Assembly: GCA_963082975.1 (NCBI GenBank)
Contig: OY720345.1
Span: 29,892,611-29,956,610, forward strand
Direction: 5' to 3'
DNA: 64,000 nucleotides
Source: Labia minor
Lineage: Eukaryota; Arthropoda; Insecta; Dermaptera; Spongiphoridae
Made by a program: the position numbers and the translations under genes. The first letter of the stretch is position 1, and the number at the start of each line of letters is the position of its first letter. Positions 1 to 64,000 of this stretch are shown here, piece by piece. The notes under the pieces were generated by a model that was not told the DNA's origin, made no database searches, and saw nothing but the letters and a program-made list of their open reading frames with translations.

Positions 1-290
1 CGAAACAGCTAGAGATGTCTTTTTCTGAAATGGCTTTCAATACTTTCTTTGATTCGGGTTTTATCTTCTCTATCGAGTTGAAACGGTGTCCCAGGAGAGC
101 GGTCATTAGAGCTTGGCAACTAGTCAGTCGTCGCATTGTACTATTTCAGACAATTAAGGTGCTTGTAGAATGATATGGGTCAAATTTTCGAAGAACCAAT
201 AGAAAATAAAATGGTGCATTATCATCAATGTGTAAAAACCAAAAATTGATCTGCCCATAATTATGGCATCTTGAGACGAATAAAATCACA
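1..290 (-). pseudogene. mariner transposase remnant, cut by window edge
   Basis: Read on the minus strand from about 290 down to 1, this stretch resembles the C-terminal half of a mariner transposase. One frame gives WFLHIDDNAPFYF, matching the LHHDNAPAH block around the second catalytic aspartate. Further on, another frame gives GHRFNSIEKIK and KAISEKDISSCF, matching the GKRFNSIE...AIPE..F..CF segment near the C-terminus. The two blocks lie in different frames and the HPPYSPDL block between them is eroded, so the copy is dead. It continues beyond base 1. The match is from recognition of family motifs, not a search. Confidence 0.65.
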
Positions 291-1744
291 TAAATATTTA
301 ATAATATTTCTAGTTAACATATAAGTGTGGTAGAAAAAAAAACATATTATTTAATGTTGTCCAACTTTGTGATAATCGAATAAAATTCACTTGTAAAAAG
401 TTTTAAATTTTTATAAAAACACAATATACTGGTCTGTCATTTTAATTAAATTGAATATATTTGATATTATCAAAAAAAAAATGTTTAGTTTTATTTGATA
501 AATATACCAAGAGTATAGGTAAAAAATATTAGTTAGATAAATGAAAAAATTTTAGAGACTGAATTAAAAAAAAATAATCTTTTATTTATGAACATTACGC
601 TAAGGGATAAAACTAATTTCAATAAAGTTTCTTTTTAAGGTCTTTATCTTAAAAGACATTGATTGTCTCTTTTGCTTATTCCACAGTTCCCTAAGGTCTT
701 TACGGTTGCCTCCCTCTTCTTTATCCCCTTAATGGTTACCTAATAGAGTCGTTGTCACCTTGATTTGCATCCATTTAATACTGGAAACTTGGTTAGCCCT
801 TAGGCCCCTTCATCTAGGGGTAGAAGAAGGTTCTCCCCCTTCCCAACAACTCTCTCTCTCAATCTATTTCCAAATTCTCTGAACTTAACTCATTTACAAA
901 TTCTTCTTCTTTTCATTTGCATTGTGGTGGTCAACATTTGTGATTGAAATCTATTCAAATATTGATTTATTCTGCTTAACATTATAATTGTATAAATCAA
1001 CTAATAACTTTTGTTTGGCAACTTGTTAAAGCAATTATTTATATTAATAAACCTTCATCCAAAAGTAAATATAATTAATAATTTATAAATGGTTATACAT
1101 AAAAAAAATAATGAAATTATAATAAATTGATCTGAATTTTCTTTTTATATATAGATAAGGTAGTAAATTTATGTTAAAAACCGCGCTGAGAAAAAATCCC
1201 TAAACTATTCCCGTGATATAATTACTATAATTGGAAATAGTTATAATTTCCTTTATATTGAGTAAAGTTATTTATTATCGATTTAGTTCTAACATTTCCT
1301 TCCTATCACACTTTTTTTTCAAAGTCAATTTAAATTCTCCCATAAATTATTTCGTGCATTCAAACAGTTTTAACTCTTAGAAAATAAAATCCATATAAAA
1401 GCAAACGATAGAAAAACAAAAATAATAGGGGATGAAAAAAAACGTAAACCAATTTACAAGTAAAAACTTTTCTATTGGATTAATATAAAATGAAAATTAA
1501 TGAAACAACGGATTTTTGTTCAATTTTATTCATTTTGTTCACTTATCAAAAGTATTTTAGTGCCATATTTATCGATTTTTTTTTAAGATTTTAATTAATA
1601 AAAGAAAAAATTGAAATTGTATTCAATAATTTCCCTCATCTATCTTTATCTGTGCTGCTAATGAATTTGAAATAAAAATCGTGTTTTCATCGGTTTATAA
1701 ATTTTACAATGAATTTTATTTTCAAATATTCTTTATATAACCAA
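290..1744. other. AT-rich spacer
   Basis: Mostly A/T runs with no open frame or repeat that I recognise. The part from about 655 to 860 is richer in C and G (pyrimidine-rich blocks and TAGGCCCC-type runs). It faintly resembles, on the opposite strand, parts of 26640-26990, so it may be an old repeat fragment. Confidence 0.5.
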
Positions 1745-1870
1745 GGTCTCTAAAGTTATGGACCACGCCTCCTCATACACACACAATACAAGTAACAAAA
1801 TAATAGTTTTACAGATTTTAATACCCAATTTTTCGTTAATAATTTTGATGAATTTCCCTTATAGAAATAT
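1745..1870 (-). mobile_element. LINE reverse-transcriptase remnant
   Basis: The segment starting GGTCTCTAAAGTTATGGACC aligns by eye with 28590-28640 and 49270-49310, which encode the YGCEAWSMTLG block of a LINE on the minus strand. Indels have destroyed the frame. Only this short block is left; its ends are approximate. Confidence 0.5.
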
Positions 1871-2379
1871 TTACATTTCATTCAAACTTCACGATAGTTG
1901 ATTAACATAACATTTCTAAATGGTTGGTTATTTGTTTATAAAATAATCCATTAAGAATAAGGTGGGGTATATAAATTGTCTGAATCATTTCGATGACTAA
2001 CCGACAGGCGCATGATTTCTAACATCACTGCTCCTATTAATAATAATAATACGACCCAACGTCCGTTTCAAGTCTGATTAAGTGTCTGTTTGTCACGCAA
2101 TCAAAAATCATCTAAATCTTTCAAAAAAAAAAAATGATCTTAAAGGAAAATATAATCTAAAGATTAGATGAGAAATGGAAAGAAACTAAAGGAAAAACCA
2201 CACCCCTTGATATCCACTCAAAGATCTTAGATAACTTATCTAAATATATATATATATATATATATATATGAAACGGAATCCCTATAAATTATCATTTATG
2301 AAAATTATCGGCTTCTAAAGTCATTTCAGTCATGCTGAACATTTTTATTTTATTATATAATTTTATTATGGGATTATTT
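1871..2379. other. AT-rich spacer with AT microsatellite
   Basis: Low-complexity sequence with an (AT)n tract at about 2245-2270. I see no gene or element boundary. Confidence 0.5.
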
Positions 2380-3090
2380 CGGTAAGGGGTTGGTTACTAG
2401 TCCATAATCGGGCGTCTTACAGGGTGGCGGATAGGGGAATGCCTCCTACATTTTTATGTAGGTGGTACCGGGGAATTCATAGACTCCACGTGAACGAAAT
2501 CTATATAACATAAGGGAGCAGTCATGCCATTATTGAATTAAGTCTATTGAAGATTGAGTTCCCTAAAGGTGTGGTTTCAAAGATTCACATGCGACATTCA
2601 CATGGATTAATATGGTCAACAGAAAGATGAAAAGAAGAGAAATAAAGTCATGGTTCCTAGTTCGTGGCAGACCTATATATATAAATTCATAGTGCGTGCT
2701 AAAAAGTGCCCAGCTAGAGGCAAGCCTAAAAGGAATCTACCTAAAGAATGAAGATGTAAATAGCCCTAATATGGTAGGGAAAATTCATAACATCATACGA
2801 GAAAAGAAATACTTGGAGATGAAGATATTGGAAGTGAGTAAGATGAGATGGTCCAAATGAATACCAAAGAATATTCACATCATCTATGGCTGCCCTCAGA
2901 AATGAAAAAAGTTGAACTTGGAACTAGATTGCTTTTTGGAAGACCTAAAGAATCTTAATACATCAAAGTGTATAAGATTATTCCTATTCAGACAGATATA
3001 AGCTAAGACCATAATCTATTGATAGCAAGTTTGAGATTTAGGCTCAAAAGAAAAGCAAACAAGTGCAGTCCAAATAGACGTATTTTAAAC
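2380..3090 (+). pseudogene. LINE endonuclease-domain remnant
   Basis: Short in-frame pieces resemble the apurinic-type endonuclease of RTE/CR1-like LINEs. GKIHNIIREKKYLEMKILEV continues into SKMRWSK at about 2780-2850, matching the 'L..LGVSE.RW.G' strand around a catalytic Glu. At about 3010-3060, DHNLLIASLRFRLKRK matches the terminal SDH block and the run that follows it. Stops and frameshifts separate the pieces. The moderately GC-rich stretch 2380-2540 immediately upstream may be the element's 5' region, but I cannot show that. No reverse transcriptase follows, so this is a truncated copy. Confidence 0.5.
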
Positions 3091-4640
3091 ACGCATCTCT
3101 CAAAAAATCAATGAATTAGATCATATCCGGAATTACATTACTCAAAATGACTATGTAGAATTATTGTGATCAAAATTAAAAAAACTTTTAAACATCCAAA
3201 ATCAATATTTGATTGTGTTATTTTGAAAAAAAAAGTTTTTCATCTATAAAGTAATTTTAATGTTAGAGAAAAATTGTCATCAATTATAAATTTCAACAAT
3301 AAAAATATATATTAAAAGTAAAAATAAAGCTAAGTAACATTAAGACCAAAGAATACTAAAGCACATTTTATATGTGAAAAATAAATAAAAAATTATCATT
3401 ATTATAGTGGTTGTATTCCATACAGCGGTCATCTACCATATTCCAAACGCCATTTTTTCTTGTCCAATTTTTTCAGCGTTGGCCTCTCTTTTCCTTCTTC
3501 TTTTCAGTATCCATCCCCATCTTTGTTGTGGGATTTTATCAAGAGACATCTAATAAATAAATATTCTTAATATACAATTACCTAAATAAATATAAAATAA
3601 AAAAAAAATAACTGAATTTAGTTAAATAGGTTGAAATATCAGCATCTTTTTGGAAAGTATTTGGACTCAATATATTTATTTATTTATTATTTACCAATTA
3701 AAAATATATCACAATATTCGATTTTAAATTTTAATTTATCTCGGTCAAATTTTAACCTAGTTAAGGATTAATTAAAAATTGTATATACTACCATACAATG
3801 TAATGTAGGTTAGTATATATGTAATATATTGATATGTAAATTGTTAGACAGAATATCTAAGATGATTAATGAGTGATGGATTGAAAATGGAAAGTTGTTG
3901 TCGTTGGAGAAAATAATTACTATCTAACTTAATGATTGATCAATTTTGAAATTTATCATGATTTGTCTTTCATTAAGAGGACAACTTCCTGAGATTAAAT
4001 ATAAATAGAAATTTTCTTCAGAGAAAAATCATTATTATTATTATTATTATTTTGTTATTGTTTATGTTTTTTTAAAAACAATAAACTCTTAAGTAATTTA
4101 AATATTATTATAAATATTCTTTAAAATAATAAAATTCATAAAAATATTTTTTTTATATCGTATAAAAATCGTAAATATGTATATTTTAAAACTTTTATTA
4201 TTAAAATTACTATTGAATCTTTTTTCTAGAAGGTGGAAAGGAGATTAAACTTCTTGTGTCCCCCTAAATCAAATTAAACTTAAATTTTAAAATTATAATA
4301 CTATAGTAGACCGATTCAATCCTTTACGTTACGAGCTCCATCCCTGCAAAATTATTTGAATAAAGTGGTTTAATCTTTTCATTAAAGACAAGGATCATGA
4401 AACAGCAACGGCTATGATCTGCTATAAAATTTCAAATAATCATCAATTCTGGCATTATTTTGTGTTGGGAAGCTACTTAGTTTGTTAGTCAATTTTGTTG
4501 TATGTTGTCAATAGTAGACCTAATCGAGTCCTGTTACAGACATTCTAGATTGGGTATTTATTTTTATTTATTAATTCATTAAAATTTCTACTAGTTTTAT
4601 ATATTCATAGAATGAAAGAATTACCCCAAGTATCTAAACG
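3091..4640. other. AT-rich spacer
   Basis: Contains a (TTA)n run at about 4030-4052 and a pyrimidine-rich unique patch at about 3430-3540. Nothing recognisable as coding. Confidence 0.5.
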
Positions 4641-4648
4641 ATCTAGAA

Positions 4649-4811
4649 CAGAGGTTCTAAAACTTTTTGAAGTTGGTAACACAGAAACATTCATCAAAAA
4701 TGGAGGTATGAGTAAAATGTTTTCGTTACTAAAAATAATTGTACTGTAAGTACCTCCGTCAGGTTATTAGGTACCACCAGTGGAACATGTATGACAGTTT
4801 GAGCACTTCTG
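4649..4811. mobile_element. old hAT-type MITE
   Basis: The ends CAGAGGTTCTAAAACT and (reverse complement of the right end) CAGAAGTGCTCAAACT form degenerate terminal inverted repeats beginning CAG, as in hAT elements. The flanking octamers ATCTAGAA and ATCCAACA match at five of eight positions, consistent with a decayed 8-bp duplication. The 163-bp size leaves no room for a gene. The TIR resembles that of the intact hAT copies elsewhere in the window, so it may be a distant relative. Confidence 0.45.
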
Positions 4812-4838
4812 ATCCAACATACGAATAATCTTATAAAT

Positions 4839-5763
4839 AATAAGTTGACCTGTGGCCAGGTCCGAACCGACCGACGGTTTGAAATAAATTAATTTCCAGC
4901 TACAGAAACAATTTCAAATAATTTTAATATATCTATTAATGTAATAAAAAACAGATATAAATATAACATAAATATTTTTAATTTTATTTTATTTATAATA
5001 TATAGCTGAAATAGCCGGCGTTGCCCGGCGTTACCCGAGGCTGTGACGTCATGAAGGACTGGGTGACGTCATATAATTTTAAATTAAGAAAAACATAATG
5101 AAGATGATTTTTCCCGAGGATAAAACCAATACATTCGTGGTGATATGTAAAAAAATCTCCTCATGTGAAATTTGTTGTGAAAATAACCCTTCCCTTCCTA
5201 TCATCGATCGCTAATACTACCACTTCCGGTTTCCGGATTTGCACCAAAAGTTGATCAATTCATCCCACTGATGCATTAAGTAAATATACTAAATTTCATC
5301 AAAATCCGTTGAGCCGTTCAGGCTGTACACATCTATATGGACGGACAGACGGACGGACGGACGGACGGTCAGACATCATGCTAAAAATACTTTTTTCTGT
5401 TAAGAAAATGCATGATTCGTGGTGATATATAAAAAAATCTCCTCATGCGAAATTTGGTGTGAAAATAACCCTTCCCTTCCTATCGTCGATCGCTAATACT
5501 ACCACTTCCGGTTTCCGGATTTGCTCCAAAAGTTGATCAATTCATCCCACTGATGCCTTAAGTAAATATACCAAATTTCATCAAAATCGGTTGAGCCGTT
5601 CAGGCTGTACACATCTATACGGACGGACGGACGGACAGACATCATGCTAAAAATACTTTTTTCTGTTAAGAAAATGCATGATTCGTGGAGATATGTAAAA
5701 ATCACCAAATGTGAAATTTGGTGTGAAAACAATACCTCCCTTACTATCGTCGGTCGGTAAAAA
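4839..5763 (-). mobile_element. HINE1 copy 1 (Helentron-type, internally duplicated)
   Basis: Reverse-orientation member of the main non-autonomous family. The 3' end (left here) carries a hairpin ACCTG-TGGC-CAGGT at 4848-4861 and the subterminal repeat ACCGACCGACG at 4866-4876; the 5' end carries its exact inverse CGTCGGTCGGT at 5748-5758. This copy is longer than the others because the core (about 5100-5410) is repeated at about 5411-5760, with two separate GGAC tracts (about 5339-5370 and 5619-5640). There is no coding capacity; the open frame across the core is a by-product of its composition. Confidence 0.75.
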
Positions 5764-5929
5764 TGAATTGCAAAATGTGTTGGTAACCGCATCACTCAAT
5801 AACGCCTGGACCAATTTTGACAATTCTTTTTTTAAAATGTTCGATGAAGCCCAAGGGTGGTTTTTAAGGCGAGAAAAAATCGAATAATTGCCGGGAAAAC
5901 CCTAAAAACAGTCCTTTTTTCCCCATACA

Positions 5930-6310
5930 TATTTTTCAATATTATGCAACATGTACATAATTACTATTTTTCAATATTATGTAATATGTAATTACTAATT
6001 AATAAAAATAATACCTGATAATACCTGGGATGAATCAGAATATTACATTGTCATCAGAGTTACATATGTATGCGAAATTTCAGCTCATTCAAACATTGGG
6101 ATGTTCACGTTCAAATTCACGTTGGAAGATTCGACGACAGGACACGGGTTAAAACTAAATAAAAGCGTATAAAAAAGGTTTTTGTCTGCACATTCCTCAA
6201 AATTTAAAATTTTTTGCATATCTTCGCGTTTCATGACCTTTAGAATCCAAAAGTGATTTTATAATTGTTCATGTCTGTCTGTCGGTTAGGAAAATAAGGA
6301 TGTTATAGAC
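5930..6310. repeat. dispersed repeat, copy of 21490-21730
   Basis: Shares long stretches with 21490-21730, including AAATTTCAGCTCATTC, ACATTGGGA and GACGACAGGACA. It ends near a short GTCTGTCTGTC tract, which recalls HINE-type repeats, but I could not find paired subterminal repeats or a hairpin. Confidence 0.55.
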
Positions 6311-6574
6311 TCTATTTGAACATAGGGTATATATTTTATTAATATATAATGAATAACCGCAGAAATTATTTTTTTAATATTTATATAATGCTCCATGTTG
6401 TTCATTCAAGAGCCTCGGGTCGCTTACTGACCAATCGGATTCATTTTACACAATGAATTATAAATTAATAATTCTAGTAATTCCCAAACAAATAATTAAT
6501 ATAATATCTATTTTGTTATTTTAAATTCTAATATTTAAATATCATTTCAATTAAATAATTTATTCTAAAGAATT

Positions 6575-6770
6575 CTAGAAAGATCGGCGGAAAAATATAT
6601 TTGGGAGAAACCGATTGGGAAACATCCCCTGGAAGACCAAGGACGCGGTGGTTGGACAATGAAGGATGGGACAGGGTAGGATTTGGTTGTAGCTCAGGAT
6701 AGGGACGCTTAGAGAAATGTGGATGCTGCGGCTAAGAACTTTCGAAAACTGTAGAGACACAGTATACAAC
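6575..6770 (+). mobile_element. LINE 3' tail fragment
   Basis: Plus-strand copy of the recurring LINE 3' region: sense frames give pieces such as LGETDWETSPGRPRTRWLDN, the usual C-terminal 'GRPRTRW.D' segment after the reverse transcriptase. The copy is 5'-truncated, as LINEs often are, and frame-broken. The same segment occurs at 8385-8560 and 13362-13530 on the other strand. Confidence 0.6.
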
Positions 6771-6859
6771 TATCACTTATTAGTATTTAGTATTGTATAG
6801 AATTTATTAGATTGTGAATTTAAAATAAAAATAATTATTATATTACTAGCTGCTAGCTT

Positions 6860-7089
6860 ATTATACGATATTACTAGATGATAGTATACAATAATAATAT
6901 ATAATTAATTTACTGATTAAATTAAAATATATTTTACAAGAAAACAAATAAATGTCTTATCTACTTATACTGATTGATACAAAATGGATGAAAACCTTTT
7001 ACATACACACTTTCAACCAAATACTATGTATCACTCGCGGAGCCCCCCGTCTAGGTGTGAAGAGCCTCGAAGGCGCTCGGAGCAGCTAG
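6860..7089 (+). mobile_element. Helitron 3' terminal region
   Basis: Ends in a GC-rich hairpin (GAGCCTCGAAGGCGCTC, degenerate left arm) followed after a few bases by CAGCTAG and then T at 7090. A hairpin followed by CTAG is the classical Helitron 3' end. Relatives are the minus-strand copies ending at about 39812 and 48867, where the hairpin is perfect (GAGCGCC/GGCGCTC), and 3'-less copies at 41590-41760 and 42060-42235. The 5' start is not identified. Confidence 0.6.
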
Positions 7090-7349
7090 TATCTTAATAA
7101 AATTAAGTGACTAAATATCGCTTAGGCAATCAACCTGCAAGTTGTGTTAAGTCTACATTTTTAATCTTTTTTTTATTTTATTTATTTATTTACTTTTTGT
7201 AATATTATTTCGTTTTTTTTTTTGATGAAGTCTTTTGAGCTCTCATTTTGATTGAAAGGGAATTCTCATTATTCCCTCCGGTCTTTTTTTTGCTTTCTTA
7301 TTCATTTTTTTCATTTTACCCATACATTGTATATACATACTTCATCTTT

Positions 7350-7384
7350 TGGATTATTATTATTATTATTATTATTATTATTGA
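7350..7384. repeat. (ATT)n microsatellite
   Basis: About ten ATT units. Open frames across it are low-complexity artefacts. Confidence 0.9.
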
Positions 7385-7529
7385 AAATTCGATTTCTCTC
7401 CTTCAACCTTTTTTTTATTTTATTTTTAAGAGAGAAAATAAAAATGCCATCTAGAGGAGGGTAAAGGTGGTAGAATGTAAAATGTTTTCTTAAAAATATC
7501 TCTCTTCTTGCGTGAAATTTGAATAAGAA

Positions 7530-7760
7530 CAAATGGTTGGTTTTGGGCCAAACGAGAGGAGGGGGAGAAAAAGGAGTTGTAGTAATAGTACTAGGGTTGG
7601 ATGGGTAAGGTGGGAAGGGAGGGTGTTTTTTTTTTTACAGCCTATCTCGCTCGGCATCGACTTGACGCCACCCAGACACATTGTGGCCATTAATCATGTC
7701 CTAGCACTAGGGCCATGTCAACTCGGGGTCCCTACCATTTCTTTTTTCTTTAGTTTTTTT
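7530..7760. other. GC-elevated non-repeated island
   Basis: Clearly less AT-rich than its surroundings and not repeated in the window. A T-run ending TTTTACAG at about 7628-7640, followed by CCTATCTCGCTCGG, would make a good splice acceptor on the plus strand. A small inverted repeat CCTAG-CA-CTAGG lies at about 7699-7711. Frames on both strands are open for 60-90 codons but I recognise no family. It could be a non-coding exon, regulatory DNA or chance. Confidence 0.3.
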
Positions 7761-8384
7761 CACCTCTCTTTATTCAATAGATTTTCTCTAATCTTGATTT
7801 TTCTAATCAAATAAACTTGCAGAGAATTTCACACATGTCAGCCACATGTACAAAATAATTTAAGCGAATTCTATTTTATTCATGTCTGGAAACAAAATCT
7901 ACCCTTTCATTCGATATAAAATGGTTAAGCACACGAATAAAGGAATATTAAAAACTTTAAATTGATTATTCCTCATCATTTAAACATATCAACTAAATAT
8001 AATGAAATTTAACAGTTTTAAATAAACAAAAATATAAAGTATGTTTATTTATTTAATTATTTATTATAGTTATTTATTTGAGAGATTGGAGTTTTATAAG
8101 AATTTATTTTGATTTATTATCTATCTATCTATCTCTGTGGTGTATTGGGAGGGGAACGTGGGAAACGACGTTCCCTTACCTTTTTTCAGAACCGGAACGC
8201 GTTCCAGTACTTTTTCATGACACAACAACCCCCACTTAAATCTACTGTTAGAATTTATATAAATATTTTGTATAGTAAGAATAAGAAAAAATATAAAAAC
8301 TTATATGAAAAAAAATAGTTTGCTCAAAATAGCACTTTTTTTGCTCCCACTATGCGTTCTCTTACTTCTTATTTTACCAATACA

Positions 8385-8560
8385 TCACTGGTGGGTCTAC
8401 AAAACTCGAAAGTTCTTGGCCGCAGCAACCACATTTCTCCAAGTGTCCCTATCCTGAACCACAACCATCCAACCCCTACCCTCTCCTATCACTCTCACGT
8501 GCTTCCCTACGTTGTCCACCCACTGAGTCTTCCAAACGGACGATTCCCAATCGGTCTTTG
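8385..8560 (-). mobile_element. LINE 3' tail fragment
   Basis: Minus-strand copy of the LINE 3' segment. Plus-strand signatures CGAAAGTTCTTGGCCGCAGC and ACCACATTTCTCCAAGTG recur at 28255-28290 and 40693-40740. An (AT)n tract follows at about 8570-8597. Confidence 0.6.
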
Positions 8561-8564
8561 ATTT

Positions 8565-8597
<33 letters not shown>

Positions 8598-8599
8598 GA

Positions 8600-9540
8600 A
8601 GGCCCTCCATTTTTTACATCATACATTCAAGCTCTCTTATATTATCTTTTGCTGTCTATTTTATTCATTTTTGAGTTTATCCAAACCTACGTTGTTTGAT
8701 TTTGTCACCTTTATATATATATAATATGTTTTTAGTAAAATTATTAATATCAGAGAAATTTCATATTAATTTCCATTTTGGATGTTAACTCTTCATTAAT
8801 AGATAATTTTACATTTTGTTAAAAAAAAGAGAATGAAATATATTATAATAAATAAAAATATAATTTAATTTAACTAATAATTTTAGATGAAAAGAAAATA
8901 AAATTAAAATCATCAAAAAACAGAGGATATATAAAATGTAATTAGTATAGTAATAGGATATGTGACGCATTCATAATTACTGGTCATGTGTGATAAAACG
9001 ATGAATATGTGAAAAAAAAGTCATATAGATATGTGATCCAGATTTATTACATTTCGCCATTTGATGGTAATTAAGCATAATATCCATTTAATTAGGAATT
9101 ATTTACTGTGAAATATGACAAGAATAAAATGCAAACGTTATAGATTTTAATTGTGGATTTTTATTTTTAAGATTCAAATTATTTTCTAAATCAAATTATT
9201 AATTAATTAATTTATATATAATAGAGAAGTGAATATATAGTATTTTGATTTGATTTATTCATTTTTTTTCTTTTTAAAAAAAAAAAGATAAAAACGGTCT
9301 TTCATACAGATTGAAAATATATTAAAAATAAAAACATGGCTTAATTTCAAAATATTTTTAGGTTTAAAAACAAAAAAAAAATAAATAAATAAATAAATAA
9401 ATATAAAAATAATAGCTAAATATGACGAATAAAATTAAAAAATTAATAAAATTTTGGGACATTATAAAAAAAAAAATTAGGTTCGAAAAATAAATTTTAA
9501 AAATGTTTAGAAGCTCATCTTGTTCTAAATCAATAACACA
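8600..9540. other. AT-rich spacer
   Basis: A/T runs and a short (AAAT)n tract near 9380-9402. No supported feature. Confidence 0.5.
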
Positions 9541-9544
9541 CACA

Positions 9545-10152
9545 ATAAGTTGACCAGTGGCCAGGACGGTTTGAAGTAAATTAATTTCCAGCTAAAGAAA
9601 CAATTTCAAATAATTTCTATTAATGTAATAAAAAACAGATATGGATATAACATAAATATTTTTAATTTTATTTTATTTATAATATTTATGTAAGACCAGG
9701 CTGTGACGTCATGAAGTGCTGGGTGACGTCATATAATTTTAAATTAAGAAAAAACTAATGAAGATGATTTTTCTCGAGGATAAAACTAAAACAAAGTGCA
9801 TGATTCGTGGAGATATGTAAAAAATCTCCTCATGTGAAATTTGGTGTCAAAATATCCCTTCCCTTCCTGTCGTCGATCGCTAATACTACCACTTCCGGTT
9901 TCCGGATTTGCACCAAAAGTTGATCAATTCATCATACTGATTAAGTAAATGTACCAAATTTCATCAAAATCCGTTGAGCCGTTCAAGCTGTACACATCTA
10001 TATGGACGGACGGACGAACGGACAGATCTCATGCTAAAAATACTTTTTTCGGTTAAGAAAATGCATGATTCGTGGATATATGTAAAAATGTCCACATGTG
10101 AAATTTGGTGTGAAAACAATACCTCCCTTACTATCGTCGGTCGGTAAAAATA
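9545..10152 (-). mobile_element. HINE1 copy 2
   Basis: Reverse-orientation HINE1. The 5' subterminal repeat CGTCGGTCGGT is intact at 10135-10145. The 3' end has lost most of the matching ACCGACCGACG (GGCCAGGACGGTTTG remains), a small deletion specific to this copy. The GGAC tract is short (about 10013-10024). No coding capacity. Confidence 0.75.
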
Positions 10153-10154
10153 GA

Positions 10155-11375
10155 AGAATTAAATAACTTAATTAAATTGATATGAAACGCCCCTTAAATA
10201 AATAATTCACATAAATGAATATATAATGTAAATACAAAATGGTTTTGTTTGAATAAAATTTAGAAATTATAAATAAATAGAAATAAATTTAGTATAAATT
10301 ATATAATTAAAGAAAGGAACGATTACTTTAATTAAATACCTACAGTGTATTTATTAATTTTTATCCAGTATTATTATTATTACCATTTATCAAGCTACAA
10401 TGAAAACACTTATACATAAGATTGAATAATAATAATATATCATTTAATTTTTAAATAACTCTAACACTATACTTCAATTAAAACAATCATTTAAATTGAT
10501 TAAACAGAAAGGATTGAATCTGCCTTTAAATGAAATGTATTTTTTTTCTTCTAATTTTAAGTAAATTAAATTCTCAAAGAACGACATCATCATCCACATC
10601 AACATCAACAACAACATGTTGATAATAAGTTTTTTTCTCTGGATGATACATATATTCACCTTCTTTCCCTTTTACTCATTTTACTAATTTAGTTGAAAGC
10701 TTGTATTATTAAAGTGGATATTTTTAGTAACAGTATCCATCCATCTATCTATTTTCACCTCCTTCCCTTTTCCCCTCTGCTTCCAGTAGAATTTCATTCA
10801 GATCTTAACAATATTCTTTCATCTAATATAAAAATGAATATATATATATATATATATGTGTGTATTCATATATATACTTGTATAATAGAGGAAGAGAACT
10901 TTTTATTTTCAAAAAAGAAAAAGAAGATCCTTTAAATTTCAACTTTAAATTACATTTTCTATCTTAAATAAGAATCATACTAATACACGTTGGAAAGGTA
11001 ACAAGAAAATATTAGTACAGTAAGATGATTATTTTCATAAGAGAGTAAGAGAGAGGAAAGTTTACTTAAGTTACTTCTCAGGTATTTTCATCATTTTTCA
11101 ATTTCTTTTTATTGTACTTAAACGAATATATCATAATTATATTGAATAGGTAAAATAAATAGAGTATATATATAAAATATAGTATGAAATAAAATAAATA
11201 GAGTATATATATATAAAATATAGTATGAAATAAAATAAATGTTCACTATTTTATTAAAATTTCCTATGTGCCGGGTAAAACACGGCTTCCATATCTTAGA
11301 TGGTCAAAGTTTATTCTCATCTCAGGTATTTTTTTAAAAAATATTTTTTAAACGATTCTGTTCAGTAGATCTATT
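10155..11375. other. AT-rich spacer
   Basis: Contains (AT)n near 10840-10857, and a 46-bp sequence around GAGTATATATATA that is present twice in tandem at about 11158-11240. No gene recognised. Confidence 0.5.
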
Positions 11376-11380
11376 TAATA

Positions 11381-11757
11381 CGAGGGTAGGTCAATAAATC
11401 CGTGACTTTTTGGAATTTACCTTATCTTAAATGAAATGGCAACACTACTCCTGTCAGCAGTTAACTATCAGCTGTTAAAATTTGAACCAGCTCGGTCTTT
11501 TAGTTTTTGTTTGACATCCAATAATAGCGGACTACCTCGTGATTTAAGAAGAGAATGAAAAAAAGAGAATTTCCATGAATATCTATGAATTGAGATACAA
11601 ATTGCTTCCTCATCCGCCCTATTCTTTGGATTTAGCCCCGAGTGACTATTTCTTGTTTCCAAACCTGGAAAAATGGCTTGGGAGAGAAAAAAATAATTTA
11701 TTATCGAAAAACCGGTTTCATTCAAAAAGTCACGGACTTATTGACCTGCCCTCAAAT
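11381..11757 (+). mobile_element. deleted mariner-like element
   Basis: The left end CGAGGGTAGGTCAATAAATC follows a TA at 11379-11380; the right end inverts to GAGGGCAGGTCAATAAGTCC, giving TIRs of about 30 bp that both run on to GTGACTTTTTG. Between them, at about 11600-11690, the plus strand reads HPPYSLDLAPSDYFLFPNLE, the block around the last catalytic aspartate of mariner transposases, then KWLG. Everything upstream of that block has been deleted, so the element is a non-autonomous derivative of about 375 bp. Confidence 0.75.
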
Positions 11758-11759
11758 TG

Positions 11760-12400
11760 TAGAGGTGAAATAAATTTCTCTATAATTATATGACAACTAG
11801 TTCAAAAATTCATAATATCCTTTTAATAATTTTTTTATATAGTTTTATGATACATGCATGCAGTCATAATTTAACTATTCTTTACAAATTAACTATTAGG
11901 AGTGCCTCAATTGAAAATGGATGAAAGAAAAGGAAATGAAGAAATATAATCAGACGACATGAAAATGATTAAACTGGGATCCTTTCTTTCAGTAATCATC
12001 TTCGCGTTCTAAGAAGGTTTTAATTCATTTCATAAGTTTCTTGATTCTCCCTCATAGAACTTTTACGCCAATTTTTCCAGTAATTTGAGTCGATTTTAAC
12101 CGGAGCGAAGTGTATTTCAAAACTTAGGAACGAGAAGTCTACGTGGTAGAATAACAGAATATATAGTGCCTTCAAATGCATGTATTTTTTCTAAATTATT
12201 TATTTTATTTTTTTAAATAAAAATATCGAAAAATAGAATACTATTTCTTTCTGGATGTGTCTTGTAATATAGAAATTCTTATAATAATATCTTTCAATTC
12301 TATTGATAGCTCCTAACAATTTACCAATTAAAAATTTCTCTCTACAATATGTTGATTGGCCAATAATTGTGTTACATGTAATTGGTTTATTAACAGATGA
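11760..12400. other. AT-rich spacer
   Basis: No element ends, repeats or coding signals found. Confidence 0.5.
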
Positions 12401-12439
12401 TTAACTAATTCGGAGCTTCGTTAACTATTCGTGACGCGC

Positions 12440-12710
12440 CCCATATTTTAGGCCCTTTTACATTTTATCTATGATTTTTATGAAGATGAGGGTTCATGAT
12501 AATAAAAAAATAATAAATACAGGAAAAATTTAATTCAATTTTTAAAAAATCACCATTTTTTTGTTTTTTTTTTTATATATAAAACATTAATTTTTACAAA
12601 TCTTTTTTTTTTTTTAAATAATGTCAATTATCACGCCTTTTAAGTAATCTGACGGGCCCCAAAATTGAGAAGCGCCCCATAGTTTAGGCATCTCTGCTCT
12701 CATCCATTAC
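12440..12710. repeat. possible hAT-like fragment with GCGCCCC repeats
   Basis: GCGCCCCATATTTTAGGC (about 12437) and GCGCCCCATAGTTTAGGC (about 12671) lie about 230 bp apart in direct orientation. The right one ends GCATCTCTG, whose inverse CAGAGATGCC would suit a hAT terminus, but the left copy is direct rather than inverted and I see no 8-bp duplication. It may be one decayed end plus an internal motif. Confidence 0.3.
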
Positions 12711-13361
12711 ATATCCTGTATGTATACTTCCCTCAATAAAAGAAGTTGTGATTCTAGAGAAAGACTATTTCAAAACATAAATGAACATAAAAAGTAATGT
12801 CTTTATATTATTTGTATTAATAGAAATAAAATTAATCCCTTTTTTTACTATTTATTTATTCTACAGACGGATAAACTGAATAATCGACCTGTGAGGAATG
12901 TTTTATTTTCAACCATATTGTTGAAACAACGAAAACCAATCAGATTTGATGTTTTTTATTTAAAAAAAAAATCGAAATCTATAGCTATATATATATAAAT
13001 GAGAAAACTTTTTACTATTTTGAAAAGTTATAAAAGAATGGATATCGCTTTTTCAATGTTTGGCCTCCTTTAATGTTTGGCAGATGTTACATCAATTGGT
13101 GGGTGGTCCTGGGTGAATAGATGATGCACACCTTTGACAAGTTTTCATTTTATTATTATTATTATTATTTTATTATATATTATCAAACTTCTGATCTTTT
13201 TTATAATACTAATAATAATTCTTGTTTTTAATGTACTCTAAACTTTGTTTGAAATATTATAAATAAATTATCAAAAAGTTGTTGAGATTTTGTAATCTTT
13301 GTTTTAATTTTTTTCTAAATTGAGATACAAAACATTTATAATGATAATATATATAATCTAT

Positions 13362-13530
13362 CTATCTCTGTGGCTCTGTATTTCTCCAAGTGTTCCTATC
13401 CTAAGCCACAACCAACCAACCACTACCCTCTCCCATCTCTCTCACGACCCTTCCTACATTGTCCACCCACCGCGTCCTTGGTCTTCCAAGCGGAATTTTC
13501 CCAATCGGTCTCCCCAACAATATATTTTCG
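13362..13530 (-). mobile_element. LINE 3' tail fragment
   Basis: The minus strand reads GKIPLGRPRTRWVDNVGRVV and, further on, the 'WLVVAQDRNTWRN' type end found at the C-terminus of many insect LINE ORF2 proteins. The element's 3' side ends in GATAGATAG-type repeats (seen as CTATCTATC near 13358 on the plus strand). It is followed directly by a different, Jockey-like, fragment on the plus strand. Confidence 0.7.
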
Positions 13531-13548
13531 CATATTATATATAATACA

Positions 13549-14036
13549 TCCAAAATACCTAGGAATCCATTTAAATAGGAGTTTAACATGGAAAAAAACA
13601 TATTTCAACTAGAATTGACCACTCAAGTGAAGAATATAGAAAATTTAGTAGAGACATTCTAGTTTAGGAATATAAAGCAAAGTTCTGTTATAAAAATCTA
13701 CAAGTATAATTAAATTAAAACTGATGTATGGAATACAAATATGGGAATCAGATTCAAAAACAAACATAAAAAAAATTCAAAGTTTTCAAAATAAAATTCT
13801 TAAAAATCTTGTATGAGACCCATGGTTGCAAATAAAGTCATACAAAGGACTTTAGAAATTAAAAGCTTATATATATGAAGAAATAAACATTTTAAGTGCA
13901 AAATATATTAAAAAAATGGAAATCATCCAAATGATTTAGTGAAAAAATTACTTGTTAGGAATGATACAAACAAAAGTTTAAAAAGACACGATATATTGGA
14001 TCTCGTTAAAAGAAAATTTTTACGTTTATCAAAGAT
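13549..14036 (+). pseudogene. Jockey-like reverse-transcriptase remnant
   Basis: Translated on the plus strand with frameshifts, the region gives PKYLGIHLNRSLTWKK, then LMYGIQIWESDSKTNIKKI, QNKILKNLV and DPW, in the order found in the thumb and post-RT part of Jockey-clade LINEs (YLG..LD..LTW; YG.QLWG.A..SN...IQ..QNK.LR). Several stops and frame changes make it a dead copy, truncated at both ends. It is a different clade from the YGCEAWS LINE in the rest of the window. Confidence 0.65.
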
Positions 14037-14039
14037 GTG

Positions 14040-14940
14040 AAAAAGTGAAGTGCGTATTTATGAAATGTTTGGGATGAGTGTATGTGTTTAGTATGCATGT
14101 TTAAAACTATTATGTTAAGTGCAAATAGGTTGCTTGGTATGATATTGAATGGACAATAATATTGATGTATTGTATTTCATATTTTATAAAAATTACTTAT
14201 TGCCTATATAAAATAGTCAGATTATATTTTTATAAAATAATAATAAAAAAAAAATATATTATACATAGATATTCAAAGAATTAATATTATTTTAATTACT
14301 AAAAACAAATTATAAAAATCTAGTTGGAATTTTCACTTTTATTCCTATTTTTTCCCTTTTTTTCCAATTGTGGCGGCTCACCATTCTTGATCATAGCTTA
14401 TAAGTTATATTTTATATTAGAGTGATTATAATTATCCTATTAACTAATAAAAGGTAAGAACGCTAAATTTTCTTTTTTAAATTTGTATTTCAACTATTTC
14501 ACGGTGCTTCAAAGAGTATAAAATCTTTTTGATATTAAAGATAATTGTTTTTGACATTGATGACGAGGGTTACATCTAAATCGGTAAATCCATTTTTGTG
14601 AAAATGGAAAAAAGGGTAAAATTAATTATTTAAATAAAGTTGAACGCATATCTGAAATACAGAATTTCAGTATTTGACATATTTTCATTAGAAAGGCGAT
14701 CGTTATCCTTTTCTTAATATTTAGAAGAGCACAGCACTGGTATTGAAAAACAAAACTGCAAGTTTTTGGCAATGAAAAGTTTCTGAGTTAAAACGATAAG
14801 AATTTTCTTTTCTTCTGTTTCTCCTAAAGTTAGGAAAGCGATAGTAAAAATGGGTTTATTAAAAATCATATAAACTTTAATTAATTTACATAAAATTTAT
14901 TTTAAATTTAAAAATAGGATATTCTTTTTTTTCATATTAT
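14040..14940. other. AT-rich spacer
   Basis: No supported feature; a less AT-rich patch at about 14690-14840 has no recognisable motif. Confidence 0.45.
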
Positions 14941-14944
14941 GATT

Positions 14945-15062
14945 GATCTATCTATCTTTCACTGTAGTACTACTGAAGTCGAAACTTTTTAGAAGGAAGA
15001 ACCACATTCATCAACTGATTCCTATCATGAGTTACCTATAATCAATTCATTCTTCAAAATTC
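14945..15062 (-). mobile_element. highly decayed LINE 3' tail
   Basis: CTATCTATCTTTCACTGTAG, then a degenerate GTCGAAACTTTTTAGAAGGA and ACCACATTCATCAACTG, keep the order of the LINE 3' signature seen intact at 28240-28300. Divergence is high, so this is an old insertion. Confidence 0.45.
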
Positions 15063-15395
15063 TTTAATTCCGTTATTCGAAAAATCAGTTATTCAATTTT
15101 TTTCAAACAATCTTATTTTTAATTACCCTGAATCTATCTTTATTCACTCACCATGATAAATTAAAATATACTTTGATTAATATTCATATTGTAGATTTCA
15201 TGAGTAACAGGTAAACTCTTTTTCAATTCCATCGAAGATAAGAAATTTACTTCAAAGTTGTACTTTTGCCCTCACTTGAGGTGATTTCTCAACGTTACTT
15301 GAATGATATCTTTTCTAACTCAATTTATGCATTCCCAATCTTATATATTACTCATATTTTATAAATGAATTTTATATTTTCATAAGAATAAATTA

Positions 15396-15972
15396 GCTGG
15401 AGTGTCTCCACTCGACTATCTCGCAATTTGAATAGGATTAAATAACATAATATATTATGTTTAAATTAAATTTAATTAATTATAAATTATAAATAATAAA
15501 TATTAAACCAGCGCATGTTTGGCTTTTGTTCACGTGTTGGCGCGTGAGATTTGCAGTGTTAAAAAATTAATTCTGGTAATTTCAGTGAATCAATCAAGCT
15601 GAAATTCTATATATAGCAGTTTTATACAAATGTGAAAAATTATCAAACCTATATCTTTATTTTTACGGTCACTTTAGAGGAAAAAAAATCAAAACGTTGT
15701 AAGTAATGACCCTCTTCCGGTTGAGCTACATTTCTCAAAAGTTGATAGAAAACTACGAATTGTGAATAATGCTCATGTACCAAATTTCATCATTCTAGCT
15801 CAAACCGTTTTTGCGTAATCTTGGTTACATACACACACACACACACACTCACACAGACATTTTTCTCAACCTTAGTGAAAATGATTCAGGAACCTTCAAA
15901 ACGTATAAAAACATCAAAATCTCAACATCGAAAATTTTTGTGATCGCAATACTATCTGGCGAGATAGTAAAA
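15396..15972 (-). mobile_element. HINE2 copy a
   Basis: Reverse-orientation member of a second Helentron-like family. The 3' hairpin GAGTG-TCTC-CACTC is at 15400-15413, followed by GACTATCTCGC; the opposite end reads GGCGAGATAGT (15958-15968), the inverse subterminal repeat. An (AC)n tract at about 15831-15848 occupies the place of the GTCY tract of HINE1. The outer boundary is CTGG/TAATT on the hairpin side and a T-run (A-run here) on the other. Confidence 0.7.
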
Positions 15973-15974
15973 AG

Positions 15975-17220
15975 ATTATCAACTGTATTTTATATATTAT
16001 AGTTTCACTTTAAAAAGAGTTTTAACCCCTAATAATCATTTCTAGAAAAGTATCATCTAATAGGGTAAGAAATGAGCTTCTTTTAAATTAAAAAGGAGAT
16101 ATTTTATTTGCTAGTTTAGTAATAAATTAGGATTTGCCCTCTTATATTAAAATTTAGAAAATGTAACTAAAATTCACTATTAATAAGAAATGATTTTATT
16201 TAAATAAATATATATATAATAAAATGATTTTGAATAATAGACACAATTAAATGATGAAGCAGAGGGCAGTGGAGGTGAAGAAGGTAAAACAAAAGAATTG
16301 AGATTAATTATTAATAAATATTTTTTTATTATTAATAAATCAATTTAGAGTAGAAGAAAATTTATCATGAGTTTAAAATGTTTTGAGCTTGAAAATATAC
16401 CCAATTTAAATATTATATAATAATAGAATGATTTTAATTTTTGAAATAAATATTATTTATTAATTACTTATATTTATTTATATAAAATTTGAAATAAAAA
16501 AATAATTTATTTTAGATCAATATATATTATTTATTTTATATTATAGAGTAATAAACTAATAAGCTTTGTCTGTAATAAAATAAATTTTTTTTAAAAAAAA
16601 ATAATACTCGTTTCATTTAAATATAATAATATGAATAAAAAAGTTAGATATGTTCATTCTTGTTACATTCGTTGTCTATCTCGCAGGGGTAAAATTTAAA
16701 ATTTAAATGAAATCAATTGAAAAACAAACTCAAAAACCTCAAACATATTCTCAATTAAAAATTATTTAACTCTAAACAATTTCATATATCATTTGAACAT
16801 GATTGAATTAAAAAAATCATATTTTGGAAGTAAATATTCAAATGCAAAACATCTTTTTTGTTTATTTTTCAATTTTATCCTTTTCTTAGAAATAAAAAAA
16901 AAAACTAAAATAATAATTATTTTCCTTAAAAAAAATTCTCTTTTCACTTGAGATATTCAACATTTGAATCTAATCATTTCTTATTACTTATTAAAATATA
17001 TTTTTTTTTCTTTTTCTTGATTGTATTTCTTTGGAAAATAATAAAATTAAACAAAAGAAAAATCTACAAAAAGCTTTTAAAAACAAAAATATTTACGTTA
17101 TTGTTCTTCAATCCATTATGATATTATTTAAATAAATTTTTCCTGGAAAATCGATTCAATTATCATAAAATAAACGGAGATAATATAGAAATATGGAAAA
17201 TAATGTTTAAATTAAGATTA
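15975..17220. other. AT-rich spacer
   Basis: Extremely A/T-rich; nothing recognisable. Confidence 0.5.
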
Positions 17221-17460
17221 CTAGATATTCTCAGCGATTTCTTAATAATAAGTAGGAAGAGGTGGGAAGGTGGGGTTAGTAGGTGGGTTTGCCGTTCCTG
17301 AGAGAGATTCTATCTATTAATATTCAAAGCGAATTTCTGTCGAAAATAGCTACTAGAGCCTGAAATCCAATTATCAGCGTATCACTTAATTGAACAGGGA
17401 TGTAGGGGGTGCGGAAAACCAAGGATTATCGTTAGGAGTGAGAGAGAGAGAGAGATTTGT
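17221..17460. other. GC-elevated non-repeated island
   Basis: A less AT-rich patch with GGTGGGAAGG-type runs, GGATTATCG at about 17423, and a (GA)n run at about 17440-17455. It matches no other part of the window and has no convincing frame. Regulatory DNA is a guess. Confidence 0.25.
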
Positions 17461-17665
17461 ACTAGATACAAATTATGGTAGAAAAATGGGTTTATCGACA
17501 TTCATGTAAGGTTAATAATAAATTATTATGAGGAAATTTTAGAATTAATGTCTGGCATTCCATCAATCATATTTTTCATTAGATATACAGTTACTTATGA
17601 ATATAGAGGATGCAAAGGGATAAATTGAGAATTATATATAAAAATACAATTATTCTGATTTATAA

Positions 17666-18240
17666 ATTTTTACTATCTCGCCAATTTTCGATGTTGAGAT
17701 TTTGATGTCTTTATACGTTTTGAAGGTTCCTGAATCATTTTCACTAAGGTTGAGAAAAATGTCTGTCTGTCTGTGTGTGTGTGTGTGTGTGTAACCAAGA
17801 TTAAGCAAAAATGGTTTGAGCTAGAATGATAAAAATTTGGTACATGGAATTTATTCAAAATTCATAGTTTTCTATCAACTTTTGAGAAATGTAGCTCAAC
17901 CGGAAGAGGGTCATTACCTACTACGTTTTGATTTTTTTTCTTCTAAAGTGACCGTAAAAATAAAGATATATGTTTGATAATTTTTCACACGATTAATAGT
18001 TGTATACAACTGCTATATCTAGAATTTCAGCTTGATTGAATCGCTGAAAGTACCAGAATTAATTTTTTAACACTGCAAATCTCACGCGCCAACACGAGAC
18101 GCGGTGCCATCAGCTGGTTTAATAAATATTATTTATTAATTTTAATTTATAATTTATAATTAATTAAATTTAATTTAAATATAATATATGTCATTTAATT
18201 CAAATCAAATTGCGGGATAGTCGAGTGGAGACATTCCAGA
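17666..18240 (+). mobile_element. HINE2 copy b
   Basis: Forward copy starting TTTTTACTATCTCGCC and ending GCGGGATAGTCGAGTGGAGACATTCCAG; the hairpin has one mismatch (GAGTG/CATTC). A (TG)n tract lies at about 17760-17793. It is almost collinear with 63134-63768. Confidence 0.7.
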
Positions 18241-18244
18241 TTTT

Positions 18245-19280
18245 CTTTTATTTTAGTTTTTCCTTCATTATTCAAAGAATATTAAATACAAATCATTTGT
18301 AATTCACCTTGTAAAAAGTAATTGAAGTATATAAAGTATTTATATAATTATACGGGTTTATGAATATGAAAAATATAATATTACAATCATAATTAATAAA
18401 TATATTCTTAGAGGAAGTTTATTAAACGAATAACTATGATTAATTAATAATATATTTATAATTAAAATGGGATTATTAGTGGCTATATACAATATAATAG
18501 ATGCTAATTACCTGTTAGAATGTTCTCTCAGCAATTTTGGCGTCTTTTTCTATTCACTGTTCAATGAATACTAAAATTCTTTTATTTTATTTTAATGTTT
18601 TAATATTCTTTTTTTTTCAAAGAATTGGCCGAGTCGCTTATCGCTTTTCAATGCAATCATATAAACAATCGAATTATTCTGGCTGTGCCCGTTTGCCTCC
18701 TGCATTTATAAAATAAATAATATCGTTGATTTTTTATATATTAATAATTAAATTGATAAAGAAAATAATTTAAGGAATGTTTTTCATTAAAAATAAGAAA
18801 ATCTATATATAATTTATAAATGTATACATATTTTCTTTTATAATTACATTAGAAACAATTTTTTATTTTATATTATGTTGTTAAAGATTATATATTTTGA
18901 TATTTTATATAGCCTAAGTTTTAATTATATATATTAAATTTAAATATTTATAAGTGATAAAGTCATGAGGGCCTCGGACCCTCTCCATATATATATATAT
19001 ATTAAATATTATTTATTAATTTTAATTTATAATTAATTATATTTAATTTAAATATAATATATGTTAATTAATCCAATTCAAATTTGCGAGATTTTTTATC
19101 TATAAAATCACTTTTCAATAAACAAAATGTATTTCCATCTAATTTCTTCGTCAATTCGGTTGATTAATTCTATTATAACCTGCCTCTTTTTTCGTTATTT
19201 AACGATTATAGAAATTGATTTTTTTTTTTACTTAATATCTTGAAATGAAATTTTGTGTCCATTTAGTATTATTTAAAAAA
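18245..19280. other. AT-rich spacer with HINE2 3' fragment
   Basis: Mostly featureless. At about 18998-19095 there is a piece matching the AT-rich 3' part of HINE2 (TTAATTTAAATATAATATATG through CCAATTCAAATTTGCGAGA), lacking the hairpin. Confidence 0.5.
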
Positions 19281-19291
19281 AAATGGTTTAT

Positions 19292-19374
19292 CACGTTCCC
19301 ACCGGCTCCATAATTTGTCTATTTATTTTATGTGGCGGGATAAGCCACCGGTGGTACATGCCGGCAGGAACGTG
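19292..19374. mobile_element. piggyBac-like MITE remnant
   Basis: An 83-bp unit with inverted ends CACGTTCCCACCGGC and GCCGGCAGGAACGTG (13 of 15 paired). The right flank is TTAA and the left TTAT, consistent with a mutated TTAA duplication. Too short to code. Confidence 0.5.
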
Positions 19375-19724
19375 TTAAAATTGGATATTAATGAAACAAA
19401 TGTCAACGTTATTTAAATGTTATGTTCCATTTAAATTAATATACAAATAGCATACCCATAAACCGTACTAAGTTTTTATTTAATTTAGATTGCATTCCTG
19501 ATCCCACATCTCCTAATAATAGAAATCTCATTTTCCCACAATTAAATACATAATAATTTAATATTAATATATTATTATTTTTTCTAAACTCTTTTTCTCT
19601 TTTATTTCTAAACTGTTAATTTCTTGAAATTGAGAAGATTGAACTTTAAACAGATGTAATAATACAAATTAGCCAGAGATTTTTTGATTAGTTTTTATGT
19701 TTATATAAATTAAATGAAATTTTA

Positions 19725-20040
19725 GGAATGACGCAGACGAGGGATTGCATGACCGCTCTTCTGACATAGTTAGGGTCATAATATCGAGGAGGTTGCATTG
19801 AACAGGAAACGTGGAAAGAATGGCAGAATGGGTGAGAGAAGTCTAGATGAAAAACCTTTTTGTGGGGAGACCAATTGAGAAACTTAAGGTGGAAAAAACC
19901 CAAAAAATGTAGGAAAGGACACAAGAGAGATGGGAGGAGTTGGATGGTTGTTGCTCAGGATGGGAACTTTTGGAGAAATGAAGTTGCTGGAGCCAAGAAC
20001 TTTTTAGGTCCGTAGAGCTCTAGCGATAGATAGATAGATA
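19725..20040 (+). mobile_element. LINE 3' fragment ending in GATA repeats
   Basis: Plus-strand copy running from the 'LHDLY...IVRVIK.RRL' region (GGATTGCATGACC, ATAGTTAGGGTCATAA at about 19742-19785) to the 3' end at 20028-20040, where (GATA)n follows CTCTAGC. It matches the minus-strand copies at 28233-28650 and 48930-49480. Stops and indels remove any intact frame. Confidence 0.65.
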
Positions 20041-20159
20041 ATTAAATTAAATTTTATCTATTGATATAATTAAGAATATAAAAATAGATATATTCTTGTT
20101 ATTTTGTTAAAAAAATAAAAAAAATGTTATTTTTTAAATTTGATAAACTGCTTTATCTG

Positions 20160-20415
20160 AATTGGATAGAACATCATATTTGCCATCATTCTCTCTCTCT
20201 CTCTTGTTTTTGATAATGGTAACAACTGAAAAACGACCAACATTTGAAAGAAGAGTCCCATCCTCCCATTTTGTATGCCATCTGTTTCTAACGTCAAAAT
20301 TACCACCATCAGTCTGTTCTGACTTTAGAAAGAGTTTTGGAGAGGGTGGAATTTCTTATTGGAAGAAGAAGAATGATCATGATGGAGGTGGTTTTTTCTT
20401 CATCTATTACATATG
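20160..20415. other. GC-elevated non-repeated island
   Basis: Begins after a (TC)n run (about 20190-20203). An 84-codon frame on the plus strand (20162-20416) shows no family signature. Unique in the window. Confidence 0.25.
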
Positions 20416-20419
20416 AATT

Positions 20420-21480
20420 TTACGAGCCGATTGCATAAAATGCAAGTAACTTGATCTAAAGTAATAAAAATAGAAAAAATCTTGTTTCTTAATAAATTAC
20501 ATTTCTAAACTTAAATGTATTATATCTCTATAAAACAAAATTTATAATATATCGGAAAAAGACATCAATAGTTGTTTCATTTCTATATTTTAAATATATA
20601 TATATATAAAAATATATATAAGTGTATGTTTTTTATATTATGTCATATTATATTGATGATTAATATAATATAGTATCACATATACAAATAGCATACCCAT
20701 AAACCGAACCAAAATAAATAAAAAAAAATAAATTAATTAAAAATATCAGCGAATGTAATTATTTATTCTATTCTAAATATGTAGATTGGAATTTAATTAA
20801 ATTTTGTTTAATGATCATTGAAAAATAGAGAGATCCATTGATGTGTGATGTGTTTACAAATAGGGCAAAAGAGGATGGTTAACATGTTAAATTGCCCCTA
20901 GATACCAATAAAATTCATTTATTCCACCATGTTTTTTTATTTTTATTAAAAGAAAAAAAAATTGTATTTTTAGATAAATAAATAACTGTTGCTCTACTAA
21001 TGAAGAAAATAAATTCATCCTTGAAATATAAATTATAATAAATACGATATAATAAACTGGTAAACAAACTACATTTTTATAATAAAATGAATAATGAAAT
21101 TTACATGAATTATATATATATATATATATTTTAATTTATTAAAAAATAACAACAAAATAATTATAATTAGTAAATAAAATAAATTAAAATTTAATTATAA
21201 TTATTTTATTTTAAATTGAAATAAAAATATACAAAAAAAAACTTTTTAATATCACGCATTTATTTAAATGCACTAACAATGTAAATAGGAGAAAATAATT
21301 TCTCCACACACTTCACGAATTTCTTACTATTAATCATGTCTTAAAATGAAAAGGTGAGTGCCTAACATGCAGGGAAAGGGAAAGAATACGAAGGATATTG
21401 TATATGCACAGACCCTTGTGATTTTTTTTCCTTTTCCACTTTACTTGATAACTATGTCTATTTGAAGTAGTATTTGCGTT
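20420..21480. other. AT-rich spacer
   Basis: Contains (AT)n at about 20596-20616 and 21112-21130. No supported feature. Confidence 0.5.
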
Positions 21481-21489
21481 TTTCCCTGC

Positions 21490-21735
21490 ATATATAGATA
21501 ATTACTATTTTTCAATATTATGTATTATATAATTAGTAATTGTTATAATATAAAATAATACCTTTGAGGTCACCTATGACTTGGGATGAACCTTAATATT
21601 GCATTATGAATGGAGTTGCATATGTATGCAAAATTTCAGCTCATTCGAACATTGGGAAGTGGGTCAAATTCACCTTGCAAGATTTGACGACAGGACAAGA
21701 TGTGAAAAAGCGGGTAAAAACAATTAAATTTTTTT
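21490..21735. repeat. dispersed repeat, copy of 5930-6310
   Basis: Same order of shared blocks as at 5930-6310: TTTTTCAATATTATGTA, AATAATACCT, TGGGATGAA, CATATGTATGC, AAATTTCAGCTCATTC, GACGACAGGACA. Orientation is the same. Class unknown. Confidence 0.55.
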
Positions 21736-21753
21736 TTTCATGAATTCTACCTA

Positions 21754-21820
21754 GGCCTGAGGTAGAACTAGAGAGCCACATGCGGCTCGCGAGCCGCACG
21801 ATGCCGACCTAGGCAGATCG
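21754..21820. mobile_element. hAT terminus fragment
   Basis: GAGAGCCACATGCGGCTCGC, then GAGCCGCACGATGCCGACCTAGG, inverts to a CCTAGGTCGGCAT...GCGGCTC terminus resembling the CAGGGGTCGGCAACC ends of Charlie/Buster-type hATs. Only one end is present and no duplication is visible. Confidence 0.35.
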
Positions 21821-22179
21821 ATTTTTCACCTCAAAGATCCCATCGTACAAAAATATCAAAAAAAAAAAACACAGACAAATTTTGAAATTAGAAAGACATA
21901 GATATTAATTGCTATTATAATAAGATTATAAAATTTTGAAAAAAATATCCATAAATTGTAAAATAACAAGACTAAACCGATATTTTCGCTTATATGCAAT
22001 TCTATTATAAAAATATTAATTTTTACCATTAAACCTCATAATTTAAGATATTAAGAAATAAAAAAATAATTAATGAGAGAGGAAAAAAACAAAAACAAAA
22101 CAAACACAACAAATCTTTAGTTTAATATAGATCTAGATAATAATAAATGATGGTGATCATCATAATGCTTGCTGCTACT

Positions 22180-22450
22180 CCTAGTGATGATGATAATCAT
22201 GATAATGATGTTGATTAGTTAACAGGAGATTATTAATTTCACGCTCGTTTCTGATAACACCCGAAGGGGGCTAGAGTTATTCATTAAGAGTGGTTGGGTG
22301 GTTGGGAGAGGCTTTTATACTGGGTGACAGATACCCGATTCTAAAACATTTTCTGGCCATTGGCATCAATCATGCAGCTGGCTCCCCATCCACCCACACA
22401 TTGAATGAATCTATGACAGAGAATTCAACTCAATCATTTTCAATGCTTCT
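22180..22450. other. GC-elevated non-repeated island
   Basis: Short runs such as GATAACACCCGAAGGGGGC and CATGCAGCTGGCTCCCCATC stand out from the AT background. No frame or repeat identified. Confidence 0.25.
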
Positions 22451-22647
22451 ATTCTAATGCCATGTCCGAAAAGATGATATCGATTCGATTGAAAGATATA
22501 TATATGTATATATATATATATATATATTAAATGCGATTAGAAAAATACATAAAAAGGGTGGAAGAAAAAAAATATTGAGATAATAAAGAAAAGTTAGAAT
22601 CAGATAATAAATTATAATTCGTTTTTGTTTTAAATTCATAAATAATA

Positions 22648-22720
22648 ATATTTATTGATAATCACAAGGAGATAAATCAGGTGAGTGGGGAGGGTGTTCT
22701 AATGGCGTCCAGAGGTAGTG
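22648..22720 (-). pseudogene. mariner transposase fragment
   Basis: The minus strand reads WTPLEHPPHSPDLSPCDYQ, the block around the last catalytic aspartate of mariner transposases (HPPYSPDLSPCDY), then stops. Nothing else of the gene is readable. Decayed sequence up to about 22890 may belong to it; a HINE1 copy begins at 22896. Confidence 0.6.
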
Positions 22721-22895
22721 TGTGCGTATCAACCTGGCAGAAACATTTCAGAACCACAACTTATTTGTAATGATAGATTGCATACTTCTAAAGCCAAAAT
22801 CAAATTTATTTGAAATTTCGGGAAGGTGTGAAAATTTCTTTCAGGGAAACACAAGAACGACTGATACGTTTTATACTGTTTCACCTTCATTCATA

Positions 22896-23502
22896 TTTTT
22901 ACCGACCGACGATAGTAAGGGAGGTATTGTTTTCACACCAAATTTCACATGTGGAGATTTTTACATATCTCCACGAATCATGCATTTTCTTAACAGAAAA
23001 AAGTATTTTTAGCATGATGTCTGTCCGTCCGTCCGTCTGTCCGTACGTCCGTATAGATGTGTACAGCCTGAACGGCTCAACGGATTTTGATGAAATTTTG
23101 TATATTTACTTAATGCATCAGTAGGATGAATTGATCAACTTTTGGTGCAAATCCGGAAACCGGAAGTGGTAGTATTAGCGATCGAAGATAGGAAGGAAAG
23201 GGTTATTTCACACCAAATTTCACATGAGGAGATTTTTTACATATCACCACGAATCATGCACTTTGTATTGGTTTTATCCCCGAGGAAAATCATCTTTATT
23301 AGTTTTTTCTTAATTTAAAATTATATGACGTCATCCAGCCATTCATGGTCTTACATATATATTATAAATAAAATAAAATTAAAAATATTTATGTTCTATC
23401 CATATGTGTTTTTTATTACATTAATAGATATATTAAAATTATTTGAAATTAATTTACTTCAAACCGTCGGTGGGTTCGGACCTCGCCACAGGTCAACTTA
23501 TT
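22896..23502 (+). mobile_element. HINE1 copy 3
   Basis: Forward copy beginning TTTTTACCGACCGACGATAG. It carries a (GTCC/GTCT)n tract at about 23018-23045 and ends with the subterminal repeat (CCGTCGGTGGG, mutated) and hairpin region ACCTCGCCACAGGT before CAACTTATT. The TGACGTCA boxes near the 3' part are reduced to one. Confidence 0.75.
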
Positions 23503-23889
23503 TTTTTATTTTATTTATACACATGGGATTTCTTCATACATGTTCTCTTAATTATGCGAGTACCCTTCGAAAGATTTACGCCTTCATGGGTGAGAATTTA
23601 ATTATAAGTCGTTGCAAAATGTAAGGTGGATCTTATCTTATCCATGATCTCGACAAAGAATATAGAGCCGCTTCATTGGAATATAATCAGATAACTAAGC
23701 TCAATACTTGAGAATATATCAAGAAAAAGAAAACTAATTCGATGTCAGATATTGAAATTTGTTGAAACTCTTAGAATAATCCAAATCAGGAAATTAATAC
23801 TTTTTAATTTTTTAAGATATTTTAAATCCCTAACACAATTTTATATTATTAATTAATATTATTAGTAAAGTAAAAAATATATAACATTT

Positions 23890-24110
23890 GGTTCCTTATC
23901 TATATATATATCTATATAATATATATTATATATTATATAGATATATAGATATGGTGGTTTACATTTCTGTGATAATTGTTTTTATGAAAAGTGAGCATTT
24001 TTTCTCGTATTTTTGTGATAATTGAATCTACACGTTTCGACTCATTTCCAAGTCATGTTCAAAAATTTTGAGATTACGGATCTTAGATAGTGTGATTTAC
24101 TGAGTTCAAT
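23890..24110 (-). repeat. AT palindrome and Penelope-like hammerhead relic
   Basis: 23898-23952 is a long AT palindrome (TATCTATATA... with its inverse). Next to it, read on the minus strand at about 24030-24080, GACTTGGAAATGAGTC is followed at once by GAAACGTGT, the arrangement of stem II plus the GAAA core in hammerhead ribozymes of Penelope-like elements. The upstream CUGAUGA core is mutated (TTGAACA), so this is at best a relic. Confidence 0.3.
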
Positions 24111-24208
24111 TTTACATATGACACCATTTTAAGATATATTATAGGTATGTTATTAAATATCTGATGAGGTCGTCGATTATCTATAATTATTATTTTTTAT
24201 TTATTTAT

Positions 24209-24730
24209 AGCCAGAAAAGTTTTGATGTCGAGATTTTAATACGTTTGGAAGGTCCCTGAGTCATTTTCACTAAAGTTGAGAAAAATGTCTGTGTAATTAT
24301 GTGTGTATGTAGACAAGAATCATGGAATTTGGTACACGGGCATTATTCAAAATTCGTAGTTTTCTATCAACTTTTGAAAAATGTAGCTCAACCGGAAGAG
24401 GGTCATTACCTACTACGTTTTGATTTTTTTTCCTCTAAAGTAACCGTAAAAATAAAGATATGTTTTATAGTTTTTCACATGATTAAAAATTGTATAAAAC
24501 TGCTATATATAGAATTTCAGCTTGAAAAGTACCGGAATTAATCTATTAACATAACAAATCAGGCGTCAGCATGTGACGTGGTGCCACAAACAAAGACCTG
24601 GCTGGTTTAATAAATATTATTTATTAATTTTAATTTATAATTTATAATTACTTAAATTTAATTTAAATATAATATATGTTATTTAATCCAATTCAAATTT
24701 GCGAGATAGTCGAGTGGAGACACTCCAGAT
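24209..24730 (+). mobile_element. HINE2 copy c (5'-eroded)
   Basis: Forward copy: the core starts at about 24212 (TTTTGATGTCGAGATTTT), lacks the ACTATCTCGCC start and the long TG tract, and ends with GCGAGATAGTCGAG and the perfect hairpin GAGTGGAGACACTC (24712-24725), then CAG. Confidence 0.65.
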
Positions 24731-24869
24731 TTTGAGTTTTACATTAATAATCTTATGTTCTAAAGAATTTACATATGTACATTAAAATCATTAAATTATT
24801 ATACTAATTATTTATTTGTTTTAATAATTTAGTAAAGTTGAATTTATATACTTTTTTAATATAATATAT

Positions 24870-24871
24870 TG

Positions 24872-24910
<39 letters not shown>
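24870..24910. repeat. (AT)n microsatellite
   Basis: About 17 TA units. Confidence 0.9.
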
Positions 24911-24911
<1 letters not shown>

Positions 24912-24959
24912 ATTTTTAATGATTTATAATTAATTAAAATTAAAAAAGGAATAGAAAAT

Positions 24960-25310
24960 ATTTAGCCAAGATGAGTAATGCAAAGGCAAATAAATCCGCC
25001 CTTCTCGTTCTCGTTCTTTCCCTCACCTAAAGTAAAATCCAGTGGAATCGTCTTGATAAGCACAACACTTAGGTTAAGTGGATTATAAGAGGCAACGGGT
25101 CTGTGTGCATCCGGCTTTACAGCTCCACTTCTTCTGTAAAGCCCTTTAAAGGGCGCTTGTTTTGAGTTTTGAATTTTATGTTCGACTAATTCGTCAACAC
25201 TTGGCAGATCTCCCATTCCCTTTTCTCTATTCAATGATCCTCCATCTTGCCTATTTTCTCTCAATCTCCTCCACTTGATTTCAACTTGTGAAGGAGATTT
25301 TCCACAAATT
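24960..25310 (-). CDS. unrecognised open frame, possible exon
   Basis: The minus-strand frame is open from about 25310 to 24962. It is much less AT-rich than its surroundings and has protein-like composition (GDLPSVDELVEHKIQNSK, LYRRSGAVKPDAHRPVASYN). I do not recognise the family and there is no ATG near the open start; the frame begins after a TAA near 25312. A splice-donor-like sequence (TTTAG|GTGAGG) lies at about 25032-25022 on this strand, after residues IPLDFTL, so the region could be an internal exon ending there. No clear acceptor is visible upstream. It is not repeated in the window. It may equally be a decayed retrocopy or chance. Confidence 0.25.
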
Positions 25311-25522
25311 AAATTTTAGATCAAATACAATTATGTAACCATGTGTGATTATTTTAAATAAATTTATAATTTAAATTTAAAATTTAACTAGTTAATTTTT
25401 AATATATATATTTATATATTGATATTAATAAAATAAAAATATATTTACAAATAATACTATTATGTTAAAGAAAACTTATTGGAAAATTTTTAAGTAATGA
25501 AGTAAGAATTATTTATATAAGT

Positions 25523-25831
25523 CAGTGATTCCCAAAGTGGGCACTACCGCCCCCTCGTGGGCGCTGGAGCGATCCAGGGGGGGCGGTGATGGCCACAGGT
25601 GCATTTAGGGAAAATTACTTGTAAATTACTTTTCTATTCTCAGATCAATAAATAGATACATAAATTCAATGTTTCTAATTTACACCTATATATAATATTT
25701 TGAAAATAGGTACATTTATCTTTCTGTTTAATTGTTATTAAAATTAAAAAAATAGTTAATTTCCATGGGGGCGCTGAGTAAATTATTTTCTGAAAAGGGG
25801 GATGTTGGCTAAATAAGTCTGGGTACCACTG
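25523..25831. mobile_element. hAT (Buster-type) MITE
   Basis: A 309-bp element with ends CAGTGATTCCCAAAGTGG and (inverted right end) CAGTGGTACCCAGACTTA, flanked by an exact duplication ATATAAGT at 25515-25522 and 25832-25839. The subterminal CCGCCCCC and GGGGGGGCGGTG runs are typical of a widespread hAT group. No coding capacity. Confidence 0.85.
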
Positions 25832-26019
25832 ATATAAGTAATTACTTTTTATAGTTTAATGTGAAAATTTTAGAATTTGTAAAAATTTATAACCAATGAT
25901 TGATGATAAATAAAAAAGATTAATAAATAAATAAAAAGAAAATAAGACTTAATCACCTCTCTCATATTTATTTTACTCTGTGATTGAATGAATACCTGGA
26001 AATAAATAGCTGATATCGT

Positions 26020-26328
26020 AATTGATAAATTTTCCTCTCAGTTGGATATTAAAACATTTCCAATCAGCCTTCTCTCTCATCATGACCTCTTCAGGAGGGT
26101 GTGAGCAATCTCAATATACCCTCACTTCCTCACTCTTTTCAATCCCCTTCCTCCCACTATTCCTATTTAAATCAATATTTTGCACATCTGGTTATCCATT
26201 TTTTAAAATTCAATAAAAATGATAAAATCTTTTCTCCAAAATACATATAATATAAATATATAGAATGGGTCACGGGAATAGGGCCAAAAGTAGGCGTGGC
26301 TTGTTTATCAAGGGGTAAGAGTTGGGAG

Positions 26329-26364
<36 letters not shown>

Positions 26365-26640
26365 TCCTATTTAATTTATATTTATTTTGTGTGTTTATAT
26401 AATAATATTTATTTTTTAAAAAGATTCTCATTATTTGTTTTTATTTATTTTAATAAAAGTTTTTTTGTTAATTTATCTAAGCAATTTAATTATATTTCAT
26501 ATTTATACATAGAATATGCAAATAATTTCAGGTGACCTATATTGATATATTTAAATATGGATATAACCATTTTGATAGATATTTCTTTTTCTTTTTAAAG
26601 CCTATCCCTTCCATTTTCAGATTTAGGCCTCCCTAATTGT
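26020..26640. other. AT-rich spacer with (AT)n
   Basis: 26020-26200 is a slightly GC-richer unique patch; (AT)n occupies about 26331-26359. No gene recognised. Confidence 0.4.
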
Positions 26641-26990
26641 TAATATTGTTGTAATCTTCTTAGCGAGTTGCTCCCTTCCACAGATTCTTTAAGACTGCTC
26701 ATCTTGGAGGGGTGGGATATGGGTTTACCCACCTGGGGACCATATCCTTTTGTTTTAGGATTCCCCATTAAATGATTAGGGGTTGTTAACCATGAAACGC
26801 CACGTTGTCTAGACGGGCTGGCGGGTGGAAGGAGTATATGAGAAGGATTTTAATATTGAATAGACAGGATTTTTGAGGGTTGGGGGCATGACTTCCTCAT
26901 GGCTTACATGAACAGGGTTGCTTCCCTGAAGTGGGCCGATTTCTATTGGGGTCATAGAGAGGTTCCACCCGCTACTCCACATAGTATGAT
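26640..26990. repeat. GC-elevated segment, possible LINE 5' region
   Basis: A moderately GC-rich stretch (CCCACCTGGGGACCATATCC, TTGAGGGTTGGGGGCATGAC). On the minus strand it has CTTAAAGAATCTGTGGAA, which resembles a block in 655-860 read on the same strand. It may be a piece of a LINE 5' region, but no protein motif supports this. Confidence 0.25.
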
Positions 26991-27057
26991 AGATTATATA
27001 CTATAAATACTTATACCATAACCATTCTCTTTATTTCAACTAATTAATTCAATTTAA

Positions 27058-27302
27058 CACACTATGAGCGGGGCGGGTATTTGTACCCGTTGCGGGGACT
27101 GCCACTTATATAAGCGGGGCGGGTATTTATACCCGTTGCCACTTATATAATATATATTTTCCCTTGTGTCACTTAAAATTACTTATTTTAAACGATAACT
27201 AATATATATCCCTCATAAAGTGGCAACGGGTATAAATACCCGCCCCGCTTATAAGTGGCAGTCCCCGCAACGGGTACAAATACCCGCCCCGCTCATAGTG
27301 TG
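27058..27302. mobile_element. piggyBac-like MITE with long inverted arms
   Basis: A 245-bp element flanked on both sides by TTAA (27054-27057 and 27303-27306), the piggyBac target. The arms, starting CACACTATGAGCGGGGCGGG, are inverted copies of each other for about 88 bp with one 2-bp indel (TATATAAGC against TATAAGC). Each arm holds two tandem versions of AGCGGGGCGGGTATTTRTAC, and each of those contains a small palindrome GGGTATTTATACCC. A transcript through it would fold into an almost perfect long hairpin. Confidence 0.8.
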
Positions 27303-27309
27303 TTAATAA

Positions 27310-28230
27310 TCATTTAAGTTATATATATAATATTTCATAAAATAAATAATAACACTTATTCATCAAGAGAATCTACCAGTTTATTCTTAAATATGATAAA
27401 AAAAGTTGATCATCATTTAATAGATAATTATATACACTTTATAAACTTTTTTTTTTAAATCCGGATGCTTTTAAAGTCATTATTTTAATAATGAATATAG
27501 AAAAAATAAAGTAAGTTTAAATATTAATTGGATTGGTTTGGTTGAAGCTAAGAGATTTGTTATATTCATAAAAATAAGGAAAAATAAAATTTAAAAAATG
27601 AATGTAAGAGGAATATATAATTTGTGTATGTGTCTGTGTTTTGATAATATGTCATCTAAATATGTCTGGATGTCTGTCATCTAGGAAATTCCTCCGTGGT
27701 AGTTGCTTTCAAATGCCATAGACTAAAATGAAAGGGTAAAGGGTTCTGGGTGAGTGGTTGGGAGGTGGGCTCTCACAAGAATTCTCTAACCAACATCAAA
27801 GCAAAGCAATCTACATCAAGAAATAGCAAAGATCAGTTCAACTCAATCTAATTAAAATCAACTCATATGTTTTCCATGAAATTCAATAGTATCAAAGAGT
27901 TGCAAATTTGAAAAAAAAAACAAGAGAATGATTCGTTAAGAGAATTATAAGTACAGGTATTAGAAGTTTATTTAAATGCTTAGGAAATTGACATATCTAA
28001 TTATAAGATTACGAATAAAATGAAAAATAAAAATTGAATAAAAAAAAATAATTTAATTAATTAAATAAAAAAAAATAATAGAAATTAATAGAAAAAAATC
28101 TAATTATATATAAATATGAATAATTGTTCTTTAGTCCTTAACATGACATTCTTATTAATTAAAAGTGATTTCTACCTCTATTTCTTTAGCATATGGTGTT
28201 GTTTAATCCAATGATTAATTAGTGAATTAA
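27310..28230. other. AT-rich spacer with unique patch
   Basis: 27640-27860 is less AT-rich and not repeated; the remainder is featureless. Confidence 0.4.
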
Positions 28231-28232
28231 TC

Positions 28233-28650
28233 TCAGAGTGGGTCTACGGAACTCTCGAGTTCTTGGCAGCAGCAACCACATTTCTCCAAGAGTTCCTATC
28301 CTGAGCCACAACCATCCAACCCCTACCCTCCCATCTCTTTCACACCCCTTCCTACATTGTCAAATATATTTTTCGCCATTCTATCCTCTCCCATTCTAGC
28401 CACGTACCCTGACCATCGCAGCCTTCTCAATTTTATAATTCTAACTATTACTGGAGATGCATAGAAGTCATGCGATTCCTCGTTATGCAGTATCCGCCAT
28501 TCCCCGTTGACCTCATCTTTCTTTGGCCCATAAATGCTACGAAGAATCCTATTCTCAAATACTCTAAATCTACTCTCGTCTCCTAAGGTCATAGACCATG
28601 CCTCACACCCATATAATAGAACCGACAAAATAATTGTTTTATATATTAGT
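28233..28650 (-). pseudogene. LINE ORF2 C-terminal part
   Basis: The best-preserved LINE fragment here. The minus strand reads, in order, LIYKTIILSVLLYGCEAWSM, FRVFENRILRSIYGPKK, EWRILHNEESHDFY, RRLRWSGYVARMGEDR and VGRGVKEMGG. These are the end of the reverse transcriptase and the conserved tail of an insect LINE ORF2. The polymerase core (FADD) is absent and the last part is frame-broken, so it is a 5'-truncated dead copy. Its upstream side is cut by the SINE that starts at 28662. Confidence 0.8.
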
Positions 28651-28661
28651 GAAGTTAAGTA

Positions 28662-29175
28662 GGAGGCAGGGTAGCCGAGAGCGTAGGATACCAACTTTCC
28701 ACGCAAGAAGTCGGCGTTCGATTCCAACTAAGAACAAAAATTTTCCATTTAATTTAACATCAGCTGCCTCCGGCAAGCCCCACCATGGATGTCACCTTGT
28801 CGTGTTGGGGGGCTTCGACTTAACTAAGAACATCCACGTCTCGGAGATGAGTCTAGCAATCTACTCAAGAGACGCAAATCACAATTGCTCAAAGAACCAC
28901 ACACAGCCTCGAAAATTGGAATGATTAACACATTGACGACACGGCAACGAACCTATTACGGCAAATGGGTTAAGATTCGCCGTAAAAATGGAACGAACAC
29001 GTAGGAAGAGCCAACGCGGAAGGGCTCCTGAGAATATAGCCCGGGATGGAAGGCCAGCAACACAAGAGACCAAGCCACCGAAAAAATGGGCTGACTGCTT
29101 GTCGTACTCTTCCCAAAAAAGACCTGAGGATAGTGAAGAAGAATAGGCCTTAGGCCTATAATGGAAGAAGAAGAA
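28662..29175 (+). mobile_element. tRNA-derived SINE inserted in LINE
   Basis: Flanked by the direct repeat GAAGTTAAGTA (28651-28661 and 29176-29186). The head has a pol III A-box-like TAGCCGAGAGCG (28672-28683) and a B box GTTCGATTCC (28715-28724), spaced as in tRNA promoters. The body is distinctly GC-richer than the genome around it, and the 3' end is (GAA)n. At about 514 bp it is long for a SINE, so the body may be a composite or LINE-derived tail. Open frames across it on both strands look incidental. Confidence 0.7.
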
Positions 29176-29214
29176 GAAGTTAAGTACATAGTTCAAAATA
29201 CCATTCTAACTATC

Positions 29215-29290
29215 TACATTCTGTCGCACTACAGAAAGTCCTTGGTTGCAGCAACTACATTCCTCCAACCGTCCCTATCCATAAACAATT
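29215..29290 (-). mobile_element. LINE 3' tail fragment
   Basis: GAAAGTCCTTGGTTGCAGCA and ACTACATTCCTCCAACCGTC match the LINE 3' signature. It is a second copy next to the interrupted LINE at 28233-28650. Confidence 0.55.
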
Positions 29291-29299
29291 ATATCGGAT

Positions 29300-30375
29300 G
29301 CATATCCTATTTCTATGTTAATATTGTTTCCTAATTGATTTCCATATAAACAAACTTTTCAAAACTATTCGACCCCTTAAGTCCTAAATATCGTCAACTT
29401 CTCTAATTTAGTCCTAATTTTATGTACTTAACTAATTATGTTCATAGAAGAATATAATTTATTCAATTCTTCATTTTAAAATTACCTCAATTTATGTGAG
29501 ATATTTTCTTTTCATCGCTATATGTATAATACAACCAACAAAATAATTTTTTCATTTAATGCTGATAAAATGAGAAGTTTTATAACCAAAGTATCCACTT
29601 CAAAAATTAAAAATTTAGGTAAATCATTCCAGAGGTATAAAAATATATATGAGCCTGAAATTAAACACTACATTGCCCTTTGTAATAGAAACTTGAAACT
29701 CCATGTTTTTAATTAATTTTATAGAAAACACATTATTAGTATTTGTATTCAAAATCCAAAACCATATGAATAGAAAGACATTAGATTAAATATAATACTA
29801 TTGTACAATACATATATGTATTGTATGAATGTATGGACTATATAGATTGTATTTTGAATAATTCGTAATCGGACAGACAAGTACTATAATGTAATCATTC
29901 AATTTGCAATCATCATCGTTAAATCAAATTGTTAATACTCTGAAGAAATGAGACCATTTTTTTTTGTATTCAATTCTGTTATATTCAATTGAATTCAAAT
30001 GAAATATATTATTACGAAAACGAATTTTGTTCAATTTAATTTTCTATTGTAACGCCACAATAAATTCAATTAAAAAATATGTATTTATCAGCTAATTTTT
30101 AATAATATAATATAATTTAATTTATAGAAAAAATTGATTTGTATTTTTGTTCAAGAAAAATTATTTCTTTATTATATTTTAATATTTAATTCCAAATCAT
30201 ACTATTTGATTGGATTAATTATTTTATGAATAATTTTTTTTAAAATATCTACCCTGGCATTTAAGTTAATTTAATTTTTTTTTTTTTTTTTAAATAAACG
30301 TCGAGTTCTGTAATCAACATTACATATTTATTATATATATATATAGGAGAGAAACTCACCGTGAGACACTTTCTT
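29300..30375. other. AT-rich spacer
   Basis: A 64-codon frame at 29522-29716 has no recognisable motif. No other signal. Confidence 0.45.
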
Positions 30376-30380
30376 CTAAT

Positions 30381-31084
30381 TTTTACCGACCGACGATAGT
30401 AAGGGAGGTATTGTTTTCACACCAAATTTCACATGTGGAGATTTTTACATATCTCCACGAGTCATGCATTTTCTTAACAGAAAAAAGTATTTTTAGCATG
30501 ATGTCTGTCCGACCGTCCGTCCGTCCGTCTGTCTGTCCGTCCGTCCGTCCGTCCGTCTGTCTGTCCGTCCGTCCGTCCGTCCGTCTGTCTGTCCGTCCGT
30601 ATAGATGTGTACAGCCTGAACGGCTCAACGGATTTTGATGAAATTTGGTATATTTACTTAATGCATCAGTGGGATGAATTGATCAACTTTTGGTGCAATT
30701 CCGGAAACCGGAAGTGGTAGTATTAGCGGTCGACGATAGGAAGGAAAGGGTTATTTTCACACCAAAGGAGATTTTTTTATATATCACCACGAATCATGCA
30801 CTTTGTATTGGTTTTATCCTCGAGAAAAATCATATTTATTAGTTTTTTCTTGATTTAAAATTATATGACGTCATCCAGCCATTCATGACGTCACAGCCTG
30901 GTCTTGCATATATATTATAAATAAAATAAAATTACAAATGTTTATATTTATTATTTATGTATCCATATCTGTTTTTTATTACATTAATAGATATATGAAA
31001 ATTATTTGAAATTGTTTCTGTAGCTGGAAATTAATTTATTTCAAACCCTCGGTCGGTTCGGACCTGGCCACAGGTCAACTTATT
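30381..31084 (+). mobile_element. HINE1 copy 4 (expanded GTCY tract)
   Basis: Forward copy with both subterminal repeats (ACCGACCGACG at about 30384-30394; CCCTCGGTCGGT near 31047), the 3' hairpin ACCTGGCCACAGGT and terminal CAACTTATT. The (GTCC/GTCT)n tract is the longest in the window, about 30505-30600. It contains a duplicated TGACGTCA pair around 30869 and 30887. Confidence 0.8.
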
Positions 31085-31089
31085 TTTTC

Positions 31090-31870
31090 TATTAATGTAT
31101 TCTCAAAGTATTGCGTTGTATTTTGGCAACCATTCACTTCATTATAAAATAAGTTTCAATCTAATATCCATACTAGAAAAATTAAAAAAAAAAATATTTA
31201 GTAGACTTGTAACTTTTCCCAAGGTGACTGACTCTTCCTAGCGGCTTACATTGGGACAGTAAAAAGTAAAAATGTGAAAATTTAAATAAATTAATTATAA
31301 TTTACTTGGAATTTTCTTTCCTAAATAACATTTATTTAAAGTGATAAAAACAACAATTTGATATTTTCTAATTTTGTTTACACAATAAATTAGTTGATTT
31401 ATTTGATATTCTTTATTTATTAAGCCTAATAAGTTCCTAAAAGAAGAAATTATAAGGATATATAACCACACGTTAACTAGATTAGATAAAAAAGATATTT
31501 TTGAAACAAAATAAAAGTAAACTTGGCATATCTGGTGTGTCCCAAGGTGGACCATTTCACCATGTCCCAAGGTATACCATACACATAGTAAATACTGTTA
31601 GGCTTAATACTAGAACAATTCTTATACGTTAGTTCTAAATAAAATACTCTAAATTTCCTTATAGTGCCTTATATTTCAAAATGTTTTCATTCAAAATCCA
31701 CTTTACAATTTATGGAAATTTTATATAAAAGTTACTAGGAATCTACCCTCAATTTTCAATTCAATCAAAATGGATCTAAAAGGGTAGTATATATATATAT
31801 ATATAGATGTAGTATATATATATACTCACCCCTATATACCATATATACCTCACTCTCCCATATATATATA
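31090..31870. other. AT-rich spacer
   Basis: A 91-codon minus frame (31295-31570) has no family signature; short (AT)n runs at about 31788-31820. Confidence 0.45.
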
Positions 31871-31878
31871 CTTTATAA

Positions 31879-32173
31879 CAGGGCTGAGCAACTCGTGGCC
31901 CGCATACGGCCAGCCGAAAAGATTTGTACGGCCAGTCAAGCATAAAAGTACAATATCATTTTATTGGTAAATATATTAAATATATATTATAATAATAATA
32001 ATGCTTTAACAATGAAACAATTTTTTAAAACCTAAAGAGACATGAATTATGTGAATTGTTCATTAAATATTTAAGGTTTAATAATTTATTAAGTTGTTTT
32101 TTTTTTGTCTGCAGCACGCAAAAAATGTTGAACTTTTATTTGGCCCTTTGATAAAAAAGGTTGCCGACTCCTG
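31879..32173. mobile_element. hAT (Buster-type) MITE
   Basis: A 295-bp element with ends CAGGGCTGAGCAACTC and (inverted right end) CAGGAGTCGGCAACC, flanked by an exact CTTTATAA duplication (31871-31878 and 32174-32181). The GTGGCCCGC motif near the left end fits Charlie-like hATs. No coding capacity. Confidence 0.8.
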
Positions 32174-32315
32174 CTTTATAAGATTGGAAGTTTTCTAACT
32201 TAATTTTACATTTATATAATTAATTAAAAATTAAATGTATAATGCATGAGGAATTAGGATCCTCTTCAAGAGTGATACGGGACCAAAACGTGGGGTCGTT
32301 ATTTGGAAAAAATAA

Positions 32316-33410
32316 GCGGGAGTGTCCTCCCCTAGACTTTCCCGCATATAAATAGGTATAAAGAGTTGTGAATGAATATTTAGAATGTAATAAAGTGCTA
32401 CTTCCGGTTAACTGATATTTTAAATGTAAAAAAAAACAGATATGGATATAATATACATATTTTTAATTTTATTTTATTTATAATATATAAGGGCTGGCTG
32501 TGACGTCATGAAGTGTTGGGTGACGTCATATAATTTTAAATTAAGAAAAAACTAATGAAGATGATTTTTCTCGAGGATAAAACCAATACAAAGTGCATAA
32601 CACGTGGAGATATGCCTTCACGTGAAATTTGATATGAAAATAACCCTTCACTTCCTCTCTTCGATCGGCAATACTAGCACTTCCGGTTTCCGGATTTGCA
32701 CCAAAAGTTGATCCATTCATCATACTGATGCATTAAGTAAATATACCAAATTTCATCAAAATCCGTTGAGCCGTTCAAGCTGTACACATCTCTACGGACA
32801 CGCAGCGGACGGACGGACAGACATCATGCTAAAAATACTTTTTTCTGTTAAGAAAATGCATGATTCGTGGAGATATGTACCTAAAAATATCCACAGGTGA
32901 AATTTGGTGTGAAAACAATACCTCCCTTACTATCGTCGGTCGGTAAAAAGGAAACGCTACTTGTATAGGTAAAATGTCACTTCCGATAGTCAGATCATGA
33001 TGAAATTTGGTATCTGAATTTTTTTCATATTTTTAAATCTATATACAAAATAGGAAGCAAATATCTCGAAGCAAACTGGTACTTTACTTGAAAGGTAAAC
33101 GCAACCATTGTAGGTAAAGTACCACTTCCGATTAACCGATTTTGACGAAATTTTGATAGAAATCTACAAACTGTGAATAATATCGGTGTACCAAATTTCG
33201 AAGTCCTAGCTTGATTAGTTTTTGAGTAAATTTGCTTACAGACATTACATACATACATACATACATACATACACACACACAGACATAATTCGAAAAATGG
33301 TATTTTCCGACTCAGGAAGGTCTAAAACGTCAAGATCTATCGAAATCTCGAAGTCGAAATTTTTGACGATTCCAATACTTCCCTTATACGAAGTATGCGG
33401 GAAAGTAAAA
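32316..33410 (-). mobile_element. HINE3 element, interrupted by HINE1
   Basis: A third Helentron-like family. The left (3') end has the hairpin GGGAG-TGTC-CTCCC (32318-32331) and then ACTTTCCCGCATA (32336-32348); the right (5') end has the perfect inverse TATGCGGGAAAGT (33394-33406), a 13-bp subterminal pair. A (CATA)n/(CA)n tract is at about 33246-33280. The core carries three variants of a block around 'GTACCACTTCCGATTAACCG'. A HINE1 copy (32430-32950) sits inside it, so HINE1 moved later. No coding capacity. Confidence 0.75.
32430..32950 (-). mobile_element. HINE1 copy 5, nested in HINE3
   Basis: Reverse copy with an intact 5' end (CGTCGGTCGGT at about 32934-32944) and short GGAC tract, but lacking the 3' hairpin and 3' subterminal repeat. 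It begins near AAACAGATATGGATATAATA inside the HINE3 core. Confidence 0.7.
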
Positions 33411-33419
33411 ATAGGAGTT

Positions 33420-34300
33420 TCAAATCTTAATCTACTATTTGAGTGCTGGTTATCCGCTATTCCAATCCATCATACATTTTCAAATCATTATAAAAATTAA
33501 AAATTTGACTAAACAGAATATTTTTAACTATATAAGTATATAAAATATATTAAGGAAATAATAATATATAATTAATAATTGTAATTAAAAAATAACTAAA
33601 TTGTTATTTTGTTTTTTAAGTATACAAAAGTATTGTTTAATTTTATCTTTCATTTTTTTATTATATATATATATGTATGTATAAAAGTGATTCCTTCCCT
33701 GAATGAGTTAGGGTAAGTATTCTTATCCATTGAATGTTGAATGGTCCATGTTTGAAATTCTTTTTTAGTGACTTTCGTCCTCTCTTAGGATACATTCTTT
33801 TGTGTCTGTCTTTTCTTTTCAATTCCCCGTTTTCTGTTTGACCGTCAAGAAAAAGAAATAAAATAAAATCAACTTAAAAATAAAGGTTATCAAAGGAGAG
33901 TAAAAAAATGTCACGTTGCAATTAATCTTATATCATAACAATATAAAAATATAAACATTTGTTTAATTAATAATTACGAGTTTATATCTTTACAAGGTCG
34001 AAAATTAAATTTGTCCCCTTTGAATTTGCACCTTTTAAAGTTATAGAAATAATTATTATTATGTTTATATTCTTTCTAAATAAAAAATATTATTACTTAG
34101 AATATATATATATATATATAGGTTAATTTCATATTAAACAAACTGTGGCGGCTTAAGACACCGATCACATAGTACTTGAAAATGTAAATAGATAGACAAG
34201 TGTGTAACCTATAACAAAGACTATTAAATATTTATTTAACTTATAAATAAATATAATAAAATTAAAAAAAATTTAATTTAATAATTATAAATGCAATGAA
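33420..34300. other. AT-rich spacer
   Basis: (AT)n at about 34100-34120. A pyrimidine-rich unique patch lies at about 33700-33850. No gene. Confidence 0.45.
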
Positions 34301-35160
34301 AATATATACAGTGGTGCCTCATACAACGAACTTAATTCGTTCCAGGAGCAAGTTCGTTATGCGAAAAGTTCGTTATGTGGAACGCGTTTTCCCATAACAA
34401 TACATGTTAAAAAAAATAATTCGTTCTGTAGCATAAAATATGCTAAGATGACATAATATAAAGATAAAATTTTTGTTACTATTTTTATTTAGATACCTAT
34501 TTAGAAAAACATAATGAAATCTAAAAAACCACCCCCTGCTGGCTTTGAATTCTTCTTCATTATCTTGATTGTTGCTACTTCCAGGGACGTTTTTCTTTAG
34601 ATCGTCATAAATTCTCTTGGCTTTGTGACAGATAATATCTTGGGTTGTTACGTCACCTTTCACCTGCCTGTCCTTAATCCAAATCGCTAATAGCCTCTCC
34701 ATTTCCTAGAGGATTGAAGACTTATGTTTTTCGTGAAATAATTTTGATACTCCATTGGCTCCTTTGGCTGATTTGATTGCATCCTTATTTGTCAAAATGG
34801 TGTAAATCATAGGTTCTTAAACTTATGTACTCCACGGACCCCCACTTGAAAAAATTTTTTTTGACGGACCCCCATCACAACTTTAGGTACTTTACGTCAT
34901 TTTATTAATTAATTTCTGGCTTACGATCTCATAAGGACAAGGATATATGATGAATATTTCTAACAGTGATTGGTGAATAACGATTTTTTTGCATATTGTA
35001 GAACACATTTTATTAGAAATTATAATATTGAAGAAAGAAAATACAAACATTGTCATAGCAACAAATCTCACAAATTATAATGGGTACTTACATTAAATTC
35101 ATATAAATATTTTATAATTTTTTTCAGAAAATATTAAATAAGAAATATTTTAAAAAATAA

Positions 35161-35211
35161 CTGCATCTATCTCATTAAATATAACTTACATATTTAATGA
35201 GATGTATGCAG
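35161..35211 (-). other. stem-loop over transposase stop codon, copy A
   Basis: Two 22-nt arms (35161-35182 and 35190-35211) pair at 20 of 22 positions around a 7-nt loop. The gene's last codons and TAA lie in one arm. On the gene strand the loop is GTAAGTT. Same structure in copies B and C. Confidence 0.8.
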
Positions 35212-37053
35212 TTGTTTTCTTGAAACAAGAATCTCAATATCTGGCTTAATATTGGAAACTTTTAATCTAAGATCCGGCTCTACATTTAATTTGTTCCTAT
35301 ATTTAGACTTAATATAAAATAGTACCGAAAAAGCTTGTTCGCATAAATATGTTGTGCAGAATGGAATCAAGTGTTGAAGTGCTTTATTTGCAAGCGCAGG
35401 ATAATCTGACCTGAGAAGTAACCAAAAGTTGCTCAATTCAGTTTTGTTAAATTTTAGTTTATAAGTTGTATCACATGATAATTCCACGAGAATATCTTGT
35501 TCAGGTGCAGATAAATGTTTAGCATTTGTAATTTCCATATTAAATGGATCTCTGATCCAGTTATTGCAAGGATCAGGAGTAGAAAAATACTTCCTGAAGT
35601 TGCTTTTCAAAGTAATTAAATGTTCAACAAATAATTGACGCGTTTGATTAAGCAATTTTTCACTGGAGCTTTCTATGAAATCATTGAGAGTTGGAAAAGA
35701 CTCATATACACCGTTCTGGATGCGTTTCGACCACAAGTCGATTTTTTTAATCATTGCTTCTATTTTATCTTCAACTTTAAATATATTTACAACAGTACCT
35801 TGCAGGCTCAAATTAAGTTCGTTCAATTTTGTAAAAATATCAGTCAAGTAAGCCACCTTAGCTAACCAGATAAAATCATTGAAACATTCGGTCAGTTCAA
35901 AATGCGCATCTATTAAAAACAATCGTATTTCATCTCGAAGCTCAAAAAGGCGAATGAGTACTTTCCCGCGGGACAACCAACGTACATCTGTATGTAATAA
36001 TAAATGTGTATGTTGACTACCCATTTCCTCACACAAAATTTTAAAAACTCTGGAATTAAGTGGACGAGCCTTAATGAAATTGACAATTTTAACTACTTCG
36101 TCTAATGTTCTTTTCAAATCTGGTGACATATTTTTGGCTGCTAATGATTCTCTGTGAATGCAGCAATGATTCCAAACAACCTGAGGCGCAACATTTTTAA
36201 TAAGAGCAATCAATCCAGTTCTTGTACCTGACATTGCACGAGCACCATCAGTGCAAATTCCAACACATTTTGGCCACTCTATTTCATTTTCGGTTATAAA
36301 ATTATTCAAACTGTTAAATATGTCATTAGCTGTCGTTCGTGAAGGTAGTGAATCACAAAACAATACATCTTCTTGTATTTGATTTTCAAACTCATATCTA
36401 ATGAAAGCTAACAAATTGGCATTATTAGTGACATCAGTACTTTCATCCAATTGTAATGAGTAATAGTGACTTTTGCGCACTCTCGATATTAATTCTTCTT
36501 TTATATTACATGACATGTCTTCAATCCTATTCTTAACCGTATCATTTGATAATGAAATCAAATTTATATCGTTTGCTGCTTTAGTTCCTAACATTATATT
36601 TGTAATTACTTTTGTAGCAGGAAGAATTAATTGCTCTGCTATATTATGCGGCTTTCCTGCTTTAGCAATAAGTAGAGCTACTTCATATGATGCCATTACT
36701 GCTTTCTTACTCATACCACCAGATCCCGTCTTTACCATCAATTTCTGACTTGAATTAAGTTCTTCTTTTTTCATTTTAAAAAATTCGATAGACTTACTAA
36801 CATGCTCGCTGTGCTTTGTTTGTAAATGACGTCTGAGATTAGCAGGTTTCATACTTTCATTGGATAAACTTTCCTGACATAGAACGCAGACTGGTCTTTC
36901 CACATCATTGTTGCAAATATAAGTAAATCCAAATGATAAATAATCATCCGAATATTTTCTAGTTTTGCGTTTCTTGGTAGAGTTTGCTGTTGATGCCTCA
37001 TCATCTGATTCTTTCCGTTTCTGTGTTGAACCAGTTTGTAGCCAACGATCCAT
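35194..37053 (-). CDS. hAT transposase (ZBED5-like), copy A
   Basis: A 619-residue single-exon transposase that would cut and join the element's ends in the nucleus. Order of parts: basic KKRKTRK at 27-33 (possible nuclear signal); BED-type zinc finger with C56, C59, H76, H81; RNase H-like core with D203 in LQLDESTD and D269 in GICTDGARA, followed by NHCCIHRESL at 295-303; and the C-terminal hAT dimerisation region, LRSDYPALANKAL at 547-559 and TTYLCEQAFS with E572, the third catalytic acidic residue. There are no internal stops. The length suits ZBED5/SCAND3-like hAT proteins. The ATG is the first in frame after an upstream AT-rich stretch. Residue 95 is K here and I in copies B and C. It is classified by motif recognition only; a domesticated host protein is unlikely because the TIRs and duplications are intact. 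Confidence 0.92.
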   Translation of the reverse strand: MDRWLQTGSTQKRKESDDEASTANSTKKRKTRKYSDDYLSFGFTYICNNDVERPVCVLCQESLSNESMKPANLRRHLQTKHSEHVSKSIEFFKMKKEELNSSQKLMVKTGSGGMSKKAVMASYEVALLIAKAGKPHNIAEQLILPATKVITNIMLGTKAANDINLISLSNDTVKNRIEDMSCNIKEELISRVRKSHYYSLQLDESTDVTNNANLLAFIRYEFENQIQEDVLFCDSLPSRTTANDIFNSLNNFITENEIEWPKCVGICTDGARAMSGTRTGLIALIKNVAPQVVWNHCCIHRESLAAKNMSPDLKRTLDEVVKIVNFIKARPLNSRVFKILCEEMGSQHTHLLLHTDVRWLSRGKVLIRLFELRDEIRLFLIDAHFELTECFNDFIWLAKVAYLTDIFTKLNELNLSLQGTVVNIFKVEDKIEAMIKKIDLWSKRIQNGVYESFPTLNDFIESSSEKLLNQTRQLFVEHLITLKSNFRKYFSTPDPCNNWIRDPFNMEITNAKHLSAPEQDILVELSCDTTYKLKFNKTELSNFWLLLRSDYPALANKALQHLIPFCTTYLCEQAFSVLFYIKSKYRNKLNVEPDLRLKVSNIKPDIEILVSRKQLHTSH

Positions 37054-37282
37054 TTTATGGAGTAATTTATTAACATTGAACTACAATAATATAAATATAA
37101 TATAAATATAATATAAATATAACGAATTATTATTTACTAGCTATGTTTTAATATGATTTTAAATGAATGTTTTAATATCATTTTAAATGAATGTTTTAAA
37201 TCATTTTAATAAATGTTTTAAATCATTTTAAATAAATGATTTAATATCATTTTAAATGAATATTAATTTATATAATAAATAT

Positions 37283-37372
37283 ATTTCGTAATTTGATTCT
37301 AAAATATTATTAATTTCGTAATTTGATTCTAAAATATTATTAATTTCGTAATTTGATTCTAAAATATTATTA
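37283..37372. repeat. 30-bp unit repeated three times inside hAT copy A
   Basis: Three perfect copies of a 30-bp unit beginning ATTTCGTAATTTGATTC. It lies between the gene's start and the right TIR; also present in copies B (about 56180-56271) and C. Confidence 0.9.
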
Positions 37373-38535
37373 AAATAAATATTTTTTATTCATAAAACTA
37401 ACTTATACTTACTCTCAAAAACAGCCTTTCTGGGAAATTGCAAAATGTGTTTAGTGTTTTTATAAAATAATGATCATGCAAATTACACTAAAAATTAAAA
37501 AAAATTATTAGCTATAATAAACTATTATTAGCTATAATTTAATTATAATTAATTAAATTAATAAAAATAATTTAAAGATACAACTCGTTGAGAAATGAAC
37601 TTATAATTAACATTTGCTTTAAAACTGTTTAAAACCCCAGAGTGGACGCTGACAATTTGGGTTTTTCCGGGTAAGACTGTCCCCTCCCCTGGTTTTCCCC
37701 AATAACAAAGTGAAAGAAAATTCCCTTATATGCCTCCCCTTCCGAGCCCCTAAGAGGGGTTATTTTAAAGGAACAATCGAAAAATGATTTTAAATGAATG
37801 AATGGATGAAAATTCAAATTTTATATATAGTTTTTTATATATGTTTATTTATTCACAAAAAATTAATTGACATAATTATCAATTTAATAAAATAAAATAG
37901 TATTATTAATAGTATTAAATTATAGCCGTAATTCTCTAGGAGGATATAGTTAAACAATGAACTTTAAATATTTATATATGTATATATTTTTACGATGATT
38001 TTTTTCCGAGGACCGCGGACCCCCAGTAAAGGCTTCGCGGACCCCCAGGGGTCCGCGGACCACAGTTTAAGAACCACTGGTGTAAATAGTTGTCTTGCTG
38101 AGGCCAAACTCTTTGACGAGGTCATACTGTTTTACCCCAGATTCACTCATAATTATTTCCTGTTTTATTTCAACAGAAATCACCTTCCTGCTTTTTTTTA
38201 GAAGCCATGATATAAAAAAAATATTGAAATAATAATGATAATTGAATATGGTAATGAAGAACGATTGCCGCGATACTGTTTAAGTTAAGTGCAGTGACTA
38301 TAATGACTGCCTGCAGTGCCTGCGCAAGGGGATGCAATACAACGGCAGCGATCGTGGAAGCTCGGGCGAGTTCGTTGTGTGAAACGAAGTTCGTTGTATG
38401 AATCATGAAATTTAGTTCATTATGGTTCGTTGTGTGAAGCGTTCGCTGTGCGAGGCATCACTGTAATAAATATAATAATAAAAATGTACATATAAAATAT
38501 ATTAAGAAAAATTTGTAAATTAACAATTTACAAAA

Positions 38536-38606
38536 ATGAAAGTTTTCTTAGTGATAATAATGCTCATTGTATATATATCTATTGCAAAATTAAAATTAAT
38601 TAAAAA
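38536..38606 (+). repeat. dispersed repeat R5, first half
   Basis: Begins ATGAAAGTTTTCTTAGTGAT and runs to AATTAATTAAAAA, matching the first half of 39242-39400, 39508-39665 and 42672-42810. It stops where HINE2 copy d begins. Confidence 0.55.
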
Positions 38607-39241
38607 TCAGCTGGAGCGTCTCCACTCGACTATCTTACAATTGGAATTGGATTAAATAACATATATTATATCTAAATTTAATTTAATTAATTAAATTATA
38701 AATTAAAATCAATAAATATTTATTAAACCAGGCGTGTTTGGCTCTTTGTTGAAGGCACCAAGACACGTGCTGGCGCGTGATTTGCTGTGTTAAAAAATAA
38801 ATTCCGGTACTTCCAGCGATTCAATCAGCAATGTTAAAAGATTAATTCCGGTACTTTCAGCGAATCAATCAAGCTGAAATTCTATATATAGCAGTTTTAT
38901 ACAATTTAATCATGTGAAAAACTATCAAACATATATCTTTATTTTTAGGGACACTTTGAAGGAATAAAAATCAAAACGTGGTAAGTAATCACCCTCTTCC
39001 GGATGAGCTACATTTCTCAAAAGTTGATAGAAATAGATAGGAATCATGCCCTTATACCAAATTTCATGATTCTAGCTCAAACGTTTTTAAGTAATCTTGT
39101 CTACATACACATATACATACACACAGATATTTTTCTCAATCTTAGTGAAAATGACTCAGAGACCTTCAAAATATATAACAACATCAAAATCTCGACAACG
39201 AAAATTTTCATGATGGCAATAATATCTCTGGCGAGATAGTA
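38607..39241 (-). mobile_element. HINE2 copy d
   Basis: Reverse copy with hairpin GAGCG-TCTC-CACTC (one mismatch), GACTATCTTAC subterminal repeat (mutated) and GGCGAGATAGT at 39230-39240. A block around 'CCGGTACTTCCAGCGATTCA' is locally repeated (38813-38880). The CA/TA tract is short (about 39105-39123). Confidence 0.7.
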
Positions 39242-39400
39242 ATGAAAGAATTGTTATTGATAATAACGCTCGTTGTATATATATATCTATTGAAAAATTA
39301 AAATTAATTAAAAACTAGCCTTTGAAAGCCGAAACATAATTTAAACTTTTTATTTTTACTAAAACCAGTTCGTACAATTTTTTTTTTTTATTTCTCGTGC
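39242..39400 (+). repeat. dispersed repeat R5
   Basis: Consensus order: ATGAAAGA..TTGTT, GTGATAATAACGCTC, GTATATATAT, TATTGAAAAATTAAAATTAA, AACTAGCCTTTGAAAGC, ACTTTTTATTT, CCAGT. No terminal inverted repeats found; class unknown. Starts exactly at the end of HINE2 copy d. Confidence 0.55.
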
Positions 39401-39474
39401 AAAAGGTCTGCTTTACAATTTACAATATTATCAATTTAAACCTGTAGATGTTTTCAAAAATTATAATTTTAAAA

Positions 39475-39510
39475 AACAATACCTCGCTTACTATCGTCGG
39501 TCGGTAAAAA
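39475..39510 (-). mobile_element. HINE1 5'-end fragment
   Basis: AACAATACCTCGCTTACTAT followed by CGTCGGTCGGTAAAA, only the terminal 35 bp of HINE1. An R5 copy follows immediately. Confidence 0.6.
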
Positions 39511-39665
39511 TGAAAGATTGGTTAGTGATAATAACCTTCATGTAGATTATATGTATCTAATGAAAAATCAAATTAATTAAAAACTAGACTTTGAAAAGCT
39601 GAACTTTAATTGAAACTTTTTATTTGTCCTTTTTCACGAGATACACATTTCACAAAATTATAATT
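39508..39665 (+). repeat. dispersed repeat R5
   Basis: ATGAAAGATTGGTTAGTGAT through ACTAGACTTTGAAAAGCTGA; diverged copy of 39242-39400. Confidence 0.55.
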
Positions 39666-39956
39666 TTTGAAAACATCTAAAGGTTAAAATTGATAAATTT
39701 GTGATAACTAGTAAATATATTATTTACAAATGTTACTATCGTAAATATGTTAATATTTAAGCGAACGCCATCTATGAGGCACTACAATATGAATATAAAA
39801 TATGAACCAGCTGGTCAGAGCGCCTTCGGCGCTCTTCACACCTGGACGGGTGCTCCGCCCCCTGTACCCCCGAGTGGTACATAGTATTTGGTTAAAAGTA
39901 GTAAAAGGTTTTCATCCATTTTCTTTCAATCAGTATATTACATAAAACATTCATAT

Positions 39957-40603
39957 CTTTTTACCGACCGACGATAGTAAGGGAGGTATTGTTTTCACAC
40001 CAAATTTCACATGTGGAGATTTTTACATATCTCCACGAATCATGCATTTTCTAAACAGAAAAAAGTATTTTTAGCATGATGTCTGTCCGTCTGTCCGTCC
40101 GCCCGTCTGTCCGTCCGTATAGATGTGTACAGCCTGAACGGCTCAACCGATTTTGATGAAATTTGGTATATTTACTTAATGCATCAGTGGGATGAATTGA
40201 TCAACTTTTGGTGCAATTCCGGAAACCGGAAGTGGTAGTATTAGCGATCGACGATAGGAAGGAAAGGGTTATTTTCACACCAAAGGAGATTTTTTTATAT
40301 ATCACCACGAATCATGCATTTTGTATTGGTTTTATCCTCGAAAAAAATCATATTTATTAGTTTTTTCTTGATTTAAAATTATATGATGTCATCCAGCCAT
40401 TCATGACGTCACAGCCTGGTCTTGCATATATATTATAAATAAAATAAAATTAAAAATGTTTATATTTATTATTTATGTATCCATATCTGTTTTTTATTAC
40501 ATTAATAGATATATGAAAATTATTTGAAATTGTTTCTGTAGCTGGAAATTAATTTATTTCAAACCGTCGGTCGGTTCGGACCTGGCCACAGGTCAACTTA
40601 TTG
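39957..40603 (+). mobile_element. HINE1 copy 7, nested in Helitron
   Basis: Complete forward copy: TTTTACCGACCGACGATAG at the 5' end, (GTCC/GTCT)n at about 40082-40118, CCGTCGGTCGGT near 40565, hairpin ACCTGGCCACAGGT, and CAACTTATT. The surrounding Helitron sequence is uninterrupted in the related copies at 6920-7000 and 42130-42190. Confidence 0.8.
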
Positions 40604-40682
40604 TGTTCTTATTTAAAATATATTTTAATTTAATCAGTAAATTAATTATATATATTATTATTGTATATGTTATATCTATCTA

Positions 40683-41090
40683 TTTATATGACTCAAAGAT
40701 ACTCGAAAGTTCTTGGCCACATTTCTCCAAATGTCCCTATCCTGAGCCCTTGTCCCATCTCTCTTAAGTCCCTTCCTATGCGTCCATGGTCTTGATTCCC
40801 TTTGATAATAATTTTGATGAGATAAGCCTCTTTACTGCATGATAACAGGCGTTTCCCGATTTCAACCTCGATTTAAATTCTTCTCAAATATTATTATCCT
40901 TCGTGATTACATTCAATTTTTCTACATATTCAAATTTTACATTTTCTATATTAAGATTTTGTATGTTAATACCGTTCCTCTTTGTCACTAAATATTTTTT
41001 CTTATCACTATTAATTTCAAACCTCCATTAATTTTTCCTCGCTATCTGTAATTGCAATTGCCGAATCTCTTATAATATTTAAGACGTCTG
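40683..41090 (-). pseudogene. LINE ORF2 thumb-region and 3' tail remnant
   Basis: The tail signature (CGAAAGTTCTTGGCC, CATTTCTCCAAATGTCCC) is at 40693-40745. On the minus strand from about 41010 to 40790 the sequence reads GFEINSDKKKYLV, FEYVEKLNVI and LKSGNACYHAVKRLISSKLL, the 'G..IN..KTK...FEYV..F.YLG...R...GN.CY..L...L.S' part after the polymerase active site. The middle of the ORF (YGCEAWS to the tail) is missing, so the copy has an internal deletion. Confidence 0.65.
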
Positions 41091-41091
41091 C

Positions 41092-41343
41092 TTAGCCTAA
41101 CTTTTCAATTTTTTTGTTTAATTGCATTTCGAGTGATTTTTTCCCAATTTGTGTAATCACATACTCACAACATGCAACATATAATTGGCCGTGGGAAAAA
41201 CATGGGGATTGCAAATGAATTCCGCAGCACTTGAGTGTCTGGCCCTGAGCTTGGAACATGGTCAAATCGGCGGTCAAAGTTGAAAATTCCCCATATATTA
41301 TATAACTACTGTAATTAGTATTATTATAATGTAAAATTATAAA
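41092..41343 (-). pseudogene. Helitron Rep/helicase C-terminal remnant
   Basis: The minus strand reads TMFQAQGQTLKCCGIHLQSP, then CFSHGQLYVACCEYV. The string 'Q.AQGQTL....L....CFSHGQLYVA.SRV' is diagnostic of the last helicase motifs of the Pif1-like domain in Helitron transposases, enzymes that move the element as a rolling circle. Only this end is left: the Rep domain and earlier helicase motifs are absent, SRV is mutated to CEY, and the frame closes shortly after. It lies upstream of, and in the same orientation as, the Helitron 3' end at 39812. Confidence 0.75.
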
Positions 41344-41589
41344 GAAAAAATGTTTAGATATTATTGTAGACATTTTCATTCTGTAAATTAAATAATTTTA
41401 TTTCATTTAAACAAATATCTATTTTTATTTTCATTCAAAGAATATGTATATTTGTTTATGTTAGGAAAACATCAAAAAAGGGAATTTACAGATTAAATTA
41501 AAATATATTAAAAATAAGAACACAAAATTCAAGATTATATGAATAAATAATTTTAAATAATTGATCTCATAATTGGATTTTCATTTTCA

Positions 41590-41760
41590 AGTATGTATAA
41601 GATATTATTGGGTGGATTCAAAATGTATGAAGGGACACACATAATAATAATAATATATAATTAATTTACTGATTAAATTAAAAAATATTTAAAGTAAGAA
41701 CACAAAAACAAAGAAATGTTTTATCTAATATACTGATTGAATATTTAGTATATAATATTA
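41590..41760 (+). mobile_element. Helitron-related fragment
   Basis: Shares TTGGGTGGATTCAAAATGTA, GAAGGGACACA, TTAATTTACTGATTAAATTA and TTTTATCTAATATACTGATT with 42060-42235 and with the 3' region at 6900-7000. It lacks the hairpin end. Confidence 0.5.
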
Positions 41761-42004
41761 CAATTACAATTTTTTTACTCTCTACTGACTGTTCATTTCA
41801 TAACTGAAAATAGTGTCGAATAGAAATAGACGATATTACTTGAATAAATCTTATAATGGTAGCTAAAATTGTTTGTTTGATTATTGAGGACCCCGGATCC
41901 ATTCATTTTAATCAGATTGATGCAATGATGCAACATTTAATAATTGTAATAAATAATTAAAGAAATGTATATCAATATTTTTTAATTCAAACTCAATAAT
42001 AATG

Positions 42005-42235
42005 AATTATTTTTTTTTAACTTATGTGCCGAGCCGAGCCTCGGGGTCCCGGTACTAAAATATTATAATGGGTAGAATTACAATATATGAAGGGACACAT
42101 AACATTTACAATATAAATATATATTTAATTTACTGATTAAATTAAAATGTATTAAAAGTAAGAACACAAAACAAATAAATGTTTTATCTAATATACTGAA
42201 CAGCTTATTAGTATAGTATAATATATAATATTTTT
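42005..42235 (+). mobile_element. Helitron-related fragment
   Basis: Contains GCCGAGCCTCGGGGTCCCGG (a GC-rich palindromic patch) and then the same block order as 41590-41760. No terminal hairpin. Confidence 0.45.
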
Positions 42236-42328
42236 TATATTTACGCAGTATAATAAATTGATGATGTCATTTAATTCTACTATATATCGAATCGAATATA
42301 AAGATAAATCTTCTTCTAAACGTTGTGT

Positions 42329-42662
42329 GAAACAATTTCAAATAATTTAAATGTATATCTATTAATGAAATAAAAAAAATCAAATATATGAATATAATAT
42401 AAATATTTTTAATTTTATTTTAAGAATAGATATATATATATATATCACAGGCGGTGGTTGTGACGTCACATATATACATTTAAATTTAGAAGAAAAAAAC
42501 TAATAAAGATGTAGTTTTCCTGAGATGTGATCAATAAAACTCAATTTTTCTTTATAAATACTATCTCTGGTGTGAATTTCAAAAAAATCGTTAGAGCGGT
42601 TTTTGAGAACAAAGAAACAAACAAACAAACAAACAATTTTTACTCGTATAAGAAGATAAGAT
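42329..42662 (-). mobile_element. mosaic HINE1-like element
   Basis: The left part follows the HINE1 3' half (AACAATTTCAAATAATTT, ATATCTATTAATG, TTTTTAATTTTATTTTA, GTGACGTCAC, AAAAACTAATAAAGATG). The right part changes to a different 5' half with a (CAAA)n tract at about 42615-42640 and an end TTTTTACTCGTATAAGAAG. Neither the HINE1 hairpin nor its subterminal repeat is present. Confidence 0.5.
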
Positions 42663-42671
42663 ATAAAAAAA

Positions 42672-42810
42672 AATGAAATATTGATTAGTGATATTAACGC
42701 TCATTGTATATAATACGTATCTATTGAAAAATTAAAATTAATTAAAAACTAGGCTTTGAAAGCTGAATTTCAATTAAATCTTTTTATTTCTCCTAAACCC
42801 AGTACCTACA
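42672..42810 (+). repeat. dispersed repeat R5
   Basis: ATGAAATATTGATTAGTGAT through AACTAGGCTTTGAAAGCTGA; fourth copy. It again starts right at the end of a HINE-like element. Confidence 0.55.
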
Positions 42811-43800
42811 AACCAATTATTGTTACACATAGATAATTATTTTAAAAAAAGAAAAATTTCAAAATTATATATTAAACTAAATCAATATCTGAAAACACTA
42901 CTATATCATTATGGTTCATCTATTATAAAAAAAAAAAAATTGATATATAAATATCATTTATCATTCCTAGGAAACAAGCAACTAATATTATATGCAGAAA
43001 CATAAACAAAGTTTATTAAACATCATTTAAATATTTCAATGTACAAATATTTAAATTAAAGAAAAAAGTATTTGTAGATATTTTGAAATTTAAAAATTTA
43101 CCTTTTTTGAATTAATCGGTGAGGATAATGATAAAATGATCTTAATGGGGATACAATATTTTTATTTTTTACTACGCTGGAAAAATCTTATTTGACTATT
43201 GATTTATCATAGAAAAATTTCTATTTTTATATGTTAAAATTTTTAAAATATGCTAGTAAATTTTAGTGCTCCGAAAAAATGCTTACTTCAGTTTACCCTT
43301 TTATATTTTTAATAAGAAACTTTTTATTTTATTAGAATAAAGTATTGATAGATGGATAAATCGATCATCACAAATAACGTAAATCGTAGATTTTGTTTTT
43401 AAATAAATTCCCCATAAAAACAGCAAAAAAATAATAAAGCAATACTTTTATCAATTCAATTTTGTTTGTTTTTTTATTTATTTTGTATTCTATATATATA
43501 TACACACCAATATGTATGTTATTGATTGATGTTGAGTGATCAATCATTGAAGACAAGACATTAAGGAAATGATCTATCAAAATTTATCTAAAGAAAAAAT
43601 AAAAAAAAAATTAACTGATTTGTACATTAAATAAATTTGAATTTTTTAAAGTAAAAGAAAATAATAAAATAAACTTGGATAAGTTACATCTTATTCTGAT
43701 CCAAGAAATAAAAAACTTGAAATCTTAAATATTATAATAGTACCTACATTATACATAGAACGTCCGCTCAATACTAGTGATGAATTCATCAAAAATCATA
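42811..43800. other. AT-rich spacer
   Basis: No recognisable feature; short open frames here are of very low complexity. Confidence 0.5.
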
Positions 43801-43803
43801 TTC

Positions 43804-44440
43804 TTTTTTACCGACCGACGATAGTAAGGGAGGTATTGTTTTCACACCAAATTTCACATGTGGAGATTTTTACATATCTCCACGAATCATGCATTTTCTT
43901 AACAGAAAAAAGTATTTTTAGCATGATGTCTGTCCGTCCGTCTGTCCGTCTGTCCGTATAGATTTGTACAGCCTGAACGGCTCAACGGATTTTGATGAAA
44001 TTTGGTATATTTACTTAATGCATCAGTGGGATGAATTGATCAACTTTTGGTGCAAATCCGGAAACCGGAAGTGGTAGTATTAGCGATCGACGATAGGAAG
44101 GGAAGGGTTATTTTCACACCAAATTTCACATGAGATTTTTTTATATATCACCACGAATCATGCACTTTGTATTGGTTTTATCCTCGAGAAAAATCATATT
44201 TATTAGTTTTTTCTTGATTTAAAATTATATGACGTTATCCAGCATATCCAGCTTGTTCTTGCATATATATTATAAATAAAATAAAATTAAAAATGTTTAT
44301 ATTTATTATTTATGTATCCATATCTGTTTTTTATTACATTAATAGATATATTAAAATTATTTGAAATTGTTTCTGTAGCTGGAAATTAATTTATTTCAAA
44401 CCGTCGGTCGGTTCGGACCTGGCCACATATCAACTTATTT
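43804..44440 (+). mobile_element. HINE1 copy 8
   Basis: Complete forward copy. The GTCY tract is short (43929-43955). The 3' subterminal repeat CCGTCGGTCGGT is intact at about 44401-44412; the hairpin is partly mutated (ACCTGGCCACATAT). Confidence 0.8.
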
Positions 44441-44894
44441 GTTTTAGCTCCAAAATAGCCTTAATTATATTTGAGATATTTTATTCTGTTAACATTTTTT
44501 TTTCACACAACAGATAATTTTTATAATTTTCGATTAGTATTGGTTTCGGCCTCCTGAAAAGTTAACTTTGTTATTTTTTTCTTGTTAAAAAAAATAGTAA
44601 TTTTAAATGAGGTCAGCAAGGACATCATATTCAAATTTGTCTACCGTTATATTTGATTTAAGTTAATATTGCATTAATCATTTTTTATATATTAATTAAA
44701 ATATTTTAAAATGTTTAGTTCGTTTTTAATTTAATTTCGAAATAAAATTAAAAATATTTATTTTAATAATAATTTAGACTAAAATTACGAAATATAGTTA
44801 TCATATCTCAATATATTTCTTGAATGAACAGAGCGGCTACTACCGACATATTCTTTTTTGTATTAATTTTTTTTATATTTAAATCTTTTTAAGT

Positions 44895-45106
44895 CAGTGA
44901 TTCTCAACCTTTTTTTTACCGCGGCACACTTTGAACGGTTTAAAAATTTGGCGGTACACAAAGAAAAAGATAAGTGAAAAAGTCGAAAATGTTTAAGATC
45001 CTGATCGCAAAAACATTTTACCTTTATATATATAATAAATAAGTCTTTTTTCTTAATATGAACTTTACATTGTAAAATTTGGCGGTACAGTGGTTGAGAA
45101 TCACTG
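44895..45106. mobile_element. hAT (Buster-type) MITE
   Basis: A 212-bp element with ends CAGTGATTCTCAACC (left) and CAGTGATTCTCAACCACTG (inverted right end), flanked by exact TTTTAAGT duplications (44887-44894 and 45107-45114). GGCGGTACA is repeated inside. No coding capacity. Confidence 0.85.
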
Positions 45107-45114
45107 TTTTAAGT

Positions 45115-46445
45115 CATTCAAGCGATATCAAGTTAGAAATAGTGAGTTATATCTCATTAGTACATCCTTAAACTTAAAAAATAATTGAATAATTTATATT
45201 ATATATATTATTTCATTTTATATTAAAAATTTATGATAATATAATTTAAGAATTTAAATTATTAGCTGAAGGAATCATTGGAAGAAACAGTCTATAAGCT
45301 ATTGCTTCTTTGTAAAATATAAAACTGAAACCATAAGTTTAACAATATATATATATATATAGTGTCATATATTTTAACAAGTAAATTTTTTTTTCATCTT
45401 AAAATGGAAATCGAGTTATTTTAATTATATAGTACCATTTTAGTTTTTGATGTGCTATTTTTTAAGTTTATTTCATTTTAAAGTTTAAAAATTGTATAAA
45501 ATTTTAAAGGGTCTAGCGATAGAAAATTGACATCAGTTTGATAATTTACGTATAAAATAATTTTTTTTTAAGTGATAAGGGGTTAAAAAGAGAGTATTAT
45601 AATATATCTAATAATTAATCTAAAAAAATTAACATTTATATTATATTAGTATAATAATGTGATTTAAAAACATAAAACAATAATAATTGCTTAATATTTA
45701 TTGAATAACTTGTAAACAATATTTAAATGTCAATGGTTTTCCTTTAAATTATATCCCCCTATTAATAATTTTCAGAAACCATCCAAAAGTTTCTCTCCAA
45801 GCTCTGTGTCCAATAATATTAATAATAGCAATAATAATAAGAAACGACGACCCCACCCCCCTTCTATGTCTTTCTCTTCGGTCTGTCTGATAAATCTTCT
45901 AATTTATGTTCTTATTCTCACATTTGTATTTCCTCTTAATCTATTGAAGAGTTTTCAAACTCGAGTGGATATTCATTCATCTTTTAAAAGAGATTATTAT
46001 TATTATTATTATTTGAATTATTATTAAAATTGAGATTATTATAAATTTAATATCGTTAACACTTTTAACAAAATCATTTCAGTGATTTATATTTTATTAT
46101 AAATGATAAATGAATTTAATCTTTTGTTATTTTTGAATTTAAAATAATATAATAATCATAATTAATAGCCAAAGTGGATAATGAATTTTCCCTTTGAATT
46201 TATAGAAAGGCTTACGTAGGTTGGGTTGTCTACCTTTTCATTTTATTAAAACCTACCCAGAATAGAAACAATTTTATAATTATAAAATAAATAAAAAAAT
46301 TATAGTAATCCTAATTCAATAAAACAAAATTCAAATAATAAGATAAAGAATAATTTAACAATTAATTAATCAAAGTAATACAAAAAAAAAATATTAAAAA
46401 ATTAAAAAATTTAAAATAATTGAATATTTTTTAAAAATATTTAAT
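45115..46445. other. AT-rich spacer
   Basis: A 73-codon plus frame at 45806-46027 contains an (AAT)n start and (TTA)n end and has no family signature. Otherwise featureless. Confidence 0.45.
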
Positions 46446-46448
46446 CAA

Positions 46449-46802
46449 ATTTTACCGACCGACGATAGTAAGGGAGTATTAGCGATCGACGATAGGAAGG
46501 GAAGGGTTATTTTCACACCAAATTTCACATGAGGAGATTTTTTACATATCACCACGAAACATGCACTTTGTATTGGTTTTATCCTCGGTGAAAAATCATC
46601 TTTATTAGTTTTTTCTTAATTTAAAATTATATGACGTCATCCAGCCATTCATGACGTCACAGCCTGGTCTTACATATATATTATAAATAAAATAAAATTA
46701 AAAATATTTATGTTATATCCATATCTGTTTTTTATTACATTAATAGATATATTAAAATTATTTGAAATTGTTTCGGTTCGGACCTGGCCACAGGTCAGAT
46801 TA
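46449..46802 (+). mobile_element. HINE1 copy 9 with internal deletion
   Basis: Starts TTTTACCGACCGACGATAG and after GGGAG jumps to the GTATTAGCGATCGACGATAG block, so the GTCY tract and block B are gone. Both junction sides contain CGACGATAG, suggesting deletion between short repeats. The hairpin ACCTGGCCACAGGT remains; the 3' subterminal repeat is truncated. Confidence 0.75.
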
Positions 46803-47139
46803 TTTATTAAACAATAAAATAAGAATAATACTTGAAAAAAGAACATTATTAAATTAAATCTTTCGTAATAATTCCATTAGGTATTAATCATAAAAAAAGA
46901 ATATTGATATTGAATACTTACCATATATATTTATCATTCTATTTTAAATATTTAAGTAGTAGGAAAGAATATTGTAATTTAACCATGATGACCATAGTAT
47001 TAGTTGAAATACATGTATGCTTAGGTCTACGTAACATGAAATGAAATATTTACTTTTCACTTTAGTTTTAGTTTTATAAAACGTTAAAACGTTTAAAGTT
47101 TTTGCTCCTTTATTATAAGAAGTTATTACCGGGTTTTAT

Positions 47140-47345
47140 TGTGAGATTTGAATCAAGGCTTTTCGGCCCTCCTTTTAGACCATTTTCAAGATAATTTTTA
47201 ATGAAGTATTTTTAGAAAATACAGGGTCACAAAAGATTCGGTCATAAAAGTCTTTCATGTAAACGGCGTGAAAATGAGCGCCGAAAGGTCGAAACCTACA
47301 CTAAAATGTAAAAATAACCCAGAAATAACCAATTAATATATAAAT
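47140..47345 (+). repeat. possible Penelope-like terminal remnant
   Basis: GGCGTGAAAATGAGCGCC followed by GAAAGGTCGAAACC at about 47263-47297 resembles stem II plus GAAA of a hammerhead motif. A similar arrangement occurs on the minus strand near 47150-47205. The following AAATGTAAAAATAACC is echoed at 47840-47870. A full core (CUGANGA) is not seen. Confidence 0.3.
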
Positions 47346-47429
47346 ATATATAAAAAAACTCCGACATCCTACGCAAGGACAACGCCTATCAAGTCGATTA
47401 TAATAATTAGGTGTAGTATGATCAGTAGA

Positions 47430-47625
47430 ACGGGTCCTATCAACCTTTATCTTGATTTTGAGGGGCTACTTCTTATCAGCTTGCCAATTATGATCCTGGA
47501 ATTTGAGTTGACACCGTCCCAAAGACCCCAGCTAGAGAAATTCCCTTGCCAGGCCCGGGACTTAAACCAGGGATCACGGGAATATGAGGCAGCGATGCTA
47601 CTTCCCACCCTGTGGCGCCTTCTAT
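47430..47625 (-). mobile_element. tRNA-derived SINE
   Basis: On the minus strand, GTAGCATCGCTGCCTCAT (about 47602-47585, A-box position) is followed by GGTTTAAGTCC (47568-47558, one or two changes from a B box) and GGGCCTGGCAAGGG. The spacing and GC content suit a tRNA-headed SINE. The tail is not clearly bounded. It is not a functional tRNA, since no acceptor stem forms. Confidence 0.5.
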
Positions 47626-47794
47626 ATATATACATGTTTATATGTATATTTAGTAGTGTTAGTGCCAGTGATTCTTCAAACTTCGGAACACAATAAATCC
47701 AAAATTACAACATAGGTTCTTAGTCACACAGACTATATATAAGACCCAGAATTCCAAAAAAAAATTCCCTCCTTAAAAAACTCAATTTTAAAAC

Positions 47795-47885
47795 GGTGCC
47801 AAAATGAATAGTGAAACGTCAAGACCAAAATCTTACAATTAAAAGTTAAAATAACCTAGAAAAATAACCTTTAATAATAATAAAA
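47795..47885 (+). repeat. relative of 47260-47340
   Basis: GTGAAACGTCAAGACC, AAAATCTTACAATT and AAAATAACCTAGAAA follow the order of the block at 47285-47330. Possibly two parts of one element. Confidence 0.3.
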
Positions 47886-48047
47886 ATTTTCAAAGCAACA
47901 TAAATGAATATATATATATATATTAAAAAAATGAAGAATTAATGTAGTTTTAATATGATGATTGTAATAAAATAATTTGATAAAATAAGAATAAAACCAT
48001 TTCGATGAATCGATACAGCTAGTACTAGATATGTATAATATAAATCC

Positions 48048-48092
48048 TTATATATATATATATATATAGATAGATAGATAGATAGATAAATA
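48048..48092. repeat. (AT)n then (GATA)n microsatellite
   Basis: ATATATAT followed by about six GATA units. Confidence 0.9.
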
Positions 48093-48289
48093 ATAATATG
48101 AGATAAAAATCTCTTATGCCTGTCCACACATAACATTTTCAAAATTATTTTATTTTTTTAACTTCATAAAATAGTTCCTCGCAAGGCGCAATGAAGGAGT
48201 TTAAAGTGAAAGAAAAAAAAAACATACACACACACACACAATAGTTTTCAAGTGATTTTTTTTTTCTCTTTTTATCAAAGAACAATTCT

Positions 48290-48605
48290 TTTTATGTATG
48301 TTGGGTGAGTGAGTTTGTGTGGTGTGATAGGTTCTGTAAGGCGGTGTAGATTGAGTGTGAGTGTTGGAATGGAAAACGCTGATGGCTATCTGCTGTATAT
48401 TTGCAGATAGAAAATTCTCTCGCTCTACGTTGGTCAATAGCGAGCACTCTTTCTCTAAAAAAAAAAAAATAGACAAAGAAATTTCCGATTCCACCAACAT
48501 GGATTGCATGTAAGCCAGGCGAGAAAGGGGAAGAGGGAAGGGGGAAAAGGGAGAGAGTCACAATAGGGTAATGTCGCTTTTTTTTAAAGTGACATCGCCA
48601 GCACA
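48290..48605. other. GC-elevated non-repeated island
   Basis: Unique, less AT-rich sequence with a long poly-A interruption. Overlapping minus frames of about 100 codons are open but are dominated by T-run phenylalanines and match no family I know. Confidence 0.25.
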
Positions 48606-48866
48606 CATATATTTAAATAGATAAATTCAATTCAGTTCACGAGATATAAATATAAAAAAAAATACAGAAGACAAAAATAAATGAATAAATAAAATATGAA
48701 TATATGAAGTAATAATATAAATAATATATATATATATTACTTTGAAGAAAATAACTCATTTTTTGAAAATAAATCAATAATTTAGAATAGATTTGTTTTT
48801 ATTTATTATTTAATATCATTAACAATCTATAAAAAAGTTTTGTTTGCAGATATCTTTATTATTCAC

Positions 48867-48938
48867 TAGCTGCTTCGAGCGCCTTCGGCGCTCTCCACAC
48901 CTAGACGGGGGCTCCGCCCCCTGTACCCCCCGAGTGTC
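48867..48938 (-). mobile_element. Helitron 3' end
   Basis: On the minus strand a perfect hairpin GAGCGCC-GAA-GGCGCTC, then GAAGCAGCTAG at the terminus, followed by T. It is only about 70 bp long and its inner side joins a LINE tail directly (CCCCCGAG|TGTCCC). The CTAG terminus is the cleanest in the window. Confidence 0.7.
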
Positions 48939-49480
48939 CCTATTCTGAGCTATAACCATCTAACTCCTACGCTGTCCCATCTCTCTCACGTTCCTTCCTA
49001 CATTGTCCGCCCTGTTCACAATTGGTCTTCCAAACGGACGTTTTCCAATCGAACTCCCCACCAATATATTTTTCCTCTCCCATTCTAGCCATGTGCCCTG
49101 CCGATCCCAGCCTTCTCGCTTTTATAACCCTAACTATATCTAGAGATGCATAGAGGTCATGCAATTCCTTGTTATGCAGTCTCCGCCATTCCCCGGTGTC
49201 CTCATCTTTCTTTGGCCCATAAATGCTGGAAAGAATCCTATTCTCAAATACTCTGAATCTATTCTCATCTCCCAGGGTTATAGACCATGCCTCCCACCCA
49301 TATAATACAATTAATAATTTAATAATTTTGATCCCCTTTGATAATAATTTCCAGATTGCAACCTCGAATTAAATTCTTTGCAAATATTATTCTCTCTGAT
49401 ACTAATTATTTTGTCTTATCACTATTAATTTCAAACCCCATCAATTTTCCTGCCTCGATTAAATTTTTTATGCTACTTTA
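48936..49480 (-). pseudogene. LINE ORF2 C-terminal part
   Basis: The minus strand reads YGWEAWSITLGDENRFRVFE, NRILSSIYGPKKDE, EWRRLHNKELHDLY, IVRVIKARRL and GHMARMGEE, followed by a degenerate 'WKTSVWKTN' tail. Same family as 28233-28650, with fewer changes in YASLDIVRVIK. From about 49310 to 49480 earlier RT sequence (INSDKT, NLIRGCN) continues with frameshifts. The 3' terminus is lost where the Helitron end abuts. Confidence 0.75.
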
Positions 49481-49894
49481 AATGTTATTAATTTATTTAA
49501 AAAAAATCAGAGTAAACAAAATAAAAATAAAATATAAAATTAGCATAACACTAAACTACTATAAAAATAATATTAAAAAATATATTATATATTAAAATCT
49601 TACGTGAAAATCCAATTATGAGATCAAATTGTCTTAATTAAAATAATTTACTCACATAATCTTAAAAATTAATAGTATTAAATTATAGCCGTAATGTGAA
49701 TGTTTTCAAAGTTTAAAAGGCCAATAAGATCAATTGAGATATTGTAAATATCAATAGATACCTTTATAAAAAGATTTTTATCTGCACATTGCTCAGAATT
49801 TAAATTACCGCCAAATTATCGCCACCAGCGCCTCTATGATCTAGTATGGTAACTAAACTATTTTTAATTAATATTCTTTATAATTTTTTTAAAA

Positions 49895-50062
49895 TTTTTC
49901 TAATTAAAAAATCGAAAATCGGGCTTCGAGGTCTGGTGGCCAGCCCCTTTGTGCTTCCGTGTAAAAAATTCCATGTCCCTGCGTGCGATAGATTTGCCTG
50001 GAGAGCTCGGTCAAACAGACAAACAGACACATTACACTTGCTTTTATTATTATAGATAGAAG
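49895..50062. repeat. unclassified GC-richer repeat-like segment
   Basis: GGTCTGGTGGCCAGCCCC, ACAGACAAACAGACACATTA and TTTTATTATTATAGATAG resemble the tails of several arthropod interspersed repeats, but no second copy is present in this window. The stretch 49490-49890 before it is AT-rich and shares only GCACATTGCTCAGAATTT with 6190-6210. Confidence 0.3.
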
Positions 50063-50639
50063 AAAGATGAATGTTTCATGAATTTATAAAACTTTTTGTT
50101 TCCCTTCGAGAAGTTGATAATATAAAAATTAATGCTAAAAATAATTTCTTACATATAAATGTTTTTTAACTTGACATTTGGAAGATATATATTATTAGAA
50201 GAAATCATATATTACAATTGAATTCTTATTTATATGCCAATTATTTGATTGAACTTTCAACAATTTAGCTGTCCTATAAAGAGTATAAAGGACTTATCAT
50301 TTTAGTGATAGAAATTAACAAAAATAAAGTTAGCATTTATATATATATATGTGTTATATATTTGCATTTCGAACACTATTAGGTGTTGTTCATGACTTTA
50401 GAGAACGAGAATAGTTGGAGAATATTTGAAAATAAAATTTTACATAGCATTTATGAACGGAAAAAATGAAATCATTAAAAAGTCGTGGGGATTGCATATT
50501 ATAGAATTATATGATTGTTCTGCTATCCTAAAAATAAAGGTTACGAAGGGCGGTTCAAAGGGTGAGGAGAAATTGGTGCTTTTAACAAATTGGGAAACAA
50601 TCGGTGGGAATATCAAAATGGTAGACAATCATTAAAAGG

Positions 50640-50745
50640 TAAAGTAATTGTAAGAGAATGAGAATTAAATGGAGGCAGCTCTGAATAAGATCAGATGTAG
50701 GAATGTGGTTGCTGCTGTTAAAAACTTTCAACTTCAGTAATGATA
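50640..50745 (+). mobile_element. decayed LINE 3' tail
   Basis: GGAATGTGGTTGCTGCTGTTA followed by AAAACTTTC matches the plus-strand LINE tail at 6715-6750. Upstream to about 50400 there may be more of it, beyond recognition. Confidence 0.35.
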
Positions 50746-50749
50746 ATGA

Positions 50750-51880
50750 AAGAGATATATCAGATTCAGAATACTAAATTTTATATAATCGTATAATAAC
50801 GACTATAATTATAAATTATAATTTAAATTATTATATAATTATAAATAATTTTGTTAATTTTGTTAATTTATATGATAACAAAATTTCTTATAAGTGGATT
50901 CAATTTAGAATAGGAGAATATGAGTGAAACTTATTTCTTCTCAATTGACTTCTAGTATTTTCTTTGAAAGCAATCTTTTATTCTTGGTTTTCTTCCCCTT
51001 CTCTTACACAACCACTCTTAAATGACCCATCATCATTAATACCTATTAAAGCCTTTCCTGAGCCAATTTTGTTACTTTAATTATATATAACCTCAATTCA
51101 AATTCTCCACCCTTTAAGAAGCTTAATTAAAGCCTCCGTTCTCTCAGCTATCATCCTTCAACCTAAAATAAAGATGTTTTTTTTTGAATACTTATTCACA
51201 ACACTTCCGTTTACAAAATGATTCTAATTCATTTATATTTTTTTTTTAATTCGTTAAAAAGATTAAATTATATCTTTTGACTTGATCGCAATATTATTAT
51301 AATAATTGCAATTTTTTAAATAAGAAGCTATATTTTTAGTTCTAACACTAGTAAGTCTCTTCATATAAATAAATAATTTTTAATTTAATTATTTAGAAAA
51401 TCTGTTCATATTCATAGATGTAAGAATTAACCCAAAATCAATTGAGCAATATCTGCATTTGTAAATAGGTAGATAATTAGGTAGCTCTAAAAAGGAATAT
51501 GGTAACATGCCTAGGCATGGATTGATGTAGCATTTTATTAAGAAGAAGAAATAGAATAGTGGTCACTCTTGTTAAACTGTCACTTAAATTTACTTTGAGC
51601 GGCCTCATAAGAACAACCTCCTGTAGTCAAGAAAGAAGAAATATTTATATAATTATAATTGATATTAATAAATTGTTTTTACATTAAAAAAAACACAGTT
51701 GTTTATTGAAAACCGAAAAAGACCTCTTCCTCCTCACTAAGAAAGTCGTCAATCCCTTTTAGTCTATATATATCTGAATATATTAACAAATGTCTGTAAT
51801 TCTGTCTCTTCTTATAATTTTAAAGATTAGAATATGAAGAAACAGTAGTATAAAATATTCAAATTAAAATAACATTTAAT
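50750..51880. other. AT-rich spacer
   Basis: A perfect 14-bp palindrome CATGCCTAGGCATG lies at 51506-51519. Otherwise nothing supported. Confidence 0.45.
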
Positions 51881-51884
51881 AAGT

Positions 51885-52457
51885 TAACGTTAACCTGTGT
51901 CCAGGCACAGAACCGACCGACGGTTTGAAATAAATTAATTTCCAGGTACAGAAACAATTTCAAATAATTTAATCTATTAATGCAATAAAAATCAAATATG
52001 GATATAACAAATATTTTTAATTTTATTTTATTTATAATATATAAGTAGGGCTGGGTGACGTCATATAATTTTAAATTAAGAAAAAACTAATGAAGATTAT
52101 TTTCCCGAGGATAAAACCAATACAAAGTGCATGATTCGTGGAGATATGTAAAAAATCTCTGAAATTTGGTGTGAAAATAACCCTTCCCTTCCTATCGTCG
52201 ATCGGTAATACTACCACTTCCGGTTTCCGGATTTGCACCAAAAGTTTATCAATTCATCATATTGATGTATTAAGTAAATATACCAAATTTCATCAAAATT
52301 CGTTGAGCCGTTCGGACGGACGGACGGACGGACAGACATCATGCTAAATATACTTTTTTCTGTTAAGAAAATGCATGATTCGTGGAGATATGTAAAAATC
52401 TCCACACGTGAAATTTGGTGTGAAAACAATACCTTCCTTACTATCGTCGGTCTTTAA
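51885..52457 (-). mobile_element. HINE1 copy 10
   Basis: Reverse copy; GAACCGACCGACGG is intact near 51909-51922, the hairpin is mutated (ACCTGTGTCCAGGC) and the 5' end reads CGTCGGTCTTTAAAA. The GGAC tract is about 52314-52333. Confidence 0.75.
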
Positions 52458-52459
52458 AA

Positions 52460-53675
52460 ACAATTTTTTAAAATTTTTTATTTTTTTTTTACTTTTTTAA
52501 GACTATATCTTGGTTATTTAAAGTTGACAATTTTTTTCAAATAAGAGATGAAATTTGAAAACTAAAATTATCTAAGTATCATTAAAATTTTCTATATTTG
52601 ATATTGTTTAGAAAATATGGCCATTTTAATTTTATGATATTATTTAATTGTTTATTTGCGAATGCATTTAAGGGAAATTATTGCCAGGTCGTTATAACAA
52701 GAATAGAATCTCAAATAAAAAATTTATTTAGGACCGGTTTTACCATCTGACCGGAATTTTGTTCACAAAACATATACATATGCACTTTTTTCGAATCAGA
52801 ATTAATTGAAACGTGAAGATCTGTGAAAAACGCATATTGGTAGTGAACCAGGATTACAATACCTACAATACTCACAACAAACTTAGAAATTTTTTTTTTC
52901 GAATAAAATGTAATAAAAATATGTGAAAAAGAAAAGTTTGGAGTGAATGAACAATTAAGTATTATTTGTAGATGATTAAAAACAATTTGGCATTTTTACA
53001 TTTATATAAATAGTCATTATACAAATCAATTTCAGTTAATTACATAAATGTGTTTTAATTTTTAAGTGGGTTGGATAATTTCTTAAATGTTTCTGCTTTA
53101 AGCTCTTTCGTGTCTATCTATCTTTCTCTCTCTCCCTTTCCCCTGTAATCTAAATTATTTATAAATGGATTAATAATTACAAAAAAAAAAAAAATCAAGC
53201 TTTCGCTTTTCCTGTCGATACATATAATTTGTATTCTTCATTAATTGATATTATTTCTGTATATTCAGTTTTAATTCAATTTTCATTATATCTTTAATTA
53301 AAACCCAAAAACAAAACAAACAAAAAATATAAAGACTTTAAAGATGAATTGAAAACATATAAATTAATAATTAAAAAAAAAAAAATTTAAAATCTAGCCG
53401 CCAGAATATCACTAAATTAAATATCAACTTAAAAAGGAATTATTAAGAAAATAATGCTTCTTTACAATTAAAAGGGATAGTTTATTGCTTAGTGATTGGT
53501 TTTACATTGAAGTAAATGAGAATGTGCACACTGAATTTAGTGTCTCAAGATGGATTCTGTCTTGACAATGGTTCGTTTTCCGTAACCGACAAACATTTTC
53601 TCGAAGGACTTGCAAAAGTTTAAAAATTTATTTAAAAAAAAAATTTAGTTATAACTTAATAATTGAACATTAAAT
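52460..53675. other. AT-rich spacer
   Basis: A patch at about 52740-52870 (GACCGGTTTTACCATCTGAC, CATATACATATGCAC) resembles HINE cores but lacks termini. No gene. Confidence 0.4.
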
Positions 53676-54036
53676 GTTTATAACATAGGTTCTTAAACTT
53701 ATGTACTCCACGGACCCCCACTTGAAAAAATTTTTTTTGACGGACCCCCATCACAACTTTAGGTACTTTACGTCATTTTATTAATTAATTTCTGGCTTAC
53801 GATCTCATAAGGACAAGGATATATGATGAATATTTCTAACAGTGATTGGTGAATAACGATTTTTTTGCATATTGTAGAACACATTTTATTAGAAATTATA
53901 ATATTGAAGAAAGAAAATACAAACATTGTCATAGCAACAAATCTCACAAATTATAATGGGTACTTACATTAAATTCATATAAATATTTTATAATTTTTTT
54001 CAGAAAATATTAAATAAGAAATATTTTAAAAAATAA

Positions 54037-54087
54037 CTGCATCTATCTCATTAAATATAACTTACATATTTAATGAGATGTATGCAG
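54037..54087 (-). other. stem-loop over transposase stop codon, copy B
   Basis: The same 22-nt arms and GTAAGTT loop as at 35161-35211. Confidence 0.8.
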
Positions 54088-55929
54088 TTGTTTTCTTGAA
54101 ACAAGAATCTCAATATCTGGCTTAATATTGGAAACTTTTAATCTAAGATCCGGCTCTACATTTAATTTGTTTCTATATTTAGACTTAATATAAAATAGTA
54201 CCGAAAAAGCTTGTTCGCATAAATATGTTGTGCAGAATGGAATCAAGTGTTGAAGTGCTTTATTTGCAAGCGCAGGATAATCTGACCTGAGAAGTAACCA
54301 AAAGTTGCTCAATTCAGTTTTGTTAAATTTTAGTTTATAAGTTGTATCACATGATAATTCCACGAGAATATCTTGTTCAGGTGCAGATAAATGTTTAGCA
54401 TTTGTAATTTCCATATTAAATGGATCTCTGATCCAGTTATTGCAAGGATCAGGAGTAGAAAAATACTTCCTGAAGTTGCTTTTCAAAGTAATTAAATGTT
54501 CAACAAATAATTGACGCGTTTGATTAAGCAATTTTTCACTGGAGCTTTCTATGAAATCATTGAGAGTTGGAAAAGACTCATATACACCGTTCTGGATGCG
54601 TTTCGACCACAAGTCGATTTTTTTAATCATTGCTTCTATTTTATCTTCAACTTTAAATATATTTACAACAGTACCTTGCAGGCTCAAATTAAGTTCGTTC
54701 AATTTTGTAAAAATATCAGTCAAGTAAGCCACCTTAGCTAACCAGATAAAATCATTGAAACATTCGGTCAGTTCAAAATGCGCATCTATTAAAAACAATC
54801 GTATTTCATCTCGAAGCTCAAAAAGGCGAATGAGTACTTTCCCGCGGGACAACCAACGTACATCTGTATGTAATAATAAATGTGTATGTTGACTACCCAT
54901 TTCCTCACACAAAATTTTAAAAACTCTGGAATTAAGTGGACGAGCCTTAATGAAATTGACAATTTTAACTACTTCGTCTAATGTTCTTTTCAAATCTGGT
55001 GACATATTTTTGGCTGCTAATGATTCTCTGTGAATGCAGCAATGATTCCAAACAACCTGAGGCGCAACATTTTTAATAAGAGCAATCAATCCAGTTCTTG
55101 TACCTGACATTGCACGAGCACCATCAGTGCAAATTCCAACACATTTTGGCCACTCTATTTCATTTTCGGTTATAAAATTATTCAAACTGTTAAATATGTC
55201 ATTAGCTGTCGTTCGTGAAGGTAGTGAATCACAAAACAATACATCTTCTTGTATTTGATTTTCAAACTCATATCTAATGAAAGCTAACAAATTGGCATTA
55301 TTAGTGACATCAGTACTTTCATCCAATTGTAATGAGTAATAGTGACTTTTGCGCACTCTCGATATTAATTCTTCTTTTATATTACATGACATGTCTTCAA
55401 TCCTATTCTTAACCGTATCATTTGATAATGAAATCAAATTTATATCGTTTGCTGCTTTAGTTCCTAACATTATATTTGTAATTACTTTTGTAGCAGGAAG
55501 AATTAATTGCTCTGCTATATTATGCGGCTTTCCTGCTTTAGCAATAAGTAGAGCTACTTCATATGATGCCATTACTGCTTTCTTACTCATACCACCAGAT
55601 CCCGTCTTTACCATCAATTTCTGACTTGAATTAAGTTCTTCTTTTATCATTTTAAAAAATTCGATAGACTTACTAACATGCTCGCTGTGCTTTGTTTGTA
55701 AATGACGTCTGAGATTAGCAGGTTTCATACTTTCATTGGATAAACTTTCCTGACATAGAACGCAGACTGGTCTTTCCACATCATTGTTGCAAATATAAGT
55801 AAATCCAAATGATAAATAATCATCCGAATATTTTCTAGTTTTGCGTTTCTTGGTAGAGTTTGCTGTTGATGCCTCATCATCTGATTCTTTCCGTTTCTGT
55901 GTTGAACCAGTTTGTAGCCAACGATCCAT
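54070..55929 (-). CDS. hAT transposase (ZBED5-like), copy B
   Basis: 619 residues, uninterrupted, the same protein as at 35194-37053 except I at residue 95 (FFKMIKEEL). All key positions are kept: BED finger C56/C59/H76/H81, D203, D269, the HCCIH segment at 296-300, and E572. A silent difference from copy A is visible near 54171 (TTTCTAT against TTCCTAT). The 3' flank has a possible polyadenylation signal (TTTATT on the plus strand, 53885-53890). With intact ends, duplications and gene, this copy could be autonomous; expression is not shown by the sequence. Confidence 0.92.
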   Translation of the reverse strand: MDRWLQTGSTQKRKESDDEASTANSTKKRKTRKYSDDYLSFGFTYICNNDVERPVCVLCQESLSNESMKPANLRRHLQTKHSEHVSKSIEFFKMIKEELNSSQKLMVKTGSGGMSKKAVMASYEVALLIAKAGKPHNIAEQLILPATKVITNIMLGTKAANDINLISLSNDTVKNRIEDMSCNIKEELISRVRKSHYYSLQLDESTDVTNNANLLAFIRYEFENQIQEDVLFCDSLPSRTTANDIFNSLNNFITENEIEWPKCVGICTDGARAMSGTRTGLIALIKNVAPQVVWNHCCIHRESLAAKNMSPDLKRTLDEVVKIVNFIKARPLNSRVFKILCEEMGSQHTHLLLHTDVRWLSRGKVLIRLFELRDEIRLFLIDAHFELTECFNDFIWLAKVAYLTDIFTKLNELNLSLQGTVVNIFKVEDKIEAMIKKIDLWSKRIQNGVYESFPTLNDFIESSSEKLLNQTRQLFVEHLITLKSNFRKYFSTPDPCNNWIRDPFNMEITNAKHLSAPEQDILVELSCDTTYKLKFNKTELSNFWLLLRSDYPALANKALQHLIPFCTTYLCEQAFSVLFYIKSKYRNKLNVEPDLRLKVSNIKPDIEILVSRKQLHTSH

Positions 55930-56987
55930 TTTATGGAGTAATTTATTAACATTGAACTACAATAATATAAATATAATATAAATATAATATAAATATAACG
56001 AATTATTATTTACTAGCTATGTTTTAATATGATTTTAAATGAATGTTTTAATATCATTTTAAATGAATGTTTTAAATCATTTTAATAAATGTTTTAAATC
56101 ATTTTAATAAATGTTTTAAATCATTTTAAATAAATGATTTAATATCATTTTAAATGAATATTAATTTATATAATAAATATATTTCGTAATTTGATTCTAA
56201 AATATTATTAATTTCGTAATTTGATTCTAAAATATTATTAATTTCGTAATTTGATTCTAAAATATTATTAAAATAAATATTTTTTATTCATAAAACTAAC
56301 TTATACTTACTCTCAAAAACAGCCTTTCTGGGAAATTGCAAAATGTGTTTAGTGTTTTTATAAAATAATGATCATGCAAATTACACTAAAAATTAAAAAA
56401 AATTATTAGCTATAATAAACTATTATTAGCTATAATTTAATTATAATTAATTAAATTAATAAAAATAATTTAAAGATACAACTCGTTGAGAAATGAACTT
56501 ATAATTAACATTTGCTTTAAAACTGTTTAAAACCCCAGAGTGGACGCTGACAATTTGGGTTTTTCCGGGTAAGACTGTCCCCTCCCCTGGTTTTCCCCAA
56601 TAACAAAGTGAAAGAAAATTCCCTTATATGCCTCCCCTTCCGAGCCCCTAAGAGGGGTTATTTTAAAGGAACAATCGAAAAATGATTTTAAATGAATGAA
56701 TGGATGAAAATTCAAATTTTATATATAGTTTTTTATATATGTTTATTTATTCACAAAAAATTAATTGACATAATTATCAATTTAATAAAATAAAATAGTA
56801 TTATTAATAGTATTAAATTATAGCCGTAATTCTCTAGGAGGATATAGTTAAACAATGAACTTTAAATATTTATATATGTATATATTTTTACGATGATTTT
56901 TTTCCGAGGACCGCGGACCCCCAGTAAAGGCTTCGCGGACCCCCAGGGGTCCGCGGACCACAGTTTAAGAACCACTGGTTTATAATA

Positions 56988-57102
56988 TCAAGGATGAAGT
57001 GGGTGAACAATGTAGGAAGGGACGTGAGGGAGATGGGAGAGGGTAGGAATTGGATGGTTATAGCTTAGAAGTTTCGAGTTCCGTAGAGTCACAAAAAGAG
57101 AA
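56988..57102 (+). mobile_element. LINE 3' tail fragment
   Basis: CAAGGATGAAGTGGGTGAAC, AATGTAGGAAGGGACGTGAG and GGATGGTTATAGCTTAGA follow the plus-strand LINE tail order, ending GTTCCGTAGAGTCAC. Its 5' side coincides with the target duplication of hAT copy B. Confidence 0.6.
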
Positions 57103-57413
57103 ATGTTTATAATTATACAATATTTAATTTATTTTATAATTTATATAAAAATTAAGAATCAAATAAAATCAATAAAAATAAAATATAAAATTAAGAATCA
57201 AATAAAAAAAACATTTAAAAAAATTATCTAAATTTCCTTATTTATTGTTTTTGATTTTAAAAGTAAAAAAAAAAAAATATTTGTATTTAGTAATTTCCAA
57301 TACAATGTATAATGACAATTTTCTTTTTAAAGATAAGGTGGATAAATCAGGCAAAACAATAAATATTTTTTATAATTAAAATGATTTTTTTAAAATATAT
57401 TTTAAATATAAAT

Positions 57414-57992
57414 AAGCTGGAGTGTCTCCGCTCGACTATCCTACAATTTGCATTGGATTAAATAACATATATTATATTTAAATTAAATTGAATTAATTAA
57501 ATTATAATTAAAATTAGTAAATAATATTTATTAAACCAGCGCGTGTTTAGATCTTTTTTGATGGCACCACGTCACGTGCTGGCGCGTGATTTGCAGTGTT
57601 AAAAAATTAATTCCGGTACTTTCAGTGATTCAATCAAGCTGAAATTCTATATATAGCAGTTTTATACAATTTAATCATGTGGAAAAACTATCAAACAAAT
57701 ATCTTTAATTTTACGGAGGAAAAAAAATGTAAACATGGTAAGTAATCACCCTCTTCCGGATGAGCCACATTCCTCAAAAGTTGATAGAAAACTACGAATT
57801 ATGAATAATGCCCGTATACCAAATTTCATGATTCTAGCTCAAACCGTTTTTGCGTAATCTTGTCTACCTACACACATACACACTCACACACACAGATATT
57901 TTTTTCAACCTTAGTGAAAATGACTCAGGGACCTTCAAAATGTATAACAACATCAAAATTTCGACCTCGAAGATATCTGGCGAGATAGTAAA
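57414..57992 (-). mobile_element. HINE2 copy e
   Basis: Reverse copy with hairpin GAGTG-TCTC-CGCTC (one mismatch), GACTATCCTAC, a CA-rich tract at about 57868-57895, and GGCGAGATAGT at about 57979-57989. Confidence 0.7.
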
Positions 57993-58149
57993 AAAATATT
58001 GATTTATAAATAAATTTTCAAAATTATAATTTAAAAATTGAATTGAATGATATTAATAATACATTTAATATATTTATTCTAATAAAAGAAATGATAGAAA
58101 AAACTTAAACGAATGTCACTTAATCAAGAACAAACAGTGACAAACAATT

Positions 58150-58500
58150 GTAGTTGAGAATGATTATAAATACAAAAGGGTTATCAGGGAGGATGGGACA
58201 GTAAGGGAAACAATTTGTCACTCAGAAGAAGAAGAAGTGAAGAAATGAATCAACCCTTCTGGAGTTGGACACGGACACGTTGTGTGGCTTCACTGAAGAC
58301 GAAGGGAATGAGAGGAGAAAGAGAAAGAGAGATGGAAGAGGTTAAAGGGTTGGTTGGTTTGCTATACTGTCTGTGTGCGAATTTTCGATGGTCTACCGGT
58401 GACAGTGACCGATTGCAAGAAATTGGTGGGCTGCGAATCGTAAAAAAAAAATACATGAACATGAAATACCTTTTCGCCTCTTTTTTTCTATTATAGCAAA
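58150..58500. other. GC-elevated non-repeated island
   Basis: Unique sequence lying between hAT copies B and C. Open frames on both strands (93 codons plus; 141 codons minus, the latter crossing an (AT)n tract) show no family signature. (AT)n at about 58546-58573. Confidence 0.25.
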
Positions 58501-58540
58501 TAAGCTTTGGAAAAATATATTTTCTAGATAAAGTATTATG

Positions 58541-58576
<36 letters not shown>

Positions 58577-60127
58577 AAAAAAATGCGATTTTTCTTGAAT
58601 ATGACAACTAACTAGCGAGATTTCAAGATTAGAAAGGTTGTTTTTTTTCAATCCCTTTAAAAATGATTTCATCAAGAGTGTATTAAGAGAAAAACTCAGC
58701 GAGAAGAATTTATTTTATTTTTTTCATTCTCTTCCTCCCTTTTTACAATTTAGTATTCATCAGTAATCTGATCAAACTAGAGGTGATAATACTTAATAAA
58801 ATTAAATAATATAAACAAAAATAAAAAACAAAAAAGATAATTCATGAGAAAATTATTTTATAAATATATGTAAATCAATTGCAATGAAATATTATAATAT
58901 ATACATCCATAAACATTTAATTAAAACTAGTTAATTTGTAAATAAACATTAATTTTCACATATTTTGAAAAAAATAATTTAATAATTTGTATTTAAGGAA
59001 CATGAAGTTATTAAAAACTAAGAATACACATACACGGTCTGTCTCTAAAGTAAAGGGACAAGTACTATAACTTTGCTCAGGTAAGCGACATCTGCACTCT
59101 AAAAAATGTACTAAACGTGTAACCAAATATTGTATCATTCTCTAAAGCAGTGGTTCTTAAACTGTGGTCCGCGGACCCCTGGGGGTCCGCGAAGCCTTTA
59201 CTGGGGGTCCGCGGTCCTCGGAAAAAAATCATCGTAAAAATATATACATATATAAATATTTAAAGTTCATTGTTTAACTATATCCTCCTAGAGAATTACG
59301 GCTATAATTTAATACTATTAATAATACTATTTTATTTTATTAAATTGATAATTATGTCAATTAATTTTTTGTGAATAAATAAACATATATAAAAAACTAT
59401 ATATAAAATTTGAATTTTCATCCATTCATTCATTTAAAATCATTTTTCGATTGTTCCTTTAAAATAACCCCTCTTAGGGGCTCGGAAGGGGAGGCATATA
59501 AGGGAATTTTCTTTCACTTTGTTATTGGGGAAAACCAGGGGAGGGGACAGTCTTACCCGGAAAAACCCAAATTGTCAGCGTCCACTCTGGGGTTTTAAAC
59601 AGTTTTAAAGCAAATGTTAATTATAAGTTCATTTCTCAACGAGTTGTATCTTTAAATTATTTTTATTAATTTAATTAATTATAATTAAATTATAGCTAAT
59701 AATAGTTTATTATAGCTAATAATTTTTTTTAATTTTTAGTGTAATTTGCATGATCATTATTTTATAAAAACACTAAACACATTTTGCAATTTCCCAGAAA
59801 GGCTGTTTTTGAGAGTAAGTATAAGTTAGTTTTATGAATAAAAAATATTTATTTTAATAATATTTTAGAATCAAATTACGAAATTAATAATATTTTAGAA
59901 TCAAATTACGAAATTAATAATATTTTAGAATCAAATTACGAAATATATTTATTATATAAATTAATATTCATTTAAAATGATATTAAATCATTTATTTAAA
60001 ATGATTTAAAACATTTATTAAAATGATTTAAAACATTTATTAAAATGATTTAAAACATTCATTTAAAATGATATTAAAACATTCATTTAAAATCATATTA
60101 AAACATAGCTAGTAAATAATAATTCGT

Positions 60128-60162
60128 TATATTTATATTATATTTATATTATATTTATATTA
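60128..60162 (+). promoter_or_regulatory. candidate core promoter of hAT copy C gene
   Basis: Three tandem TATTTATATTA-type TATA-like units end about 35 bp before the ATG at 60196. The same array precedes the gene in copies A and B. Function is inferred from position only. Confidence 0.35.
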
Positions 60163-60195
60163 TTGTAGTTCAATGTTAATAAATTACTCCATAAA

Positions 60196-62055
60196 ATGGA
60201 TCGTTGGCTACAAACTGGTTCAACACAGAAACGGAAAGAATCAGATGATGAGGCATCAACAGCAAACTCTACCAAGAAACGCAAAACTAGAAAATATTCG
60301 GATGATTATTTATCATTTGGATTTACTTATATTTGCAACAATGATGTGGAAAGACCAGTCTGCGTTCTATGTCAGGAAAGTTTATCCAATGAAAGTATGA
60401 AACCTGCTAATCTCAGACGTCATTTACAAACAAAGCACAGCGAGCATGTTAGTAAGTCTATCGAATTTTTTAAAATGATAAAAGAAGAACTTAATTCAAG
60501 TCAGAAATTGATGGTAAAGACGGGATCTGGTGGTATGAGTAAGAAAGCAGTAATGGCATCATATGAAGTAGCTCTACTTATTGCTAAAGCAGGAAAGCCG
60601 CATAATATAGCAGAGCAATTAATTCTTCCTGCTACAAAAGTAATTACAAATATAATGTTAGGAACTAAAGCAGCAAACGATATAAATTTGATTTCATTAT
60701 CAAATGATACGGTTAAGAATAGGATTGAAGACATGTCATGTAATATAAAAGAAGAATTAATATCGAGAGTGCGCAAAAGTCACTATTACTCATTACAATT
60801 GGATGAAAGTACTGATGTCACTAATAATGCCAATTTGTTAGCTTTCATTAGATATGAGTTTGAAAATCAAATACAAGAAGATGTATTGTTTTGTGATTCA
60901 CTACCTTCACGAACGACAGCTAATGACATATTTAACAGTTTGAATAATTTTATAACCGAAAATGAAATAGAGTGGCCAAAATGTGTTGGAATTTGCACTG
61001 ATGGTGCTCGTGCAATGTCAGGTACAAGAACTGGATTGATTGCTCTTATTAAAAATGTTGCGCCTCAGGTTGTTTGGAATCATTGCTGCATTCACAGAGA
61101 ATCATTAGCAGCCAAAAATATGTCACCAGATTTGAAAAGAACATTAGACGAAGTAGTTAAAATTGTCAATTTCATTAAGGCTCGTCCACTTAATTCCAGA
61201 GTTTTTAAAATTTTGTGTGAGGAAATGGGTAGTCAACATACACATTTATTATTACATACAGATGTACGTTGGTTGTCCCGCGGGAAAGTACTCATTCGCC
61301 TTTTTGAGCTTCGAGATGAAATACGATTGTTTTTAATAGATGCGCATTTTGAACTGACCGAATGTTTCAATGATTTTATCTGGTTAGCTAAGGTGGCTTA
61401 CTTGACTGATATTTTTACAAAATTGAACGAACTTAATTTGAGCCTGCAAGGTACTGTTGTAAATATATTTAAAGTTGAAGATAAAATAGAAGCAATGATT
61501 AAAAAAATCGACTTGTGGTCGAAACGCATCCAGAACGGTGTATATGAGTCTTTTCCAACTCTCAATGATTTCATAGAAAGCTCCAGTGAAAAATTGCTTA
61601 ATCAAACGCGTCAATTATTTGTTGAACATTTAATTACTTTGAAAAGCAACTTCAGGAAGTATTTTTCTACTCCTGATCCTTGCAATAACTGGATCAGAGA
61701 TCCATTTAATATGGAAATTACAAATGCTAAACATTTATCTGCACCTGAACAAGATATTCTCGTGGAATTATCATGTGATACAACTTATAAACTAAAATTT
61801 AACAAAACTGAATTGAGCAACTTTTGGTTACTTCTCAGGTCAGATTATCCTGCGCTTGCAAATAAAGCACTTCAACACTTGATTCCATTCTGCACAACAT
61901 ATTTATGCGAACAAGCTTTTTCGGTACTATTTTATATTAAGTCTAAATATAGAAACAAATTAAATGTAGAGCCGGATCTTAGATTAAAAGTTTCCAATAT
62001 TAAGCCAGATATTGAGATTCTTGTTTCAAGAAAACAACTGCATACATCTCATTAA
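60196..62055 (+). CDS. hAT transposase (ZBED5-like), copy C
   Basis: 619 residues, identical in sequence to copy B (I at residue 95). Visible parts: MDRWLQTGST start; KKRKTRK (27-33); BED finger CVLC...HLQTKH (56-81); LQLDESTD with D203; GICTDGARAMS with D269; long alpha-helical insertion region (about 305-540) with HTDVRWLSRGK at 354-364; and LCEQAFS with E572, then the YRNKLN...DLRL block (585-597). A nearer ATG at 60173 belongs to another frame, so 60196 is the start. A candidate polyadenylation signal AATAAA lies at 62235-62240. This copy and copy B are the best candidates for active enzyme sources. Confidence 0.92.
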   Translation: MDRWLQTGSTQKRKESDDEASTANSTKKRKTRKYSDDYLSFGFTYICNNDVERPVCVLCQESLSNESMKPANLRRHLQTKHSEHVSKSIEFFKMIKEELNSSQKLMVKTGSGGMSKKAVMASYEVALLIAKAGKPHNIAEQLILPATKVITNIMLGTKAANDINLISLSNDTVKNRIEDMSCNIKEELISRVRKSHYYSLQLDESTDVTNNANLLAFIRYEFENQIQEDVLFCDSLPSRTTANDIFNSLNNFITENEIEWPKCVGICTDGARAMSGTRTGLIALIKNVAPQVVWNHCCIHRESLAAKNMSPDLKRTLDEVVKIVNFIKARPLNSRVFKILCEEMGSQHTHLLLHTDVRWLSRGKVLIRLFELRDEIRLFLIDAHFELTECFNDFIWLAKVAYLTDIFTKLNELNLSLQGTVVNIFKVEDKIEAMIKKIDLWSKRIQNGVYESFPTLNDFIESSSEKLLNQTRQLFVEHLITLKSNFRKYFSTPDPCNNWIRDPFNMEITNAKHLSAPEQDILVELSCDTTYKLKFNKTELSNFWLLLRSDYPALANKALQHLIPFCTTYLCEQAFSVLFYIKSKYRNKLNVEPDLRLKVSNIKPDIEILVSRKQLHTSH

Positions 62056-62088
62056 ATATGTAAGTTATATTTAATGAGATAGATGCAG
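62038..62088 (+). other. stem-loop over transposase stop codon, copy C
   Basis: Arms 62038-62059 and 62067-62088 pair at 20 of 22 positions; the TAA is at 62053-62055 and the loop 62060-62066 is GTAAGTT, which contains a consensus 5' splice-site sequence. Confidence 0.8.
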
Positions 62089-62499
62089 TTATTTTTTAAA
62101 ATATTTCTTATTTAATATTTTCTGAAAAAAATTATAAAATATTTATATGAATTTAATGTAAGTACCCATTATAATTTGTGAGATTTGTTGCTATGACAAT
62201 GTTTGTATTTTCTTTCTTCAATATTATAATTTCTAATAAAATGTGTTCTACAATATGCAAAAAAATCGTTATTCACCAATCACTGTTAGAAATATTCATC
62301 ATATATCCTTGTCCTTATGAGATCGTAAGCCAGAAATTAATTAATAAAATGACGTAAAGTACCTAAAGTTGTGATGGGGGTCCGTCAAAAAAAATTTTTT
62401 CAAGTGGGGGTCCGTGGAGTACATAAGTTTAAGAACCTATGCTCTAAAGATTCACTTTTCTCGTGTTTATAAGTTTTTTACAATTCCCAAAGGAGGCAC

Positions 62500-62890
62500 G
62501 CAGTGATGATAACGTGAGAAAAATTGCAAATCGGCGTCATAGACCGGTTGCCGAGTACCGGCAGTAAGGTACGTGACATTTGTTGCTCGACAATGCCCCT
62601 GCACACAAGTGCAGAATTGTGAAGGAGTTTCTTGCAAAAAGTGGCATTGTTTTGTTCGAACACCCCCCATATTCGCCGGATTTGGAACCGGCTGATTTTA
62701 GGCTGTTCCCAAAATTGAAAATGTCGATGAAAGGAAAGCATTTTGGAACCGTGGAAGAGATCCAAAACACGATGACCGGAATGCTAGACATCATCACAAA
62801 AAATAGTTCCAGAGTTGCTTTGAATCGTTTTATAGACGGTTCCAACGATGTATTGATGGAGAAGGGGTTTATTTTGAAAAAAAAAAAACA
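62500..62890 (+). pseudogene. mariner transposase C-terminal remnant
   Basis: From 62580 the frame reads MLLDNAPAHKCRIVKEFLAK, then LFEHPPYSPDLEPADFRLFP, KLKMSMKGKHFGTVEEIQN and FIDGSNDVLMEKG. The aspartates in LLDNAPAH and SPDLEPAD are separated by 34 residues, the DD34D spacing of mariner. Upstream (62500-62580) earlier residues can be read with a stop before LLD. The first catalytic D and the DNA-binding domain are missing, so it is inactive. It belongs to the mariner element interrupted by hAT copy C. Confidence 0.8.
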
Positions 62891-63133
62891 AAATAAAATT
62901 TTGTTTTGGTACTCGTACTCGCTTATCTTAAGTCAATCCCTTACTTTTGCGACAGACTGTGTAAAGTATAATTGTAATCGTTTTTTTTTTTAATTTAAAT
63001 TAATAATCGGATTTAATTTAAAAAGAAAGTAGAATTATCTTAAACAATATTAAGAGTAATACGATCTTTCATTAGATTAGAATTTTATTCAATAGAATCG
63101 AGATCAGATTGTATTGAAAACCCAAAATTCAAT

Positions 63134-63768
63134 TATTACTATCTCGCCAGAGATAGTATTGCGATCATGAAAATTTTCGATGTTGAGATTTTGATGTTTT
63201 TATACGTTTTGAAGGTTCCTGAATCATTTTCACTAAGGTTGAGAAAAATGTCTGTGTGTGTGTATGTGTGTGTGTATGTGTGTATGTGTGTATGTGTGTA
63301 TGTATGTAGGCAAGATTACGCAAAAACGGTTTGAGCTAGAATGATGAAATTTGGTACATGGACATTATTCAAAATTCATAGTTTTCTATCAACTTTTGAG
63401 AAATGTAGCTCAACCGGAAGAGGGTCATTACCTACAACGTTTTGATTTTTTTTCCTCTAAAGTGACCGTAAAAATAAAGATATATGTTTGATAATTTTTC
63501 ACATGATTAATAATTATATAAAACTGCTATATATAGAATTTCAGCTTGATTGATTCGCTGAAATTACCAGAATTAATTTTTTAACACTGAAAATCTCACG
63601 CGTCAACACGTGACGTGGTGCCATCAACAAAAAGCCAAACATGCGCTGGTTTAATATTTATTATTTATTATTTATAATTTATAATTAATTAAATTTAATT
63701 TAAATATAATATATTATGTTATTTAATCCAATTCAAATTGCGAGATAGTCGAGTGGAGACACTCCAGC
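63134..63768 (+). mobile_element. HINE2 copy f, best preserved
   Basis: Starts with a palindromic 5' end TTACTATCTCGCCAGAGATA; (TG)n/(TGTA)n at about 63250-63307; ends GCGAGATAGTCGAGTGGAGA with hairpin GAGTGGAGACACTC (63751-63764), then CAG and CTAATTT. CTATCTCGC at the 5' end and GCGAGATAG at the 3' end form the subterminal inverted pair. Confidence 0.8.
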
Positions 63769-63779
63769 TAATTTTTTTT

Positions 63780-64000
63780 TTAGTTTTTCCATAATAACAC
63801 ATTTTTCTAACCCTTAACGTTTCATGGTATTGTTAAAATTCTTTTTTTATGGACTTGTATAAAAAAACTTATTTAAAACAAATAATTATATAAAAGCAAT
63901 GGAATTGTTTCAAATATATGATTTTATTCTCGATAATATTTATTATAAATTTTGTATATAAAAGATTACTTTACATTAAAATGAATAACATTATTTTATT
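63780..64000. other. AT-rich spacer
   Basis: Nothing recognised before the window ends. Confidence 0.5.

Follow-up and report, generated by a model that had tools for sequence, protein, structure and literature searches.

Three nearly indistinguishable elements with the features of hAT transposons lie within a span of 28 kb inside the window, the stretch of 64,000 nucleotides that was analysed here (C2:29892611-29956610 of an assembly of 604 Mb in 71 contigs). This raises the questions of whether they belong to a family that has moved very recently, whether that family is still moving, and whether the three copies reached their positions by short jumps. The best explanation, to which a probability of about 0.9 is assigned, is that they are copies of an autonomous Buster-type hAT cut-and-paste transposon that is amid a genome-wide burst of very recent date or has only just passed through it.

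Structure of the three copies

The three copies and their target site duplications (TSDs) are located as follows.

34808..38079, minus strand: copy A, complete element of 3272 bp, K95 haplotype lacking the additional 22-bp unit
53684..56977, minus strand: copy B, complete element of 3294 bp, haplotype with I95 and the 22-bp unit
59148..62441, plus strand (inverted): copy C, complete element of 3294 bp, exactly equal to B
34800..34807 and, second copy, 38080-38087: TSD of A, GTGTAAAT
53676..53683 and, second copy, 56978-56985: TSD of B, GTTTATAA
59140..59147 and, second copy, 62442-62449: TSD of C, CTCTAAAG

Base-by-base alignment bears out the sequence-only reading of this DNA, which had described three complete near-identical hAT elements within 28 kb, with A set apart from two equal copies, B and C, by K95I, one silent base and one 22-bp unit. 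A and B differ by 2 substitutions in 3272 aligned bases (K95I and the silent change) and by one 22-bp gap, and B and C, which lie 2.2 kb apart in inverted orientation, are identical across 3294 bp. The exact 8-bp duplications that had been reported are also present, both members being identical within each of the three pairs, as is the open gene of 619 residues in each copy, and the encoded proteins differ at residue 95 only. The terminal inverted repeats (TIRs) had been called matching; the two ends are indeed alike but imperfect, with 14/16 of the outer 16 bases matching.

The following features lie inside the elements.

56019..56159: minisatellite with a 24-bp unit upstream of the transposase in B, including the 22-bp unit absent from A
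56181-56271: 30-bp array in B, after the 24-bp minisatellite
54030..54094 in B, 62031-62095 in C, 35154-35218 in A: imperfect inverted repeat across the transposase stop codon
53712..53749: subterminal GGACCCCC repeats in the left end of B (element positions 29 and 59), candidate BED-finger sites

Two further GGACCCCC repeats are found at element positions 3232 and 3254. The inverted repeat over the stop codon would fold into a strong RNA hairpin, which could mark the transcript end. By eye, positions 59148-60195 of copy C contain a GTAAGT donor on the upstream side of the minisatellites and, immediately ahead of the start codon, a TTGTAG acceptor, a pair that suggests an intron in the 5' UTR; this putative intron is followed, again as judged by eye, by an ATG that is out of frame and overlaps the transposase gene.

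The transposase

The open reading frames are positioned as follows.

35194..37053, minus strand: transposase of A, 619 aa (K95)
54070..55929, minus strand: transposase of B, 619 aa (I95)
60196..62055, plus strand: transposase of C, 619 aa (I95)

The protein matches the hAT dimerisation domain PF05699 weakly (residues 536-590, E 0.00086, 19.5 bits, below the curated cut-off of 21.4), and similarly weak matches to the BED finger PF02892 (residues 55-82, E 0.0074, 16.7 bits, below the curated cut-off of 20.6) and to a zinc finger of the Spin-doc type (E 0.0028, below the curated cut-off) are observed. The NCBIfam search returned matches only far below the cut-off, and no relative of the transposase was found among viral contigs, phages and prokaryote genomes. 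The motifs LDESTD at 202, TDGARAM at 268, CCIH at 297, DVRW at 356 and CEQAFS at 571 occur in this order and are taken by us to be the catalytic landmarks of hAT transposases, which would make D203, D269 and E572 the candidate catalytic residues. The N-terminus is likewise presumed to resemble that of ZBED5/Buster1.

A BED finger is common to the Buster and Ac families and is therefore no discriminator between them (PMC3606216). The BED finger of Hermes binds subterminal repeats, the sequence of which is other than GGACCCCC (PMC10368747), and by analogy with Hermes the BED-type finger here may bind the GGACCCCC repeats. In the proposed mechanism, the single-ORF transposase of 619 aa would bind the short TIRs and, via this finger, the subterminal repeats; its RNase-H-like core would then excise the element, with catalysis predicted from the motifs, and the element would enter TA-centred target sites of 8 bp. 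Its copies would multiply through refilling of the donor gap or through jumps made during replication.

Insertion sites and independence of the copies

Twenty-three complete copies were read, namely A, B, C, a copy D that sits approximately 85 kb upstream of A, L021-L023, L026-L032, the two copies of L034, L035-L040 and the inner copy of L033. Loci L024 and L025 correspond to B and C, and the outer L033 copy was omitted because its 5' end lies outside the fetched sequence. Perfect 8-bp TSDs flank 23/23 of these copies, all with TA at positions 4-5, and the 23 TSDs are all different; the TA frequency of the surrounding 264-kb region is 0.118. The features of hAT membership are thus 8-bp TSDs in every copy, short TIRs of 16 bp, and complete elements that range from 2742 to 3327 bp, a hAT-like size (hAT elements are described as 2.5-5 kb; PMC3942097). 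The gene is open for 619 codons in 16/23 copies and broken in 7/23: D carries a nonsense codon and a frameshift, and the protein of L035-L040 stops at 383 residues.

The joined flanks of 13 insertions were compared with the 264-kb region and the loci read, and empty sites with one TSD copy were obtained for two of the 13, D and L031, that of D being found in other copies of a 640-bp repeat. This comparison yielded no clean empty site for the remaining insertions tested; the mariner relative of C is not clean at the site. One copy (L033:519-3760, or C1:61851419-61854660) is nested within a near-identical copy and has its own TSD, ATTTAAAA.

These sites bear on the explanation that the copies are assembly or segmental duplicates and not independent insertions, which would account for the identity of B and C over 3294 bp, 2.2 kb apart and inverted. 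The flanks of the copies, those of B and C included, are unlike right outside the TSDs, which indicates three separate insertions, and each copy has a TSD of its own; an assembly duplicate was rejected on these two grounds. With 23 different TSDs among the 23 complete copies and clean empty sites for two, duplication in either form is very improbable.

Copy number across the genome

The size of the family was estimated from exact matches to an ORF tag (35 bases around codon 95, 32 of them fixed) and to the 36-base left end; the genome totals cover these two sequences. The ORF tag has 763 + 769 = 1,532 exact matches genome-wide and the left end 783 + 772 = 1,555, with 0 matches for the reversed-pattern control in both cases. 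Exact tags see undamaged sites only, so that older decayed copies and short derivatives lacking an exact left end are missed. In a protein search, the best 71 of 3,641 candidates were scored in full, and 71/71 of this selected set are full length without stops. A search of the genome at the DNA level, which passes over common words, gave no matches even for the copies of the window and is therefore uninformative about rarity. The count of genome copies that had been proposed as a check thus gives approximately 1,500 near-identical copies, a family far larger than the three first seen, and the claim of very recent transposition is strongly supported by the tags, the left ends and the intact proteins. 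If every tag-bearing copy were approximately 3.3 kb long, the family would occupy approximately 0.84% of the genome.

The pairing of the two tags was examined on C1 up to 40.24 Mb, where 100 tag sites and 97 of 100 left ends are present among the matches listed. Within this set, 93/100 tag sites have a left end, and 79/100 have it at the exact intact spacing of 1978 bp, which indicates that in most copies there the interval between codon 95 and the left end has kept its overall length. The tag sites without a left end number 7/100 and the left ends without a tag 4/97 among the same matches, and this stretch accordingly has few copies that combine an exact left end with an internal deletion. 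The near-equal genome totals agree with this pairing. The burst is therefore genome-wide, apparently with few deletion derivatives.

Age and lineages

Pairs among the 22 aligned copies differ by 0.086% on average and by 0.22% at most. Singleton substitutions number 10 in 70,824 bases, or 1.4e-4 per site (95% interval 0.7e-4 to 2.6e-4). The mutation rate of insects is near 3e-9 per site per generation, and this rate yields a tip age on the order of 50,000 generations, a value biased downward because L021-L032 were picked by best protein score, which partly selects for intactness and lowers the divergence.

Codon 95 divides the family: as read by eye, 97 of the 100 tag sites among the matches listed encode K here, 2 encode I and 1 encodes E. 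The I95 form has 12 exact-tag copies genome-wide, and all 12 were read. L021, L022, L023 and L026 are 2742 bp long, with an upstream region 552 bp shorter than that of B and an intact gene; L021, L023 and L026 are identical at distant sites, and L022 differs by two bases in its end. L035-L040 carry the 22-bp unit together with a common 5-bp deletion in the ORF that leaves 383 aa, and they occupy six sites with six different TSDs on C1 and C6. Two sets of identical copies at distant places are found among them (L035, L037 and L038; L036, L039 and L040). Since copies with the same broken gene lie at different sites, their transposase was most simply supplied in trans by other copies, and movement in trans is the simplest account of this group.

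Whether the burst continues is a separate matter. The family may recently have been silenced, for example by small RNAs, in which case the identity of the copies would reflect only the short time elapsed; private substitutions that are low but non-zero and the already broken copies (D and L035-L040) are in keeping with this. The identical copies at distant places, including L021, L023 and L026, and the B/C pair point instead to very late jumps, which makes an ended burst somewhat doubtful. As judged from the copies themselves, the hAT family is probably active at present and its burst possibly continuing.

Clustering of copies and possible local jumps

The sequence-only reading had considered local hopping likely because three copies lie within 28 kb. 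As proof of local hopping this proximity was rejected: uniform placement of 1,532 copies gives 3.7 +/- 2.1 triples within 28 kb per genome by chance, and A comes from another lineage. In an earlier gap test on the best-scored 65 copies of C1, 6 gaps were shorter than 20 kb where 1.09 were expected (p 0.00065), an excess that weakened in the fuller set; for the 100 C1 sites among the matches listed, 11 gaps below 20 kb are observed against 4.8 expected (p 0.006), and the remaining seven of the eight distances tested show no significant excess. The Poisson probability of four copies in 264 kb is 0.005, but the window itself was chosen for its copies. Similarly, three gaps below 60 kb arose in 0/200,000 simulations of 12 randomly placed I95 copies, but 6/12 of these copies represent one young sublineage.

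The expected number of chance triples, a gap excess that is clear only below 20 kb and the different haplotype of A all favor an origin of the three-copy cluster by chance or at a target hotspot, and not by local hopping. Against such an origin, I95, the 22-bp unit and an intact gene occur together in no exact-tag copies of the genome other than B and C, which are separated by 2.2 kb; moreover, the two copies of L034, at a distance of 4.9 kb from each other, do not differ in sequence and have in common a base that none of the other 20 aligned copies shows. Chance or a hotspot is the less likely explanation of the clustering. The part of the claim that stands is the one that concerns B and C, for which the haplotype evidence supports a local jump. 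By far the simplest account, on sequence grounds, is that B and C would be a sister pair from one short-range jump, and A would be a member of another lineage nearby, the position of which chance alone can explain. Local hopping of hAT elements is known for Ac and Tol2 (PMC2753552).

Relationship to known Buster elements

The TSD consensus nnnTAnnn marks Buster elements (PMC3517528, PMC3499496). The earlier assignment to the Buster branch, based on the BED finger, the hAT core and TA-centred duplications, is supported by the TA-centred TSDs in 23/23 copies and by the TIR likeness to published Buster1, and thus has TSDs and TIRs as its basis. The TIR of Buster1 from Schmidtea, Rhodnius and Mengenilla, CAGGGCTTCTTAAAC(T), is closely like CAGTGGTTCTTAAACT and CATAGGTTCTTAAACT here, and subterminal repeats of the GGGTC/GCG type are present in Buster1 as TGGGTCGCG, compared with GGGGGTCCGCG here (PMC4298943). 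In the same source, Buster1 elements are 2.2-2.5 kb long and number 3 to 17 autonomous copies per genome, next to as many as 270 short non-autonomous ones, whereas the elements here are 2.7-3.3 kb long, with approximately 1,500 tag-bearing copies and apparently few deletion derivatives, an opposite composition of copies.

TcBuster of Tribolium, a Buster-group hAT with 8-bp nnnTAnnn duplications as here, is similar by description only; its activity has been shown by experiment, whereas the present element is known from its sequence (PMC3499496). Hermes of Musca is approximately 3 kb long and has a transposase of 612 aa and subterminal repeats, similar to the element here, as well as a BED finger, to which the candidate finger here would correspond (PMC10368747). 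Hermes has been assigned to the Ac family (PMC3606216). The transposase of the present element has no match by sequence to any solved structure. The domesticated ZBED5/Buster1 genes are of Buster-branch ancestry, with a BED finger and a hAT core, as is proposed for the transposase here, but they are immobile host genes, whereas the gene here sits within mobile copies (PMC3606216). In the literature consulted, mostly listings and abstracts, no paper attributable to this hAT family was found, which is not to claim that the family is absent from print. It represents a new family of a known kind, a Buster-type hAT, unusual in its scale, its freshness and the apparent scarcity of deletion derivatives.

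Autonomous hAT families are usually left with a small number of intact copies and numerous short relics, as in Buster1 (PMC4298943). A tentative reading, held at slightly less than even confidence, is that a Buster invasion is seen here near its start: one founder, probably from another species, would have given rise to approximately 1,500 near-identical copies before a swarm of short derivatives formed, with sublineages bearing E, K or I at residue 95, and the first trans-mobilised broken lineage (383 aa) could be an early repressor. The 383-aa product would keep the finger and, presumably, two of the three catalytic acids. Approximately 1,500 near-unmutated copies, mostly of intact length where measured, form a natural record of invasion, which could show the pace at which copies become broken, the time at which deletion derivatives and trans-mobilised copies arise, the reach of jumps and the onset of host silencing. 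The naturally intact transposase with its well-defined ends is also a candidate laboratory tool for gene transfer.

Sequences surrounding the elements

The following features lie outside the elements.

4832-5496, 9544-10150, 22896-23507, 30380-31091, 39958-40602, 43805-44444, 51889-52460: copies of a repeat of approximately 640 bp
15373-15975, 17683-18260, 24214-24748, 38596-39252, 57402-57974, 63126-63790: copies of a repeat of approximately 600 bp
28323-28727 and 48967-49368, both minus strand: two related ORF fragments, by eye similar to the C-terminal regions of non-LTR retrotransposons
34373-34705, minus strand: fragment with a Tc5-type transposase DNA-binding domain, just outside A
62577-62993, plus strand: DDE_3 (mariner/Tc1-like) transposase fragment beside C

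No Pfam match was obtained for the two fragments at 28323-28727 and 48967-49368, and no Rfam match was obtained in the window at the gathering score. The statement that the surrounding repeats are all decayed was too strong, since positions 30562-31084 and 40080-40602 are 97.9% alike. The repeat of approximately 640 bp contains an internal partial duplication and a GTCC microsatellite and has many copies in the 264-kb region, approximately 78-98% alike, with D inside one of them. The second dispersed family, of approximately 600 bp, has copies that are approximately 73-88% alike. A sequence related to the flanks of C is present approximately 74 kb upstream.
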